From Tausonia pullulans (lineage: Eukaryota > Basidiomycota > Tremellomycetes > Cystofilobasidiales > Mrakiaceae), in assembly GCA_951802195.1 (NCBI GenBank), contig OX637625.1, positions 744,001 to 808,000 of the forward strand: 64,000 nt of DNA. Direction: 5' to 3'. The position numbers and the translations under genes are program-made. Below are positions 1 through 64,000 of this stretch, one piece after another (the first letter of the stretch is position 1; each line of letters begins with the position of its first letter). The notes below the pieces were generated by a model. That model was not told where the DNA came from, made no database searches, and saw nothing but the letters and a program-made list of their open reading frames with translations.

Positions 1-58
1 AGGGCGCATAGCTCGAGACTTAGCTTGCATACGATGATGGACAGCTTGCAGAGGTTAG

Positions 59-444
59 TGTTAAGGTTGGCCTAAAAATCGAGGGCTGAAGAGGATGGGC
101 GATGAGGTGGCGTCAGTGGAGGAGTGGAACTGAAGTAGTGGGCACGGGCTCGCTTTGAAGTCTCGGGCAGCTTTGTCCAATCCAAATGATAGTCAGTGTG
201 CAGAACAAACTCTACAATGAACTGAGCGTTTTATTGATGGGGGCAGAGAACAAGGGAGGGGATGAGAAGGAACCGAGAGCAATGAGTGCGAGACAGATGA
301 GACAATATAAGAAACGAAGAGGGAAATGCTGAGTGAGTAAGGGAAACGCTGCACTGGCGCTGAGTTGGTCAGGCGCAAGGCGAGGTGGCAACTCCCCCAG
401 ATCTTGACACAAGACCAGGATGGCAAATCCGCGAGATCCTGACA
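59..444 (+). repeat. solo-LTR-like repeat, family R, copy 1
   Basis: A 386-bp repeat that begins TGTTA and ends TGACA, as LTRs do. It shares its length and many blocks with copies at 5556-5912 and 45635-46077, for example a block reading GGCACGGGCTCGC and an end reading GAGATCCTGACA. No internal retroelement region adjoins it, so it reads as a solo LTR left after recombination. The flanking pentamers (GTTAG and GTCGG) only partly match, which suggests an old insertion. The parent superfamily cannot be told from the LTR alone. Confidence 0.6.
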
Positions 445-1363
445 GTCGGCCTGGAGAGAATTTCTAGCTTGCGATGGACGAGAGCCACCTTTCTCTTCTG
501 AGGGTGTCCACGCTGGGCAAACGAGTGGGAGCCATTTTGTAATCCTTTTCCTGATGGCTGACAAGTTCTCGTACTCCAGCCATCTTCCACAAGTCGTCTT
601 CCATCAGCAAAGACATTCTACGCTCGTTCAAAGAGTTCCCTCGGAAGTGCGTTACCGCGTTTGTACCTTGTCTATATCACGGCTAACAGCTTTACTCTTC
701 GAGTCCTTTTCGGTGGCCGGCTCTTCCCAGACTGTCGTCAGTATCCAGTATCCACACCAAGCAGAGAGCGGCTGCGAGTTTCGTCTCATTCTCTTCCGGC
801 ACACTTCATATCCTTCACTAGACCCAGATTGTTGACGTTCACAATATCGCCATCGACGACCGTTTTGTCATCACCAAAGTCAGGTCCTTCAATGGTGAGC
901 GCCAGATATCCTCAGTCTTCTTTCAGCACTGATTCTTGACCTGTTTCCCCGGTCCAGGTCCTGAAGTCTCGTTCTGAGCTTGCCAAAGCACTTTAATTAC
1001 CATTTTCAGGCACATGCGAGTCTTTTCGGATGAGGGCAGTTATGTCGCTCTCAGTGGCAAGGTGATCGTGCGTTTTGGCATCGCCGCCAAAGTGTGAGCG
1101 GAGACGCGCGCTGGACCTATTTTGGCCTGTACATAATAGAGGGTTTTCCTTCCATTATTCTGGAATTCGTTTCTGGTGGTGTTCATGTGGAGATCCCCGA
1201 GCGCACGTACTTTCATTCGAGTAGGACGAGGTTGTTCCAGATACCTGTCTGAGCGAAATCTCTGGCGACAAGCGACGCGAGTGCGATCGTGGCTCGACGC
1301 GTCGTACTCCTTCCTTTCCCTCCACCTTTCACCATCGCTCGACGACGGACGCCTTAGCCTGCC
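445..1363 (+). other. intergenic stretch with coding-like remnants
   Basis: No complete gene could be built here. Several + strand pieces look coding: around 830-885 one frame reads NIAIDDRFVITKVRSFN, and 1011-1099, which follows an intron-like acceptor (TTTTCAG), reads HMRVFSDEGSYVAL and onward to a stop. I could not join these pieces in one frame with legal splice sites. They may be the end of an unrecognised multi-exon gene or a decayed one. The stretch also holds the APC4 promoter. Confidence 0.3.
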
Positions 1364-4300
1364 ATGTCCCAGAGCCATCTTCTCTCTCTCAACTCATTCA
1401 CCCCTCTCTACAGCGTGGCTATTCCTACAAAGTACGTTGACGGACACTGCCGTCTCTGCATTCTCAAACACATGTCGTTCGCTCTTGTCCTGCCTCGCTC
1501 ACACCCGCCCCGATGGGTCAGGTCTCTCTTGCACCCCCAAGCTTGCTCGCCGACCATGGACATTGCTGCTCTGGTCTCTTACCCGATTGAGCCCACCTCC
1601 AGCCTGTCAATGTCGAGCCCGGTCAAGGAGGAGGCCACCGTCTCGCTTTGGAGACTCGCCGGTGGCAAGGTTTGGGCGGTCGACTTGCCAGGACGCGTCG
1701 AAGGACTGGGCTGGAGCTCGGATGGTGAGTCTGAATGGCCACAATATTCTCGTAAAGATGTTCACGCTCTCGGGGGGGGGAGGGACCAGGTCTCCACCTG
1801 GCCGTTTACCTGCCCGGCAAGCTCGTCGTCCTCTCCGTCCACGACGGCGCTGTCGTCAAAGCTGTGGACATCAGCCTTCCACCCCCCATGTACGGCTTTG
1901 CAAAGGGCAAAGAACGGGCGCTGGAGAATGTTAGTATCGACTGGCGAGAAGTTGAGCTGCCTGGAAAGTGGCCAAAGCCAGGACAAGCGGCGTCGTCGGC
2001 TGGGCAGAAACGCCAGGAGGAGGTGGTGAGTTCGCGTGTCGAGCTATCTTCAGAACGTGCGGTCCCGGCCTATATGAAAGTCAAGCTGAGCTTGAATCTT
2101 AAATCCAGGTGGGATCCGTCTTCGGTCTCCTGGCAACTCTCCCTCTTGCGACTCCTTTGGAGCCTGCCCCTACCGCGACGACGGCGAAGTAAGTCGCGTC
2201 GTCTTTGCGCTCGTATCGTGAGACGTCGACAAACCTCTCATTCTTATCTTGTCTCTTTTCCTCGGTAGTGCAGGCTTCATGTCGACCCTTCTCCCGGCAG
2301 CCCCGGCTGCTACAATTCCTCCAGATCACCCCCTTCTCACCCCGGCGCTCCCATCTCTTCTCGCGACGACATTGCCTCCGTACCCACCGACTCCCAACTC
2401 GTTGTCGGTCCTCGTTCTCGGATCAAAGCTCCCTTTTCTTTCGGGATCTTACCCTCTCCCGCCCATGCCGATTCCGTCGCTGCTCAGCCCACCCTGTGAT
2501 CCTGGCGTGAGCGAGATCGTCGTCCAGCTGGCCCGCAATGTCAGTGCCGTCGAGGAACTCCTCCGAGGCGTGGTCCTCGGCGTCGAGCGGCTCAAGTCGG
2601 AGTGGCTTGGGCAGGAAGGCAAGAAGGAAACTCCCGCGGGAAAGCTCAGCGCCGAATGGATTGAGACGCTTAAGATGACTGGAGGAAGAATGGGAGGTGA
2701 ACCAAGGGGGAGTTTCGCAACGTTCATGTAGTCCTTGGGCTGACCGCGCGATCGGTGCCGATTCTTACAGACGCCATCGATCCCGCTGGGGATCTGACGA
2801 GGCTCCTAGTCTCTGGACGAAGCAATGACTCTGTCTCCCAATTTCTCGGCGGCAGGCTCACCAATCGAGTGAGTTTGTTGTTGCGGTTCGTCGGCTACCT
2901 TTTTCTGACGCCTGGTTTACTCTTTCAGAGCCTTCAAAAGTGGGAATCGACGGTCAGCGCCGCCTTGTCCACCATTCGAAAGGCGTGTTTCCAGAATATT
3001 GCTCCTGCTTGCGAGCGGATTATCATGCTCCTCGGCGAGCTTCATGGATGGGCCCTTTGGTCTGTGTCCATGCCCTCATCGTTGCCAAACTTGAATCATA
3101 CCTGACATTGCTCCATCTACATTCCGTTAGGCCGGCGAAATACGGTTGCCTTAACTTGCCGCCCGATGTTATTGCCCGAGCTATTGCCCTCACGCGTTAT
3201 GCGGCGTTCAGGACGTGCGAGCTGGAGCGGGAGGCTAAAGAGGAGCTCATGCGTTTTGGGGAATTCACCAAATGGCTCAGATACGGTGCGCTCCGGCTCC
3301 GGTACCGAGCGGGCGGTCAGCTTTCAGTCGTTGATATTCCTCCGGTTGTCGCAGAGCTCGGCGTGTCGACCAACGAAGACCCAGGATCAGAGCCAATGTT
3401 CCCACCACAGCACGACGTTCTCCTCGTGGCGGACTACCTCCAAACATCCTTCCTTGCCTCTGAGATCGACCCTTTTCTTGCGCCGCAGCCCAAACCCGAT
3501 GCCCCCCCAATTGATATCCCTACGGTCGTCTCGCTGCCTCAACAGTCTCTCAAGGATTTAATCTCGTCCACAGTCGCTCCCTTCGCCACTCCGGTCAACC
3601 GCAACGGCCCGCGTTTGACAGGCGGAGCTGTCGTGGGCCCAATGCCCAACATCAAGATGCATTCGCCGGTCCTCAGCCGAAAGAGTCTACCGAGGACATC
3701 ATTCGCAGAACACAGCACATCGGATGAGAGCGGGATGATGAGCATCGACGAGACCGTTGCAAACTTGACCAGTCTTGGGAGCGGTGCACGAAGGAACGTT
3801 TCGGATCCTCCCAAGACTCACGGTTTACTTGAGGTCCTCGGGGAGCTCGTGGGCATCCTGCGAGGCGTCTACGTTGACGCCATTCCTACAACTCATGGCG
3901 TGGAAGATGCGAACCGAGCTCTTCCAGCGGTAAAGCTCCTGAGACACCTGCAGACTCCTTCCAAGGTGCGCCATCGTGCCAGACTCGCGTTCCCGCCCGC
4001 TCAAGCACATGCACAACTCGACCAACAACTGATCACGTCGTCCTTACATTGAAGGACGGAGAGCTTGCTCACACTTTCGTGAGCTTTGTCGATCCAGGAG
4101 ACCAGGGAGAATTTCGTGAGTCAAGGGCCTTGTTCCTCAATATTCGACCGCTTATTTCTCCCCTTCGTCGAGCAGTCTGGATCCTAGCCTCGTCCGAAGA
4201 GTCGACCTCGTACTTCCACTGTCCTCTCCGGATAGATATCGACGAAACTGGATCGCAGCCCGTCGAGATCCTCGACATGAATTTTTTCAACAAATCTGAG

Positions 4301-4884
4301 ATTGTGGTTGTCCTCGTGACCAGCGGGTCTGAAGGTCTTTTTGAGCTGACTGCTCTACCGCGGTCTCGGTGGCGCCTGCTGATCAGACCTTTCTCAATGA
4401 CAGACTCCAAGATGTTACTTGTCACCATTGAATACACCGCACTCGCAATGACGATCGTCCAATTGCCTGGAAGGCCAGACATCAGCGCCATCTGGGACGG
4501 CTGTAAGGTAAGCTCCATCTCGCCTTGCTTGGCAGAAACGAGATAGGAGGAAAGTGCGAGAAATAAATGGAGGTGCAGGCTGAATTGAAACTCTACCGTG
4601 CTCTTCAGGACTCTCCCCATGCGACCGAGAACCTGCCTCTCAATCGCTGCAGGCATCTCTCTTCGCTTGACCGCATGCCTCGAGGCGAAGCGTCGCCAGA
4701 TACAGCCCCAATCGTGAGCCTCGCGTTAAACGGCCGGCCGGGCCGCATGACGGGAAGCATTTTGACGTGGGCGGGGAGGGAGATTGAGGTCTTTGACCTG
4801 GAGGAGGACGAGGGTACGGTGGATCTGGAGAGGGAGGAGGATGGGCTGGAGGACGACGAGGCTGCCGATGCGATGGAGGAGTGA
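1364..4884 (+). CDS. APC4: anaphase-promoting complex subunit 4 (APC4), multi-exon
   Basis: APC4 is a scaffold subunit of the anaphase-promoting complex/cyclosome, the nuclear E3 ubiquitin ligase that triggers anaphase and mitotic exit. Family signatures appear in order. The N-terminal WD40-like part reads ACSPTMDIAAL, then GKVWAVDLPGRVEGLGWSSDG, then LAVYLPGKLVVLSVHDG across an intron at 1725-1789. The long helical APC4 domain follows (RSNDSVSQFLGGRLTNR, then SLQKWESTVSAAL and PACERIIMLLGELHGWAL at about 2820-3060; FGEFTKWLRYGALRLRYR near 3250-3300). The C-terminus keeps the family's LALNGRPGR and EIEVFDLE motifs and ends in an acidic tail. The first intron, 1432-1521 (GTACGT...CAG), keeps frame and links the ATG at 1364 to SLLHPQACSPTMD. 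An alternative ATG at 1472 lies inside that intron. Later exon borders are less certain, above all at 3060-3130 and 3960-4060. Confidence 0.88.
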
Positions 4885-5555
4885 ATCAGCTACCGGCGCC
4901 ATCTCATTCTCTCTCTCCCCTTGTACTAAGGCCAGCAGATGAACCTAGCCTTGAGGTTGCCTCGGTGGAACATGAGGCTCATTGGTCTCATTCACGCTCA
5001 CGTTCGTGACTCGTATGTCGGCTGACGCGCGCGCGTTTTGTGTGGGCCATTCGCCCTCCGCAGAATCAGTCTGATGGTTAACACTACTCAACGTCTACTT
5101 TTCTTTTGCAAAGCTTTCTCATCTTCGAATCTTCGCAAAACAAATGGCGATACGCCATCATCGCGCCACAGGAGCTCCTGCCCCGATATCAGCCGACAAC
5201 TGTCAAAGGGGACTTAGGCACCGGTGACTCAGAAAACGATACTGGACCAGACGCTAGTGCGGCTGTCAGTAGAGAGGAGGAACAGGAGGCGGACTTGGCA
5301 GTCTGGTGATAATGCGCAGTGATACATGATTATCCAGAGCCTCCTCGACCTGACCACGTGGGCGGTATTCGCAGCCCGCGACATCCACCTTGCGTTCGGC
5401 CCTAGCGGGCGTGCTTGCTGGTGCTCTTGCAAGCTTCCCCACCTCCTTTCCCCCTTTAATGTACAAGCAGGGTTAGACGTTAGACCTCCTTGTTGACGTT
5501 CTGAGTAGACGAGAGGGAGCTTGAAGCTCTGAAGGAACCGGGTCTCGAGCTATGG
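4885..5555. other. intergenic, no supported gene
   Basis: Three-prime flank of APC4. A 67-codon + frame at 5106-5309 is the longest open stretch, with an acidic end. It has no recognisable domain, so I do not call it. Confidence 0.5.
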
Positions 5556-5912
5556 TGTTAGGATTAGCCCAACGGTCATGGGTTGAAGAGGATGAGTGAG
5601 AAAAGGAGATTCCGGTAGGGAGGTGGCACGGGCTCGCTTTGAGGTCTTAGGCGTGTTTGTCGAGTTCAAATGTGGTCAGGGTACAGAACGAAAGTCTACG
5701 ATGAACTGATCGTTTCATGGACGAGGGGTGAGATCAAGAGAGGGGATGAGAAGGGTGAGAAGCGTGAGGCAGATGACGAGGCAATGAGCGTAGGAGAATG
5801 TGGCGAAAGAATAGACAAAGATGAGGAAATACTGAGCAAGCAAGGAAAGGCTACGCAGACGCAGAGTTGGCCTGGCGCTGAGCCAAGGGGGCAAGTCCGC
5901 AGGATTCTGACA
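5556..5912 (+). repeat. solo-LTR-like repeat, family R, copy 2
   Basis: A 357-bp relative of the 59-444 repeat in the same orientation, with TGTTAGGATT at its start and TTCTGACA at its end. It shares blocks such as GGCACGGGCTCGCTTTGA and GAGAGGGGATGAGAAGG. No clear target-site duplication is visible, which suits an old insertion. Confidence 0.6.
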
Positions 5913-7287
5913 GATATGCGTGCTTAGGACGTATCGACGTTCTCTTCGTCCTCCAGTTGTTTCTCGCATAGACCTTCCTGCTTGTCATGCTTTCTCACGC
6001 TCACAATAGCATTTATCGTGATCTCCTGGCACATCTGGGACAGATGCAAAGTGCGACCCGCATTTCCATACGAAGTGTTCAGCTCGTACAGCGGGACCTC
6101 CTCAGAGCCAGATATGAATCTACGGCTGCCGTCGCCTCACAGACAGCCGGCACTTCGACAGAGCTTCGTGTTTATGCTACACAACACAATAGATAAGCTA
6201 ATCGAACAGTTTCCTCCCCTTGGATGGACCTCCTTCGATGAGCATGCGCTCGCACGCAACGCCAGTCATGATATTCGATTTGCCTCTTTGATAAGGTAAA
6301 CCTCAACCAAAGTCATTCTATCTTGACCTTTGAAGCATGTCAACAGGACGAGGCGTATAACCGGGACCCAAAAGAAGGAAGACACGCAACGGCCAATAAG
6401 GCCGCCTTACATCGCCAGCGGTTCCTGCATTTACTTGCTCGCCTGGGACCCTTCCGTGTCCTTCCTGAACGTCTGGCGTCCGGGCTTGAGTATCCCCCCG
6501 GAGTAATGGACGAATCGATTCCCCTGCTCCCAGTTCGTTGCCGCGGAGGTCTACCCATTACTTACTTCATGGTGTCTCAAGCTTTGCTGCTGGAGGAAGA
6601 CTGAAAGGGAGGAGTTCCCCTGTTCGACCTGGTCCCGCTTCTAAAGTTCATGGACGAACTCGAGACGTCATGCCATCGCACCGAGAACGGGGTGGGTTGC
6701 TTGTCTCTCTACCCTGACTAGAGAGCGACCAGCGCTTCGCTCCTTCTGGCAGCCCTTCCCAAGAGGAGCGCTGGCGCACAAGTTCTCAAGGGTCCGTCCG
6801 AACACGACGAATAGCTGACGCCTCCATCGGCTCACCTCCAGTTCTTCAAGCCAGAATTCAGGGAGCTCTTTCTTTCCCCTCGAGGCAGGCGCTCTGCTCT
6901 GCTCGGCTACAGCACCAAACGCGTCACCGTTCGGCTGAATCCTCACACGATGCTCCGGCGAGTCGGTTCGCCACCTGCTTCTTGTCCGATTCTCGCTCTT
7001 TCCTAGGGGTGGTGTCACTGAGAACAAGGATGGAGCACAGCTGCCGACAGAGAATGACCGTTGGAGGAAGGAAGAAAGGCAAAGGGGGATGCATGAACAA
7101 GCGCTCCGCACAAGAGAAGGGGTTCAAAGCAAAGGGAGAAAGCAAGGATAGAGTTGGAGACAGACGCCGTCTAGCGGCGCCCTTGGGTATCAAGAGAGGT
7201 CCCGAGGATGGGTGTGGTTCAGAAGACGAAAAAAGCGTGAGCGACCCAACGAGAAAAGCAGAGAACAAAGAGAGGTGTTAAGACCGC
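5913..7287. other. intergenic stretch with unresolved coding-like segments
   Basis: Two + strand open stretches (5982-6299 and 6323-6604) are separated by a possible intron (GTAAAC at 6297, ...CAACAG at 6346). One reads LIEQFPPLGWTSFDEHALA, the other GRHATANKAALHRQRFLHLL. Joining them at those sites breaks frame, so no gene is called. I recognise no domain; a decayed gene is likely. From about 6700 to 7287 I see only the 3' flank of the GH128 gene. Confidence 0.3.
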
Positions 7288-9099
7288 TCAGTAGGCGGCG
7301 GCGTAACGGGAGCCGAGCTCGGTGAGGAAGCCGTTGCCATCCATGAGGGCGTTGGCGGTGTTGACGCCCTGAAGATCGAGCATCGCTCCGAACGCCGAGT
7401 GGCGGGCGACCTCCGGGCGCGAGTTCATCCACTCGGTCGTGCCCGCGAAGAAGTCCTGGCGGACGTACTCGGTCTCGCACTGAGCGCCACCGTTGAAGTT
7501 CTGGCAGGCGTACTCAGTGACCCAGAGGGGCTTCTGGAAGGTGGTGGCGAAGTCGAGGACGTAAGTCTGGAAGTCCTCGTACTTGACGTCGTACCAGTGG
7601 AGGGCGTAGAAGTCGGGCTGCGCCTGGGGGCACTGCGAGCGGAAGTCCTCGAGCCACTGCTTGCCAGCGGGGCTGTGGGAGGGGCAAAGCGGGTCAGTCT
7701 GAACTCCTGCATTGACGGAAGGGTGCGCCACACTTACGCCGAGTCAGGGGCAGCGGATCCAAGCTGGATTCCGGGAACCATGGAGCGGAGCTGCTCGAAC
7801 TGCTGGTTCCAGAGCTCGCATCCGGAGCCGACGTTCATGTTGGCCTGGCCGGAACCGTTAGGCTCATTGACGAAGAGGGCGTGCTTGACGCCGAGGTCCT
7901 TGTACGAGCCAATGTTCTGCTGCCACTCGCCAACCTGCTTCCATCTTTGATGGAGAGGGGATGAGTCAGTCTAGGTGCGAAGGGACTCGAGGTGCAGACG
8001 GCGCCTTACCCCCAGAGCATGGGAACGAATTCCATGGGGGAGAGCTCGGCGACGGGCCAGGGCGACCAGGCTGGACAAATGGGGGAGAGGGAAAGAGTCA
8101 GGAAGCGGCCAACGGTGTGCTTCTGGGAAGGACTCACTGTAGTACCACGAGGCAGAGCCACCCATCTGGGTCGCCCAAGTCTGGGGGTTGTCGGAGTTCC
8201 CGTTGGGCCCTGGGAGCACGCATTTCAGAAGTCAGCGTGGCGCGAGCGAGGATCCTAGGGACGACGACGACGCACAGGCGAGCCCGGCCTTGCGGGTGGC
8301 TCCTCCGCCGGAGTTGTTGTTGGACTGGGCGGCGGGGGACTGCGAGAAGCGAGACTCGGGATCAGCTTCGATCACGCGTGGGGCAGCGCAGCGGAGCGGC
8401 CGGCTCGCTCGGCGGATGATGACACAGGGGAAAGGCGCAGAGGGGAAACACGCGGTCCCGGCGGCGGCGCGCAGGACGCGCGCGTGGGCCCTCTCTGGCG
8501 ACCCGTTCACTCGTGCAAGCCTCCTTGCGCGGCTCCCAAGGCCATACGCTCGCCGGGGCCACCGCATCGCACGCAGCCCAGCATCTGTCTCCTGGCCCAC
8601 GCAGAAGACAGGGAGAACTCACAGACTGAGCAGGGGCGGCCACCTCGACCTGGGACGAGGTAGGGGCGGCCTCGGCAGCGGTGGACGAGGGCTCGGCGGC
8701 GGCCTCCTCGGTGGGAGCAGGGGCGGCCGACGAATCAGGAGCGGCCGACGAGGCGGGGGCGGCCGACGAAGCGGGAGTCTCCTCAACGACGGCAGCGACG
8801 ACGGGCGAGGCAGTGGGCTCGGCGGCGGGAGCCTCGGACTGAGGGGCAGTGGTAGCAGCGGCCGGGGCCGCCGAAACGGGGCGAGCCTTGCAGGTCGTGC
8901 CATCGCGCTTCTTCATGACCTTGACCTCAACGGGGAGCGACGACGAGCGGCGCTCGACGACGTCGAACTCGCCGGCCGAGCGGCGGGCAGCGATGGAGGC
9001 ATGCCTCTTGTTGAACGCACGGTGGTTCGAGCCGGCGGCAGCGAGAGGCGAGAGCGCGAGAAGCGAGAGGAGGGCGGCAGTGGTGGTGGAGGGAGCCAT
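7288..9099 (-). CDS. secreted GH128 endo-beta-1,3-glucanase (Asl1-like), 6 exons
   Basis: A glycoside hydrolase of the Asl1-like GH128 family, expected to cleave beta-1,3-glucan in the fungal wall. Exons read from the minus strand are 9099-8623, 8339-8276, 8209-8138, 8070-8010, 7944-7738 and 7672-7288. All introns are GT-AG and the sum is exactly 422 codons (421 aa). The N-terminus is a signal peptide (TTTAALLSLLALSPLAAAG), followed by a long Ala/Ser/Pro/Glu linker that is probably O-glycosylated. The catalytic domain begins near KAGLAWPNG and contains SWYYTWSPWP, EFVPMLWG, FVNEPNGSG (likely acid/base Glu), DFYALHWYD and WVTEYACQN (likely nucleophile Glu). It ends YAAAY-stop. The first intron, 8622-8340 (283 nt), is much longer than the others. 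The long linker suggests that the enzyme is tethered in the wall or held away from it; this is inference. Confidence 0.88.
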
Positions 9100-10302
9100 C
9101 GTTGCTGAGACTCGGGGACAGATGAGGAGGAAGAGTGGGTGTTGGTCGCTGAGAGATAAAAAGGGAGGAAAGGCGAAGGAACGAGTGTGAAGGGGAAGGC
9201 TTGCGTGAACAGTGGGGGAAGGGCGGCGGAAGGGCGAAAGGGAAGGGGGGATGGAAGCTGGAAGGGAGACGGCGAGGGGTCAGGGAAACAAAGAAAGGAG
9301 CGAAAAGGTCAGAATGAGGATGGGTGGGCCTCGCCAAGGCAGGGAGAAGAGGAAAAGCAAGAGAAAGGGGAAAGAGGGGGCCGGTCGAGAAAAAGGGCCC
9401 GACCTCAACCTTCTCCGCCGCCCTCTTTCGTTGTCATACTCCTCGCAATGCCCATCACTTTGAGCAGAGGTCTAGACCGCCCATCAGTTTCCAGGGAGTG
9501 ATCTTCTAAGGGTGATACACCGGGAGAGAAGGCGCGCGCAACGACGCGGTCGACGCACGCGCCTGGCCTTGACGCGCTCGACTTCGACCGTGTTGTTAAT
9601 TGCCTCCGCCTCTTGTTTCGACGGCCGCAAAACAGGGCCGACACGATCGAGGGGCTCCAAAACACTCACGGAAAGGGACGACGAGAGAGAGAAAGGTGAA
9701 CGCTTTGGCCCACTCTCCTTTCTAGCCCCCTCCCGTCTCCCGCAAGTGCTTGTCAATGCACGAGCGGATCCACGACAGGCATGGAGAACATGAGTGGCGA
9801 ACCCTGGCTTTCGGCCAAACAGGAAGGGAGGGAAGGAGGCATGCGAGAGGGATGGGAAGGGGCTTGGCTTGAATGGCACTTGATCATCGCTTCGGCAAGG
9901 GCGTGCGAAAGCCAAGAGGGAAAGAAGGCACGCTCCTTCCATCTCACATACAACTCAACCTTGCTGACTCCGCGTCCCAACCCAGCACGACGACGACCTC
10001 CAAGCCGCATCGAGGGAGGAACCTCTTCTCAAGTCAAAATTGTAGGTCTGCAATGCCGTCGTTTATGCGGTTCTAGCTCCGCCGCCCTCAACGCAGTCCA
10101 TCTTTCTCCGCCTCCAGCCGCAGCCGACCACCCCCTACAGCTACAACTCGCATACAGGTTTCGTGACAGCCAAGGACGCTCATCTCGCTGCAGTTGCGGT
10201 GGTGAGAAACTCAAACTCGGAAGCGCAATAATTCCTTGCAAGCATCTCAAGCCAGTTGATTTACAGATAAGGGGTATCAAAAAAAATCTTCCTTCTCGCG
10301 CA
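9100..10302. other. intergenic: GH128 promoter and NEO1 3' flank
   Basis: About 1.2 kb between the GH128 start and the NEO1 stop. The first 400 bp upstream of GH128 are strongly purine-biased on the + strand (pyrimidine-rich on the sense strand), as in many fungal promoters and leaders. I see no gene in the rest. Confidence 0.5.
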
Positions 10303-13300
10303 TCAAGAAGCGAGCTTCGCGTAAGTCGCTGGCCGGAAGGTGGCTTTGACGACCTTGGCGATATCTGCAGTATTGAGTGAGCGAGAAGATGAATGAGAGG
10401 GGGAAGAAAGGCACAGGCTCGGTCGAATATAACGACAATCGGGACTCACAAAGTGGTAGCGAGCTGAATAGGTGCGACGAGTAGATCAGAATGGTCTCGT
10501 TTGGAGCCAGAGCACAGGAGACAGACGAACCTGATGGCAACAATAAGGGCAACCTTCCAGGCGAAGCGGGCCGAAATGACAAAGGCGAGATCTTAGTATC
10601 GAGAAGGGTGTCAGCATAGGCACTTTCGGTCTGGGAGAGACAGTACAGCGCTCACCGAAGTACTCCGGGAGAAAGACCATCGAGAAGCCGTAGAGGAAGA
10701 AGGTCGCAATCAACGAGACGATCATGTAGCGGTGCCTAGTGGAAAGCGACGTCAGTCAGGGGGGGGGGGGAGGGTTCAGCAGGCGAAAGTCGGTCACGGA
10801 CCAAGTCGTGATCTCAAGAGCGACCATGATGAGTTCGTTCAGGATTAGGGCGGTGAACGAAATGGAGACGATATTGATGAAATCGTTTTCGAATAGCAGA
10901 AGCGACATGATCATGATGGCGCCGCCTGGGACAAAAGAGCGGATCAGCTCCGGTCAAGAACTATTATATGTGCAGCGGCATACCTTGATAGACAGAGATG
11001 AGGGTCCAGAGGAAGAAGGTCTGCGGGGGATTGGATATTAATAGCTGGTGAGTCTTTGTATCGAGCTGGCCCACACAAACCTTGAACGAGAGTGAACGGC
11101 CCTGCAACGTTTGATCAACGTGTCAGTCGACGCCACGCGAGAACAATCACGAGCTGGACCTCACCTTCGTGAGCTCTTTGTACAGCTCCGGGTAGAGCAA
11201 TGCAACATCCTCATTGACATCCCGGTCAAGAACCAGCGAGAAGACGGGCGCCATGGTGTAGACCTGTGCAGGAAAATCAGAATCAGCAAAGGCCGAGGGC
11301 GGCGTAAGGATGACGACGGACCGTTGCATATCTGAAGAAGTTAAAAGATCGTGAGTCTGTGCTCCAGAGCAGGGATGTAGCGGCTTCACTTACCCAACCT
11401 GGAGCCAGCCTTGGTAGAGCGCAATCGGGGCGAAGTAAAAGATGGCGGAAAAGACCTGCAAGCAAATTTTCATATCAGATCTCTGTAGTTGCAGAATGAC
11501 GGGGGCGACCTCACCGCCTGCATGACCGAAATGATGAGCCCGCGGTGGATGACAAACTGCGCGAGCTTGGCCGAGCGCTTGTACGAGTTGCGACCGTGCC
11601 AGACCAAAAGCTTGGTGACGAACGAGAACTGGGTGATAGAAAAATCGGCTGCGAGCGAAGCCTGTTTGCCCTCCTTTCCGACGATGCCGAGTCCTGGAGA
11701 GCACACGTCAGCATTGCCGGTGTGGAAGAGATATAGACTGCCACTTACCGACGTCAGCCGCCTGGATCATGCTGACGTCGTTGCCACCGTCGCCGATACA
11801 GCACACGCGCTTTTTGGTGTGAGCTCGGATGAGACGCGCGACGTCGGCCTTCTGGGTCGGCGAGCATCGGCAAGCGACGACACACGAGAGCCGGGTCGAG
11901 AGGTCGATGAACTCCGTCTCGGCCAAATCGATACAAAGTTGGAGCGACTCGCCGTCGATGACGAGGCAGCAGTCAAGCTTAGTCCGGAGGAAATCGAGCT
12001 GGGCGTGGACGTCTTCGGCGGTCTTGACTGCGTAGCGAGGACATCAGTGGTAGTAGGCCAAGTGAATGTAGAAGGAAAGGAAGAGCTCACGCTTGGCGAC
12101 TTGATGAATATACTGTCCGCGAGCGACAAGCTTGCTGGAAATGGCAATGCAAGTCGCCGTCTCAATTTTGTCCCCTGTAAGCATCCATATTTTGATGCCG
12201 GCGTTACGGAGAAGCTCGAGCGTCGGCTTGACGTCCTCCTGCAGCTTGTCCTCGACGCCTGTGACGGCAAGGAGCTCGAGGTCCTTCTCGAGCTCTGCGA
12301 CAACCCTTTCCATGGATTCATTCCGGTCGGTGGTGCTGAAACAAGCGAGGAGTCAGTCAAAAGAACACGCAAGACTCTAGGCGGCCACCCACCTCGTCTT
12401 GGCTAGGTGGTACTTGGATTGAAAGTCCTTATAAGTGTCTTGGCTCAGTTTCTTTCGGCCGACAACGAGCGTGCGGAGTCCTTCGCGTGACATGTTGCCA
12501 CACTCCTCTTCGAGCCAGTCGTTCTTTTGAACGATCTTGGACATGACTACGTCTGCGCCTTTTTGGTAAAACATATAGTCCCCCGCGCCGTCACGGACGA
12601 TGATCCCCATGCGCTTCGACTCGGACGTGAATGGAAAGATCTCGAGCACCTCGAAGGAGTGAGTTGAGCCGTCCGGGGCACGGAGACCCATCGAAGTGCG
12701 TTCGCGCAATATGAGGGCGAGGCCGACGGACTCGGTGAACTTGACGATGGCCACTGGAGCAGCAGGTGCATCGGTTAATGTATCGATTAATCAGGCTCGC
12801 GGGAGAAGGAAACTGATGGACTCTAAGACTCACCCTCATCCGGTGAGGATGCTTGATAAGTGATCTCGTCGTCGCCAACAACGGGGGTGACCTGAGCGAG
12901 CATCATAGAGTTCAGTGAGGTGTTCAGAGCCTTGCAATACTCAATAGTCTCACGTTGTGGCAGACTGCAAGGGCGAGCAGTGCGTCCTTGACCCTTGACG
13001 ACATGTCCCTTCGCCCACGAGTCGCGAGGAAGGCGCCTGTTGCAAGAGCGTTGCCGCGGCGATGGTTGTCGACTGTTCAAAGACTACAGCATGAGTGCTT
13101 GCATTTCCAGAACTCTCCGAGCAAGTCAAGGACAGACCAGAGGAGCCGTAGGCCATTGCGAGCTGATGAGCAACCTCATCCATGGTGTCCGAACCGTAGG
13201 ACATTGTTCCGAGGTGCAACCGCCTCATTTCCATTTCTAGTAACTCGCAGGTGTCAATTCTGCTTCCAACATGAAGCGAAGGCGCGTTCTCACCGTTCTG

Positions 13301-15407
13301 GGTCAAGGTTCCGGTCTTGTCGCTGAGCAGGTACTCGATCCGGCCAAGCTCCTCGGGTAGCGTCGACGTCCGCACAATGGTCCCAGGGATCTCTGGATCG
13401 GTCTGGATCTGCCTAGCGTACACAGTCTTGCCCATGTCGAGGTTCACGCGAAGACTACAGGCACTAAAGGGGTCAGCTCTTGAAGCGAGAGGTCGTGAGT
13501 GACAGGATTACCTCACCTGATGGGAATGATGGACGAAAAGAGGATGAGGAAGCGGAAGACATAGACAGGCCACTGCCCGCGGAATCCATTCATGGCGACG
13601 AGCAGGACCGAGAGAGCAAAGGTGACCGCGCAGAGGATCTAGAGATGATTCGTGGTCAGTAATTGGCAAAGGGACTCCATTGAAGGAACTAATACTTGCC
13701 TTGGCCATGCGGTTGATCTCGAGGTCAAGCAGACCGGTCTTCGTCCCCGGATGGCTCGTATTCATGACGGCACGCGTCTCCGGCCCAGTGTAAATGACGA
13801 AACCAATCGCAGACCCAGCAGCAAGAACGGTGTTGGCCCACAAAACATTTTCGGCCGTGAGAGGGGCGACATTGGGAGGAGGGGCTTCGTCGAGGGCGGA
13901 AAAGGACGCATGGGTTGTGATCGTGCCGACAAAGGTGTGAATATCCTTGATGGGAGGGTCGGCTGCCGCAAAGAAAGAGGTCGGTCGGGCAGGTCAGGAC
14001 CAACGCTCAGACGACGAGACAGCGGCAGGGACTAACTCACCATAGACTTCAGCGTTTACTGAGAGAAGTTCAAGGTCCGACATTCTCTGAAAATGCGGCA
14101 CAGCGACCCTGAGCTTCCAGTCCGTCTCGCCGTCAAGCTGGTCGGTCCGGACGAAAGCTGTGCCGCTCGAATCGCTCGTTCGCAGTAGAACCATGTCCGC
14201 TGGGACGCGCGAGTTCTGCTGGAGCAAGACAAGGTCCCCGACCTGGAGCTTGGACGAAGGAACGGCCTTTGTGGGAGGGATACCATCGCAGTCGGCCTCG
14301 AGGACGAGGTATCGTGCCGAGTTGGCGTCCCGATCGCGCTTGTAGCGGAGGTAGTCGTCGAACGCCTCCTTTCCCATAGTCACGCATAGTACGAAGGCGA
14401 GTGGGGCGACGTAGGTGACGATGAATCCTGCAGGAGACGGTGGCCTGTGTCAGCAAGCGTGGGGAGGCACGTCTTACGATGCAGACGAACCAATCTTGAG
14501 AGCGGGAATGAACTGGCTCAGGGCGACCAGAAGGAAGTATCTGGGAGACTAGCAATGTCAGTCTGACTTCGGCCTGATACTGAAGCAGAAAATTCGCACA
14601 GGTTGAAGAAGAACCTGAGCGAAGCGGCATGCGAGGATCAGTTCGGGCTTCTCCGCGGTTCGCTTCCACCCCGTCGCGTGCCACAACTCAACTTGAACTG
14701 CTCGTAGAAGACAATGGGAAGAAAGGTTGCAATGTTGTACTTAGTGTTCATCACCAGATTCGCCCGGAAGCTGTTCTTGAGCTTGGCTACCGGCGGCCGA
14801 CAAGTCGAGTTTGGGTCAGCTAGGCTCTCCTTGGCTTCGCTTGCCCCTTTCCCCTCACTCGGCGACGCACCTGATGATCGAAACGGGATCGTCCGACTTC
14901 GTTCCTTGCTCGCCGGCTCCCGAGGTGTAGGTCTTATCCGCTGCATGGAGATCTGTCGCCCGCCGTTGCGCGTGCCGAGTGTCCGTTTCAGGAAACCGCT
15001 TCCAGAACACGCGCCTCGCTCTCACCCACAAAGGAATGACTGACCCTTCGGCCCAGCTCCGCTCTTGGAAGATCCCCTTCTGATTCCAGACGCTGGTCCC
15101 CCTCCTCCTGTAGCCTTCCCTCCTCCTCCTCGGCGAGCAGCCGGGCGTCCTCCTCCTCCTCGGCCTCGGCGGCACCCCCTCGAGGCGGGCGAGCGTAGCG
15201 GGATTTATAGCGCGGCTGGGGCAAAGATGGTGCCATTAATCGCAATGATGGGCGAGGTAAAGACTGGAGGGGGATCTGTGCCGACGGGCGAGACATGGAA
15301 GGGGGGAAGGAGGGCTCGAAGATCGACGTTGGGGGAGCGAGGTGACGGGAGAGACGAGACGCGGTCGGGCCGTCATTTGGCACGCGCTCAGCCGAGGACG
15401 TCGTCAT
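10303..15407 (-). CDS. NEO1: P4-ATPase phospholipid flippase, Neo1/ATP9 type
   Basis: A P4-type ATPase that moves aminophospholipids to the cytosolic leaflet of Golgi/endosome membranes. Neo1 and ATP9A work without a CDC50 subunit. The sequence shows [19 protein letters not shown] at the first membrane segment (about 14700-14760), the actuator loop [11 protein letters not shown] (about 14110-14140), and IIPIS joined across an intron to [10 protein letters not shown] in TM4. The phosphorylation motif DKTGTLTQN follows at about 13290-13320, then [18 protein letters not shown] (about 12150-12180), the hinge [16 protein letters not shown] (about 11745-11790) and six C-terminal helices. Three short last exons splice to [15 protein letters not shown] and PATYAKLAS-stop, matching the Neo1 C-terminus and fixing the stop at 10303. 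The ATG at 15407 opens a disordered, Glu-rich N-terminal region. More than ten short introns are present. Splicing between 14760 and 15050 is the least certain part. Confidence 0.9.
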
Positions 15408-17506
15408 GGCACATATTCCTCGGTCCTGTCTTTCAATGTATTAACGGCGGGAGATCTGCATAATTCTTCAAGGCTTACTCTATAACTGTGTGGATGCGTT
15501 CATGCTCGTGGTCGAGGGTGAGGCTGGACCCAACAGGACGACGCAAGGGAGGATCAAACCTCAGCGAGCGGGTCATTGTTTGACTCTCGACCACCATCGT
15601 TGTCTTTCTGCTCAGCTACGCTGCAAGGCCCATATGTATTAAGTCTCCTACTTCGGGACATTCAGCCTCACCACCTGTCTTTGTCTCCACAGACGGACGA
15701 CCTGGGCTGTGCCCAGTCAGCTCTGCTCGCACTAGCACGAGCGCATTGTATCTTTCTGCCTCGCTGCATACGATAGTCATCTGCCATCTGAGATCGCTCT
15801 TGACTGCCTTCGGTATTGTTTTATGTCTCCAAATACGCCAAGCCCAGACCCAACGGCGTAGCCACAGATTTCCAGCTGCATCCTACACTGCCGCCGGCCG
15901 CCCTGCTCCTGAGCCCTTCATCTCCTCCAGCTACTGAGAGGCGCATATAACAGTCTGACCTCTCCTGTATTCTTTGGTACGCTCACTTAATGGCACCAGG
16001 GTGCATCCAGGCTAGCTTCCACGTCAAACCTCAGTCCAAGCGGTTCCAGCCGCTCCCCGGAGGCTTCAACCTCGCATGTTCTCTGCCTCCCAGCCGAACC
16101 TGAACTAGACCAAGTTGTCTTCCCGCTTCCTCTGTGGAGCATCAAGGCGTCGTTGGCTTCTTGACCCCGCCCTCGCCGCTGACGAACAAGACGACCTTCT
16201 CCGCTCACCGAACCAGCCATCCTCCGGTCCTGGCACTGGTCCCCGCACAGACGAGCTGAACGAAATATATGAGGACATGAATGAAGGCAGATGGCAATGC
16301 TGGGGAGCCGGTGCCGATGAGGGCTTACCAATTGACGGACAACTTAGCGCTTTTGTCCTTCATGAGATACGTTTTGTTAAACTAGCAACAGATCCCTCAG
16401 CTCTCCTTAGACTCGTTCCTCGTTCCTCAACGCGCTCCTCCTGAAGTCGACGATCTACATGGATCGCCTCAATGCGAAAGCCGCTGATAAAACCCAGTTG
16501 AGTCCGTTCTTGACTCCAAGTGGACTAAGGGCGAGACAGGTGACGTCCCTCTTTGGCTCAACACCTTGAATCCTCCTGTTTCTGACTCTGTCTTGCAGAG
16601 CTCGCTGACTGACTCGATGGGTTGATGAAGCGCGTGGAACAGCACTTAGGAACTGTCTTCGTCTGCGTGGGCCCATTGATAAGCCATGAAATTAGCTGAT
16701 GTCCTTTGCGGCTCGTCACGATCAAGGGCCAGAGGTACTAGAACGTGGTCAGAGAGCTTGCGTCTCACGCTCAAGTGCAGGAGCTAATGAGCGGACTTAC
16801 AGCGCTCCCATGAAGTGCAATCGGTCGTCGCTGACGATTCCCGTGGGCCGCAGAACACGCGAAACGTAAACGCGGAGGACAGTCTTACCGAGTGGGGAAA
16901 GAGCGTCACCGATAGATTCAGGGGTTGATATCGTCAGAAATCTGTTCGCTTGATTGCACCCGTTGAGTGGGATCGGCAATGGTTAGACGCGTGGACACTG
17001 CCGTCTTTTTTGCTTCCTGAGGGCGGAAGCTTCAGAACAAGCAGCACACAACTTCACAGATACGCGCCGTAGGAATTGTCTTCTCTTCTCCTGCCCTGGA
17101 TCACTCATGTTTCGGTGAAGCCCCCTCATATGGGCCGCTTCTTTCTTCTCATTACTTTTTCCTCGCTGGCGCGAGTGGCGGAGGTTATCGATGTCGGCGT
17201 TTGCGGTCGAGAGGCGGGTCACAAGGAAGCGCAACCTTGCGCCCAGCTTTCGCACACCACGCCGGAAATAAGCGATTTGTGGGGTGCGTAGAAACCCTAA
17301 GGCCTGTCACTCTTTCCTTGCACACTCCGCCTGCCTCGCTTCTGTATCTCTTCGCTCTCGACCCTCACCCCCCGTTCCTCCTCTTCCCCCTTTAACTCCT
17401 TGCAAGCGTGTCCTAGCACTCTCTCCTCTATCTCCCTTGTCGCTACCCGTGCATCTTATCCCCGCACCTTCCTAACCCTCACACCTGACCCCTCAACGCA
17501 AGCACC
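15408..17506. other. intergenic, coding-like remnants at 15.97-16.7 kb
   Basis: A shared upstream region between the divergent NEO1 (-) and the glycoprotein gene (+). A + frame at 16115-16444 is open and reads DELNEIYEDMNEGRWQCWGA before running into a stop. A parallel frame just upstream reads LDQVVFPLPLWSIKASLAS. I recognise no family and found no consistent exon chain, so a decayed gene is possible. The last 80 bp before 17507 are pyrimidine-rich, as in a fungal leader. Confidence 0.35.
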
Positions 17507-19789
17507 ATGGCATCTCTCGCTCCTATCTTCGCGGCATCGACGCTCCTGCTCTCTTCCCTCGCGGCTGCTCAGTACACACCCGAGAATGCGCCTGACAAGA
17601 CGCAGGAAGGACAGTCCGGCAGTGCGTGGTGGGCGGAAGAAGCTCAGGCCTGAGACCCCGAGGAATGACATGTCTGCTCTCTTCAGCAAACAGGTGCACC
17701 CTCGGCACGAGCTCCCAGGACTCGACGTGCCAGAACGCCTACATCAACAGCGTCACCGACTTCTGCCTCTGGGGCCCACCTGAGCCGGGACCCCAGTCAA
17801 CTGTTGGAAACGTTAGTTGAGGACCCTAATCGCAAGAGGGAGGATGGATACACAGGGAGACGATAAGCTTGCGCAAGCACGCCTCCCTGATCTCTAAATC
17901 TGCGAGCATCTCGATTGGCGCCCCCTGGTATCAGCATGCTGACACACGCTCCTTGTGGCTTCCAAGACTGAGCGTATAGGTGTCTCCTGGTGCCTTCAGA
18001 GCGGCTATGGCACCCGCGTGATCCCTCCTGGGACAATCTCCAGTGCACACTTTATCATCACGCCCCATTGTGAGCACACCCTGTAGTCCACCTCTTAATG
18101 GTCCTTCGCAATTATTCATTGAACATATCCTGCGCGATACTTTAACTGCCCGGTCGTAGACGTCTCCGTGACGGGTAACGGCGGTGAGTTAATAGCTGCG
18201 TATAAAGTCTACCCTCGGATCTCTCAGTAGCTCAAGCGAACTTTCGTCATCGCCTGTCACACCAGATTTTACGAAGATTAACATACCGAGTGGAGACTTT
18301 GGCGGCGAGTTTGACCCCCACGGTATGAATTTGGATTTATCTAGACCCTGACAAGCCAAGCCGTGCCTACACGAGCAAGATTAGCCGCGCGAATTCTCTT
18401 TACAGTTCAAGCTTGCTTACAAGTCATCTCTCGTGATGTACTACAGGTGCGGATGGTCTTGGTAACCCCATAGGATCTTTAGTCTGGTCAACTTCGTTTA
18501 ACGGAGAGATGCAGCAGATTAACGAGGTGAGTTGCGCATGCTCTAGCCCGCAGTCTCTGCTCCCTTGACTCACAGAAAGCTGGCGCACCACCCCTTCCCC
18601 AGTGGACCAGCTGTAATTGAGTTCTCCCCGAGCTGCGTCCTTTATGAGTTTTGGTTGCTGATTCTTCTCGACTGTCACTTTGTCACCCCAGTCATGAGCT
18701 GTAAGCAGTCTCCGTACACCTAAACTGGGTCAAACGACACCACTGATGACATCCCCACTCTGGCAGCCAGCAACTTCTGCTTCAAGGCTTGCGTGGGTCC
18801 CGAGGCCGCTGATTACTGCCAGCACGTGAGTGGTCCCGTCCAATCTCGAAGGTGGCGCAGCGGGCTGAAACACATTCGTCACCTACCCAGATCTACGGTG
18901 CGCTGCATCGCGTAGTTCTTGCCTTCTTTAAACGAGCGATGTCTGACTATCTCTCTCTCAGATGTCCTGGGCTGTGGCTTTACCATTCCTGGAGAGTTTG
19001 GGCCAGGCTTCGAGTAGGTCTCCCTGTCCTTGCACCTTGAACAATCTGCTCATATAATACTTTCAATACATCAGCAACTGCGCCGCCGATGCCGCCGAGA
19101 AGCGTAAGGCACACTCCCCAACAATATCTGTCCACTCGCGCTTCTCCCTGACCTAAAATTATGTTGCTTTCCCTCAGCCGGAGTCTACGGCACCAGCACC
19201 TTTCACCAGTCAGTAGCGCTTATTTCTCGTCTAATGGGGCTTGAGATTAAAAGTATCTTCCTTCGTCCTTCTCTCTTCTCTCCAGAGGCGACCCAGCCAC
19301 TCCTGCCCCTCACCCAGCCGGACCCACCTCGATGTGCACTTCATTTGCCACCGTCTCTGACGGAGCTCCTAGGTCCCCTCTTCCCGGCGTCAAAACTGTT
19401 GCCGTTTCTTCCTCTGGTTAGTGCGTGCTTCCCACTTAACACTGACTGTGTCTGATTGCCACGATTGTGTACCTCCAGCTTTCTCTCGCTCGTCGACCGC
19501 TGCACCTTCCTCAATTGTGGCTCCGTCGTCCTCCGCGATTCCCTCATCTTCGTCATCATCAGCCTACTCTTCCTCCTTGGTCTCCTCGTCTGCTGCAGCC
19601 TCAGCGACCTCGTCTTCCGCTTCCAGTCGTCTAAGCTCGATCCAGGCGACGGCTTCCCGCAACACTGCTGTCGGCGCTGTCGCTTCGGCCTCACAGTCCG
19701 CCACCAACTCTGCTGTTCAGCGCTCGGGCTCTCTCCAATCTGTTGGAAGCATCCTCGCACTCGGATTCATCACTGCTCTTTTCATTTAA
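17507..19789 (+). CDS. GPI-anchored, Cys-rich secreted protein (macrophage-activating-glycoprotein-like)
   Basis: A basidiomycete cell-surface protein of the family named after the Cryptococcus macrophage-activating glycoprotein; its biochemical role is unknown. It starts with a signal peptide (ASLAPIFAASTLLLSSLAAA). Conserved blocks follow over many small exons: STCQNAYINSVTDFCLWGPP, GYGTRVIPPGTISSAHFIIT, FTKINIPSGDFGGEFDPHG, ADGLGNPIGSLVW, SNFCFKACVGPEAADYCQH, IYDVLGCGFTIPGEFGPGF, GVYGTSTF and ATPAPHPAGPTSMC. A Ser/Ala-rich stalk comes next, and a final hydrophobic tail (SVGSILALGFITALFI-stop) is a typical GPI-attachment signal. Repeated Cys residues suggest disulphide bonds. The ATG at 17507 follows a CT-rich leader. 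At least eight introns are needed. The exon between about 17820 and 17990 could not be placed with confidence, so the exact protein is uncertain there. Confidence 0.75.
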
Positions 19790-20274
19790 ACTTCGTGCCC
19801 TTGCTCACGCATATTGGAGCGTATTGCATAGCGTCGCATCGCCACTTGCGTTATCACACACTTGATCACGCACGCTCTTTACTTCCTTGTTTTCTCTGCA
19901 TCGCATTAGCCCTAATCTCTCTTCTCGCCTGTTTCTTTACCTGAACGCTTTCGGACTTTTTTTTTCTTTCTAATAAGCGACATTACATCCTTGCTATATT
20001 TGGATTTTACATTTCTGTCGTGCAGAACGTCCATAGTAAGAGGAAGCCGTGGCGATGTGTTGCCATGAGTAACCATGGCCTGATGATGGTGCCATCGCTC
20101 TAACACCGTTATAACCCATCAGCGGCCTCAATGCCTCACATGAAGAGTTCGTCTTTTCAGTGAACGCCGCTCGTAACATCACCTCACAGCCTTACCCACT
20201 TCAATGCGTCGGCATACCACAACGCGGCCTTCCTCGACGAGGACCACTTCAACCTCCACCTGCCCTCCAAACAC
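19790..20274. other. intergenic, no gene seen
   Basis: Three-prime flank of the glycoprotein gene and promoter of the next + gene. It contains T-rich stretches near 19955-20010 but no supported feature. Confidence 0.5.
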
Positions 20275-22098
20275 ATGTCCACTCAGTCTTACGAGCTCGC
20301 CCGCCCTATAGCTCAGGTGTTCGGAGGGTGTTGCACCAACGTCATTGCCCTAGAGTTTGTGCTCCGGGATGCACCGGGGATGGGGTGAGTGCCGCTGCTT
20401 CGTCGCTTCATCGTATGAGACGCGACACGTCTTTCCTCCTCAGCATCTCTTGCTTACGGGAATTTCACAGCTCCTTTCTCACCTTCATCCAATTCCTCTT
20501 CGTAGCCGGCCAGACACTGCCGCAGCAGCTCACGTTCAAGCACGAGGTCAAGCAGGTCGGGTCGGACGGGGAGGCGCGCATCGTCATCGAGCGAAGCTGG
20601 TTGCCTCGGCTCAAGACGAGGCAGGTCCCCTTGAAGCGATGGGCGCTCCAGGTGTGTCTCATTCCTCCCACCTCCGAAATTTAATGGTTTGATAGAGACA
20701 ACCACTTGGGGCCAAACGAACGTGGCTGATCTTCCCTCTGCCGGACGCGTTGCGATTACATCGGATAGGTCCTCATGTTCCTCGGCGTGTCATGGCTCAA
20801 CAACTGGGCGTTTTCATTCAATGTGAGCATCACGACAACTTTCAAGTTTGAAGCCGACTGAGCCAAACGCGTCATTCAGATTCCTGTCTCCGTCCACATC
20901 ATCTTCCGATCAGGCCAGTCGCGTCTCTCCCTTTCATCTGTGGCACATCCTCACGAAACTAACCAGTAACGCATATTTAGGCGGTCTGGCGGTCTCCATG
21001 CTCACCAACTATCTGATGAAGGGCAGGCGGTATGCTCCCCTTCAAATCCTTGCCGTCTGCCTTGTCTCAACCGGCATCATCCTCGCCACTTTCTCCACGC
21101 CTCCCCGGCACCCTAAGCCGTCGTCATCATCCTTCTCCTCAGAAACGGCCGATAGAAGCGGGGTCACAGAAATCGACTTTGAGTACCTCTTAGGCGTAGC
21201 TATCCTTCTATCTGCACTCGTGATCTCGGCGGTGATGGGCCTTTATCAAGAGACAACCTACAAGAAGTGGGCTCTCTCCAGTCATGGCTGATGAGTGGCA
21301 TCTGCTAACTCCCGAGCCTTCTTGTAGATACGGAAACTGCTGGCGGGAGGGCCTCTTTTACTCAGTTGGAATCTGATCTCCCCATGACTCGCTCCTTCCC
21401 TCGCGTGCTGATATAGAATCCCTTCGCAGCACTTTCTGTCCCTTCCACTCTTTGCCCCCCTCATCCCGAGCCTGCCGTCCACCCTGCAGACCCTCAACGC
21501 ATCGCCACCGCTCCAGGTCTCCCTTCTCCCATTCATCCCTCCATCGCTCGTCTCCCCTTCCTCCGGTCCGTCCTGGCTCGAGCCGAAGTGGCTCATCAAT
21601 CGGCTCGGACTGGACCTCGTCCTGCGACTCCCCATCCCAAGCGTCTGGGTTGCTCTTGCCATCAACGTCATCACTCAGGCGGTTTGTGTCGGTGGAGTGA
21701 ACCGGCTGACAGCTGTCAGTGCCGTCTTCCTTCTCACTTAGACGTCTCCATATGCTTGCTGAATCTTCTTTTTCGAGTTGCCCAGAAAGTCTCGTCTCTT
21801 ACAACGTCACTTGTCCTGACGTTACGCAAAGCGGTCTCTCTCGTCCTCTCCGTCTGGTGGTTTTCGGGTTTCGATCAAGTCGGATGGGGGCTGGTCATCG
21901 GCGGCGGTCTCGTTCTTGGTGGGTCGCTCCCTCCGCCCTTCCTTCCATTCTTGAATGGAGCGCTGACTTCTGATACATCTCTACAAAGTTGGTACCGCAC
22001 TGTACTCGTTGGCGGAGGTCCGAGCGCGCTCGACTCCTGCTGCCCAAAAGACCGCCTCATTCACTGTCGAAGAGTCTCGGCGCCGGAAGGACCTGTAG
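20275..22098 (+). CDS. UDP-sugar transporter, YEA4/SLC35B4 type
   Basis: A multi-pass nucleotide-sugar transporter of the UAA/SLC35B family. Yeast Yea4 and animal SLC35B4 carry UDP-GlcNAc or UDP-xylose into the ER/Golgi, feeding chitin and glycan synthesis. From the ATG at 20275 (MSTQSYELARPIAQVFGGC) the exons give CCTNVIALEFVLRDAPGMG, FLTFIQFLFVAGQTLPQQL, SWLNNWAFSFNIPVSVHIIF, RSGGLAVSMLTNYLMKGRRY and APLQILAVCLVSTGIILATF. These are followed by GLYQETTYKKYGNCWREGLF, INRLTARVSSLTTSLVLTLRKAVSLVLS in part, and a lysine/arginine-rich end (ESRRRKDL-stop). The RSGGLAVSM and TLRKAVSLVLS blocks are family hallmarks. About ten membrane segments are expected. The first intron starts GTGAGT after GGGATGGG. 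The gene converges on eIF3k with about 150 bp between stops. The exact substrate cannot be read from sequence. Confidence 0.85.
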
Positions 22099-22246
22099 GG
22101 ATATGCTTCTCGATTCGACAGGAAGGCGAGGATATTTTAAACGAGGGACAGGGCACAACTCTGTCTCTCTCGTGCGCTATAGTCTTTTGGTCTTCCGACC
22201 CGGTGGCTTTCAAACATCTATCTCAAACGAGCCACCTTGCCCGCAT

Positions 22247-23920
22247 CTAGACCGACCCAGCAGCGATGATTTTGGTGAGCTCTGATTGACAGGGAAGTAG
22301 TCCAACGGTCAGCGACTGCTTTTCCCATAACAAGGCCCTTGCCATCTCTCCGACTCACGGGGCAGCTCGACGACCTCCCGAACTGTCTTGCCCTTGACGG
22401 CGTTGTCCTCGTTCGCCGGGATCCGGACGACGCCTTCCTCGACGGTCCACCCGAGCTCTTCCTGAATGAACTTGTCGAGTTCGGCACCTTGAAGAGCGAA
22501 CCACTTGCCACAAAGGACAAGAGAAATACGCTGGTGCGTAGAGGCGATTGCCCGGGAGACAACCTGGGAGCGGACAAGGGGAACGAAGAGCGGGTGCTCG
22601 GAGAGCTGGTTCTGGCGGAGGACTGTGGAAGAGGAAGACATAGATCAGATCAGGCCATAGCTTGGGGGAAAGAAGATCGACGAAAGACACACTGGTGGCG
22701 GCCTCGGATGAGCCGTTGAGAGTCGACCAGAACTGAGTGTATTGGCACGTCCGAAGAAGGGTGTAGAGCTCGGAGAGGAAGGGGAGGATAAGGTTGAGCT
22801 GGGTGTCCATGTCGTCCTCCTCATCAGGGAGGGGGATAGCTTCCTTTAGAGAGCAACAGTCGCGCACATCAGCTGCTGCCTCACATTCCCGCGGAAGATG
22901 GAACGACCGGCGACGCACACATCGGTCACCGACGAGAGCCATGGCGAGGCCGAAGTCCGCCCCGGGGGCGGCAAGAAGCGCTTTGAGGAGGAGGTTGATA
23001 AGAACGTCGGGGTTCAGGAGGGAGGGGTTGAACTGGTAACTAAAGCGCGAGAAGAAAGCCGATACGAAGATGTCAGGACAAGGGAAGAAACAGACCCGCC
23101 CGAGTGGGGGTCGTGCGGAAAGGCTTGCTGGGGCGTCGTGAAGGACATGACGATCAAGCAAGAGCGTAACATGTCTCCTGCTGGATCTCTCTTGACTCAA
23201 CCAGCTCGTACGGGCTCGAGACAAGTAACGTCTGGCTCCCCGACTGGCCTCCTCGAAGGAGCACATGAGGCTTGAGCGAATGCCCAGGCCTTCCTCCGTC
23301 CCGAGGAAGACGCGTCGGCGAGAGCATGGTTGGAATATGCTCTCCCAAACCCGGGGCCTGTGCAACAGGCCATCCCTCCTTCGGTCCACGCCGTACAATA
23401 GCAGCCAAGCTCCGCGCAAACGAGCGGAGAGCTGGCCCAAAAGAGCGTCTAGACGCGAGAGAGCGTCGGGGTGTCGCTCGCGAGAGTGCGACTCCCAACA
23501 TGGCCAAAAACTAACAGTTTAAGGGTGGCAAGGTTGGCCATGGCGTCGTAGGTTCCCCGGCGAACCTGGTCGTAGAGGTAGTCCTCAAGGATAGGAAGGT
23601 TGGAGGGGTTGTAGCGGTCTGTCGAGGGCGAGAAGAAGAGCACGCGGTCAGTCCCGTACAGAGCGCGTCTCGCTGCTGCTGCTTGCTCTCCCTTCTCGCG
23701 CGCTTAGAGCGTCAACTGACTCGCTTTGGCCCAAACGTATAGCGCTTGAGCCATCGCGCATGGGGAAAGAACAGCAGCACATGTGCAGAGGTGAAGGGAA
23801 CTAACCAACGCCCGAGACGAGGTCCTCGATCATTTCCGGTCGGCCCTCCGGAGACGTCCACTCAGCCATGGTGGTAGGGCAGACGGATGACGACGGCTGC
23901 TTCTCGGTGGCGGAAGGCAT
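22247..23920 (-). CDS. translation initiation factor eIF3 subunit K
   Basis: eIF3k is a small, non-core subunit of the eIF3 complex that helps load mRNA and initiator tRNA on the 40S ribosome; it binds eIF3l. Exons give AEWTSPEGRPEMIEDLVSGV, then DRYNPSNLPILEDYLYDQV, YDAMANLATLKLYQFNP, LLLKALLAAPGADFGLAMAL, LPFLSELYTLLRTCQYTQFW, HQRISLVLCGKWFALQ and a winged-helix-like end with LGWTVEEGVVRIPANEDN. It finishes KIIAAGSV-stop. This order matches eIF3k along its whole length. The ATG at 23920 gives an N-terminus of MPSATEKQPSSS; an inner ATG at about 23869 (MAEW) is possible. One intron, between ...LATLKL and YQFNP (about 23040-23517), is near 480 nt, several times longer than its neighbours. Confidence 0.9.
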
Positions 23921-24969
23921 GCTGGAGTAGGTGAGGTCGAGAACGGGGGAAGGAGGAGGGTGGCGAGACGAGAAGGGGCGGAGAAGGGGCGGAGAGCAGA
24001 GCAGGAGGGTGTTCGAGGTAAGTTCGCGGACAAGACCAAGGCTCGACTTTTCGACTTTGGACCCCGACCGCGACCTCCTACCGACCCTTTTTGAAGGCAT
24101 CCTACAGTTTCGGGTGGATCTATCATTCATCAGGATCACGCAGCTCAACGCAGAGCCGTGGACTGAGCGAATTTTTGGCTCCCACAATTGGGAACCGCGC
24201 GCGCGCGTATCGACCCTCGCAGCGCTCTTTCAGATCACCCCGGAGGCACCTCGAACCAATCACTTACTCGAAAAGCCCCATCTCCAGATCATCAGGTTGC
24301 CCTTAGTCCGACTGTCACATTCTGAATGTCAATTCAAGCCTCGGCCGACAGTCATCTTTTTAAATCTCGAGTCCAGATTGCTACATCACGCCTCTCCGCC
24401 GTCCTAGCCCAGCTCCATCCCTCTCTCGGACCCCGAACGACTATGGTCGAGAACGCCTCGGCAAGGAAGACGTAGGAGGCGGGTAAGGCTGGCCCACACG
24501 ACGCGAGTCGAAGGATGCTGAAGACGGGGCTGAATTTTGGCGGGAATACTGCTGCTGTTGGAGTTCCAGAGGTGGGGAGCCTGGAGGAAAGTACGAACTG
24601 GAAAGAGATTGCTGATTAGGAGAGAGGTTAGTATGCTCTAGCAGAACATGAGGTTCGGTGGATGAAGACGGACTTCGACGAAGGTGACACGCGAGGTGAA
24701 CAGCTGTCGAGCCGGCCAGGTTCCATCTCTTCCGCTGCCATCACCACGGCTACTGCCGCTCCGTAAGAGCGTTGGACGCCTCCTGACTTCGTCATATGAC
24801 GTGCGTGTCGTTGGGCGAGGCGGCAATGGTGCGAGGGGGAATGCAGCGGGAGAGACCGGTGGTGACGATGCTACTGACGGAGGCAAGAGGGGTGTTGAGG
24901 TGCGACGACAGTACAGCGGGGGAATCATCCTTCTTTCATCGAGAAGAGTATAGCGTTAGCCAAGATAAA
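23921..24969. other. intergenic: eIF3k promoter and J-protein 3' side
   Basis: No separate gene is supported. A minus frame at 24638-24928 is open and could be an extra 3' exon of the J-domain gene (it reads WPARQLFTSRVTFVEVRLHP near its end), but no splice joins it convincingly. A short GC-alternating tract lies near 24198-24208. Confidence 0.35.
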
Positions 24970-26276
24970 TCAGACTGCCAAGGAGAGGACCACAGACGGG
25001 GGCGGATCCCAAAACATCGAAGAGCGCGGATCAACAGCAGGCCCCGACCCTCGTCGCTTCGTCAGATCGAAGTCCCTCGCCCGCCACGAGTCGCAGCGAG
25101 TCGGGCTGGAGGCACTCGTGCGGGAGCGAGTTGGGCTTGAGGCAGTCGTGCGAGATCCATGAAAGATCCTCTCCCACTCCCAGCTGGACGACGACCCTGA
25201 CGACCTGGACCGTCCGAGACTCTCTGAAGACTCTGTCCTCATGGGACGCGGCCGAGGGCCGCTGACGTTGAAAGAATCGGTATTAGTACTTCCCCTGGCT
25301 CGTCCAGACGTCGAGTGCCCTGGGCTCGTCGTATTTAGTCGAGGCGGAGGGGGTAAGGGTGGGGGAGAGCGAGCTCGTAGACGGATGTTTGGCGACGGGG
25401 CTCGACGCCGCTGCCGGATGTACTCCCTCTCCTTTTCTCTCAATATCTTGCGGTGTGCCTCCTCGGCATCCTCTCGCGCCCATTGCATCTCCTGAAAGTA
25501 GGCTTCGTCATCCGTGTCAAGCTCCGAGTCCGAAACGAGAATTGGCGCCTCGGCGTCGTTGGAGGAGGCGGGCATCTCCGGATCGTCGGAAGACGACAAA
25601 GTCGATGTGGACAAAGCCCGCGGTCGGCTCGGGACGGATGTCGATGTCGAGGTTGGAGGGGGAGGGCTGGATCGGGTCTGAGGTCGTCTGAAGAAGGGGA
25701 GAGTGGTCCTAGCGAGGATCTGGTCGGGTGATCGCAAGTCAGGGAACGGATCTGCTAGTGAAGCGACAGGGGCAAAGAAGGTCGCTCGAATTCGCAAGCG
25801 AGAGCAAGCCTTCGCAGAACTAGATGCCCAGACAAAGACTCACATCCATCCTCTTTGCCTCTTCCGTGAGAGTGTTATACGCGTTGTTGATCTGAGGAGA
25901 AACATGGGATAAGTTGTCAGCTTGTGATCGCAGTTGGTCGAGAGTCGTCGAGATCCTCTGGACGGCCAGGGTTGGCACGCGAGAACGAACTCGGATGTTT
26001 CTGCATCCACTCACAGCTCGGAAGGCCTCGTCGTCGCCGTTACGATCAGGATGAGTCTGAAGTGGACAAGTGTGCTCAGCCTGAGATTCAGAGGGATTAT
26101 GCTCCACAGGCCAGCCTCACCTCCTTCGCCTTCTGGAGGTAGGCCTTGCGTACTGGAAGTGGGCGTCAGCAGACGAGAGCAGCAGCGCGGGTTGCTCAAC
26201 TTAACGGACTCTCGCCCTTGGACGCCGAAGGGGGAATCCCCAGTTGGGCAAAAAGAGTGTCGAGAGTCGCCGTCAT
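24970..26276 (-). CDS. J-domain (DnaJ/Hsp40-like) co-chaperone
   Basis: The N-terminal exons encode a J domain, which stimulates Hsp70 ATPase. From the ATG at 26276 they read MTATLDTLFAQLGIPPSASK, then after an intron VRKAYLQKAKE, and after another THPDRNGDDEAFRAINNAYN and TLTEEAKRM. The invariant HPD lies at 26045-26053. After a short intron the reading continues into one long exon (about 25810-24970): low-complexity Ser/Pro-rich sequence, an acidic patch (VSDSELDTDDEAYFQEMQWA), a charged coiled-coil-like stretch (EEAHRKILREKEREYIRQRR) and a Ser/Arg-rich tail. There is no Gly/Phe or zinc-finger region, so it is a class III (DNAJC) type. The specific orthologue is not clear; the charged tail suggests a nuclear or RNA-linked partner, which is inference. 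The 3' end may extend further by splicing. Confidence 0.72.
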
Positions 26277-26509
26277 GGTCCGTCGTTGTCGTTGGGATCG
26301 AACGAAGGAGGGACAACGACGCGCTTGAATGACAGCGACAGCCGGAAGGTTCGTGGAAGAGCGACGGGGTCTGCTGATGATCGTTCATTGAGGTGACGCC
26401 TCGGCTACTCAGCTCCGGTCCGCTCGGTCCCAAATCTTGAATGAGCTCAATATGAGATTGAAATGAGGAGGGGATTTGCAGGTCCATGTAGATCATCAAT
26501 CTTCCTCCT

Positions 26510-29500
26510 TCAGCGCCGGTCCCGGCTCTCCCGGTCCCTTTCTCGCTCCCTTTCTCGATCCCTCTCCCGCGTCGTCGGCCCGCTGTCCTTCACAGCCGCC
26601 TTGAGCGCAGCATCGAGCCCGTACCGGTGGGCGCGGACAATTTTGGACGGCGGCTTCGACACGGAGTCTGTGTCTTCCCGCTCTAATATTTTGTAGACGA
26701 GGGAGAGAGAAGAAATCAGCGCGGCATCGTCACACCTGAAGACAGGCGAACGCGACTTACCTCGCTTTCTGCTGCTCTCCTGCGAGGGGGCCTCTGCTCG
26801 GCCAGTGGAGGATGACGACGTATCGGTCGTAGGCGCTGCTGATCGGCTAGCCGGTTGAGAAGGCGGATCGCGCTTGGAACGCTCGGACGAGGGTGGCGTC
26901 TTGTCACCGGGGGTGGGCGTTGCAGCAGAGAGTCGGTCCGCCAATGACCTTCCTCCGCTGCTGATGCCCCCGCCCTCTGTGACCGCAGGAGCGGAAGGAC
27001 GACGGTCCTTGACGTCAATTGCCATCTAATATCGCAACGAGCGCGCATGATATTAGCGTCCGAACGACGATACAGAGGAACCCATCGACTTCCGTGCTCA
27101 CCTCCTGTCGGTTCGACTCGCGGCCCCGCCTGCCCCGGTCCCGGTCACGCTCTCGTTCTCGTTCTCGCTCGCGATCTCCGCGGTCGGCTGGCTTCTCGTC
27201 GCCGCGCGGGGATATCGCGGGCTCCCGAGACGACGGCGCAGCATCGCGGGAAGATGAAGAAGCGAGTTGGCGGTCGCTGCTTCGACCAGACTCCCTGGGA
27301 CGATGGTCGCTCTCGTCCCGCGGGTCGCTGCGACGATCTTTGCCCTCCGACTGCTTCCTATCGCCGCCCCGCGACGGCTGGGGATCCGTCGCCGATGACC
27401 TCAAGCCCCGTGTAGTGAGAGGAGCGAGAGCCTAACGGATAGTCAAAAGATTAGCATTCGACGCAACAAAGCTCAACCCGCAAGAGCACACTCACATCCT
27501 TATCGACCTTGGCCCGCTTCGAGTCCCGGTCGTCCCTCGCATCCGGAGGGGACCTCGCTCGGCCAAGTGGTGGGGTGTCCCTGCCATGAGATGGCGCGTC
27601 TCGGTCGCGAGGCAACGCATCCCGCCCGCCTCGCGACGCATGCGAGGGAGCCGGTTCGCCTCGGCGAGACGACGACGGCCCTCGGTCAGGCGATGGAACT
27701 CGCCGAAGATCTCCCCGACCACCATCCCTCTCTGGCCTGCCTCCTCCGCCTACTCCACTAGCAAAGCGTCTCTCCCTCTCGCTGTTTCTCTCGTCGCGTT
27801 CCCTTTCCCGCTCCCGGTCGATAGGCCCACGGCGGCCGCCTCCTCCGCCAGGCGGACCCACCTCTTTATCAGCGTGCCGCCTACTGTCGCCTCTATCCCT
27901 GTCCACAACCCGCTCGCTCTCGCGCGGATCGACGGGCGGCCTCCTCTCCCTCTCGCGCGAGTCGATAGGAAGCCCCCTCTCCCTTTCCCTCTCTCTGTCT
28001 CTCTCCCGCTCCCTCTCCCTCTCCGACCTCCGACTACCCGATCGATGCGAATGCGAGCTGTCGGCACTTCCCGCTCGGCTGAGCCGATGAGAAGGTGCAG
28101 GCGACCTCGATCGCTTGCGCGAGCGGTCCGATCCGCCCCTTGAGGGCGGGGGCGAGGAGGGTCGGGAGGATGACAAGGGAGGTCCGCCCCTACCGCTGCT
28201 GTTGGACGGCGGAGGAGAGGATCGCTCCCGAGCAGGCCGAAAGGATGAGGATCCGTCTGTGGCCGCCTTGGCGGAGGAGCGGGTGTCGATGGCACCGCGG
28301 GCAGAGCTCGGTCCGGAGGGGGGCTGCATCTCGGGTCGAGAAGACATAGAGGAAGAGGAGGATTCAAACGGCTTCGACTGCTGCTGCGACTTGGGTCCAG
28401 TGGGAGGAGCAGACGAGTCACCTCGAGGGTTCTTCCTCGCATCGCCTCGAACAGCTTCCGAGGAGGAGCTGTTCGTCTGCGATGTCGACTTGTCCGCGTC
28501 GGTAGGGGAGACTTTGGCCGGCAGCAACGTATTCGACGCAGGGGCACCATTCGCATGTTGCGAGTTGGACCGGGAGGAGCTCGGTCGATCCGGAAGTGAG
28601 CTCTTGGGCTTAACTAGTACGTCCGTTGAGGCAGGCTTGGTCTCTGCCAAGGATGGCTTGAAGGGTGGGGCAAGCGGCGAGAGACCAGACGAAGACGGTG
28701 AATCCTGCGGCGCTTGCTTAACGTCGGTCACCTTTGCCGCTGAAGCCGAGGTCGGGGCTGGGGAGCCGTGAGCGGAGTTGGCGGGTGAAGAGCCGGAGTT
28801 GTTGGCCGTCCAGTTCGGGTCGTAAAATTCCCGCGGGGCGACCCACTTGACGCTGAGCTTGCCAAGCTGAGACCGGTAGCTTGAGGAGGAAGAGAGGAAA
28901 GAGGGAAATCAACCCAGGCTCAGGCTAGGGCATGAGGTGGAAGGACGACGACGTACGACTGAAGGTTGATCTTCAGATCCGACCGCTTCTCCCGGGCAAT
29001 GCTCTGGTCAAGCTTCTTCTGGACGCGCTCGCCGGTAGGGCGGTCGAAAGGGAAGAAGGGTAGGATCTTTTGAAAGATGATAACAACGTTTTTTATGTGC
29101 ATGTACTCGAGCGAGTCCATGCATTGCTCGAAGCACTGAGGGAAAGACGTAATGGGTGCTAGTCAGACACGCGCGATGGAGTGAGAAAAGAAAGAGCTTG
29201 GGCGCACAGTCAAAAGGCGCAGGTGCCATTTATGCACAACCTTCTTGAACGCCTGGAATGGGAGAAGTTCCCCGATGACAAGTGGCGTCGGAACCTCCGG
29301 GGCAAGTGCGCGCGAGCGGAATCCAGGGAGAAGCTCTTTTTGGCCCTCACCGTGGCACTCCTTGCGGTACCGGGCCTCGTCCATGATCCATCCCATGTAC
29401 TCGTCTAGAACATCATGGATGAAATGGGCGTAATTCCGGGCCTCGGCCTCGGTGAGCGATGCGATAACGGAGGCGAGGTGCTCGGAGAAGGTGTGCTGAA

Positions 29501-32500
29501 AGAGGGAGAGAAGACAATGGGAGCGATCAGTGCTCAGCCCTTGCCAGGTCGGGGAAGCAGAGAAACTCACGACAGCGTGGTACCAGAGGGGCGAAAAATT
29601 GACGGTCCCAAGGCTGTGCATCTTGCGGAGGAGCTTGGCGCTGAAGGCCGCGTCCTGAAGCGAGAGGATCGCGCGCGGGAAGACGCAATGCTGGTGAAGG
29701 TGGACGTTGAGCTTCTTTGAGTCGAAGAACTCTGTCGATAGCGACGATGCGAGAGGTCAGCAGAATCCAACTGAAAGAGAGCAAGCTAGCGGGCTAGACG
29801 GACTCCTAAACCAGTAGAGACGCTCGACTTTGAGACGTTTGTTGACCGCCGAGACGGCCTCCATCTGCTCGACGCGCTCCTGGGTGAGCTGTTTGACGCG
29901 CGCATCGAGCCTTTCCACGTCAGCCTTCCATGCAGTCGTCTTTGCCACCGTGGGGAACCGCTCGAGGTCCGTCTTAGCGCGCGTCAGCCGGTTGATCTCA
30001 TGCTGGTAGGCGTCAACGGGGACATCGATGTCGTATGGCGAGAGCTGCCAGAACGTCACGAAGAAGGGCGCGCCCATCTCTGTCTTGGCCTCCTTGGGGA
30101 GAGACCGGAGGACGCCCGTGATGACACCCTCGAGGACGGCGTGGTACTTGCCCTGTTTGACGACGGCGGCGGACGAAGAAGGGATCGGCACGGGCATGGA
30201 CGTGGGCGTCGCCGTCCCATTGCCGTTGGCAGCGGTGGAGGAAGCGGCACCAACAACTTCAAAGTCAGCCGCGAGAGCGGGCGTCCGCTGCTTGCTGTCC
30301 TTGAGCTCTTGCCTCAGACGAGCCTCCTTGGACTCGGCCGACTCGGCAGGCGCCGTCTTGATGAGCAAGTCATGAGCTTTCATATCATGGGCGAGCTTGG
30401 GCCGGAGGATGTGGAACGCAACACCCGTCGAAAGCCCGAATCTCTCGGCGAGATCTGGGTAAGATGGGATGAGGCTCGCGTAGCCCTCCGGGCCGAGGAA
30501 CTGGACGAGAAAGTCGACGTATTGAAGGAAGACCTCCTTGGACTGGCAGTGGACGAGGATTGAGTGAATGAGTACCAAGGATGAATAAAGGGGAGAAAAG
30601 GGCAACTAACGCTGTCGAACAGCGTCGAAAGACTCTTCATATGAGCTTCGGCGTCCGGGACGCCATAGAGACACCTGTCGAGGGTCTGCCCAGTGACAAT
30701 GAGGAGCGGGAGGGTGAGCCTCGAGTCCTTGAGCGACTCAATGAGCCGGACAGAGCTCTTGTTGGTCATGCCCTTCTTCTCGATGGGCGCCTCCTTACGC
30801 TCCTCAACGCCAGGCTCGGGGGGGCGTTTGACCGTCGGGACCGTCGGAGTAATGGCCTCGCCTCGAAGTGCGGCGCCACCGCTGAGGGAGGAGACCTGCG
30901 TGTCCGAGAGGTTGGCGAGCGGCTCGACGCCCGTCATGGTGGCGAGCATCTCGCGAAGAATGACGAGGTCCTTGGCGTTACCAGCGAAGAGCTGGTTCGA
31001 GACGTATTGCAAAATCGGCTTGGGGTCGATAAAGGTAGAGTGCCGGCGGCACATCTCGCCAGCAAAGGAGGAAAGACCTGAGGGGTAACGCGATTGATCA
31101 GTGACGCCGTTTGTGAGAGAAGATAAAGAGAGGAGACCACCACACACTCTTGAGCCAGAGCGAGACGCTCGTTCCATCATCCTTCGTCCGCTCCTTGTCC
31201 GGATTGGAGAAGCCGTCGAGGAGCGTAAAAACGAGGACATCAGCCCCGAGAGGGAGGAGAAACCTCGCAGCTTCAATGACGGCCTTGGAGAGGTTCTCGT
31301 AGCTCTGGACCTGCTTGAGCGCCGTCGCCCAGAGAATGAGCGGGTCCCGGGTCCCGATCTTCCCGAGGACGCGTGAGTGATACTTGATGTCCTCCTTTGA
31401 GATCCGTCGAAGCGCCATCTTAGAATCCCGGTCCGCGAGCGCCGCCCGGACCTTAAGCTGGATCGACGTTGTATAGAGCGCCTTCCAAAATCCGTAGAAG
31501 CCGTAGCGGGTCGTGAGAGGGTAAAGGCCGAGGAGGTTCCACATCTCCTGTTGCACCGGAGGCGTGCCGTGGAGGGAAAGCGATGGCAGGAAGACGAGCT
31601 TGATGAGCTCCGCCCAGCGGCCACCGTCGCCCTCCGTCGGCAAGTTCTTAGCAACGTCGAGCCTGGCAATCCGGAGTAGGCGGACGAGAAGAGCCAGGTT
31701 GCGGCCGACCTGGCCGCCAAGCGTCCGAAGGCGCCGCTCGATGCCCAACTTCTCGCCAAAGATCTCGTCGACAGACTCGCACTCCTCGATACCCTCGGAC
31801 CACTCCGGGTAAAACCAAACAAAGCGCTTCTTCTCTGTCTGCCTCGGCTCAGGCAGTACGGTGGTGAGCTTGGGCGACCGTTGAGCCGACGCATCGACGA
31901 ACGAGGGAGCTGGGAGGCCAGCCCCCGGAGTTGTCGCGAGTGTCACCTGAGCAAGGACGGGTCGGAGCGAGATCTCGAGTGCATAGAGCTGGATATCGGC
32001 AATCTCAGGGACGGCGTTGATGAGATGAGGATAGCGAGTGAGGAGGTGCGAGGCTTGATCATTGGCGCCGACAGCAAGGAGTGCCGGCACAAGGGTAACC
32101 TTTTGTTCGGGCAAAGGGAGAAGCGCTACGGGTGTTGGGGTCGTAGCTGCCGTGGCTTCGGCGGAGACATCTGCCGGGAAAGCGTCGTCGACAAGCGGGG
32201 CAGCGGCAGCGAGGAGGGCGTTGCCCTTAGCCGAACGCGCCTGATCGGCGACGGCCATCCGGAAGGACGATTCGTGCTTCTTCATCACCTCCTCACTCGG
32301 AGAAAGCTAAGAAGTGGTAGAGGGTGACGAGACGTCAGCCGAAGAGGCAAAGGGAAGCCGAAGACTCTTGACAAGTGAACTCACGTGCTCGAGGAGGTGC
32401 TTTAGCTGGACGAGTCCCTCCTTGATCATGACTCCGGCCATGAGGTACATTTCTCGCGGCGTCTCCTCGCCATTTCGGATGACACTCTGGTCCTGATAGT

Positions 32501-33668
32501 GCCGGAACTTGAAACCGAGCACCTGGGCGGCGACCGAGCTGCCGTTCTCGAATGCGAGGTCCATGTCGGGCGCATTAATCGGCGCCGTCGGCTTGGGAGC
32601 GGCCCACGTCGAGCAGCGAAGGAGGTCCACGAAGAAGCGATGGTGAGTCGTGATTGAGGCGATGAAGGCATCGTAAATGACATCGAGGGTCCGGGAGGGA
32701 TCGAGATCGAAGTAGCCTTCACACGAGGCGAGTAAGTGCTTGCGGCGGTCGCGACCGGATCGGATGGGCCACTGAGGACGACGGCTCACCAATAATGCCC
32801 ATCACGCGCTTCCATACCTCCTGAGCACGAGCACGTCTTAACTCCGGGGCTGCAGAGGGGAAAAAGCCGAGGGGCAAGTCAGCCTGACCCATCGAGAGAC
32901 GCGCGACGCGAAGAGGAGCTCAGCGACGACCTTCCAGATCCCGACCGTTTGATCTTGGGTCGCTCCCAGGCCCGAGCGACTCGCTGCTCGTGAGTAGGAT
33001 GATAAGAAGCGAAAAGCCTTCGGAGGACTCTCGGAGGAGGTTGAACTTCTTAAGCGAGAAGCTGGGAGAGAAACACGCGTCGTCAGCAGCTCCTACTTAC
33101 TCGCTCGCGCGAGGGATAAGGGAAGGTACACGACAGCGGGAACTCACAAAGTGACCGTTCCAAGTCGAGTGGACCGTTTGTTGAGGCTGTTTGCATCCCT
33201 GAGGACTCCGAGGCGCTCAAGGAACTTGAATTCGAATCGGTCGTACAGCTTGGGAGGCACGAGGCCGTTGGCAAAGATGGCTTGGCAGACCTCAACCCAC
33301 TGAGCGGCCTCTCGGTCGAAGGCAGCCTTGCGGGCGGGATCTTCAGAGTCCACAGCGGTTCGCTCGTCGTCAAGCTCGGCATCGATGGTCCAGATGGCGT
33401 CGGCTATTCGTTCCTGGAACGTGGATGGTGACGGCGACAAGGAGGACCCTTCCGCGTCGGCGGCCGCAGCCTCCTCGGTGAGGAAGGCGACGACCTGGGT
33501 GGACGAGAGACGGGCGTGCGAGCGCAGAAAGGAGTAGATGAGGAGGTTAGATGCGACGCCGTCGTTTCGAGAGGCGGCCAGAAGGCTGGAGCTGGGTACG
33601 GGCGAGACGAAAGCGCGGGGCGAGTACGCGCGTGCGAGGAAGCGACGAGACGAGGGATCAGGGACCAT
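26510..33668 (-). CDS. THO2: THO complex subunit THO2
   Basis: THO2 (THOC2) is the large scaffold of the THO/TREX complex, which couples RNA polymerase II elongation to mRNP packaging and nuclear export and prevents R-loops. The gene is about 7.2 kb with many short introns and would encode about 2,000 aa. THO2 blocks appear in order: KKFNLLRESSEGFSLLIILL (about 33060-33000), EVWKRVMGIIG joined to YFDLDPSRTLDVIYDAF (about 32820-32690), WNLLGLYPLTTRYGFYGFWK (about 31540), FGLSTGVAFHILRPKLAHDM, the conserved FFVTFWQLSPYDIDVPVDAY (about 30060-30010) and NFSPLWYHAVVSF with HFIHDVLDEYMGWIMDEARY. The C-terminal third (about 28730-26510) is disordered and Ser/Pro-rich, with RERERD-type runs as in other THO2 proteins. 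The ATG at 33668 is the first in frame after a stop; it is 540 bp from the divergent ALKBH7-like gene. Confidence 0.9.
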
Positions 33669-34208
33669 GGATGAGCGAGCGGCCGGTCAGTCGAGGGCGG
33701 CCCTAGGCGGAGAGGGTATGACGACGAACAGGGTGGCCTTTCCGCCCTGGTCCCAAGAGGCGATGGCGACCGTAGCCTGCTGCCGCATAACGCTTGCAGA
33801 GACGAAGGGGAGGGGGTGGTGGGTGGTCGAGGGTTGCTTGCCGCGAGAAACGCCCGACCGGGGTCTGCCCATTACAACACGCGCTGGTGAGATAGTGAGT
33901 CGATCCGATAACGCACAACTGCTCTTCGTCGAGCTCTGAGATGAATATAGAGCTGGCTGGATTATCAAATCCGTCTAGACATATTCGAGGCGAGATGGAA
34001 AAGACGCGGATGTATGCGACTGCTTGACAACCGGCCTCCACTCACGCGTGACGGTGAACTCAACGCGCCCTCGGCCTTCTCCCGACGTCCAACTTGCGCC
34101 CCTTCTCCCTCTTTCTCCCTCTCCTTTTCTTGTCTCTTTCTTGTTCCATCTTATCGCTTCCCCGCCTCTCTATCTCGTCTCCTCCCCCCTACTGATTCCC
34201 GGCCCACC
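33669..34208. promoter_or_regulatory. bidirectional promoter region, THO2 / ALKBH7-like
   Basis: 540 bp between two divergent start codons. The side next to 34209 is a long CT tract (about 34090-34200), a common fungal leader or core-promoter feature. No specific factor site can be named. A 93-codon minus frame here is not supported as a gene. Confidence 0.5.
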
Positions 34209-35556
34209 ATGTCGCTAGGCGTCGGCAAGTCGATCCTCAAGCTCCCGCCCAACCTTCGCACCGAGCACCTCCTCCCTCTCGTCCCCGCCCACCGAGTCGC
34301 CCTCCACCACCCTTCCCCCTACATCGCCCTCCCTCCCTCGCTGGCAGCCTCACCCGACGCCCTTCCAACAGGGTTCACCCTATTCCCGTCCTTCTTCAAC
34401 ATCCACGACCAGCGCGTCCTCCTTGAGTCGGCGCTCTCCCACCTTGACGCTCGCGGCGGCCTCGCCCGGGATTCTCAGACAGGCAAGAAGCTCCGTCGGC
34501 CCAAAGCCGAGATCCTCGCCGACCGGGTAAACAAAGGCCTCCAGGGTTACTTCCATCCGGAGCGGTTCTACCGGTGGGAGGAAGGCCACTTTGACGGCGT
34601 CATTCGGCATTACCGGGAGGCCCTCGTCGGCTGGCAGGGCTTGCCGGACGCCAAGGACGCTCAGTCGAGCTGGCAGGCCGGGGCAGAGGAGCTACTCGAA
34701 AAGCTCGATACCTTTTTGCCTCAGGGGGGGGAGCGGACGACGCATGTGCTTCACTTGAGCAAGAAGGGGTATATCGATGCGCACGTCGACGGCAAGGAGA
34801 GCATGGGCAAGACCATCATCGGTGTCTCGTTGGGGGCAGACCGGGTACTGAGGCTCACGGAGGACAAGTCAAGGGAAGAGGGCGAGGAGGAGGAAGCAAT
34901 CGAGATACTCCTTAAGAGCGGGAGTGTGTACGTTCAGACGTGAGCCCTTGACTTCCTGTCTCTTTCTCGTTGCCGCGGGCATCGTCCATCAGACCTGTCC
35001 CTCACTCGTTGACCAACCTGGCTGGCCTTGCAGTGGCGAGGTTCGCTATAACTGGAAGCACTCAATCCCACTGCAGACGCACTTCCAAGGCGAGGAGCTT
35101 CGACCAGGGCAGCGGCTCTCGCTCATGCTTCGTGACGTTCACACACCAGACGCGGCGAGTTTCGCCTTTTCGCCTGTGTGTCTGCCCACTAACGATGGCT
35201 CATCCCTCCTTTTCCCCACCCGCACGCAGTCCCCAGCCGAGCTCGACCTCACCTCCTCTTTGCCCGACTCCCCAACTCGCGACCTCCTCTACGGCGACTT
35301 CGCTCAACCCGCGATACTTCCCCCTTCTCAGGCGCGCTCCTTTGCGCCCCTCTCCGTCCGAGATGAGCTCATCCTTACGGGCCAGGACCCGAACCTCGTC
35401 GACGACCGTCCCTGGACGCGGGACGAGGAGAAAGGTCTACGGGGGGCCGGGATGGGCAGGCAAGAGCAGAGGCAGGGCTGGAGGGAGAGAAAGGAGAGGA
35501 CAAATCGGGATTTAGTGATGCAGGGGATGAAGAATCGGAAGTGGGGGGGCAAGTAA
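34209..35556 (+). CDS. ALKBH7-like 2-oxoglutarate/Fe(II) dioxygenase
   Basis: An AlkB-family oxygenase that most resembles ALKBH7, a mitochondrial member linked in animals to necrosis and RNA/protein oxidation; its fungal role is unknown. From the ATG at 34209 the protein runs through LFPSFFNIHDQRVLLESALS, then the metal-binding part HVLHLSKKGYIDAHVDGKES (HxD motif), TIIGVSLGADRVLRLTEDK and SGSVYVQT. It then splices (GTGAGC near 34940 to TTGCAG near 35033) into GEVRYNWKHSIPLQ, which holds the distal iron-binding His, and GQRLSLMLRDV, which holds the 2-oxoglutarate-binding Arg. The C-terminal 130 residues beyond the fold are low-complexity and basic (QGMKNRKWGGK-stop) and not typical of ALKBH7. 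The catalytic HxD...H...R set looks complete. Another intron may lie in the C-terminal part. Confidence 0.82.
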
Positions 35557-35696
35557 GATGGGTAGGGAGGTATCGACGTGCTGCTGATCTACATCGTGAC
35601 TCTGGCTTACTTATGTCAGCTATGGGTCAGCCTGCCGTGGCCCACTATGCTGTTGTTTCGTCCGGTGTCTAGGCAAGCGCGCAGAGGATTTTGCCA
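35557..35696. other. short intergenic stretch
   Basis: Three-prime flank of the dioxygenase gene; nothing recognised. Confidence 0.5.
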
Positions 35697-35763
35697 ACGT
35701 CGGAAAAAGGACTCGCGATCTTGGCATTATTAGCACCATGCTCTAGTCAACTAAGCTAGTCCA
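35697..35763 (-). pseudogene. decayed tRNA-Ile (AAT)
   Basis: The minus strand matches the intact tRNA-Ile genes of this window (40638, 50761, 54475) over the anticodon arm and D arm: the plus strand reads TTGGCATTATTAGCACCA where intact copies read TTGGCGTTATTAGCACCA. The acceptor and T arms have diverged. It is the only tRNA trace on the housekeeping-gene side of the retroelement nest and may mark the older edge of the tRNA cluster. Confidence 0.65.
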
Positions 35764-35841
35764 TAAATCGAGATGATGTGATGATAAAACTTGCGCACTA
35801 GTGGCGCCACTAGAGCCAGTCAACGCAGACGACACCCGATC

Positions 35842-36470
35842 TTACAAAGTACCCAGTGCCAATCCGACACTCTCAGCGCGCAATTGACGGCCAGTATTGA
35901 GTGCGTTGATTGGCTCCATGGTGACAGGACTGGGAGAGTCGAATGACATTCCAGGCGACCTTGGACGCGCCGAGTGGAAGGATCGTAAGGTGGTGGGTAA
36001 GGCGTCGGGCTGGGGTAAGTCAGGGTCGATGTCTACAGCTGGTTTGGCAATGGTAGTGTCAATATTGGATGTGTGGGTCGCGTTGGGGCTGGCAATGATT
36101 CGGAGGTTGTCATCTTGTCCCCATCTTGCTTCTTGCTTCCAATACCTCTCTATCTCCCTTCTTACGTTCACACTTTCCGGTCGATGCATTCCTCTTCTGG
36201 CTTTCTCGATCCATTCGTCTCTCCTCGCTGCGTCGTCATTCGAGTGTAAGGAGGACTAAGACGAGATTCGACGCTAGCCAGACTGTTCCTTAAACCATGA
36301 TAGATATTAGAATTTGAGACGAGGCCCTTGAGCTTGCTGTGCGAGGCGGACGCGGTGCGCTTGCTCGGGAGGAGAATATGGAGGAAGAAACGGTGGGCGA
36401 GGTCAAGGATGAGGAGTGGGTATCTGGTCTGACCTTAAGAGAAGCAACGAGGGGAGAAGAGGAGAAAGGG
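35842..36470 (-). pseudogene. 3' fragment of an unrecognised gene, cut by retroelement insertion
   Basis: A minus frame ending at 35842 is open for over 110 codons and reads DEWIEKARRGMHRPESVNVR, REIERYWKQEARWGQDDN, and on to a stop. Just upstream, another frame (about 36440-36200) reads RYPLLILDLAHRFFLHILLP, SKLKGLVSNSNIYHGLRNSL. CTTAG near 36258 could be an intron acceptor between them. Both look coding in composition, but I recognise no family. All homology-like character stops at 36471, where the poly(T) end of a LINE-tail element begins, so the 5' part seems lost or displaced. Confidence in a real gene is modest. Confidence 0.4.
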
Positions 36471-36862
36471 TTTTTTTTTGTATTTAAGTCATGAGTTATA
36501 CGTAGAGAACGAGGTAACCCTATGAGAGATATCGAGTAGTAGCCAGATAGAGGGAGAGCGGACATGACCGAGCGCGAGAACGTCGGGCGAGGCGCCGTGG
36601 GAAGAGGGTTGGTCGAACCACTGGGGATGGTTGGCCGGACGGCGTGATGGGCGCCGTGAGAGGGGGGGGGGGGTTGGTCGAACCACTGGGGATGGTTGGC
36701 CGGACGGCGTGATGGGCGCCGTGAGAGGGGGGGGGGGTTGGTCGAACCACCGGGATGGTGGTTGGCCGGAAGGGGGTTGGTCGAACCACTGGGGATGGTT
36801 GGCCGGACGGCGTGATGGGCGCCGTGAGAAGGGGGGGGGGGGGTTGGTCGAACCACCGGGAT
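36471..36862 (-). mobile_element. short non-autonomous element with LINE tail and tandem repeats (copy A)
   Basis: Read on the minus strand: a CATCCCGGTGGTTCGACC start, alternating repeats of about 40-115 bp built on GGTTCGACCAACC and CGGCGCCCATCACGCCGTCC, then GACGTTCTCGCGCTCGGTCA, then a conserved 90-bp tail (TCTCATAGGGTTACCTCG, ACGTATAACTCATGACTT, AAATACAAA) ending in poly(A), seen as T(9) at 36471-36479. The last 90 bp are the same as the 3' end of the LINE at 36869-38891. It has no coding capacity and probably uses the LINE machinery, like a SINE or SVA-type partner. Confidence 0.75.
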
Positions 36863-36868
36863 GGCGAC

Positions 36869-38891
36869 TTTTTTTTTGTATTTAAGTCATGAGTTATACG
36901 TAGAGAACGAGGTAACCCTATGAGAGATATCGAGTAGTAGCCAGATAGAGGGAGAGCGAAAGTAAATAACAGGTAGAAGGAAAGCAATATATGGGTGTGG
37001 ACATAGGCCCATTAAAGAGGTAAGATATTAAGATGACCAGCTACATCAAGCAGTGGCTATGGACCAGCCATACTTCCCCACCCCAGACCTGCTTGTCACC
37101 CAGGATCGATGTCGGCGCCGACCGCAGTTCCATCCATCTGGTCCTTGTGAGCCCTCCACCTCGTACTCGACTGCCAGTGTTTCTGCTGGATCGTAGACGC
37201 GATCTTGCGGATCTCCTCGTCCGTGACAGGGTCGAGGGCTGCGATCTTGCTGTATCTCCGCCTCCGGACGAATCGCCATGTCCGGGCAACAAAGATGCAG
37301 TGGAAGAGGAAGACCCCCCTCGGCGGCGACGGTGTCGGGCAGACAAGCGTCTGGAGGGAGGGAGGATGGGAGGGGAGTGAAGGCGAGGCACGTGCAGCAG
37401 CCGCAGCAGACCAGATAGCGCCCACGACGGGACACGGCTCGTCGAAGAGGTGGAAGAAGGACTCAACGGGGGCCGTCAGGCACAGCGCACATCGCTTGGA
37501 CCTGTTGTGCGGTGTAGCGGTGCCGTCGGCGAGGAATGCCGCAGCAGTATGCTTTCCTGGGTGGAGACTGTACAGCGAGAAGCGGTGGGCCAAGTCGACG
37601 TCTTCGGGCGACGCTCGGGACACGGCCTTGAGCAAGCACCACTGCCGCTTCCAATCGATCTTGGTAAGCGCCGGAAAGTGGTCTTGCCACCCCTTTGGGA
37701 TGATGAGGCCGCGGTTGGCTAGAGTACGACTGTGTGCGCCGTGGGGCTCACGAGGAACGTTCAGCCGGCCCAGGTTTGTGTGGCCAGGGTGGAGAGCTAT
37801 CCGCAACTGGCTATCTGTACCGAACGTAGACATCCAGTGGACAGCGTTCCTCCAGCGGTCTTGATTCCAGTAACTCATGTCAAAGCTGATTTCTTCGAAC
37901 CATGCCCGGAGGTAAGCCTGCCATCGTGCAGGGAGAGCTCCTTGGAGCTTTGTGATGGCATTCCACCAGACGGCTGGGAAGAACCATTGACCTTCCACTG
38001 GGGAAAGGAATACGCCTAGCCAGCTGAAATTGGCGGGCCGAGGTCCTCTGATGAACTCTCCATCCCTGAAGATGGTGCGAGTCATCTTTCTATAAGCCCT
38101 TGGGTCGAGGCTCATGGTATGGATGATCCGCTTGCGAATACGGATCGATGCGGGAAGCTCCGGTCTGAAGAGCACATCGCCAGCCCACTGGGCGCGCGCT
38201 TTGATGAGCCGGAATCGGAGTGGCGTGAAGCCGAAGCCGCCGAGGTCTCGAGGGGTTTCCAGACGTTCCCTGCTGACGTCGTGGTGTTTCGATCGGTAGA
38301 GGGACTTGTAGGCCGTTGCCTCGAGGTCTTCCAGGATATCGTCTGGGCACGGCAGGAAGCGGTCCAGGTAGATGATCTTCGAGTTGATGTACTGGTTGAT
38401 GACGTTGCATCGCGCAAGGAGAGGGAGATCGTGCAGCGGGATGCGAGCAAGACGAGCCTTCAGCTTGCCGATGACATCTCGCCAGCAAGCAGGCACGTTG
38501 ACCGTGCGACCGCATGGAACGCCGAGGAAGTCGAATGAAAGCGTTTGGACGCGCCATTCGTGGTACCTCGTAGGCGCATCCGTCCGGCATGACCCTAGCG
38601 GATAGAGGAGTGATTTCTGGTAGTTCAGCTTGCTTGCTGCGGCTTTCTCGTACTCTCGGAGGCAGACCGTCGCCTCATCGACCTCCGACCAAGTCCGACA
38701 CCGGATACTTAGATCGTCTGCAAAGAGAAGGACCTTCCGCTCGTGTAGGGGGGGCGGATTGGCTGGTGGGAGGCGATGACGGAGCATACAAGCCAGCGGC
38801 TCCAGGAGGAGGGCGAAGATCGTCGGTGCCGCGGGATCGCCCTGTCGGACACCGGACCGGATATGGATGGCTTGACCCATCCATCCGGCGA
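36869..38891 (-). mobile_element. 5'-truncated LINE (non-LTR retrotransposon) with reverse transcriptase
   Basis: The minus frame 38880-37096 (594 codons) is open and encodes the C-terminal half of a LINE ORF2: GVRQGDPAAPTIFALLLEPL, the catalytic FADD box in LLFADDLSIRCRTWSEVDEA, the thumb region (SFDFLGVPCGRTVNV), and a C-terminal zinc-knuckle-like CALCLTAPVESFFHLFDEPC. The endonuclease domain and the first half of the reverse transcriptase are missing, so this copy is 5'-truncated and dead on its own. The 3' UTR (37095-36869) ends in the 90-bp tail and poly(A) shared with the short elements. The hexamer GTCGCC lies next to both ends and may be part of a target duplication. The clade is probably Tad/L1-like, which is inference from the knuckle and FADD box. 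Confidence 0.85.
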
Positions 38892-38892
38892 C

Positions 38893-39423
38893 TTTTTTTT
38901 GTATTTAAGTCATGAGTTATACGTGGAGAACGAGGTAACCCTATGAGAGATAGCGAGTTGTAGCTAGATAGAGGGAGAGCGGACATGACCGAGCGCGAGA
39001 ACGTCGGGCGAGGCGCCGTGGGAAGAGGGTTGGCCGAAACACTGGGGATGGTTGGCCGGACGGCGTGATGGGCGCCGTGAGAGGGGGGGGTTGGTCGAAC
39101 CACCGGGATGGTGGTTGGCCGGAAGGGGGTTGGTCGAACCACTGGGGATGGTTGACCGGACGGCGTGATGGGCGCCGTGAGAGGGGGGGGGGGGTTGGTC
39201 GAACCACCGGGATGGTGGTTGGCCGGAAGGGGGTTGGTCGAACCACTGGGGATGGTTGACCGGACGGCGTGATGGGCGCCGTGAGAGGGGGGGGGTTGGT
39301 CGAACCACCGGGATGGTGGTTGGCCGGAAGGGGGTTGGTCGAACCACTGGGGATGGTTGACCGGACGGCGTGATGGGCGCCGTGAGAGGGGGGGGGTTGG
39401 TCGAACCACCGGGATGGTGGTTG
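38893..39423 (-). mobile_element. short non-autonomous element with LINE tail and tandem repeats (copy C)
   Basis: Same plan as copy A. Poly(T) at 38893-38900 is the poly(A) tail of the minus-strand element, followed by the 90-bp LINE-type tail, the GACCGAGCGCGAGAACGTCGG module, and about four tandem units of about 105-115 bp ending at GGGATGGTGGTTG (39423). G runs of 7-11 separate the units. Its 5' end lies 91 bp upstream of tRNA-Lys at 39515. Confidence 0.78.
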
Positions 39424-39514
39424 CGACTTGTCAAGAGAAACATCCGTCAGGGGCAGTCCGCGACCGGTCGAAGGCTGCCATCGAACGACGACGGCTTCGG
39501 CTGGACTGTCTGCT

Positions 39515-39614
39515 GCCCTGCTAGCTCAATCGGTAGAGCGTCAGACTCTTAGGCAGGATGCTATCATCGTCACTGGTGATCTGAAGGTTGGGGGTTCGAC
39601 CCCCCCGTGGGGCT
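39515..39614 (+). tRNA. tRNA-Lys (CTT), intron 27 nt
   Basis: Acceptor GCCCTGC pairs with GTGGGGC. The anticodon loop CTCTTA is split after position 37 by a 27-nt intron beginning GGCAGGATGC, and the T arm is GGGGGTTCGACCCCCC. A T-run follows at about 39620. The copies at 48451 and 56611 have the same sequence, intron included. Confidence 0.95.
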
Positions 39615-39808
39615 AATGTTTCCTTTTTCATGTTTCATGTTTCATGTTTCCTTTTTCACCTTTCCGAAAGCTTCATGATGTGGAAGCAGCCATCATACAG
39701 GCTGTTCGTCGTCGCCACAAGGAGAGATGGGAACGAACGGCGAACCAAAGAACTGGGATCCGGCGTCCGGACCCGGGCGCAGGTGAACACCACCATCAGC
39801 ACATCATC

Positions 39809-39880
39809 GTCGGGATCGTATAATGGTTAGTACAAGGTGTTAACACCGCCTAGACCCGGGTTCAATTCCCGGTCCTGATA
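39809..39880 (+). tRNA. tRNA-Val (AAC)
   Basis: 72 nt without intron. GTCGGGA pairs with TCCTGAT, the anticodon loop is TTAACAC and the T arm is CCGGGTTCAATTCCCGG. Four near-identical copies exist in the window. Confidence 0.95.
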
Positions 39881-40637
39881 TCAAAGCACGCGACATCATT
39901 CCTGATTCGTTCTCCTTTTTTGCCCCGGGACTGCTCTATCTGTTCCATCCCTACAGCCATGTCAGGATCAAGCTCCCACCTCGCCATTGGCTGCTTGGTC
40001 TCATTCAAGCGGGTCTCTTGCGATCCGATTCAGTGCCTTTTACCGGGTCACGCGTCGATTTGGGTCAGAGCATGGACTCCGTATCTCACACACGGGCTAG
40101 AGGAGATCCAGCGGCGGCGATCTGGTAGGCGACACCGACAAAGTCAGACCTAGAGCGTATGGAGCGTATGGTATTGTCGAGCAGTAGGCTATAGGGAAGG
40201 CCCATCCCATATGGGCTATGGGCTATGGGCTATGGGCTACGAGCTGCGAGCCGCTTGAACCGGCCGTTGTGTATCCCGTCAGACCGGCGTGACGATGGAC
40301 CTGCGCTCGTCTTCGCCCAACAGGGAACAAGGGAAGAGACTCTTTCTTCTGCAGTCTGCGTGCAGTGGCGAGCAAAGAAGAAAGCGGGACACAGTCCATT
40401 CCCTCGCCACGCCGTCGGACGATGATCACGATCGCATTCTTCACCTTTCATCTCGTATCCGCAGCCACCACTGTCACCCTCGATCCCAGCGTGCTGGCCT
40501 GCCCGTTTCCGAATTTCCGTCATCCGATGATCGCCGCGGATGACGTATGCAATCAATCGGAGTCAAGGGCAAGAGAGAGAGCACGAGGAGGAGCACGAGG
40601 AGGCGTGGCTGAATGGCCTGACAACCATCTCCTGGTC
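39881..40637. other. inter-tRNA spacer
   Basis: No gene supported. A short ATGGGCT tandem run lies at about 40205-40240. Confidence 0.5.
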
Positions 40638-40711
40638 GATCGATTAGCTCAGTTGGTTAGAGCGTGGTGCTAATAACGCCAAGGTCGCGGGTTCGACCCC
40701 CTCATTGATCA
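40638..40711 (+). tRNA. tRNA-Ile (AAT)
   Basis: 74 nt without intron. GATCGAT pairs with ATTGATC, the anticodon loop is CTAATAA, and A and B boxes are intact. A Ty1/copia element begins 54 bp downstream. Confidence 0.95.
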
Positions 40712-40765
40712 TCTCCTTTTGCATCCTCCACTCAGGATACTCTCTTCTCTTTGCCAGGGCGGGAG

Positions 40766-40941
40766 TGTTGAAGGTCTATGTTCGCCCTGGGGTCCAATGT
40801 GGTTGCAAGCTTATTGCATATACCCACTCGACTCTACCCGCTCATATAAGGTTAACCTAGTGGCGTAAAAAGTACTACAAAGGGAGGACAAGGGATGAAA
40901 ACTACTAGATTATAGGTCTCCGTGAATCACTCCTTCCAACA
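40766..40941 (-). repeat. 3' LTR of the copia element
   Basis: 176-bp repeat, TG...CA ends, partner of 45304-45479. Confidence 0.93.
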
Positions 40942-40984
40942 CTCCCACTCGATGAGCTGAGACCTACTTCATTTCCGCTCCTGA

Positions 40985-43900
40985 TCATCTTCCTGTACTT
41001 TGGCCAGTCTTCGGGTCCATACGCGAGCGGTGGTCCGTGATGCCTAATGACTTCTTGAAGCGTTCGAGTTTCTCTACGCCCAGGGCTTTTGTGAGTAGGT
41101 CTGCGAGCATGTCCTCCGTTGGACAGTATTGGAGTTCTATAAATCCGCTCTGCAATGCCTCTCGCCCGTACTTGTAGGCGACGTCGATGTGCTTCGTCTT
41201 CTCCGAATGTGTCCCGTTTTTGGTTGTCTCGATCGCTCCTTGATTGTCGACGTTGACCGGGATTGAAGTGAAGTCAAATCCGAGCTGTGCTAGGAGTTTG
41301 GCGACCCATCTTAGGGTCTGGCATCCGGCTGAGAGGGCTATGTACTCCGCCTCAAGGGATGATCGGCTGACTGCCTTTTGACGTCTGCTCGCCCAGATGA
41401 CAGTTGATCCAAGAACTTTGACGATGAATCCTGTGGTTGATCGTCGTGACTCGTGATCTCCAGCGTAGTCGGAATCCGTCCAAAGTTCTATGAGCGGTGC
41501 ATCTGGTTTCCCTCCGAGCGTGAGTGTTGTATCTGCCGATCCTTGTAGGTATCGGAAGATCTTCTTGACTGCTCCCCAGTGGACCCTTCGAGGATCCGAG
41601 CTGAATCGGCTAACGACTCCGACCCCGAAAGCGATGTCCGGTCGGGTGCAGACCTGAAGATACATGAGGGAGCCGACCGCCTCGAGGTACGGCACACCGG
41701 CCAGCTTGACTTTTTCTGACGAGGCGAGATCCTCTGATTGGACTGACAGTTGTCGAAAGTCGTCCATCGGGACCTTGTTTGGCTTGGCATTACTCATGTT
41801 GAAGCGTTCGAGGGCCGATTTGACGTATCGTTTCTGGCTGAGGAACATTGTTCCTGCCGTTCGGTCCCGTTGAACGTCGATCCCGAGAATGGTTCCGGGA
41901 TTAAGATCTCCTCGATCTTCGATTTTGAACTCCTTTTGGATCTCCTCCATTACCCATCTTAGGTCTTCCTTTCCTCCTGCTGCGACGAAGTCGTCGACGT
42001 ACTGGACCAAGATGATCCGTCGTCCTTCGCGATATCCGATGTAGACGCAGTGATCCGCTTCAACGGGATGGAGGTTGAGCCGTGTTTGGAAGAACCTTGA
42101 GGAATGGTTGTAGAATGCGAGGGGAGATTGTTTGAGTCCGTATAGGGCCTTGAGGAGGTGCGCGACCAGTTTCTTGTCCTGCCCTCCCTTCTGTTCATAC
42201 CCTGTTGGCTGATCCATGTAGACAGTTTCGACCAAGTCTGCCGTGAGGAACGCCGTTTTGAAGTCTCCTTGGACTAGGTCGAGGTCCTCTAATGCCGCTA
42301 TGGCGAGGACGATCCTCAGGGAGTTGAGCTTGGATACCGGCGCGTACGTCTCGACGTAGTCCACTCCTTCGCGCTGACAGTAGCCCTTGGCCACCCATCT
42401 AGCCTTGAAGCGAGTGATCCTCCCGTCTGCTCCTTTCTTGAGCGCGTACACCCAGCGCCCTCCGACCGTTTTCGATCCCGAGGGTAGCTCCGTGAGTTCA
42501 AAGACTCCGTTCCCTTCCATCGAGGCCATCTCTTCGTCCATTGCTTCCCTCCAGAAGTATGCGTGCTCCGACGTCATTGCTTCTTCGTACGTCTTGGGTA
42601 GTGAGGGTGATGGGAGATCCTCGAGGTTTGGTCTTGCCGCATACGCGTGGCCGACGAAGTCCTCTGAAACGAAATCGGTTATGTCGTAGTCCGTTTGGAT
42701 GTATTTCGCCGTGTCCGCTACTTCCGCGATCGACCTGTTTCGCATCCCTCGACCGTAGCTCCCACTCGATTGAACAGCGGGCTGGTCTTCCTCGACCTCC
42801 TCATAGTACCACGAGGGCTTGAGGCGGGATGTCTTTGGTTTGCCTGCTTCGGCTTTCCCGAGCGGGTCTTGTGGCACTTCTGGCTGCTTGGACGGTTGTG
42901 CTTGTTCCGTCGCCTTGTCCTCTTTCGACTGATCTATTCCTTTTATTTCCTCCTCTTCCCTGGATCCATTTGATCCGACCGTCGGCAACTCCGCTGTTTT
43001 TAGTGCCCCGAACGTTTCGTCGAAGATCACGTCGCGCGAGTATATGATGGCCCTCTTGGGGCTGCCGAAGACCTGGAGTCGGTACGCCTTCTTCCCTTCG
43101 GGTTCGCCGTATCCGAGGAAGATGCATTTGATCGCTTTTGACTGGTGCTTCTTCCTTTCCGGATCGAGTGCATACGCGATGCTTCCGAATGCTCGAAGGT
43201 AGGTGAGGTCGGGTTTCCGCTTGTGATAGGCCTGGAATGGGGTTTGATGGTTGATCGAGGCGGATGGGATGCGGTTAATCGTATAAGTGACGTAGTTCAT
43301 GGCTTCCGCCCAGTACGATGGGTCAAGCTCCCTCGCATCTCGTAGCGCGCAGGTGAGCTTCTCCTCGATGGTCCGCATTCCTCGTTCTGCCTTGCCGTTC
43401 TGTTGAGGTGTGCGTGGGATGGTCGTCTCCTGGATGATCCCCTCGTCCCGGAGATAGGACTCGTAGTCCTTTGACGTGTATTCCCCGCCGTTGTCTGACC
43501 TGATCCGTTTGACGACGTGACCGGTCCGTTTTTCTTCCTTCTTCCTCCATGCGATAAATGTCGCTAACGCCTCCGACTTCCGTTCCAAAGCGAACGACCA
43601 GTGGTAGTTCGAGAAGTCGTCCCAAATCGTCATCATGAAGCGCTTTCCTTGCGCTGACGCGACGGGCATTGGCCCTTGGAGATCCGTGTGAATAAGTTCA
43701 AGCGGAGAGGTCGTTTTGGTTGTGGAGGTGGGAAAGGGGTTCCGATGTTGTTTCCCTTCTACGCAAGGCACGCAGATTCGTTCTTTGAATCCATCGATGT
43801 CCTCCTTCGTGAAGGCTGGTAGAAGTCTCTGGCTGATGAGCTTCTCCATTGCTGAGATGGAGGCATGGCCGAGCCGGCGGTGGACGAGCTCGATCTTGTC

Positions 43901-45280
43901 GACTCCCGATGCCGTGAACGCCACGTCCTCCTCCCTTGTGCCGGCTCTTCCTGAGTCGGTCACATCCAGCATGTAGAGGTTTTTCGAAACCTCCCGACCC
44001 TCCATGAAGACTTGCCCGTTTCTAATGAATTGACAGTGCTTCTTGGAGGTGAGCTCCCTCTTGAGGAATCTCGTCTCGACTCCTTTGTTGCCGAGTTGTC
44101 CAATGCTGATGAGGTTTGCGAACCCGGGGATGTGATATACCTCCGAAATCGTGAAGTACCTCTCGACTCCTCCCACTCTCGAGCGCAGGCGGATTTCTCC
44201 GATTCCTAATACCTGTGCTGGAGTTCCATCGGCCGTCCTGACCGTGTGTTTGAACTGCTTGTACTTGACGAAGCGTTCTCGCTCTCCTACGATGTGATTC
44301 GTAGTTCCGCTATCTGCGATATATCCGAGCTTTGTCACGATGTTCAGTGACTGGTCCGACACTGATGTGGTGGGTCCGACTTGAAGGCTGAAATCCGAGA
44401 CCGATGGCCCCGCGATGTTCGCCTCGTCCCTCCCTTTGTTTCCCTTGTTCCCCTTCCTTGACTTCTTTCCCTTCCCAAATCCTTTGGGTTTTCCGACGAG
44501 TTCCCAACACTCGGTCTTGAAGTGTCCAACCTTTCCACAATGATGGCACGTGGCCTTCTTCCTATCAATCAATAGCGCCGAGTCGTTCGACGTGATTGAG
44601 GTGGAGGGTTTGAGTGACTCGTGGGTCCGGACGTAGACCAGGAGGGATGTTGCGACGGTGGTGGGGGAGAGTTGTTCCTTGGTGTCTTGAGCTCGGAGGG
44701 TTTGATGTTGGATGAATGACTCAAGGGAGGCGGGGAGTCCGCTGAGGAAGAACAGCGAGCTCATACGATCCGGGATGGAGAGGCTGAGGGCCGTCATGTC
44801 ATCGACGATCCGTTGGAATTCATCGATGTACTCTTGAACGGACCCTCCCTCCTCCATCCTCAGATCCCTCATCCTCCTGATGGCCATTACTTCTCCTGCA
44901 CCTCCTTCCACCTTGTGAGTCTTCCTCAGAAGATCCCACGCCTCCTTTGCGTGCGAGCAGTTCCGTATCCTCGGTAACTCACGGTCGCTGACTGCCATCT
45001 GGATTCTGTGGAGCGCGAACTCGTCTTTGCGGTCCCACTCCTTGATCTCTGCGGCGTTGGTAGGTGTGGTGGTTGTCTCTTGTGTGTCCTTGTCTGTGAC
45101 TCTTTGGACTGGAACGGGAGTGGGCCTGGTTTTCGTACCTAGGACAACGGGCTTGCAGTCCGCCTCTCCAAAAGCTATAAGCATTCTTACAGCCCAGGTC
45201 TCGTAGTTTGTACCATCGAGAGCAGCGAGCTTGAAGAGCTTATGATCGAGCTTCTTGGAGTAGGCTTCCGTTAAGGACAT
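40985..45280 (-). CDS. copia gag-pol polyprotein
   Basis: A single frame of 1431 codons in Ty1/copia order. Gag has a CCHC zinc knuckle (CHHCGKVGHFKTEC). An aspartic protease follows (YIADSGTTNHIV), then integrase (GAG-pre-integrase HRRLGHASISAME, later DDFSNYHWSFALERK and IRSDNGGEYTSKDYESYL), reverse transcriptase (ARWVAKGYCQREGVDY, DFKTAFLTADLVETVYMDQP, LVQYVDDFVAAGG) and RNase H (TDSDYAGDHESRRSTTGFIV). Fusion of gag and pol in one frame is common in this group. It is the only intact-looking transposon protein in the window. Confidence 0.93.
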   Translation of the reverse strand: MSLTEAYSKKLDHKLFKLAALDGTNYETWAVRMLIAFGEADCKPVVLGTKTRPTPVPVQRVTDKDTQETTTTPTNAAEIKEWDRKDEFALHRIQMAVSDRELPRIRNCSHAKEAWDLLRKTHKVEGGAGEVMAIRRMRDLRMEEGGSVQEYIDEFQRIVDDMTALSLSIPDRMSSLFFLSGLPASLESFIQHQTLRAQDTKEQLSPTTVATSLLVYVRTHESLKPSTSITSNDSALLIDRKKATCHHCGKVGHFKTECWELVGKPKGFGKGKKSRKGNKGNKGRDEANIAGPSVSDFSLQVGPTTSVSDQSLNIVTKLGYIADSGTTNHIVGERERFVKYKQFKHTVRTADGTPAQVLGIGEIRLRSRVGGVERYFTISEVYHIPGFANLISIGQLGNKGVETRFLKRELTSKKHCQFIRNGQVFMEGREVSKNLYMLDVTDSGRAGTREEDVAFTASGVDKIELVHRRLGHASISAMEKLISQRLLPAFTKEDIDGFKERICVPCVEGKQHRNPFPTSTTKTTSPLELIHTDLQGPMPVASAQGKRFMMTIWDDFSNYHWSFALERKSEALATFIAWRKKEEKRTGHVVKRIRSDNGGEYTSKDYESYLRDEGIIQETTIPRTPQQNGKAERGMRTIEEKLTCALRDARELDPSYWAEAMNYVTYTINRIPSASINHQTPFQAYHKRKPDLTYLRAFGSIAYALDPERKKHQSKAIKCIFLGYGEPEGKKAYRLQVFGSPKRAIIYSRDVIFDETFGALKTAELPTVGSNGSREEEEIKGIDQSKEDKATEQAQPSKQPEVPQDPLGKAEAGKPKTSRLKPSWYYEEVEEDQPAVQSSGSYGRGMRNRSIAEVADTAKYIQTDYDITDFVSEDFVGHAYAARPNLEDLPSPSLPKTYEEAMTSEHAYFWREAMDEEMASMEGNGVFELTELPSGSKTVGGRWVYALKKGADGRITRFKARWVAKGYCQREGVDYVETYAPVSKLNSLRIVLAIAALEDLDLVQGDFKTAFLTADLVETVYMDQPTGYEQKGGQDKKLVAHLLKALYGLKQSPLAFYNHSSRFFQTRLNLHPVEADHCVYIGYREGRRIILVQYVDDFVAAGGKEDLRWVMEEIQKEFKIEDRGDLNPGTILGIDVQRDRTAGTMFLSQKRYVKSALERFNMSNAKPNKVPMDDFRQLSVQSEDLASSEKVKLAGVPYLEAVGSLMYLQVCTRPDIAFGVGVVSRFSSDPRRVHWGAVKKIFRYLQGSADTTLTLGGKPDAPLIELWTDSDYAGDHESRRSTTGFIVKVLGSTVIWASRRQKAVSRSSLEAEYIALSAGCQTLRWVAKLLAQLGFDFTSIPVNVDNQGAIETTKNGTHSEKTKHIDVAYKYGREALQSGFIELQYCPTEDMLADLLTKALGVEKLERFKKSLGITDHRSRMDPKTGQSTGR

Positions 45281-45303
45281 GGTCGCTATTGGTGCTGATA
45301 ACG

Positions 45304-45479
45304 TGTTGAAGGTCTATGTTCGCCCTGGGGTCCAATGTGGTTGCAAGCTTATTGCATATACCCACTCGACTCTACCCGCTCATATAAGGTTAACCTAGTG
45401 GCGTAAAAAGTACTACAAAGGGAGGACAAGGGATGAAAACTACTAGATTATAGGTCTCCGTGAATCGCTCCTTCCAACA
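45304..45479 (-). repeat. 5' LTR of the copia element
   Basis: 176-bp repeat, nearly identical to 40766-40941. Only 23 bp separate it from the gag start codon, leaving room for a short primer-binding site and leader. Confidence 0.93.
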
Positions 45480-45634
45480 GGGAGGAGCGTGCGCCTGACT
45501 CGGCGGATGGGCCAGTCTCTCCTCCATCTGACCGAAAAGAGGGCCATCCCGAGTCTCCAGCACTCGAGCCACCGCATTTCCCGTCGACCACCTCCTCTTT
45601 TGGTGTCTCAGGGCTATAGTAGTATGACGATCTA
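45480..45634. other. spacer between copia element and solo LTR
   Basis: Continues the pre-insertion locus after the GGGAG duplication. Nothing recognised. Confidence 0.5.
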
Positions 45635-46077
45635 TGTTAGGATTGGCTCAAGGGTCGATGGCAGAGAGGGTTGAGCGAGAGGGACGTTGGCGACGAAGTG
45701 TACTGAGAGCGGTGGCGGGTGATGAAATGGAACTGAAGTGGCGGAGGTGACACGGGCTCGCTTAAGAATATTGGGCTGGTTTGTCGTGTCCAGATGATAG
45801 TCAGAGTGCAGAACAAGATCTACGACGATCTGAGCGTTATATGGACCAGGGGTAAGAACAAGGGAGGGGGTGAGAAGCGCGAGAACGCAAAGAGTATAGG
45901 GCAGATGTCGAATAAAGAGAGAAGAAAGAGCAACAAGACAAGGAGCATGAGCCAATGTGGCGGAAGAATGGTCCAAGATCCAAGATGAGGGAATGCGGAG
46001 CAAGCAGGGAAAAGGCAACACAGGCACAGAGCTAGCCAGGCGCAGAACCAAGGTGGCAGGTCCGCGAGATCCTGACA
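45635..46077 (+). repeat. solo LTR, family R, copy 3, with 5-bp target duplication
   Basis: A 443-bp repeat beginning TGTTAGGATTGG and ending GATCCTGACA, flanked on both sides by ATCTA (45630-45634 and 46078-46082). The perfect pentamer duplication and TG...CA ends show it to be a solo LTR. It is homologous to 59-444 and 5556-5912 but unrelated to the copia LTR beside it. Confidence 0.78.
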
Positions 46078-46332
46078 ATCTAGCTGTATCACCCGGATTG
46101 GACTCCCAGCAGACGAAGGTTTCTTCTGCAAGCGTGCGGTTGTTACATGTCGGTTCTCGCGCGACTCCTCTGTCTCGCTAAATGTCTAGTTTGGACGCGC
46201 CCGTCAGCCGAGTCGTCGAACGGAAGACGGTCGTTCGTCAAGTCCTTTCGACATGCATTTTCGTCCTCCGAAGCTCCCACCCAGCTTGACAGGCCGAGGA
46301 AGCGGTCCAGTTTCCAATGGGGCTCTCTCTCA

Positions 46333-46423
46333 GGGGTCGAGGGCTGAAAAGGATGCGCGAGAAGAGGGGCAGAAAAGAAATAGCTAGGCGCAGAGCCGAG
46401 GTGGCAAGTCCACGAGATCCTGA
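46333..46423 (+). repeat. family R fragment, copy 4
   Basis: About 90 bp matching the last part of the R repeat (GGCGCAGAGCCGAGGTGGCAA, ending GAGATCCTGATA). Just after it, 46437-46503 is a short array of GTGAACC/GTGCACC units. Confidence 0.5.
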
Positions 46424-46538
46424 TACTGCGCCCTTGTGCTCCTGTGAACCCGTGAACCCGCGAACCAGTGAACCAGTGCATTCGTGCACCCGTGCACCCG
46501 TGCAAAAAAGCGAAGCCCGCACGTGACGCCGCGATGGA

Positions 46539-46621
46539 TGCCTCGACCCAGATTCGAACTGGGGTCGCAAGATCGCATGCAGATATGAGACTTGAGTCAT
46601 AACCAACTAAACTATCGAGGC
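46539..46621 (-). tRNA. elongator tRNA-Met (CAT), intron 10 nt
   Basis: GCCTCGA pairs with TCGAGGC. The anticodon arm CAAGT-CTCATA is completed by ATCTTG after a 10-nt intron; the T-T mismatch at the stem base is usual for eukaryotic elongator tRNA-Met. The T loop is TTCGAAT, not the initiator form. Confidence 0.9.
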
Positions 46622-47445
46622 AAGGGGTCTCAAGGAGAACCCAGCTGATGGTCGTCCAAGCACCGCAGACGGAGTCCACCCTAGCTGGCGCAGGCTGTCG
46701 TCTTGTTTGCTCGATCCGGACGAAGAACCGTGGCGACTTGACAGCACTGCACGAGTCCCCTCCATCCGGGGACCCGACCGCAGGCCTGCCGACAGGAGAG
46801 CCAGCCGCCAGCCGCCGCCTCCCAGCCTGCGAGCTCGACATATGGGAAGACCGTGCGACAATCCACGCGGGCTCACACGACTGCTGGGGGTATCCCAGCA
46901 TCGGCCGTCGGAGGAAGAATGATCTCCCCTTGGACTCTCGCTCTGTCTGCATGCCCATCGCTCCGGGGATAAGCTCGTTTCAGGCGGTAGAGCGCACACT
47001 TACTTTGCTTGTACAGAGTCAAGGGGTCTATTCCCATGGTGGCTGAGCCTCGTCTCGCTCCTCCTCGGCAGAGTGTCCCTCGTTTCAGTCCCTTCAGGCC
47101 AGAGAAGAGCCCCGGGTTGTACGGGGCGCGGTGCGCGTGGTGCTTGCGGTGCTCATCCAGCCACTTGGCCGTCTCTGAGGCAGAGCCAGAGCCAAGGGCC
47201 AGGACAGTATTCCCTGGCTCTCGCATGGGTGCAAGCGTCCCTCCCTCCATTTCGATCGACGCAGTCCACAGTGTGCCGGGCTCGGACTGCAACGTCCAAA
47301 CAGTTCGCTCGAGCCTTGGGCGAGAAAAGGGTTGCGGCTGGGATGGAATGTGCAACAGCGAAGTAGGGGGGCACTGTCGAGGACACGGCCTCCCTGGATG
47401 CTCTCCATCTCCTGCTACACAGTGTACATTGCAATGCGGAGGAAA
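46622..47445. other. inter-tRNA spacer, no gene seen
   Basis: About 0.8 kb. Open frames on both strands overlap one another and show no domain or consistent coding signal. Confidence 0.45.
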
Positions 47446-47527
47446 AGCTGACTGCAGGACTCGAACCTGCGCCCTCAAAGAGGATGTGATTTCTAATCAA
47501 ACGCCGTAACCACTTGGCTAAGTCAGC
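47446..47527 (-). tRNA. tRNA-Ser (AGA)
   Basis: 82 nt, class II with a variable arm (CATCCTCTTTGAGGGC). GCTGACT pairs with AGTCAGC and the anticodon loop is TTAGAAA. The copy at 57953 is in the other arm. Confidence 0.93.
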
Positions 47528-47837
47528 CGGTGCCTGCCATACAGCAATGCGATGGCATGCCAATCATTGTCCGCAGCCGTCAGCTGCTTCGGCTGCCCAA
47601 TATCCGTCCATACATTCGGCATGTTACTCTTGTTTCCACACACACATATCTTGACGACGTCGCTCCCACGCGACAACGGCCCCATATACGCTATGTACGG
47701 GGTAGACAGCAGACAGCAGACAGACAGCTCGGACCTTTCCACAGATTACTCTAGGACACGACTCGTGTTCTCAAGGGTTGGTTCCACGCCAATCGACAGC
47801 AAAAGTAGACCGTCACCTCAAGCTCACGCTCACGCTA

Positions 47838-47909
47838 TATCAGGACCGGGAATTGAACCCGGGTCTAGGCGGTGTTAACACCTTGTACTAACCATTATAC
47901 GATCCCGAC
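47838..47909 (-). tRNA. tRNA-Val (AAC)
   Basis: Same 72-nt sequence as 39809-39880, on the minus strand. Confidence 0.95.
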
Positions 47910-47989
47910 AATCAACTGCTGATGGTCTTCCTCCCTCCATCCCTGCCATCTCTTCCAACTCCGACGCTGCCTCCCGCCTCTTTGTTTTA

Positions 47990-48071
47990 CTTAAATACAA
48001 AAACTTTGTCGTCGCCATCTCTCATAGGGTTACCTCGTCCTTCACGTATAACTCATGACCTGAATACAAAA
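47990..48071 (+). mobile_element. two stacked LINE-tail fragments
   Basis: A 17-bp tail end (ACTTAAATACAAAAA) is followed by GTCGTCGCC and then a second, 60-bp copy of the LINE tail (ATCTCTCATAGGGTTACC to TGAATACAAAA). Both point away from tRNA-Val, whose 5' end is 80 bp away. The mirror copy lies at about 57091-57170. Confidence 0.7.
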
Positions 48072-48450
48072 TTGCCGTCTCTCCCAGCGTCGTGTCGTCG
48101 CCTCTACACTAACGACACATGATCCTTGACTTTCATGCAGAAAAGAAAAGAGACCTCTGCGCCCTCCGCCCTGCGCCCTCCGCCCTGGGGCTGGCCAACT
48201 GGCCAACTCGGAGGCTGCTCATCGATCTTGCGCTAGATCGATGGCTCAGTCGCGGCCAGGACCCGGACGGCTCGTGCCCCGACGGTTCGTGTCGAGCTGG
48301 GTCCCACATGAGAGCCGCTGGACGGTGCCCGTCCCTCCTCGCGCTGTTCGTGCTCGCCCTCGCCCCCGCCCTCGCCCTGTCCATCCCTGGCCTGTTCAGA
48401 TGGGCAGATGTAACCTCAGACGCCCTTTGGAACCTGCAAAAGGAAACATT

Positions 48451-48550
48451 AGCCCCACGGGGGGGTCGAACCCCCAACCTTCAGATCACCAGTGACGATG
48501 ATAGCATCCTGCCTAAGAGTCTGACGCTCTACCGATTGAGCTAGCAGGGC
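48451..48550 (-). tRNA. tRNA-Lys (CTT), intron 27 nt
   Basis: Same 100-nt gene as 39515-39614, minus strand. It forms the inner edge of the inverted duplication. Confidence 0.95.
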
Positions 48551-48861
48551 AGCAGACGATCCAGCCTGAGCGGTCGATGGACGCTGGTCGATGGACGCTG
48601 GTCGTCGGGCCGGGCCCTGGCCACCATGGCACAAATCGCCTCCACTTAGATACAAACAGATACAGTATGCGGTCCGGCTGTGACAGCCGGCGAAGACAAC
48701 CCATCGGGGTCCGGTGCTGAGAAGCGTGGTCTCTGGTCACGTCCAGCCTGCTTGGGCGGCGGCTTAAGGAGGCTCAACGTCCCCTGCGAAGAAACAGAGA
48801 GAGGAAAAGAGAAGAGAGAGGAAAAGAGAGGAGGAGAGAGGAAAAGGGAGGAAAACAAACA

Positions 48862-48956
48862 TGATCGGAATGGGATTCGAACCCATGCCCGTGAAGACTA
48901 GCGAGTTCTATTCAAGAACCTTAAGCTAGCGCCTTAGACCGCTCGGCCATCCGACC
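48862..48956 (-). tRNA. tRNA-Leu (AAG), intron about 15 nt
   Basis: Class II. GGTCGGA pairs with TCCGATC. Anticodon stem CTAGC/GCTAG, loop TTAAGG interrupted by about 15 nt, T arm GGGTTCGAATCCC. Identical to the copy at 55789. Confidence 0.93.
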
Positions 48957-49077
48957 GTGTGATGTGATGAACAACACAGCGAGAGCCGACCACGTCCCTC
49001 GGCTCAGCTTGCCCCTGGCTCTTCACCGAGAGGATGACAACGAGGGGGGTCTGACGAGGAAAGAAGACGAGATGCAG

Positions 49078-49688
49078 GTCGGCTGCGGCAGCGCGTGCCT
49101 CTCCTTCACTCCCCTCCCATCCTTTCTCTCTCCAGACGCTCGTCTGCCCAACCCCGTCGCCGCCGAGGGCGGTCTTCCTCTTCCACTGCATCTTTGTAGC
49201 CCGGACATGGCGATTTGTCCGGAGGCGGAGGTACAGCAAGATCGCAGCCCTCGACCCTGTCACGGACGAGGAGATCCGCAAGATCGCGTCCACAATCCGC
49301 CAGACACACTGGCAGTCGACCACGAGGTGGATGGCTAGCAGTGGCCAGATGGCTGGTCCTGCTGTCGGTGCCGCCATCGATCCTGGGTGAACAGCAGGTC
49401 AGGGGCCGGGGAGTATGGTTAGACCATAGACCATAGCCACCGCTCGACATAGCTGGTCATCTTGATATGCACTTTTCTATCTCCCTTACCTCCTACATAA
49501 TTCATCTCTAATCGACGCTCTTTACCATGGACATTTTACCCTTTCTCATGGGCCTACGTCCATACCCATCTCTTGCTTTCCTTCCACCTCTTCGTTCATC
49601 TTCGCACTCCCTCTATCTAGTTACGACTCACCACATCTCATAGGGTACCTCGTCCTTTATGTATAACTCATGACTTGAATACAAAAAG
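49078..49688 (+). mobile_element. heavily 5'-truncated LINE copy
   Basis: Plus-strand copy of the last about 100 codons and the 3' UTR of the LINE at 36869-38891. It reads RTWRFVRRRRYSKIAALDPV and TDEEIRKIASTIRQTHWQST, ends at the same position with a stop near 49390, then has the UTR and a tail ending GACTTGAATACAAAAA. It starts 121 bp from the 5' end of tRNA-Leu and points away from it. Confidence 0.82.
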
Positions 49689-49846
49689 CATCCCCGGTGG
49701 TTCAACCAACCACCTTCCCACGGCGCCTCGGCCGACGTTCTCGCGCTCGGCCATGTCCGCTCTCCCTCTATCTAGCTACCACTCGCTATTTCTCATAGGG
49801 ATACCTCGTCCTCTACGTATAACTCGTGACTTAACACAAACACGAG
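49689..49846 (+). mobile_element. short LINE-tail element without tandem units (copy E)
   Basis: Joined directly to the poly(A) of the preceding LINE copy: TCCCCGGTGGTTCAACCAACC, the GACGTTCTCGCGCTCGGCC module, then the 90-bp tail ending GACTTAACACAAACA. It has the same module order as copies A, C and D but a collapsed repeat region. Confidence 0.7.
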
Positions 49847-50211
49847 AATCGCCTGCGAGCTGGACACACTCGACCTGCATGCCTCTCCACTCCTCGCTCC
49901 TCCAGCCCCGGCCCTCCTTCCTTGACGGCCGTCCGCTAGTCGCGACGTTCGTGGTCGATCCTCGATGTCGTTTGTGACAGAAGAGATGAGCGCTGGGACG
50001 AGCAACGCGACCTCTTTCATGTGTGAGGGGTATGAGGTGGGGACGGAAGCTGGCCAGTGTGCAGTCGTCGACAGGCCGATGCTGCGGGGGTGGCTAGCTG
50101 TGTCAATGTGCGGAGATGGAGTGGTGCGGCGTGTGACAATGCGCCGGCCCGCTCTTGCGCAGCGCCGCTGGTAATGCTCATGTCTGCGTTCATTGACATG
50201 AGTCGTCATCT
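49847..50211. other. inter-tRNA spacer, no gene seen
   Basis: Nothing recognised between the stacked elements and tRNA-Ser. Confidence 0.45.
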
Positions 50212-50355
50212 GGAGATGTAATCAAGTGGTTACGATGACAGTTTTGAACGAGTCCGGCTTTCTGCTGTGTTCCCTGTCAATCAGGCGCACGCAGGAAGCT
50301 CCCGATCGTTAGCTGTTGGCCTCTGGCCGCGTAGGTTCGAACCCTGCCATCTTCG
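50212..50355 (+). tRNA. tRNA-Ser (TGA), intron 62 nt
   Basis: Two separated halves fit one class II tRNA: GGAGATG pairs with CATCTTC, discriminator G as in tRNA-Ser, D stem ATC/GAT, anticodon stem ACAGT/GCTGT, loop TTTGAA plus A, variable arm GGCC-TCT-GGCC, T arm GTAGG-TTCGAAC-CCTGC. The intron (50249-50310, after position 37) is 62 nt, long for a tRNA. The exons together give 82 nt. Confidence 0.78.
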
Positions 50356-50605
50356 AAAACTCCCTTTTTGCGGGGCGTCAAGAGCATCTCTTTTATAGGC
50401 CATGTTGTATTGGGGCGTAACGAGACGAGGAGATGCGAGACACACACGGAAGTGGACCAGACGGCGCGTACGACAGGACAGGCTCGTCGAAGAGATGGAC
50501 GGAGGACTCATCCGGGGCAGCGGGACAGAGCGTGCGTTGGATGCTGTCCCTTTTTTGTTTTTATTTTTATTTTTTCCTTTTTTGTTTTTCCTTGTTTCTT
50601 CTCGC

Positions 50606-50692
50606 TTTTTTTGTATCAAAGCCATGAGTCATACGTAGAGAACGAGGTACCCCTATGAGCGACAGCGAGTCGTAGCTAGATAGAGGGAGAGA
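50606..50692 (-). mobile_element. LINE-tail fragment (minus)
   Basis: T(7) then the 90-bp tail in reverse complement (GCCATGAGTCATACGTAGAG to TAGAGGGAGAGA). It ends 68 bp upstream of tRNA-Ile at 50761 and points away from it. Confidence 0.75.
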
Positions 50693-50760
50693 CAGATGGC
50701 TGGCACGGGCGCTTGTGAAGGCATCGCGTGCCTGACACTTGCGGTCACTGTCCGACAGTT

Positions 50761-50834
50761 GATCGATTAGCTCAGTTGGTTAGAGCGTGGTGCTAATAAC
50801 GCCAAGGTCGCGGGTTCGACCCCCTCATTGATCA
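50761..50834 (+). tRNA. tRNA-Ile (AAT)
   Basis: Identical to 40638-40711. Confidence 0.95.
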
Positions 50835-51158
50835 AGATTTTTGTCGGTCGTCCTGCCGATCGACCTGGACCTGGCCCCTCGATCTTGCCGATCAACCTGG
50901 CGTCTCGTTCTTGTCTGTCGACCTGGCGTCTCACTCTTCTATTGTTGTGCCGCTCACGGACCACCCTACCGATCCCCGCAAGCTGCATCCTCGTCCCTTG
51001 CAGTATCGGCGGCCACCCACTGTTGCCCTCCGGCCGAGATGCCGTTGGCCGGAGTCTGTCCGATTCAGCTGTCGTCCATCATCTCGCCTGGCCATGGAAG
51101 AGACGGGAGTGGGTTGTGTGTTTTGTATTGATGTGGTCCATCGGTGACCACCACGACT
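50835..51158. other. inter-tRNA spacer with GATC/CGACCTGG-type short repeats
   Basis: Three imperfect units of about 30 bp (GATCGACCTGG, GATCAACCTGGCGTCTC, GTCGACCTGGCGTCTC) follow the tRNA. No gene seen. Confidence 0.45.
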
Positions 51159-51231
51159 GCCTCGATAGCTCATCTGGTAGAGCGTACGCCTGAAGAGCGT
51201 AAGGTGGCCTGTTCGAGCCAGGCTCGAGGCA
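51159..51231 (+). tRNA. tRNA-Phe (GAA)
   Basis: 73 nt without intron. GCCTCGA pairs with TCGAGGC, anticodon arm TACGC-CTGAAGA-GCGTA, T loop TTCGAGC. Followed by TTTT. Confidence 0.94.
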
Positions 51232-51550
51232 TCCTCTTTTGCTGCCCTCATAGGGGGTGACGGCAGGGTGACGGCAGGTCCTGAGTGTTTGTTGCCGTCC
51301 GGGGCGGACCGGACGGAGACTGGCTCTTTCGGCGGTGCTTTGCAAGATGGTGGAGAGAGAGATGTGGATGTGGATGTGGATGAGCGCCATGTGTGTACGT
51401 ACCGCCGGGTGTGTTCGCACGAGCTACCTGCCGTGGTGGCATGTACGCAGTGGGCCGATGGGCCGATCGCCTGCTTCGCCGCTGTCACTGGCTTGTCCCG
51501 CCCCGCCCAACAAAAGGACGACGGCCTCTCGACGAGAGAGAGGATCATCT
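51232..51550. other. inter-tRNA spacer
   Basis: Contains a short GTGGAT hexamer run near 51363-51382. No gene seen. Confidence 0.45.
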
Positions 51551-51623
51551 TGGAGACTATAAGAGTTGAACTCATGACCTTACACATGCTAAGCGTACGC
51601 TCTACCAACTGAGCTAAATCCCC
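51551..51623 (-). tRNA. tRNA-Ala (AGC)
   Basis: 73 nt. GGGGATT pairs with AGTCTCC, anticodon arm TACGC-TTAGCAT-GTGTA, T loop TTCAACT. A second copy lies at 63214. Confidence 0.93.
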
Positions 51624-51965
51624 AGGCGGTTGTTCATGCCATATCCATCGCCTGTCTCGCCCTCTGACGATCATTCTCTCTCCCACCCCTATCCATTTCC
51701 TTGGCGCTTCCCTCCTCCGCCCAGCCCTGCCTGCGTATCTGCAGTATGGCGGTCGTGGTGCAGCCAGCGTGGTGCAGCCGGCGTAGTGCAGCCGGGTCCT
51801 GCACAGGAGCAGACGAACAGGCCACGAGGCTGTTGAGGCTGGACAGGCTTGAAGACGACCTGTGAGTCGATTCGTCCAGCTTGTGAACGTCTGGAAAAAA
51901 AAAAGACGGGACGACGGAGATGGCACCCGAGAATGTCGATCCAACGAAGGCGAGTGACATCCATC
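51624..51965. other. inter-tRNA spacer
   Basis: Contains three imperfect 15-bp units (GTGGTGCAGCCAGC, GTGGTGCAGCCGGC, GTAGTGCAGCCGGG) near 51748-51797. No gene seen. Confidence 0.45.
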
Positions 51966-52038
51966 GCTTCCTTGGTTTAGGGGCTATAACACGTCACTAG
52001 TAATGATGAGGTCAGTCGTTCGATTCGGCTAGGAAGCT
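51966..52038 (+). tRNA. tRNA-Thr (AGT)
   Basis: 73 nt. GCTTCCT pairs with AGGAAGC, anticodon arm CGTCA-CTAGTAA-TGATG, T loop TTCGATT. Confidence 0.92.
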
Positions 52039-52451
52039 TGAGCGTCCGCTCTCTTTTGTTGCTGGCATGCGCAAGTTCGGACGGTCGAACCAACCCAACG
52101 TCACAGCAAGGCACAACAAGACACAACAAGTCAGAGCAAGACACAATGATGGCTCCCAAACGGTGAGTGCAACGCCGGGCGACGTCGGCGGGACGAGGGC
52201 ATGAGTCTAGAGCGACTCCGCGACAGGGACACATACTCTTACTTCGGCCCATCTCCGTCTTGTGCGTCCTGCCCAGCCTTCGCTGTGACAATACTCGCCG
52301 TCTATTGACGAGCAGTATCAGGAATCATGACAGCCGCGATGGAGAGCTTGTGAGGAGTGGCACAAGGTCCGCGAGATTCCGAGAGAGATCTTGCATCGCT
52401 GTTAGCTTCTGTGCTGCTCTTGGCTTCCGCGCTGCGATTCGCACCGGCCAA
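52039..52451. other. inter-tRNA spacer, no gene seen
   Basis: Contains a short run of ACAACAAG/AGCAAGGC units at about 52102-52145. Confidence 0.45.
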
Positions 52452-52457
52452 CGGGAT

Positions 52458-52516
52458 GCCTCGAGCCTCGGCCAACCAGGCTGCCGGACGCTCTAACAGA
52501 TAAGCTACCGAGGCGG
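52458..52516 (-). pseudogene. tRNA-like 5' half, probably a relic
   Basis: The minus strand has an acceptor, A-box and D arm that look like a tRNA start (GCCTCGGTAGCTTATCTG, TTAGAGCG), but no anticodon arm with T33 and no normal T arm follow. A broken tRNA, or one with an intron I failed to resolve. Confidence 0.35.
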
Positions 52517-52624
52517 TGGTGGCCGTCAAGCTGGCCAGGATATGCCCGAGCAGCGCGCGCCAGCTATCGCCGGACTCGTTCCCTACCTCGAGAAAATGCA
52601 TTGGAAGCCGTCGCAAAAGGTGTA

Positions 52625-52696
52625 TTCCCCTGCCGGGAGTCGAACCCGGGCCTTGACGGTGAAAGCGTCATATCATAACCGTTAGACAACAAGGGA
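52625..52696 (-). tRNA. tRNA-Glu (TTC)
   Basis: 72 nt. TCCCTTG pairs with CAGGGGA, anticodon arm TGACG-CTTTCAC-CGTCA, T arm CCGGGTTCGACTCCCGG. Confidence 0.94.
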
Positions 52697-52983
52697 GATC
52701 GTCGTCGTCGACTCAGTCAGTACGCACTCTGCTCTCGCCAGATCCAACTGCCCTCGCGCTCTCGCAAGTGCCTCATCAGTCAAGGTGCTCATTTGGCAAT
52801 ACAGAGAGAGCCTCGATGTCTTGTGGTTCTGGCTGGCCGCTCTAATACAAGCTCCGGCGGGTACGCCATGGTCGGTGGTCGGGCCGACCTTCCGCTCCCG
52901 GGCTCCTGGTTCCGCTGCTCCTGCTGTTGGGGTCTCGCTTCACCTTCACCCTCCTCGACCAAGCTCGGGACCCCAAAACATTT

Positions 52984-53074
52984 TCACCGCTCGCGGGATC
53001 GAACCGCGCACCTTGAGAGATGTGTGTGTGGGTGACGTTACAGTCTCACGCTCTTCCAGATGAGCTAAGCGGTG
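52984..53074 (-). tRNA. tRNA-Tyr (GTA), intron 18 nt
   Basis: CACCGCT pairs with AGCGGTG. Anticodon stem TGAGA/TCTCA, loop CTGTAA then an 18-nt CA-rich intron, T arm CGCGG-TTCGATC-CCGCG. A second Tyr gene with a different intron lies at 61269. Confidence 0.9.
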
Positions 53075-54474
53075 GCGGCGTTGGAGTCGAACCCGCCTGC
53101 CCTTGGCTGCGGCCGTCATCGCAGGCGCCGGGCCTTTGTCCTTGCTAGAGCACGTCATCAAGAGGCTCGATCCCGTCGGTTCAAGCCTCCTCACTTCGGA
53201 GTCAGACTACGGAAACTGGAAACTGCACACTGCACACTGCTACTAGAGAATGCAAAGCGCGAGAGGGTGGAGCAACGTGGACTGCAAGCGAAATGGGCAA
53301 AGGAGAAACCCTGATCTTCAAAGCTCGGCGATCATCATCGACTGGCGACAGATGGCCAGTCATACGCAGACACACGCAGACACACGCAGACACACGCAGA
53401 CACACGCAGACACACGCAGACACACGCAGACACACGCAGACACACGCAGACACACGCAGACACACGCAGACACACGCAGACACACGCAGACACACGCAGA
53501 CACACGCAGACAACGTAGGGCCAAGACACGATCCGGGACGTAAGAATGAAAGGGGGGAAGGTGTTGAATTGAAGTCAAGGTGCTGGGGCAGGCGACGCTC
53601 AGGAAGCAATGCTGGGTCTCCTGACATAGAATGAGCAGCAGAACTCTTGTTGCCGAGACTTTTGGCGAAGGAGACGACAAAGTATAGAGCGCGAGTGCTG
53701 GGTCCTTTGACCGGAAGAGAAACGGACGAAATCAACGGACGAAATCGTCGACAGGCTGGAGAGGAGGGGGAGGAGGGGGAGGAGGGGGGAGGGAGAGGGG
53801 ACAAGGGGCAAGAGGGACCGAGAAGGAGAGAGAGGAGACAAGAGAAGAGAGGAGACAAGAGGAGAGCGGAGCCGACGAGGGAGACTGAGAGCAGAGACGA
53901 CGGCACCGATCGACAGCCATCACCGCCCCAGCATGCGCAGACTCCGATATAATAAAGGAGAACGCAGCACTCAACATATGCAGGATAGGAGAGGCAAACG
54001 CCAGTAGGACCCTGGAGGCGAGTACGTGGAGCTCTCGAGCACGCCGAAATGCCAATGAATCATTGGCCAACCCCGTCAGTGATCTGGACGCAGCGAAGGC
54101 TGCGTAGGTAGGAGTGCGTGTGCGCCTCGAGAAGGAGAACACACTGTTCGAGGACCTGTGCTGATCTGGTAGACAAGGGAAGGAGCGAGAGGGAAGAAGA
54201 GACGAGCTGAGGAGGGCAAAGAAGGCGATGGACAGGGGAGGTTGAGAGATGGTTGGATCGGTCGCGAGCGAGATACATCAAAGATGGCTACTCCTCAGTT
54301 CCCAGCATACTCCACCTGGAGACTGGACCTCACGCACGCTCTAGACATCAAACATCCGCAAAGCGGCCAGACGTCTGTTGTGACTCTAGGTGCGATTCGA
54401 GGAGAGGAAGGTCATGGGGAATGGCAACTCCGTGTCCCGGCTCGTACGCCACCGATGACACAGCCAAAAAGACA
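53075..54474. other. long inter-tRNA spacer with minisatellite
   Basis: 1.4 kb without a supported gene. It contains the 10-bp array at 53361-53510 and a purine-only stretch near 53755-53870 rich in GGGAGGAGG. Confidence 0.5.
53361..53510. repeat. 10-bp minisatellite, 15 units
   Basis: One unit CATACGCAGA followed by 14 perfect units of CACACGCAGA. No drift between units, so it is recent or is being homogenised. Confidence 0.97.
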
Positions 54475-54548
54475 TGATCAATGAGGGGGTCGAACCCGCG
54501 ACCTTGGCGTTATTAGCACCACGCTCTAACCAACTGAGCTAATCGATC
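54475..54548 (-). tRNA. tRNA-Ile (AAT)
   Basis: Same 74-nt gene as 40638 and 50761, minus strand. Confidence 0.95.
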
Positions 54549-55145
54549 AACTGTTGCACGATGGCAAGCCATCAGGCCCGGCACGCTACACCCCGGAGCG
54601 CTTGCTCGAAGAGAGGTCGGGCTAGCCAGTCGAGGGAGCCAGTCGAGGGAGCCAGTCGAGGGAGCCAGCCCGGCGACAGATACAGTCCTTTGGGTCACTG
54701 TGAACCCGGCTCGACTCCGAAATGTCCCCCCGAACCCTCTCGCTCCGACGGACTCGCCATCTCCCACGTCCCGACCAACAGCCCCCACCCAACATCCCTA
54801 CCAACATCCCTACCAACATCCCTACCAACATCCCCACCGACACCCTTACCAAACACCTACCAACCCCCCAACCCTCTTCCCCACCCCCCCCCCCCCCCCT
54901 ACCGACGCTCCCACCAAGTCTGTGACCACGAGGAACCCAAGTCCGGCGCATGCCTCCGAGGGCTACCCGTCGATCCTCCATCTTTGGGCTCGTTCGCCGC
55001 TGGCCGATGCCAGCGCGTTTCCCGGCGGTATCCGTCTCCGTGGCCCGGCACGATGGACGAATACGATAGCGGGCAAAGGTTCATTCCTGGGGAGAGAGTG
55101 AAGGGGCAGCTGGTCCAAGTGGAGAAGGATTGATGGGGGGTTTTG
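54549..55145. other. inter-tRNA spacer with short tandem repeats
   Basis: 13-bp units AGCCAGTCGAGGG (x3, about 54623-54664), 12-bp units ACCAACATCCCT (x4, about 54775-54832) and a C(14)-like run near 54884-54898. No gene supported. Confidence 0.55.
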
Positions 55146-55234
55146 TTTTTTTTGTATGAAGTCATGAGTTATACGTAGAGAACGAGGTAACCCTATGAGA
55201 GATGGTGAGTCGTGGCTGGCTAGAGGGAGAGCGG
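55146..55234 (-). mobile_element. LINE-tail fragment (minus)
   Basis: T(8) then the 90-bp LINE tail in reverse complement (GTCATGAGTTATACGTAGAG to TAGAGGGAGAGCG). It ends 66 bp upstream of tRNA-Glu at 55300, pointing away. Confidence 0.78.
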
Positions 55235-55299
55235 ATCGACCAGGGTCATCGACGGTCACCATCAGTCGTTGACGGACATAGAGAAACCATCTGACGATC

Positions 55300-55371
55300 T
55301 CCTTTGTTGTCTAACGGCTATGATATGACGCTCTCACCGTCAAGGCCCGGGTTCGACTCCCGGCAAGGGAA
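55300..55371 (+). tRNA. tRNA-Glu (CTC)
   Basis: 72 nt. TCCTTTG pairs with CAAGGGA, anticodon arm TGACG-CTCTCAC-CGTCA. A T(11) terminator starts within 10 bp. Confidence 0.94.
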
Positions 55372-55788
55372 TGTCTGTTTTTTTTTTTCGTTCTCTCGCC
55401 ACGTATCTTTACACAGAGAGCTGTGCGGTCGAGACCCAGGGCGGCGACTGGCGACTGGCGCTAGCGTGTGATCAGACCCAGACCCGTCGCCCGCCATGGC
55501 TCGTCGTCCTCAGCACTCGGAGTCCTGCTACAGCGAGAAGCCGGCAGTGTCTCCCGGTGGCTTGGGCCTTTCCGGCGCGTCTCGTGCCCAAGTCGAAGGA
55601 CGAGACGATCGCAGAGTGGCGGCTGGCTTCGAGCGTGCGAGCGGGTCGATTTATACTGCGCTTGTCCGCCCGCGTGCATGTTTGTCAATGAAGGAGGATG
55701 CTTGAGGATGAGGTGAACGACGGGAAGCGGGCGAGGGGATGGCGGACGAGTGCGGTGGCCTCCTCGTGGGATTCCATTACGAGCACGC
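55372..55788. other. inter-tRNA spacer, no gene seen
   Basis: Starts with a T-run that serves as Pol III terminator for tRNA-Glu. Nothing else recognised. Confidence 0.45.
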
Positions 55789-55883
55789 GGTCGGATGGCC
55801 GAGCGGTCTAAGGCGCTAGCTTAAGGTTCTTGAATAGAACTCGCTAGTCTTCACGGGCATGGGTTCGAATCCCATTCCGATCA
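55789..55883 (+). tRNA. tRNA-Leu (AAG), intron about 15 nt
   Basis: Same 95-nt gene as 48862-48956, opposite strand. The following spacer opens with 10-bp GGCTGGTGGC units (about 55893-55935). Confidence 0.93.
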
Positions 55884-56119
55884 TGCATTCGTTTTGGCTG
55901 GCTGGTGGCGGCTGGTGGCGGCTGGTGGCGGCTGGTGGCTACTTGCCGGCGGCTGGCGCTGGTTGCTGGCAGTCTGGTGGATGCTTGGCGGCGGCTGGCA
56001 GTCTGGCCGCTCGCCCACGCCAGAGGGGTTGCTACGATGGGCACAGGGTATCGCGAAGGTGTCGAGATCCGTCGGGCCGCTCGTGCCCCCATTGGCTTGT
56101 CTCTCCTGACGATTCTGCC

Positions 56120-56253
56120 GTCTTTGGTGGTCCAACGGCTAAGATGTCCGCCTGTCAATTAGGCTCCGACGCCGCCCATTCTCTCCGGAGAACAGGCTGG
56201 CGAGAGAGCCCAGTTGTCCGCGGGAGACCGGGGTTCGACTCCCCGCCAGAGAG
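56120..56253 (+). tRNA. tRNA-Asp (GTC), intron 62 nt
   Basis: TCTTTGG pairs with CCAGAGA. Anticodon stem TCCGC/GCGGG, loop CTGTCA then C, T arm CGGGG-TTCGACT-CCCCG. The intron, 56157-56218 after position 37, is 62 nt. The joined exons give a normal 72-nt tRNA-Asp. Confidence 0.85.
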
Positions 56254-56603
56254 CGCTTCTTTTTGGCCAGGTGGCCAGCTGGGCGGGCGAGTTGGTGAGT
56301 TTGCCGAGATCTCTGAGACGGGGACAGCGCACGGGAGCATGCGGCCTGAGAGGGACATCTTGGCGTCGAGTGGGGGGCAGACACGAAAGAGCGCTGCAGA
56401 TCTGGGCGACTGACTGCTGAGTTGATCGCGAGCGTTGATCGGGAAGATTGATCGCGAAGGTTGATAGCGGGCGTTGACTGCGGCGTTGGGCTCAGAGATC
56501 AGCTGGTGAAGAGACCTCCGCTGTTGTACTCCGCCCTCGGGGACGGATCCCACTAGGAATGGACGCGATGTGGGCAATGGACGACGACGGCTTCGGCTGG
56601 GTT
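56254..56603. other. inter-tRNA spacer
   Basis: Has three imperfect units of GATCGCGAGCGTT type near 56420-56480. No gene. Confidence 0.45.
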
Positions 56604-56610
56604 GTCTGCT

Positions 56611-56710
56611 GCCCTGCTAGCTCAATCGGTAGAGCGTCAGACTCTTAGGCAGGATGCTATCATCGTCACTGGTGATCTGAAGGTTGGGGGTTCGACCCCC
56701 CCGTGGGGCT
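56611..56710 (+). tRNA. tRNA-Lys (CTT), intron 27 nt
   Basis: Third copy of the same gene. The flank just upstream resembles that of 39515 (ACGACGGCTTCGGCTGG), while the downstream flank matches that of 48451. Confidence 0.95.
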
Positions 56711-57090
56711 AATGTTTCCTTTTGCAGGTTCCAAAGGGCGTCTGAGGTTACATCTGCCCATCTGAACAGGCCAGGGATGGACAGGGCGAGGGCGGGGGCG
56801 AGGGCGAGCACGAACAGCGCGAGGAGGGACGGGCACCGTCCAGCGGCTCTCATGTGGGACCCAGCTCGACACGAACCGTCGGGGCACGAGCCGTCCGGGT
56901 CCTGGCCGCGACTGAGCCATCGATCTAGCGCAAGATCGATGAGCAGCCTCCGAGTTGGCCAGTTGGCCAGCCCCAGGGCGGAGGGCGCAGGGCGGAGGGC
57001 GCAGAGGTCTCTTTTCTTTTCTGCATGAAAGTCAAGGATCATGTGTCGTTAGTGTAGAGGAGACGACACGACGCTGGGAGAGACGGCAAT

Positions 57091-57170
57091 GTTGTATTCA
57101 GGTCATGAGTTATACGTGAAGGACGAGGTAACCCTATGAGAGATGGCGACGACAAAGTTTTTGTATTTAA
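57091..57170 (-). mobile_element. two stacked LINE-tail fragments (mirror of 47990-48071)
   Basis: Same two tail pieces as the left arm, in reverse complement, about 80 bp upstream of tRNA-Val. Copied with the segment, so not an independent insertion. Confidence 0.7.
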
Positions 57171-57251
57171 GTAAAACAAAGAGGCGGGAGGCAGCGTCGG
57201 AGTTGGAAGAGATGGCAGGGATGGAGGGAGGAAGACCATCAGCAGTTGATT

Positions 57252-57323
57252 GTCGGGATCGTATAATGGTTAGTACAAGGTGTTAACACCGCCTAGACCC
57301 GGGTTCAATTCCCGGTCCTGATA
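57252..57323 (+). tRNA. tRNA-Val (AAC)
   Basis: Third copy of the 72-nt tRNA-Val gene. Confidence 0.95.
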
Positions 57324-57536
57324 TAGCGTGAGCGTGAGCTTGAGGTGACGGTCTACTTTTGCTGTCGATTGGCGTGGAACCAACCCTTGAGAACACGAGT
57401 CGTGTCCTAGAGTAATCTGTGGAAAGGTCCGAGCTGTCTGTCTGCTGTCTGCTGTCTACCCCGTACAGAGCGTATATGGGGCCGTTGTCGCGTGGGAGCG
57501 ACGTCGTCAAGATATGTGTGTGTGGAAACAAGAGTA

Positions 57537-57853
57537 TTTTTTTTTTGTATTTAAGTCATGAGTTATACGTGGAGAACGAGGTAACCCTATGAGAGATAGC
57601 GAGTTGTAGCTAGATAGAGGGAGAGCGGACATGACCGAGCGCGAGATCGTCGGGCGAGGCGCCGTGGGAAGAGGGTTGGCCGAACCACTGGGGATGGTTG
57701 GCCGGACGGCGTGATGGGCGCCGTGAGAGGGGGGGTCGAACCACCGGGATGGTGGTTGGCCGGAAGAGGGTTGGTCGAACCACCGGGGATGGTTGGCCGG
57801 ACGGCGTGATGGGCGCCGTGAGAGGGGGGGTCGAACCACCGGGATGGTGGTTG
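57537..57853 (-). mobile_element. short non-autonomous element with LINE tail (copy D), filled site
   Basis: T(10) at 57537-57546, the 90-bp LINE tail, the GACCGAGCGCGAGATCGTCGG module and two tandem units ending GGGATGGTGGTTG. It interrupts DNA that is continuous in the left arm near 47624-47627, so its ends are exact. The flanks share only TA or GTA, so any target duplication is 2-3 bp. It lies 99 bp upstream of tRNA-Ser, pointing away. Confidence 0.88.
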
Positions 57854-57952
57854 TAACATGCCGAATGTATGGACGGATATTGGGCAGCCGAAGCAGCTGA
57901 CGGCTGCGGACAATGATTGGCATGCCATCGCATTGCTGTATGGCAGGCACCG

Positions 57953-58034
57953 GCTGACTTAGCCAAGTGGTTACGGCGTTTGATTAGAAATCACATCCTC
58001 TTTGAGGGCGCAGGTTCGAGTCCTGCAGTCAGCT
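57953..58034 (+). tRNA. tRNA-Ser (AGA)
   Basis: Same 82-nt gene as 47446-47527, at the outer end of the right arm. Confidence 0.93.
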
Positions 58035-58617
58035 TTTCCCTCGTTTTTTTACGCCGCGATGTTAGCTCCTCGTCCTGTCGTCAGGCACGACACCGGACAC
58101 TTGCTCCTCTTGTCCCCGATCTCACCCCCTCCCCAGCACGATCAGGACCTCAGTCTTGTTGTCGTCATTGGCCATCCAGTCCCATACAGTCGGATCTTAT
58201 ACCATCCCATTCAGTGCATTTCACTGGGCCACATGGCAAAACGGTAAATCATCACCCAATCCTCTCAGACCCTGACTTTGCTCCAGAGACCTCGCAAGCA
58301 ACGTCGGGATGCAGTGCAAGATATCATCGTGATCAATAACGGCGTCGGGCCCACAGCGTTTGCATTCCCGGCACCACGCCCTATCCAGCCGAGCCAATCG
58401 ATCTGGGGAATGATGGTATGGAGAACACTTTCGAGCGAGCGCTCGATCTCGACGGCGGCCCACGTCGTGTTTCCGAACCGGGCGACTGACTGGCAGAAGG
58501 ATCTCCCAGCTCTGACCAGCGCCGACTGGCGCCGACTGCAGGCAGTGTTGCTGGCGTCAGCCCAAGGGCCAAGGGCCAAGGGTAGAGGAGAGGGATGAGG
58601 AGAGGGGTGAGAAGAGG
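58035..58617. other. inter-tRNA spacer, no gene seen
   Basis: Unrelated to the flank of the left arm. Long overlapping open frames arise from biased composition; none has a domain. Confidence 0.45.
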
Positions 58618-58738
58618 GGCGTCGGTGGAGGGGCATCGGTGGAGGGGCATCGGTGGAGGAGCATCGGTGGAGGAGCATCGGTGGAGGGGCATCGGTGGAG
58701 GAGCATCGGTGGAGGGGCATCGGTGGAGGGGCATCGCT
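58618..58738. repeat. 15-bp minisatellite, about 8 units
   Basis: Units of CATCGGTGGAGGGG and CATCGGTGGAGGAG separated by C, alternating irregularly. Confidence 0.92.
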
Positions 58739-58739
58739 A

Positions 58740-59030
58740 GAGGAGTAGACCGAAGTGCGGGCAATGAATGGCACAGGCTTGCTTTGGGGTCGTGGGCGGG
58801 TTTGTCGAGTCCGACTGATAGCGAGTGCAGAACTACTATCTGCGATGGACTGAGCGGAGCGTTTTGTAGACGAAGGGCGAGAAGAATGGAGGAGACGAAA
58901 AAAGACGAGAAAGCAAAGAGTGAGTGTCGGCGTGGGGGGAGAAGGACCGAAGGAGGGGGAATGCCGAGCAAGCAAGGGAGAGAGAGGCCTAGGGCAGGCG
59001 AGGTAGACGCAGGCGCTGAGCTCCCGCTGG
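58740..59030 (+). repeat. family R fragment, copy 5
   Basis: Diverged partial copy of the solo LTR: GGCACAGGCTTGCTTTGG, GATGGACTGAGCG and GAGCAAGCAAGG blocks keep the order seen in copies 1-3. Confidence 0.5.
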
Positions 59031-59106
59031 TCCCCTCACCGAAGCTGGTCACGGCCCATAAGCATGTCCACATGGCCACATGGCCAGACAGCACGGAGAA
59101 AAAATG

Positions 59107-59193
59107 TAATGGTGCCGGGAATTGAACCCGGGCCTAGTGCATGCTGCAAATCTGCTTGGCAAGCACCAATGATAGCCACTTCACCACACCATC
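59107..59193 (-). tRNA. tRNA-Gly (GCC), intron 15 nt
   Basis: GATGGTG pairs with CACCATT (one wobble). Anticodon stem GGTGC/GCACT, loop TTGCCA then a 15-nt intron, T arm CCGGG-TTCAATT-CCCGG. A near-identical copy lies at 60731. Confidence 0.88.
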
Positions 59194-60136
59194 GCATATC
59201 TCAGTCACCGCAGCCTCCATCACATCAGCAGTCGCCTCACACAGCCATCCCAATCTCACCGACTGCTTCAGGCCATCACCGCACATGTCCAAAGACACGA
59301 CAGGGTTCCTGTTTTCTTGGAACAGGAATCCCAGCGGCCTGGTTCAAAGACGCTGCAGTGTGGTCCGCCTGTGAAGAATGGATTTCATGCTTTAACCATT
59401 TCGACACGTGTCCTAGTAAAAGGCACTAAATCGGATCGGAGGATCGGAAGAGACCCAATTGCATGAGACTAAGTAGCCTATAGCGAAACAGGAGCGTGAT
59501 CCTGACACCGCCGTCTGCAATGCTATTTGCCAATCACCATCCATCGCTCAAGATTCCCATCAGTCTCTGTCTCTCGTGCGCCGGGCCATGCTGCCGGGCC
59601 GTGGGGTGGGTGGGAGAACGTCGACGGGAGACGGATCTGGCGACAAGGGGACGACGACGAGCGGCCTTCGTGCCTTCGTGCCTTTGCCCCTTCGCGAGCT
59701 GGGGTCCGTTCACTTCGCATCCAGTCTGCGACCTGCCCATGGACAGTGTGCTGCAGCCGTCGGTCGACCTATGCAACGATTATGGCCATGAGCCCTTGCT
59801 GTGTGTCCGACGACGGGGCCCGATCGGCCTTTCCTTCTCGAACTCAGGTCACCGCCTGCTGATGAGCGGCGCCGGCTGGTATGCTCAAACCCCAGAGTCC
59901 CACCCACTTGGATCTCCGACCATGGCTGTTGCCTCCCCTCTTGCTTCCAGCACTTTTCTCACGTGCTTGGCCAATGGCCGACATGTTGGCCATGCCAGCA
60001 GCGAGCGCCCAGGCTCAAGGATGCGAGGCGGAGGGGATGGCGGCTCGAGAGGAAAGGGCAGAAGAAAGGAGGAGGTTCTTAGAGCAAAAGGTCCAAGGGC
60101 CGCTTCATCAGGATGCGGCTTGAAAGGCCAAAAGGT
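59194..60136. other. inter-tRNA spacer
   Basis: No gene seen. Near 59380-59420 the minus strand looks like a tRNA start (GGACACGTGTCG, AAATGGTTAAAGC), but no full cloverleaf follows. Confidence 0.45.
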
Positions 60137-60208
60137 TGAATGTGAGGTGAATCGAACACCTGTCTCAAGAATGGAAATCTTGAATAATAACCACTATACG
60201 ACACATCC
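60137..60208 (-). tRNA. tRNA-Gly (TCC)
   Basis: 72 nt. GGATGTG pairs with CACATTC, anticodon arm CAAGA-TTTCCAT-TCTTG, T arm AGGTG-TTCGATT-CACCT. Confidence 0.9.
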
Positions 60209-60614
60209 CTCAATCGCTCGATGATCCTTGCACGCCACCGGGGATCTCGCCTGCGCTTGCGTCTCTGAGCCCACGGCTTTGTTCTGCTCGGTATTCTGCG
60301 TAGGCGTGGCTTTAGGGGTCTCCTGTGTCGACTCTTGCGAGGAGCCACAAGGGGCCACGAGGAGTCGCCGACGAGCCACGAGGAGCTGCAGGAACAAACA
60401 CGCGAGGAGAGGAACGACCCTCCTCTTCCGCTCACCCCCTTCCCCTTCCCCCTTTACTCCCCCCCCCCTCCTCCTTACTCCGGTTGGCCATCCCCGCCGC
60501 TTCCGGGAGCGCGCGCACGATAGCGCATCTCCCTTCCCCGGTCCGCTGCCTCTCATTGACTACGGCCATTGTATTTTGAAGTCGCAGATGACTCGATGGT
60601 TAGAATACAAACCC
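60209..60614. other. inter-tRNA spacer, no gene seen
   Basis: Short GAGCCACGAGGAG-type units near 60338-60385. Confidence 0.45.
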
Positions 60615-60640
60615 TTTTTTTTTTGTATTTAAGTCATGAC
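60615..60640 (-). mobile_element. very short LINE-tail remnant
   Basis: T(10) followed by GTATTTAAGTCATGAC only, the last bases of the LINE tail. It lies 90 bp upstream of tRNA-Gly, in the same orientation as other tails. Confidence 0.65.
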
Positions 60641-60730
60641 ACAAACCTGGGAGCTCGAAAGATGCCGCGGTGGTTGAGCGCGGGTCGCTGATTGACCATC
60701 AATCTCAGGCGTCGGCGTTGAGATGCGGTG

Positions 60731-60817
60731 AATGGTGTGGTGAAGTGGCTATCATTGGTGCTTGCCAAGCAGATTTGCAGCATGCACTAGGCCCGGGTTC
60801 AATTCCCGGCACCATTA
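60731..60817 (+). tRNA. tRNA-Gly (GCC), intron 15 nt
   Basis: AATGGTG pairs perfectly with CACCATT; otherwise as 59107-59193. A T(5) terminator follows, then a long CTTTGTC pyrimidine array (about 60820-60910). Confidence 0.9.
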
Positions 60818-61268
60818 CATTTTTTGTCTTTTCTTTGTCTTTTCTTTGTCCTTTCTTTGTCCTTTCTTTGTCTTTTCTTTGTCTTTTCTTTCCTTTGTCG
60901 TTGTCTTTCCTTTCCTTTGGTTTTCGCCCAACAGTTTCGTTCGTACGGGGAAAGGCCTCGCAGCATCGAAAGAGGTAAGGTGTGAGTGACAAGGATGGCA
61001 CGCCGTGCCGCCTGGCCTGGCTGCTACCAACCAGCTTCATTTTCGCCTTTTCGTCTGGGCTGCATCCTCGTCTTTTGCCTTTGCCCAGCCTTGCCCGTGC
61101 CTGTTGACTTGGGCTTGCCGTGTGAGGGGGGGGGGGTCTGGCCAACCTGAGGCACCGCCGGCTTCACCGCCCTCATGGCACCTCTCCGTCCTTCAGGGAA
61201 AGGCACAGGAAGGCGCACAAGAGCGGCAACAAACCGGCACAGGACTGGCACAGGACTGGCAAAAGCTA
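60818..61268. other. inter-tRNA spacer with pyrimidine repeats
   Basis: CTTTGTCTTTT and CTTTGTCCTTT units to about 60910, a G(10) run near 61128. No gene. Confidence 0.5.
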
Positions 61269-61359
61269 TCACCACTTCCGGGATCGAACCAGATACCTTC
61301 AGAGGAGTGTATTATAGTAACTTTACAGTCTGACGCTCTTCCAGATGAGCTAAGCGGTG
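61269..61359 (-). tRNA. tRNA-Tyr (GTA), intron 18 nt
   Basis: CACCGCT pairs with AGTGGTG. The 5' half to position 26 matches the other Tyr gene, but the anticodon stem (TCAGA/TCTGA), the 18-nt intron and the T stem (TCTGG/CCGGA) differ. Confidence 0.85.
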
Positions 61360-61928
61360 TTGCACAAAGCAATGCGAGATGCCTGATGCTCGATGCTCGA
61401 CGTCTCCCTCCGTCAGCCAGGCCGTTGATCCTCACAACTGGACAGGTTTCTGTCATCCTTGCGTAAACTCAAGGCAGCTCAAGTCTAGAAGACAGACGGT
61501 GGCAGGTGGTGGCAGGTGGTGGCAGGTGGTGGCAGGTGGTGGCAGGTGGTGGCAGGTGGTGGCAGGTGGTGGCAGGTGGTGGCGGGCGATGGCGGGCGAT
61601 GGCGGGCGATGGCGGGCAGGCCTGGCCCGGATCGATCAAGCACCCATCGCCTCCGGCGTCAGCCCTGATATGCGCAGTGTTCACACACCATGTCTCATCC
61701 CGTTCTCTGGCTGGAAGGGCTACATGCCGGTCTTCCCATGCTCTTGCTGACTGTGAGCGTTTCTTCTTTTGACATGTCAGGTCTTCCATCAAGCATAGAG
61801 GACCTGTCGCCTGAGCTAGCCCGAGCTAGCGAGAGCTGGCAAGCCGGCTGATCTCGCCGTCGGCGCGCTCCTCCTCAACGGCCGGCTGCTCTGCTCCACC
61901 ACCCGACCAGCCCTAGCGGCTCTGGCTC
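61360..61928. other. inter-tRNA spacer with minisatellite
   Basis: No gene. Contains the array at 61496-61620. Confidence 0.5.
61496..61620. repeat. 10-bp minisatellite in two variants
   Basis: About eight GGTGGCAGGT units, then about four GGCGGGCGAT units, in one array. Confidence 0.93.
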
Positions 61929-62071
61929 GACCCAGTGGTGTAGTGGTATCACGCGTCCTTCGGGCTGTCTTCAACCCGCCCCATATCGGGGTAGCAAGCC
62001 AGCCTTCGCTCGAGAGAGAGGAGACTGGTTGATCATGGACGAGGTCCCCGGTTCAAATCCGGTCTGGGTCC
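61929..62071 (+). tRNA. tRNA-Pro (CGG), intron 71 nt
   Basis: GACCCAG pairs with CTGGGTC. Anticodon stem CGTCC/GGACG, loop TTCGGG then T, T arm with the Pro-type TTCAAAT loop. The intron, 61965-62035 after position 37, is 71 nt, the longest seen here. Joined exons give 72 nt. Confidence 0.84.
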
Positions 62072-62445
62072 CTTTTGGGCCGTTTCCCTCGTCACCCAGG
62101 GCCTCGCTCTATGCTATATTCACAGACTGCGTGTCACTCGATGGCGAGGCGTCTTGCGCGTGTGGGCCTATGGATCGATGAGCAGAGCACCTGCCCTGGC
62201 TAAGACTAGCTCGTCGCCCTGGTTGACACTAGCTTGCCACCCTAACCGAGCAGACCCAAGGGTGTCTGGCTCCCGAGAGCCATGGCAACTCTGCAAGTGT
62301 GTTGGCGAAGGAAGGTGGTTGATCGCTGACATGCGCGAGATCCATTGTCCATGCGACCTCGCAGTATGATGTCGGTCGGACGATCCCTACGGCGTTCATC
62401 ATCAACACAGCGTCAGTCGACAAAAGCGAAACTGCCAAGCAGCGC
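62072..62445. other. inter-tRNA spacer, no gene seen
   Basis: Begins with TTTT after tRNA-Pro. Nothing else recognised. Confidence 0.45.
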
Positions 62446-62575
62446 TGATCGATCAGGGACTCGAACCCTGGTATCTGGCGTTATGATGAGTCACAGCCTC
62501 GTCTTGCTCGGTGACGGAGAGACGAGACCTTTGTTCGCCACAAGCCAACGCCCTAACCACCTAGACTAATCAATC
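62446..62575 (-). tRNA. tRNA-His (GTG), intron 57 nt
   Basis: GATTGAT pairs with ATCGATC. Anticodon stem TTGGC/GCCAG, loop TTGTGG then C, T arm CAGGG-TTCGAGT-CCCTG. The intron, 62537-62481 after position 37, is 57 nt. Joined exons give 73 nt. Confidence 0.8.
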
Positions 62576-62651
62576 GTATCGATATATCGATATGTGGAAA
62601 TGTCCCAGAGGGTGTACATACATCTTCGGCAGGAGGTATCCGGAGCTACTC

Positions 62652-62861
62652 TCGCCCCTCGCCCCTCGCCCCTCGCCCCTCGCCCCTCGCCCCTCGCCCC
62701 TCGCCCCTCGCCCCTCGCCCCTCGCCCCTCGCCCCTCGCCCCTCGCCCCTCGCCCCTCGCCCCTCGCCCCTCGCCCCTCGCCCCTCGCCCCTCGCCCCTC
62801 GCCCCTCGCCCCTCGCCCCTCGCCCCTCGCCCCTCGCCCCTCGCCCCTCGCCCCTCGCCCC
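62652..62861. repeat. 7-bp array, about 30 units (CTCGCCC)
   Basis: About 210 bp of perfect CTCGCCC heptamers on the + strand. The minus strand is (GGGCGAG)n with GGGG runs every 7 nt, able in principle to form G-quadruplexes. A degenerate GACCCCCT run follows to 62915. Confidence 0.97.
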
Positions 62862-62984
62862 CCGTCCCCACCCTCCTGACCCCCTGACCCCCTGACCCCC
62901 TGACCGACCCCCTGGCCCTCATCCCTCCGTCGCCGTCGGGACTGCGTTGTGTGTCCCTCGGCGGCGCGGGTGCAGATCATCCGA

Positions 62985-63095
62985 AGCACGTCGAATGAAC
63001 AAAGGCGAGGGTGCAGGCGCAGAGGCGCAGGAGCGCAGGAGCGCAGGAGCGCCGGTGCGGAAGTGGCCAGGCACAGAGCCGAGGTGGCGAGTCGT
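62985..63095 (+). repeat. possible family R fragment, copy 6
   Basis: Only the block CCAGGCACAGAGCCGAGGTGGC and its surroundings match the end of family R, preceded by GCAGGAGC repeats. Weak. Confidence 0.3.
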
Positions 63096-63213
63096 GGCAA
63101 GGGCAACGGGGAAGGTACCCACTACGTCAAGAAGAAAAAAAAAGAACGCACAGATTTGGCGCATCGCACAACTGGCAAAACTGCATACTCCTCCTGTGAA
63201 GAGGAGCAATGCT

Positions 63214-63286
63214 TGGAGACTATAAGAGTTGAACTCATGACCTTACACATGCTAAGCGTACGCTCTACCAACTGAGCTAAATCCCC
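63214..63286 (-). tRNA. tRNA-Ala (AGC)
   Basis: Identical to 51551-51623. Confidence 0.93.
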
Positions 63287-63914
63287 GGAGCAGGTGTTTC
63301 TGCCAACACGATGGAGAACACGATACGCCATCCTTCGGCAGACTTGGCAAGCTCCTCGCCAGTCGAGTGGTCCCCTCTGCATCAGAGTCAGCCACGAGAG
63401 ATGTTGATGCGTGGGGGCTGGAGCCAGGAGCGCACGGCACGTGGGGGCTTATGCGCCTCTGAGCGCGGGTGAGACGGAGGCAAGTGCGATTGATAGAGGA
63501 GGAACGATCAGCTTGTGTCCCGCAGGCAGATGGACAGAGGCCTGTCTAGCAAGAGAAAGAGACTGTCCTCGGAGTGAGTGTCGGGAGCAGCAAGCGCCGG
63601 GAGCAAGTGCCGGTGATGGCGACTCGCAGCCGTGGCTGATTCGCCGTCGGGGTATGCCATCCAGACTCTCTCCCCCTTCCACTCCCGATGTATGCAGTGT
63701 CGTCCACGTCCTTCGGAACTGCATCAACTCTCGAGGTGCATGCCGAATTGCACCCCCGTCCACACAGCAGCGCATTTCCCTGGCCGCTTCTCTCTTGCGC
63801 CATCGAGTTCGAGAGCGACAAAAGAAGACGGCCACCCGTGCAGGTCACCTGTGTGCAGGTCACCTGTGTGCATGTGCACCTCAGCCATCTCAGGCACCTC
63901 AGCCATCTCAGGCA
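63287..63914. other. inter-tRNA spacer
   Basis: No gene. Short repeats GCAGGTCACCTGTGT and CTCAGCCATCTCAGGCA near 63840-63915. Confidence 0.45.
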
Positions 63915-63986
63915 TATCAGGACCGGGAATTGAACCCGGGTCTAGGCGGTGTTAACACCTTGTACTAACCATTATACGATCCCGAC
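63915..63986 (-). tRNA. tRNA-Val (AAC)
   Basis: Fourth copy of the 72-nt tRNA-Val gene. The cluster runs on past the window edge, as far as can be seen. Confidence 0.95.
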
Positions 63987-64000
63987 GACAACGGGTGGTG

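Follow-up and report, generated by a model that had tools for sequence, protein, structure and literature searches.

TRE5-A of Dictyostelium discoideum is an L1-type non-LTR retrotransposon with oligo(A) that is found upstream of tRNA genes in the opposite transcriptional orientation, and NLTR-B of Polysphondylium pallidum resides 39-64 bp upstream of such genes (PMC5911963). In fungi, retrotransposons located upstream of tRNA genes include Ty1 and Ty3 of yeast and Ylt1 and Tyl6 of Yarrowia, and the tRNA-gene-targeting non-LTR elements tabulated in the same review come from social amoebae only (PMC5911963).

The fungal LINE described here was encountered in a 64-kb stretch of DNA (the window). 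It resembles TRE5 in its upstream position and its opposite orientation to the tRNA, so the likeness drawn in the earlier note is apt for the geometry (PMC5911963). However, TRE5 inserts 44-54 bp from the tRNA, whereas the fungal LINE has a median distance of 81 bp and a range of 37-136 bp; TRE5-A ORF2 requires a -1 frameshift, whereas ORF1 and ORF2 of the fungal LINE overlap; and the two hosts belong to different kingdoms. NLTR-B has three separate ORFs with RNase H, unlike this LINE, in which a domain search gave no RNase H match. Ty1, Ty3, Ylt1 and Tyl6 differ in being LTR elements with an integrase, and in their distances and mechanism.

The LINE and its short partner

The autonomous member is an L1-type non-LTR retrotransposon whose full copy spans about 5.8 kb and carries two ORFs, with the ORF1 stop and the ORF2 ATG overlapping by one base (TAATG) in locus L013. 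The ORF2 reverse transcriptase is recognised as RVT_1 (E 7.8e-25), and its closest solved match is human L1 ORF2p (E 6.6e-45), compared with 1.7e-15 for the best R2-like entry. A putative APE endonuclease scores 22.6 bits for Exo_endo_phos, below the 24.5 cut-off, and the motifs GGDWN, RIDRFY and SHK are visible in P0001. Other hallmarks of L1-type elements are present, namely a poly(A) tail, 5' truncation and target duplications. The best ORF2 relative is BQ5605_C011g06555 of Microbotryum silenes-dioicae (33% identity over 96%). A short, non-autonomous, SINE-like partner has its 3' tail in common with the LINE, and its tandem units include GGTTCGACCAACC, which is box-B-like by eye only.

Two host proteins were also compared. 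For the histone deacetylase, the named fungi among the best 120 of 327 matches are mostly basidiomycetes, and those from Microbotryomycetes within this set show about 70% identity over about 62% of the query; this protein supports a basidiomycete host close to Microbotryomycetes. The biotin synthase resembles those of Dothideomycetes, perhaps by transfer.

Insertions within the window

The copies and remnants carrying the LINE tail that the earlier note placed upstream of tRNA-Lys, tRNA-Val and its mirror, tRNA-Leu, tRNA-Ile, tRNA-Glu, tRNA-Ser and tRNA-Gly were all found again (Table 1). Each lies on the 5' side and runs antisense to its tRNA, its poly(A) directed outward, as had been claimed. 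Most of the proposed distances agree with ours (Lys, Ile, Glu, Ser and Gly). The exceptions are Leu, where the claimed 121 bp becomes 69 bp, and both Val sites, where the claimed 80 bp becomes 101 bp, a value that would come nearer to 80 bp if a tail fragment seen by eye at about 57156-57171 were counted. The 3' sides, said to be empty, are so except for a LINE fragment at 50455-50518, 98 bp beyond the 3' end of a tRNA-Ser prediction that is doubtful (50211-50356); this fragment was assigned to the Ile 50760 site.

Table 1. Elements, duplications and target tRNA genes in the window, with gaps measured to the tRNA gene
Feature	Position	Strand	Remarks
Short non-autonomous copy, outermost in Lys stack	36471..36863	-	3' tail at 36478; tandem ~100-bp units
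5'-truncated LINE copy	36869..38887	-	3' tail and ORF2 C-terminal part (594-aa ORF 37096-38880)
Short non-autonomous copy closest to tRNA-Lys	38893..39422	-
GCGAC target duplication, Lys site	39423..39427	.	same 5 bases at 36864-36868 and 38888-38892
tRNA-Lys (CTT, intron 27), target	39515..39614	+	gap 89 bp by BLAST edge
Empty target site in mirror arm, upstream of tRNA-Ser 47445-47528(-)	47625..47627	.	GTA on - strand
tRNA-Val (AAC), target	47837..47910	-
Decayed tail remnant upstream of tRNA-Val 47837-47910(-)	48012..48071	+	gap 101 bp
tRNA-Leu (AAG), target	48862..48956	-	gap 69 bp, to LINE ORF2 piece
Old stack upstream of tRNA-Leu	49026..49834	+	LINE ORF2 3' piece 49026-49468; pieces 49530-49834; tails at 49648 and 49804
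Tail copy upstream of tRNA-Ile 50760-50835	50606..50691	-	gap 68 bp; fragment 50455-50518 further out
Tail copy upstream of tRNA-Glu 55300-55371	55140..55235	-	gap 64 bp
Tail copy upstream of tRNA-Val 57251-57324	57092..57149	-	mirror of 48012-48071; gap 101 bp
Short non-autonomous insertion upstream of tRNA-Ser 57952-58035	57537..57852	-	gap 98 bp; 3-bp GTA duplication
25-bp tail remnant upstream of tRNA-Gly 60731-60818	60615..60639	-	gap 91 bp

Distance, side and orientation at tRNA genes

In the whole of the DNA read, an element lies within 150 bp upstream of 62 of the 129 non-identical tRNA genes, at a median gap of 81 bp (sd 16, range 37-136). Merging near-duplicate sites leaves 57 groups with a median of 80 bp. 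Every one of the 62 elements is antisense to its tRNA with poly(A) pointing away. The targeted genes span 22 isotype/anticodon labels, and the gap is nearly independent of tRNA intron length (r = -0.10). On the 3' side, a single fragment was seen over all DNA read, and it is part of the next gene's site. When regions were instead chosen by their tRNA genes (20 regions, the C6-C15 part of the Rfam tRNA list), 13 of 47 genes had an upstream element, all in this same orientation, and none of the 47 had one within 150 bp downstream, with the DNA read on that side falling short of 150 bp for 5 genes. Neither count includes element unions of less than 40 bp, among them the Gly 60731 remnant and a 20-bp piece preceding Glu in L070, or tRNA genes whose context is identical; near-identical genes were kept and merged only for the 57 groups. 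Loci L001, L003-L005 and L007, which overlap with the window or with duplicated clusters, were left out.

A tail-pattern search of the 23.9-Mb genome yielded 421 matches, and the reversed pattern yielded none in the same genome. The first 100 of these 421 tails in genome order were sampled and gave 85 rows: 38 beside ordinary tRNA genes, three beside permuted tRNA genes, one with no gene, 14 in which the edge was not reached and 29 others without a fetched element union of at least 40 bp (two decayed remnants, L034 and L036, and 27 not individually fetched). Of the 44 readable stacks, the 41 beside ordinary or permuted genes have their inner edge 37-126 bp upstream of a tRNA gene on the same strand; one of these gaps, the 47 bp of L013, is fixed by the arbitrary end of the search query. 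A random point would fall in such a position with a chance of 0.0019 assuming 900 tRNA genes, or 0.0043 within the 20 loci chosen by their tails (L009-L028). The other three stacks are L034 and L036, an inverted duplicate pair with gaps of 261 and 260 bp to tRNA-Asp, and L019, which has no recognisable gene. The tabulation of tail copies against tRNA genes that the earlier note had suggested, run here on a genome-ordered sample, gave a fixed distance, side and orientation.

Target duplications and stacking

At the tRNA-Ser site of the mirror arm, which is empty, the flanks of the filled site align over 136 bp (99.3%) and 187 bp (100%) with a 3-bp overlap. This exact empty site, together with the short target duplications, identifies the copies as real insertions. 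Left and right flanks share at least 5 bp in 27 of 65 pairs, compared with a shuffle mean of 3.8 and a maximum of 9 in 1000; without the 14 pairs that have element sequence in the left flank, the count is 18 of 51 (shuffle mean 2.5, maximum 8). A common word of at least 3 bp is absent in 23 of the 65 pairs. The duplication is often 5-8 bp long, and is 3 bp in the best-documented case. In the Lys stack, GCGAC directly precedes the T-run of both inner copies and is absent from the left flank of the outermost copy; this repeat is a target duplication, and the site was reused. Loci L003/L004 failed as a candidate unoccupied counterpart of the Lys stack.

Among 13 stack entries, outer tails are more decayed than inner ones in six (L006, L015, L020, L023, L033 and L081) and differ from them by 0-1 mismatch in four, while an older-outside order is not shown in L013, L080 (inner tail truncated) and the Lys stack.

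Permuted tRNA genes and other Pol III genes

Reading the DNA at L014, L008 and L054/L055 revealed permuted tRNA genes, and these loci were accordingly dropped as tRNA-less exceptions. Circularly permuted tRNA genes were unexpected in a fungus. The insertions lie 120-157 bp upstream of box B, with the mature 5' end 145-224 bp away, and at ordinary intronless tRNA genes the distance to box B is about 133 bp (81 plus about 52). Thus, insertions at permuted genes keep their distance to box B and not to the mature 5' end, which favours guidance by an assembled Pol III complex. The cases are few, with four independent sites that have clear element sequence (L008, L014, L054/L055 and L091) and a fifth, L090, at which only 9 bp of the element end was read. 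At L094, an end-like motif lies 61 bp before box B, a misfit to this spacing, and no element was recognised around it. A-box-like words in the permuted leaders are weak (3 distinct leaders contain a full match; shuffle fractions 0.06-0.10) and not significant overall. A Y-RNA-like identity for the permuted Thr genes is a minor alternative: in an Rfam search of seven loci at E 0.01, the only match is a sub-threshold one to YrlA in L055, at 31 bits against a cut-off of 69.

Among Pol III genes, targeting is seen at tRNA genes only. No element was found upstream of the one U6 gene seen (L019, 7343), and none is visible at the single, partial 5S match. At the L019 stack, neither ARAGORN nor Rfam recognised a nearby gene, and an Rfam search at E 5 over 1900-3300 was empty.

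Mechanism and alternatives

Very probably, an L1-type LINE and its tail-sharing short partner insert about 80 bp upstream of tRNA genes by target-primed reverse transcription. Position, side, orientation, duplications and stacking are directly observed, as is the reuse of the same bases at the Lys site. The cut that primes synthesis would fall on the tRNA-sense strand, so that the element comes to lie antisense and its 5' end faces the tRNA. By retaining the target site on the tRNA side, the short duplication would allow later copies to enter between the gene and earlier insertions, and stacks would grow in this way. The element proteins would presumably be placed by the Pol III initiation complex, with TFIIIB assembled by TFIIIC, and the insertions at permuted tRNA genes make this guidance more likely. 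In TRE5, the ORF1 protein binds TFIIIB, and targeting needs box B.

Because tRNA genes are generally nucleosome-poor, an endonuclease that merely cuts open DNA would also reach their 5' flanks. However, open chromatin alone predicts insertions on both flanks, in both orientations and at Pol II promoters, whereas one side, one orientation and an sd of 16 bp are observed, and we consider this explanation unlikely. Recognition of a DNA motif whose presence upstream of tRNA genes is coincidental would account for GCGAC at three Lys-stack junctions, but it is highly improbable given that no base dominates at any of the six positions before the poly-T over 65 junctions and that the targets are so varied in isotype and anticodon.

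It is similarly doubtful, to the point of being very improbable, that insertion is random and only copies near tRNA genes survive selection. The genome is indeed compact, but both tRNA flanks should then be about equally safe, and selection leaves the fixed strand and the narrow distance of about 80 bp unexplained. Finally, tRNA genes might be carried by the elements or duplicated together with them, as inverted duplications of tRNA clusters occur in the window and in other regions, and merging near-duplicates removes 5 of the 62 cases. This is extremely unlikely as a general account, since 57 groups of many isotypes remain, 67 of the 129 tRNA genes lack an element within 150 bp, and target duplications stand between element and tRNA; for the Ser 57952 insertion, the exact empty site refutes it.

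Guidance by Pol III factors would make the fungal LINE a second system for learning how these factors direct a LINE, and its occurrence suggests that the same harmless landing zone was reached independently. Its reused target sites leave ordered stacks able to record successive insertions, and its insertions at permuted genes separate recognition of the tRNA 5' end from that of the promoter complex, which ordinary tRNA genes cannot do. Whether the assembled Pol III initiation complex, and not any tRNA sequence, is what the element reads, such that its insertions map the permuted Thr-UGU, Thr-CGU and Gln-CUG genes and perhaps a gene at L019, is evenly balanced in our judgement. If so, the insertions would form a natural map of Pol III promoters, most or all of the supply of these three tRNAs may come from the permuted genes, and the L019 stack perhaps marks an unrecognised Pol III gene.

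Insertion upstream of tRNA genes

The element is an L1-type LINE with a short non-autonomous partner that has a common 3ˊ tail. Intron-aware ARAGORN prediction, together with a scan for the 3ˊ tail of the LINE, reproduced the earlier list of element-bearing tRNA genes in the window (C6:744001-808000). Small corrections apply at Leu 48862, where the gap between the gene and a LINE ORF2 piece is 69 bp, and at Gly, where the element is a 25-bp remnant. A 26-base tail pattern searched with at most three mismatches against the whole genome (23,855,473 bases, 21 contigs) yielded 421 matches, 242 forward and 179 reverse, and the reversed pattern, used as a control in the same search, yielded none.

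The first 100 matches, all exact and located on contigs C1-C5, were sampled blind to tRNA genes. DNA was read around part of them; 14 rows did not reach the inner edge, which is the end of a stack of successive copies nearest the gene, and 27 tails were not individually fetched. Of the 44 stacks read to this edge, 38 stop 37-117 bp upstream of an ordinary tRNA gene to which the element is antisense, and in three the gap to a permuted tRNA gene downstream is 106-126 bp. One has no recognisable gene at its inner edge, and the remaining two are short remnants that mirror one another, approximately 260 bp upstream of tRNA-Asp. Thus, 41 of 44 edges lie at a short gap upstream of a tRNA gene, versus a chance of 0.0019 for a random point when a generous 900 tRNA genes are assumed, which bears out the expectation behind the genome-wide comparison with random placement proposed in the earlier note. 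A copy in the L019 stretch has an inner flank with a TATA-like stretch and T-runs where neither ARAGORN nor Rfam recognises a gene, and this flank is possibly an unknown Pol III gene.

Taking tRNA genes as the starting point, an element edge lies within 150 bp upstream in 62 of 129 non-identical tRNA calls from all DNA examined. The single orientation claimed previously holds in all 62, with a mean gap of 81.7 bp (sd 15.9, median 81 bp) that correlates at −0.10 with intron length. These genes carry 22 isotype/anticodon labels, one being an ARAGORN SeC label that is perhaps wrong. Merging near-duplicates (60-bp 5ˊ flanks at least 80% alike) leaves 57 cases with a median gap of 80 bp. On the 3ˊ side, where no insertion had been noted, the sole downstream case is a fragment of the next gene's site (121 of the 129 had at least 150 bp read 3ˊ). 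Of the 47 tRNA genes in 20 regions drawn from the Rfam tRNA list, 13 have an upstream element and none has a downstream one.

Coordinates of features in the window and in other stretches (L numbers) and contigs (C numbers) of the same genome
Feature	Stretch	Position
Lys stack (−)	window	36471-39422
Short-element tandem units	window	36590-36860, 38990-39422
tRNA-Ile	window	40638-40711
Copia-type LTR retrotransposon	window	40766-45479
Its direct repeats	window	40765-40941, 45303-45479
tRNA cluster with inverted duplications	window	46500-64000
Insertion in one mirror arm	window	57537-57852
Empty counterpart	window	47625-47627
Permuted tRNA	L008	2180-2300
Permuted tRNA	L014	2141-2227
Permuted tRNA	L052	284-356
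Permuted tRNA	L055	721-795
Permuted tRNA	L054, L090, L091-L095	
Element copy	L019	1797-2330
LINE and short-copy array	L024-L026	C2:362201-377416, 398749-407549
Biotin synthase	L089 (C5)	24-1028

Circularly permuted tRNA genes and the insertion site

The tRNA gene expected at L008, L014 and L054/L055 does exist, with its 3ˊ half placed upstream of its 5ˊ half. The circularly permuted genes in this fungus are Thr(UGU), Thr(CGU) and Gln(CUG). Their halves meet at the canonical intron position, mostly with a T-run after the 5ˊ half, and rejoining them there yields, for each of the three, a tRNA call with the correct anticodon. With at most three mismatches allowed, the genome contains exactly two copies of each half of tRNA-Thr(UGU), permuted both times (L008 and L090). 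The 3ˊ half of tRNA-Thr(CGU) has 10 matches, and all eight that were read are permuted; for tRNA-Gln(CUG) a single exact match to the 3ˊ half is accompanied by 20 unread ones at 2-3 mismatches. Table 1 of PMC3978253, headed as covering unicellular algae and archaea, includes permuted Gln(CTG) and Thr(CGT) in Cyanidioschyzon merolae. The open-licence literature searched, including the accessible part of that paper, reported no permuted tRNA gene from fungi, which does not prove absence.

A clear upstream element is present at five of the 11 permuted loci, namely L008, L014, the mirror pair L054/L055, and L091, where element repeats are listed next door. At L090, 9 bp of element end are visible where the sequence read stops, and at L092, L093 and L095 less than 145 bp before box B was read, such that an element could be missed. 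In permuted genes the distance from the element edge to the mature 5ˊ end is 145-224 bp, and that to box B is 120-157 bp; in an ordinary intronless gene whose gap is 81 bp, box B is approximately 133 bp from the edge. Because the distance to box B stays near the ordinary value, the insertion site tracks the promoter and not the end of the tRNA, as judged from four clear cases that are independent of one another and a fifth that is partial.

Structure and relatives of the element

A full LINE copy in L013 encodes ORF1 (625 aa, P0002) and ORF2 (1224 aa, P0001), which overlap at TAATG. ORF1 has two CX2CX4HX4C knuckles, identified by eye. ORF2 contains an RT domain (E 7.8e-25) and an APE match below threshold; among solved structures the best relative is human L1 ORF2p, and the best one in the database comes from Microbotryum silenes-dioicae (33% identity). 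The short form has its tail in common with the LINE and is built of tandem units of approximately 100 bp. By eye, these units in the window carry a nearly palindromic box-B-like word, GGTTCGACCAACC, about twice per unit. Of 65 junctions, 24 have GGTGGTT inside the sequence compared at the inner edge, suggesting a defined 5ˊ terminus. In L024-L026, LINE and short copies form an array upstream of one tRNA-Ile, with tails every ~6.1-6.3 kb (middle not fetched).

The non-LTR rows in Table 1 of PMC5911963 are TRE5, TRE3, NLTR-A and NLTR-B, all dictyostelid; the same source gives TRE5 an opposite orientation and a link to TFIIIB. Fungal LINEs at tRNA genes go unmentioned in the accessible portions of PMC5006619 and PMC7175516. 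Titles and abstract openings in the open-licence literature searched report no tRNA-targeting LINE in a fungus, which is not proof that none exists.

Insertion marks and stacking

Of 65 pairs of left and right flanks, 27 have at least 5 bp in common (shuffle mean 3.8, maximum 9 in 1000), some of these matches containing element sequence from a neighbouring stack member; with the 14 element-bearing left flanks removed, the count is 18 of 51 (shuffle mean 2.5, maximum 8). One insertion in the window has an exact empty counterpart in the mirror arm and a 3-bp duplication. The orientation of the element places the primer end on the tRNA-sense strand, and no dominant base adjoins this end in the insertion junctions compared.

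In the Lys stack, which precedes tRNA-Lys 39515, GCGAC stands before the T-runs of the two inner copies and again after the innermost copy, and is missing from the outer flank of the outermost copy. Its recurrence at the inner-copy junctions shows that the target was restored and used again. Of 13 stack entries, six (L006, L015, L020, L023, L033 and L081) have an outer tail with clearly more decay than the inner one, the two are 0-1 mismatch apart in four, and the older-outside pattern is absent in three (the Lys stack, L013 and L080). The longest piece of the inverted duplications in the dense tRNA cluster of the window is 952 bp (99% identity).

Other observations

The Copia-type retrotransposon in the window has a 1431-aa ORF, 177-bp direct repeats that are 99% alike, and an apparent GGGAG duplication. 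It lies ~54 bp downstream of tRNA-Ile and is possibly another tRNA-associated element. The biotin synthase gene in L089 is ~90% identical to Dothideomycetes sequences in an otherwise basidiomycete-like genome, for which horizontal transfer or a mixed assembly are possible explanations.
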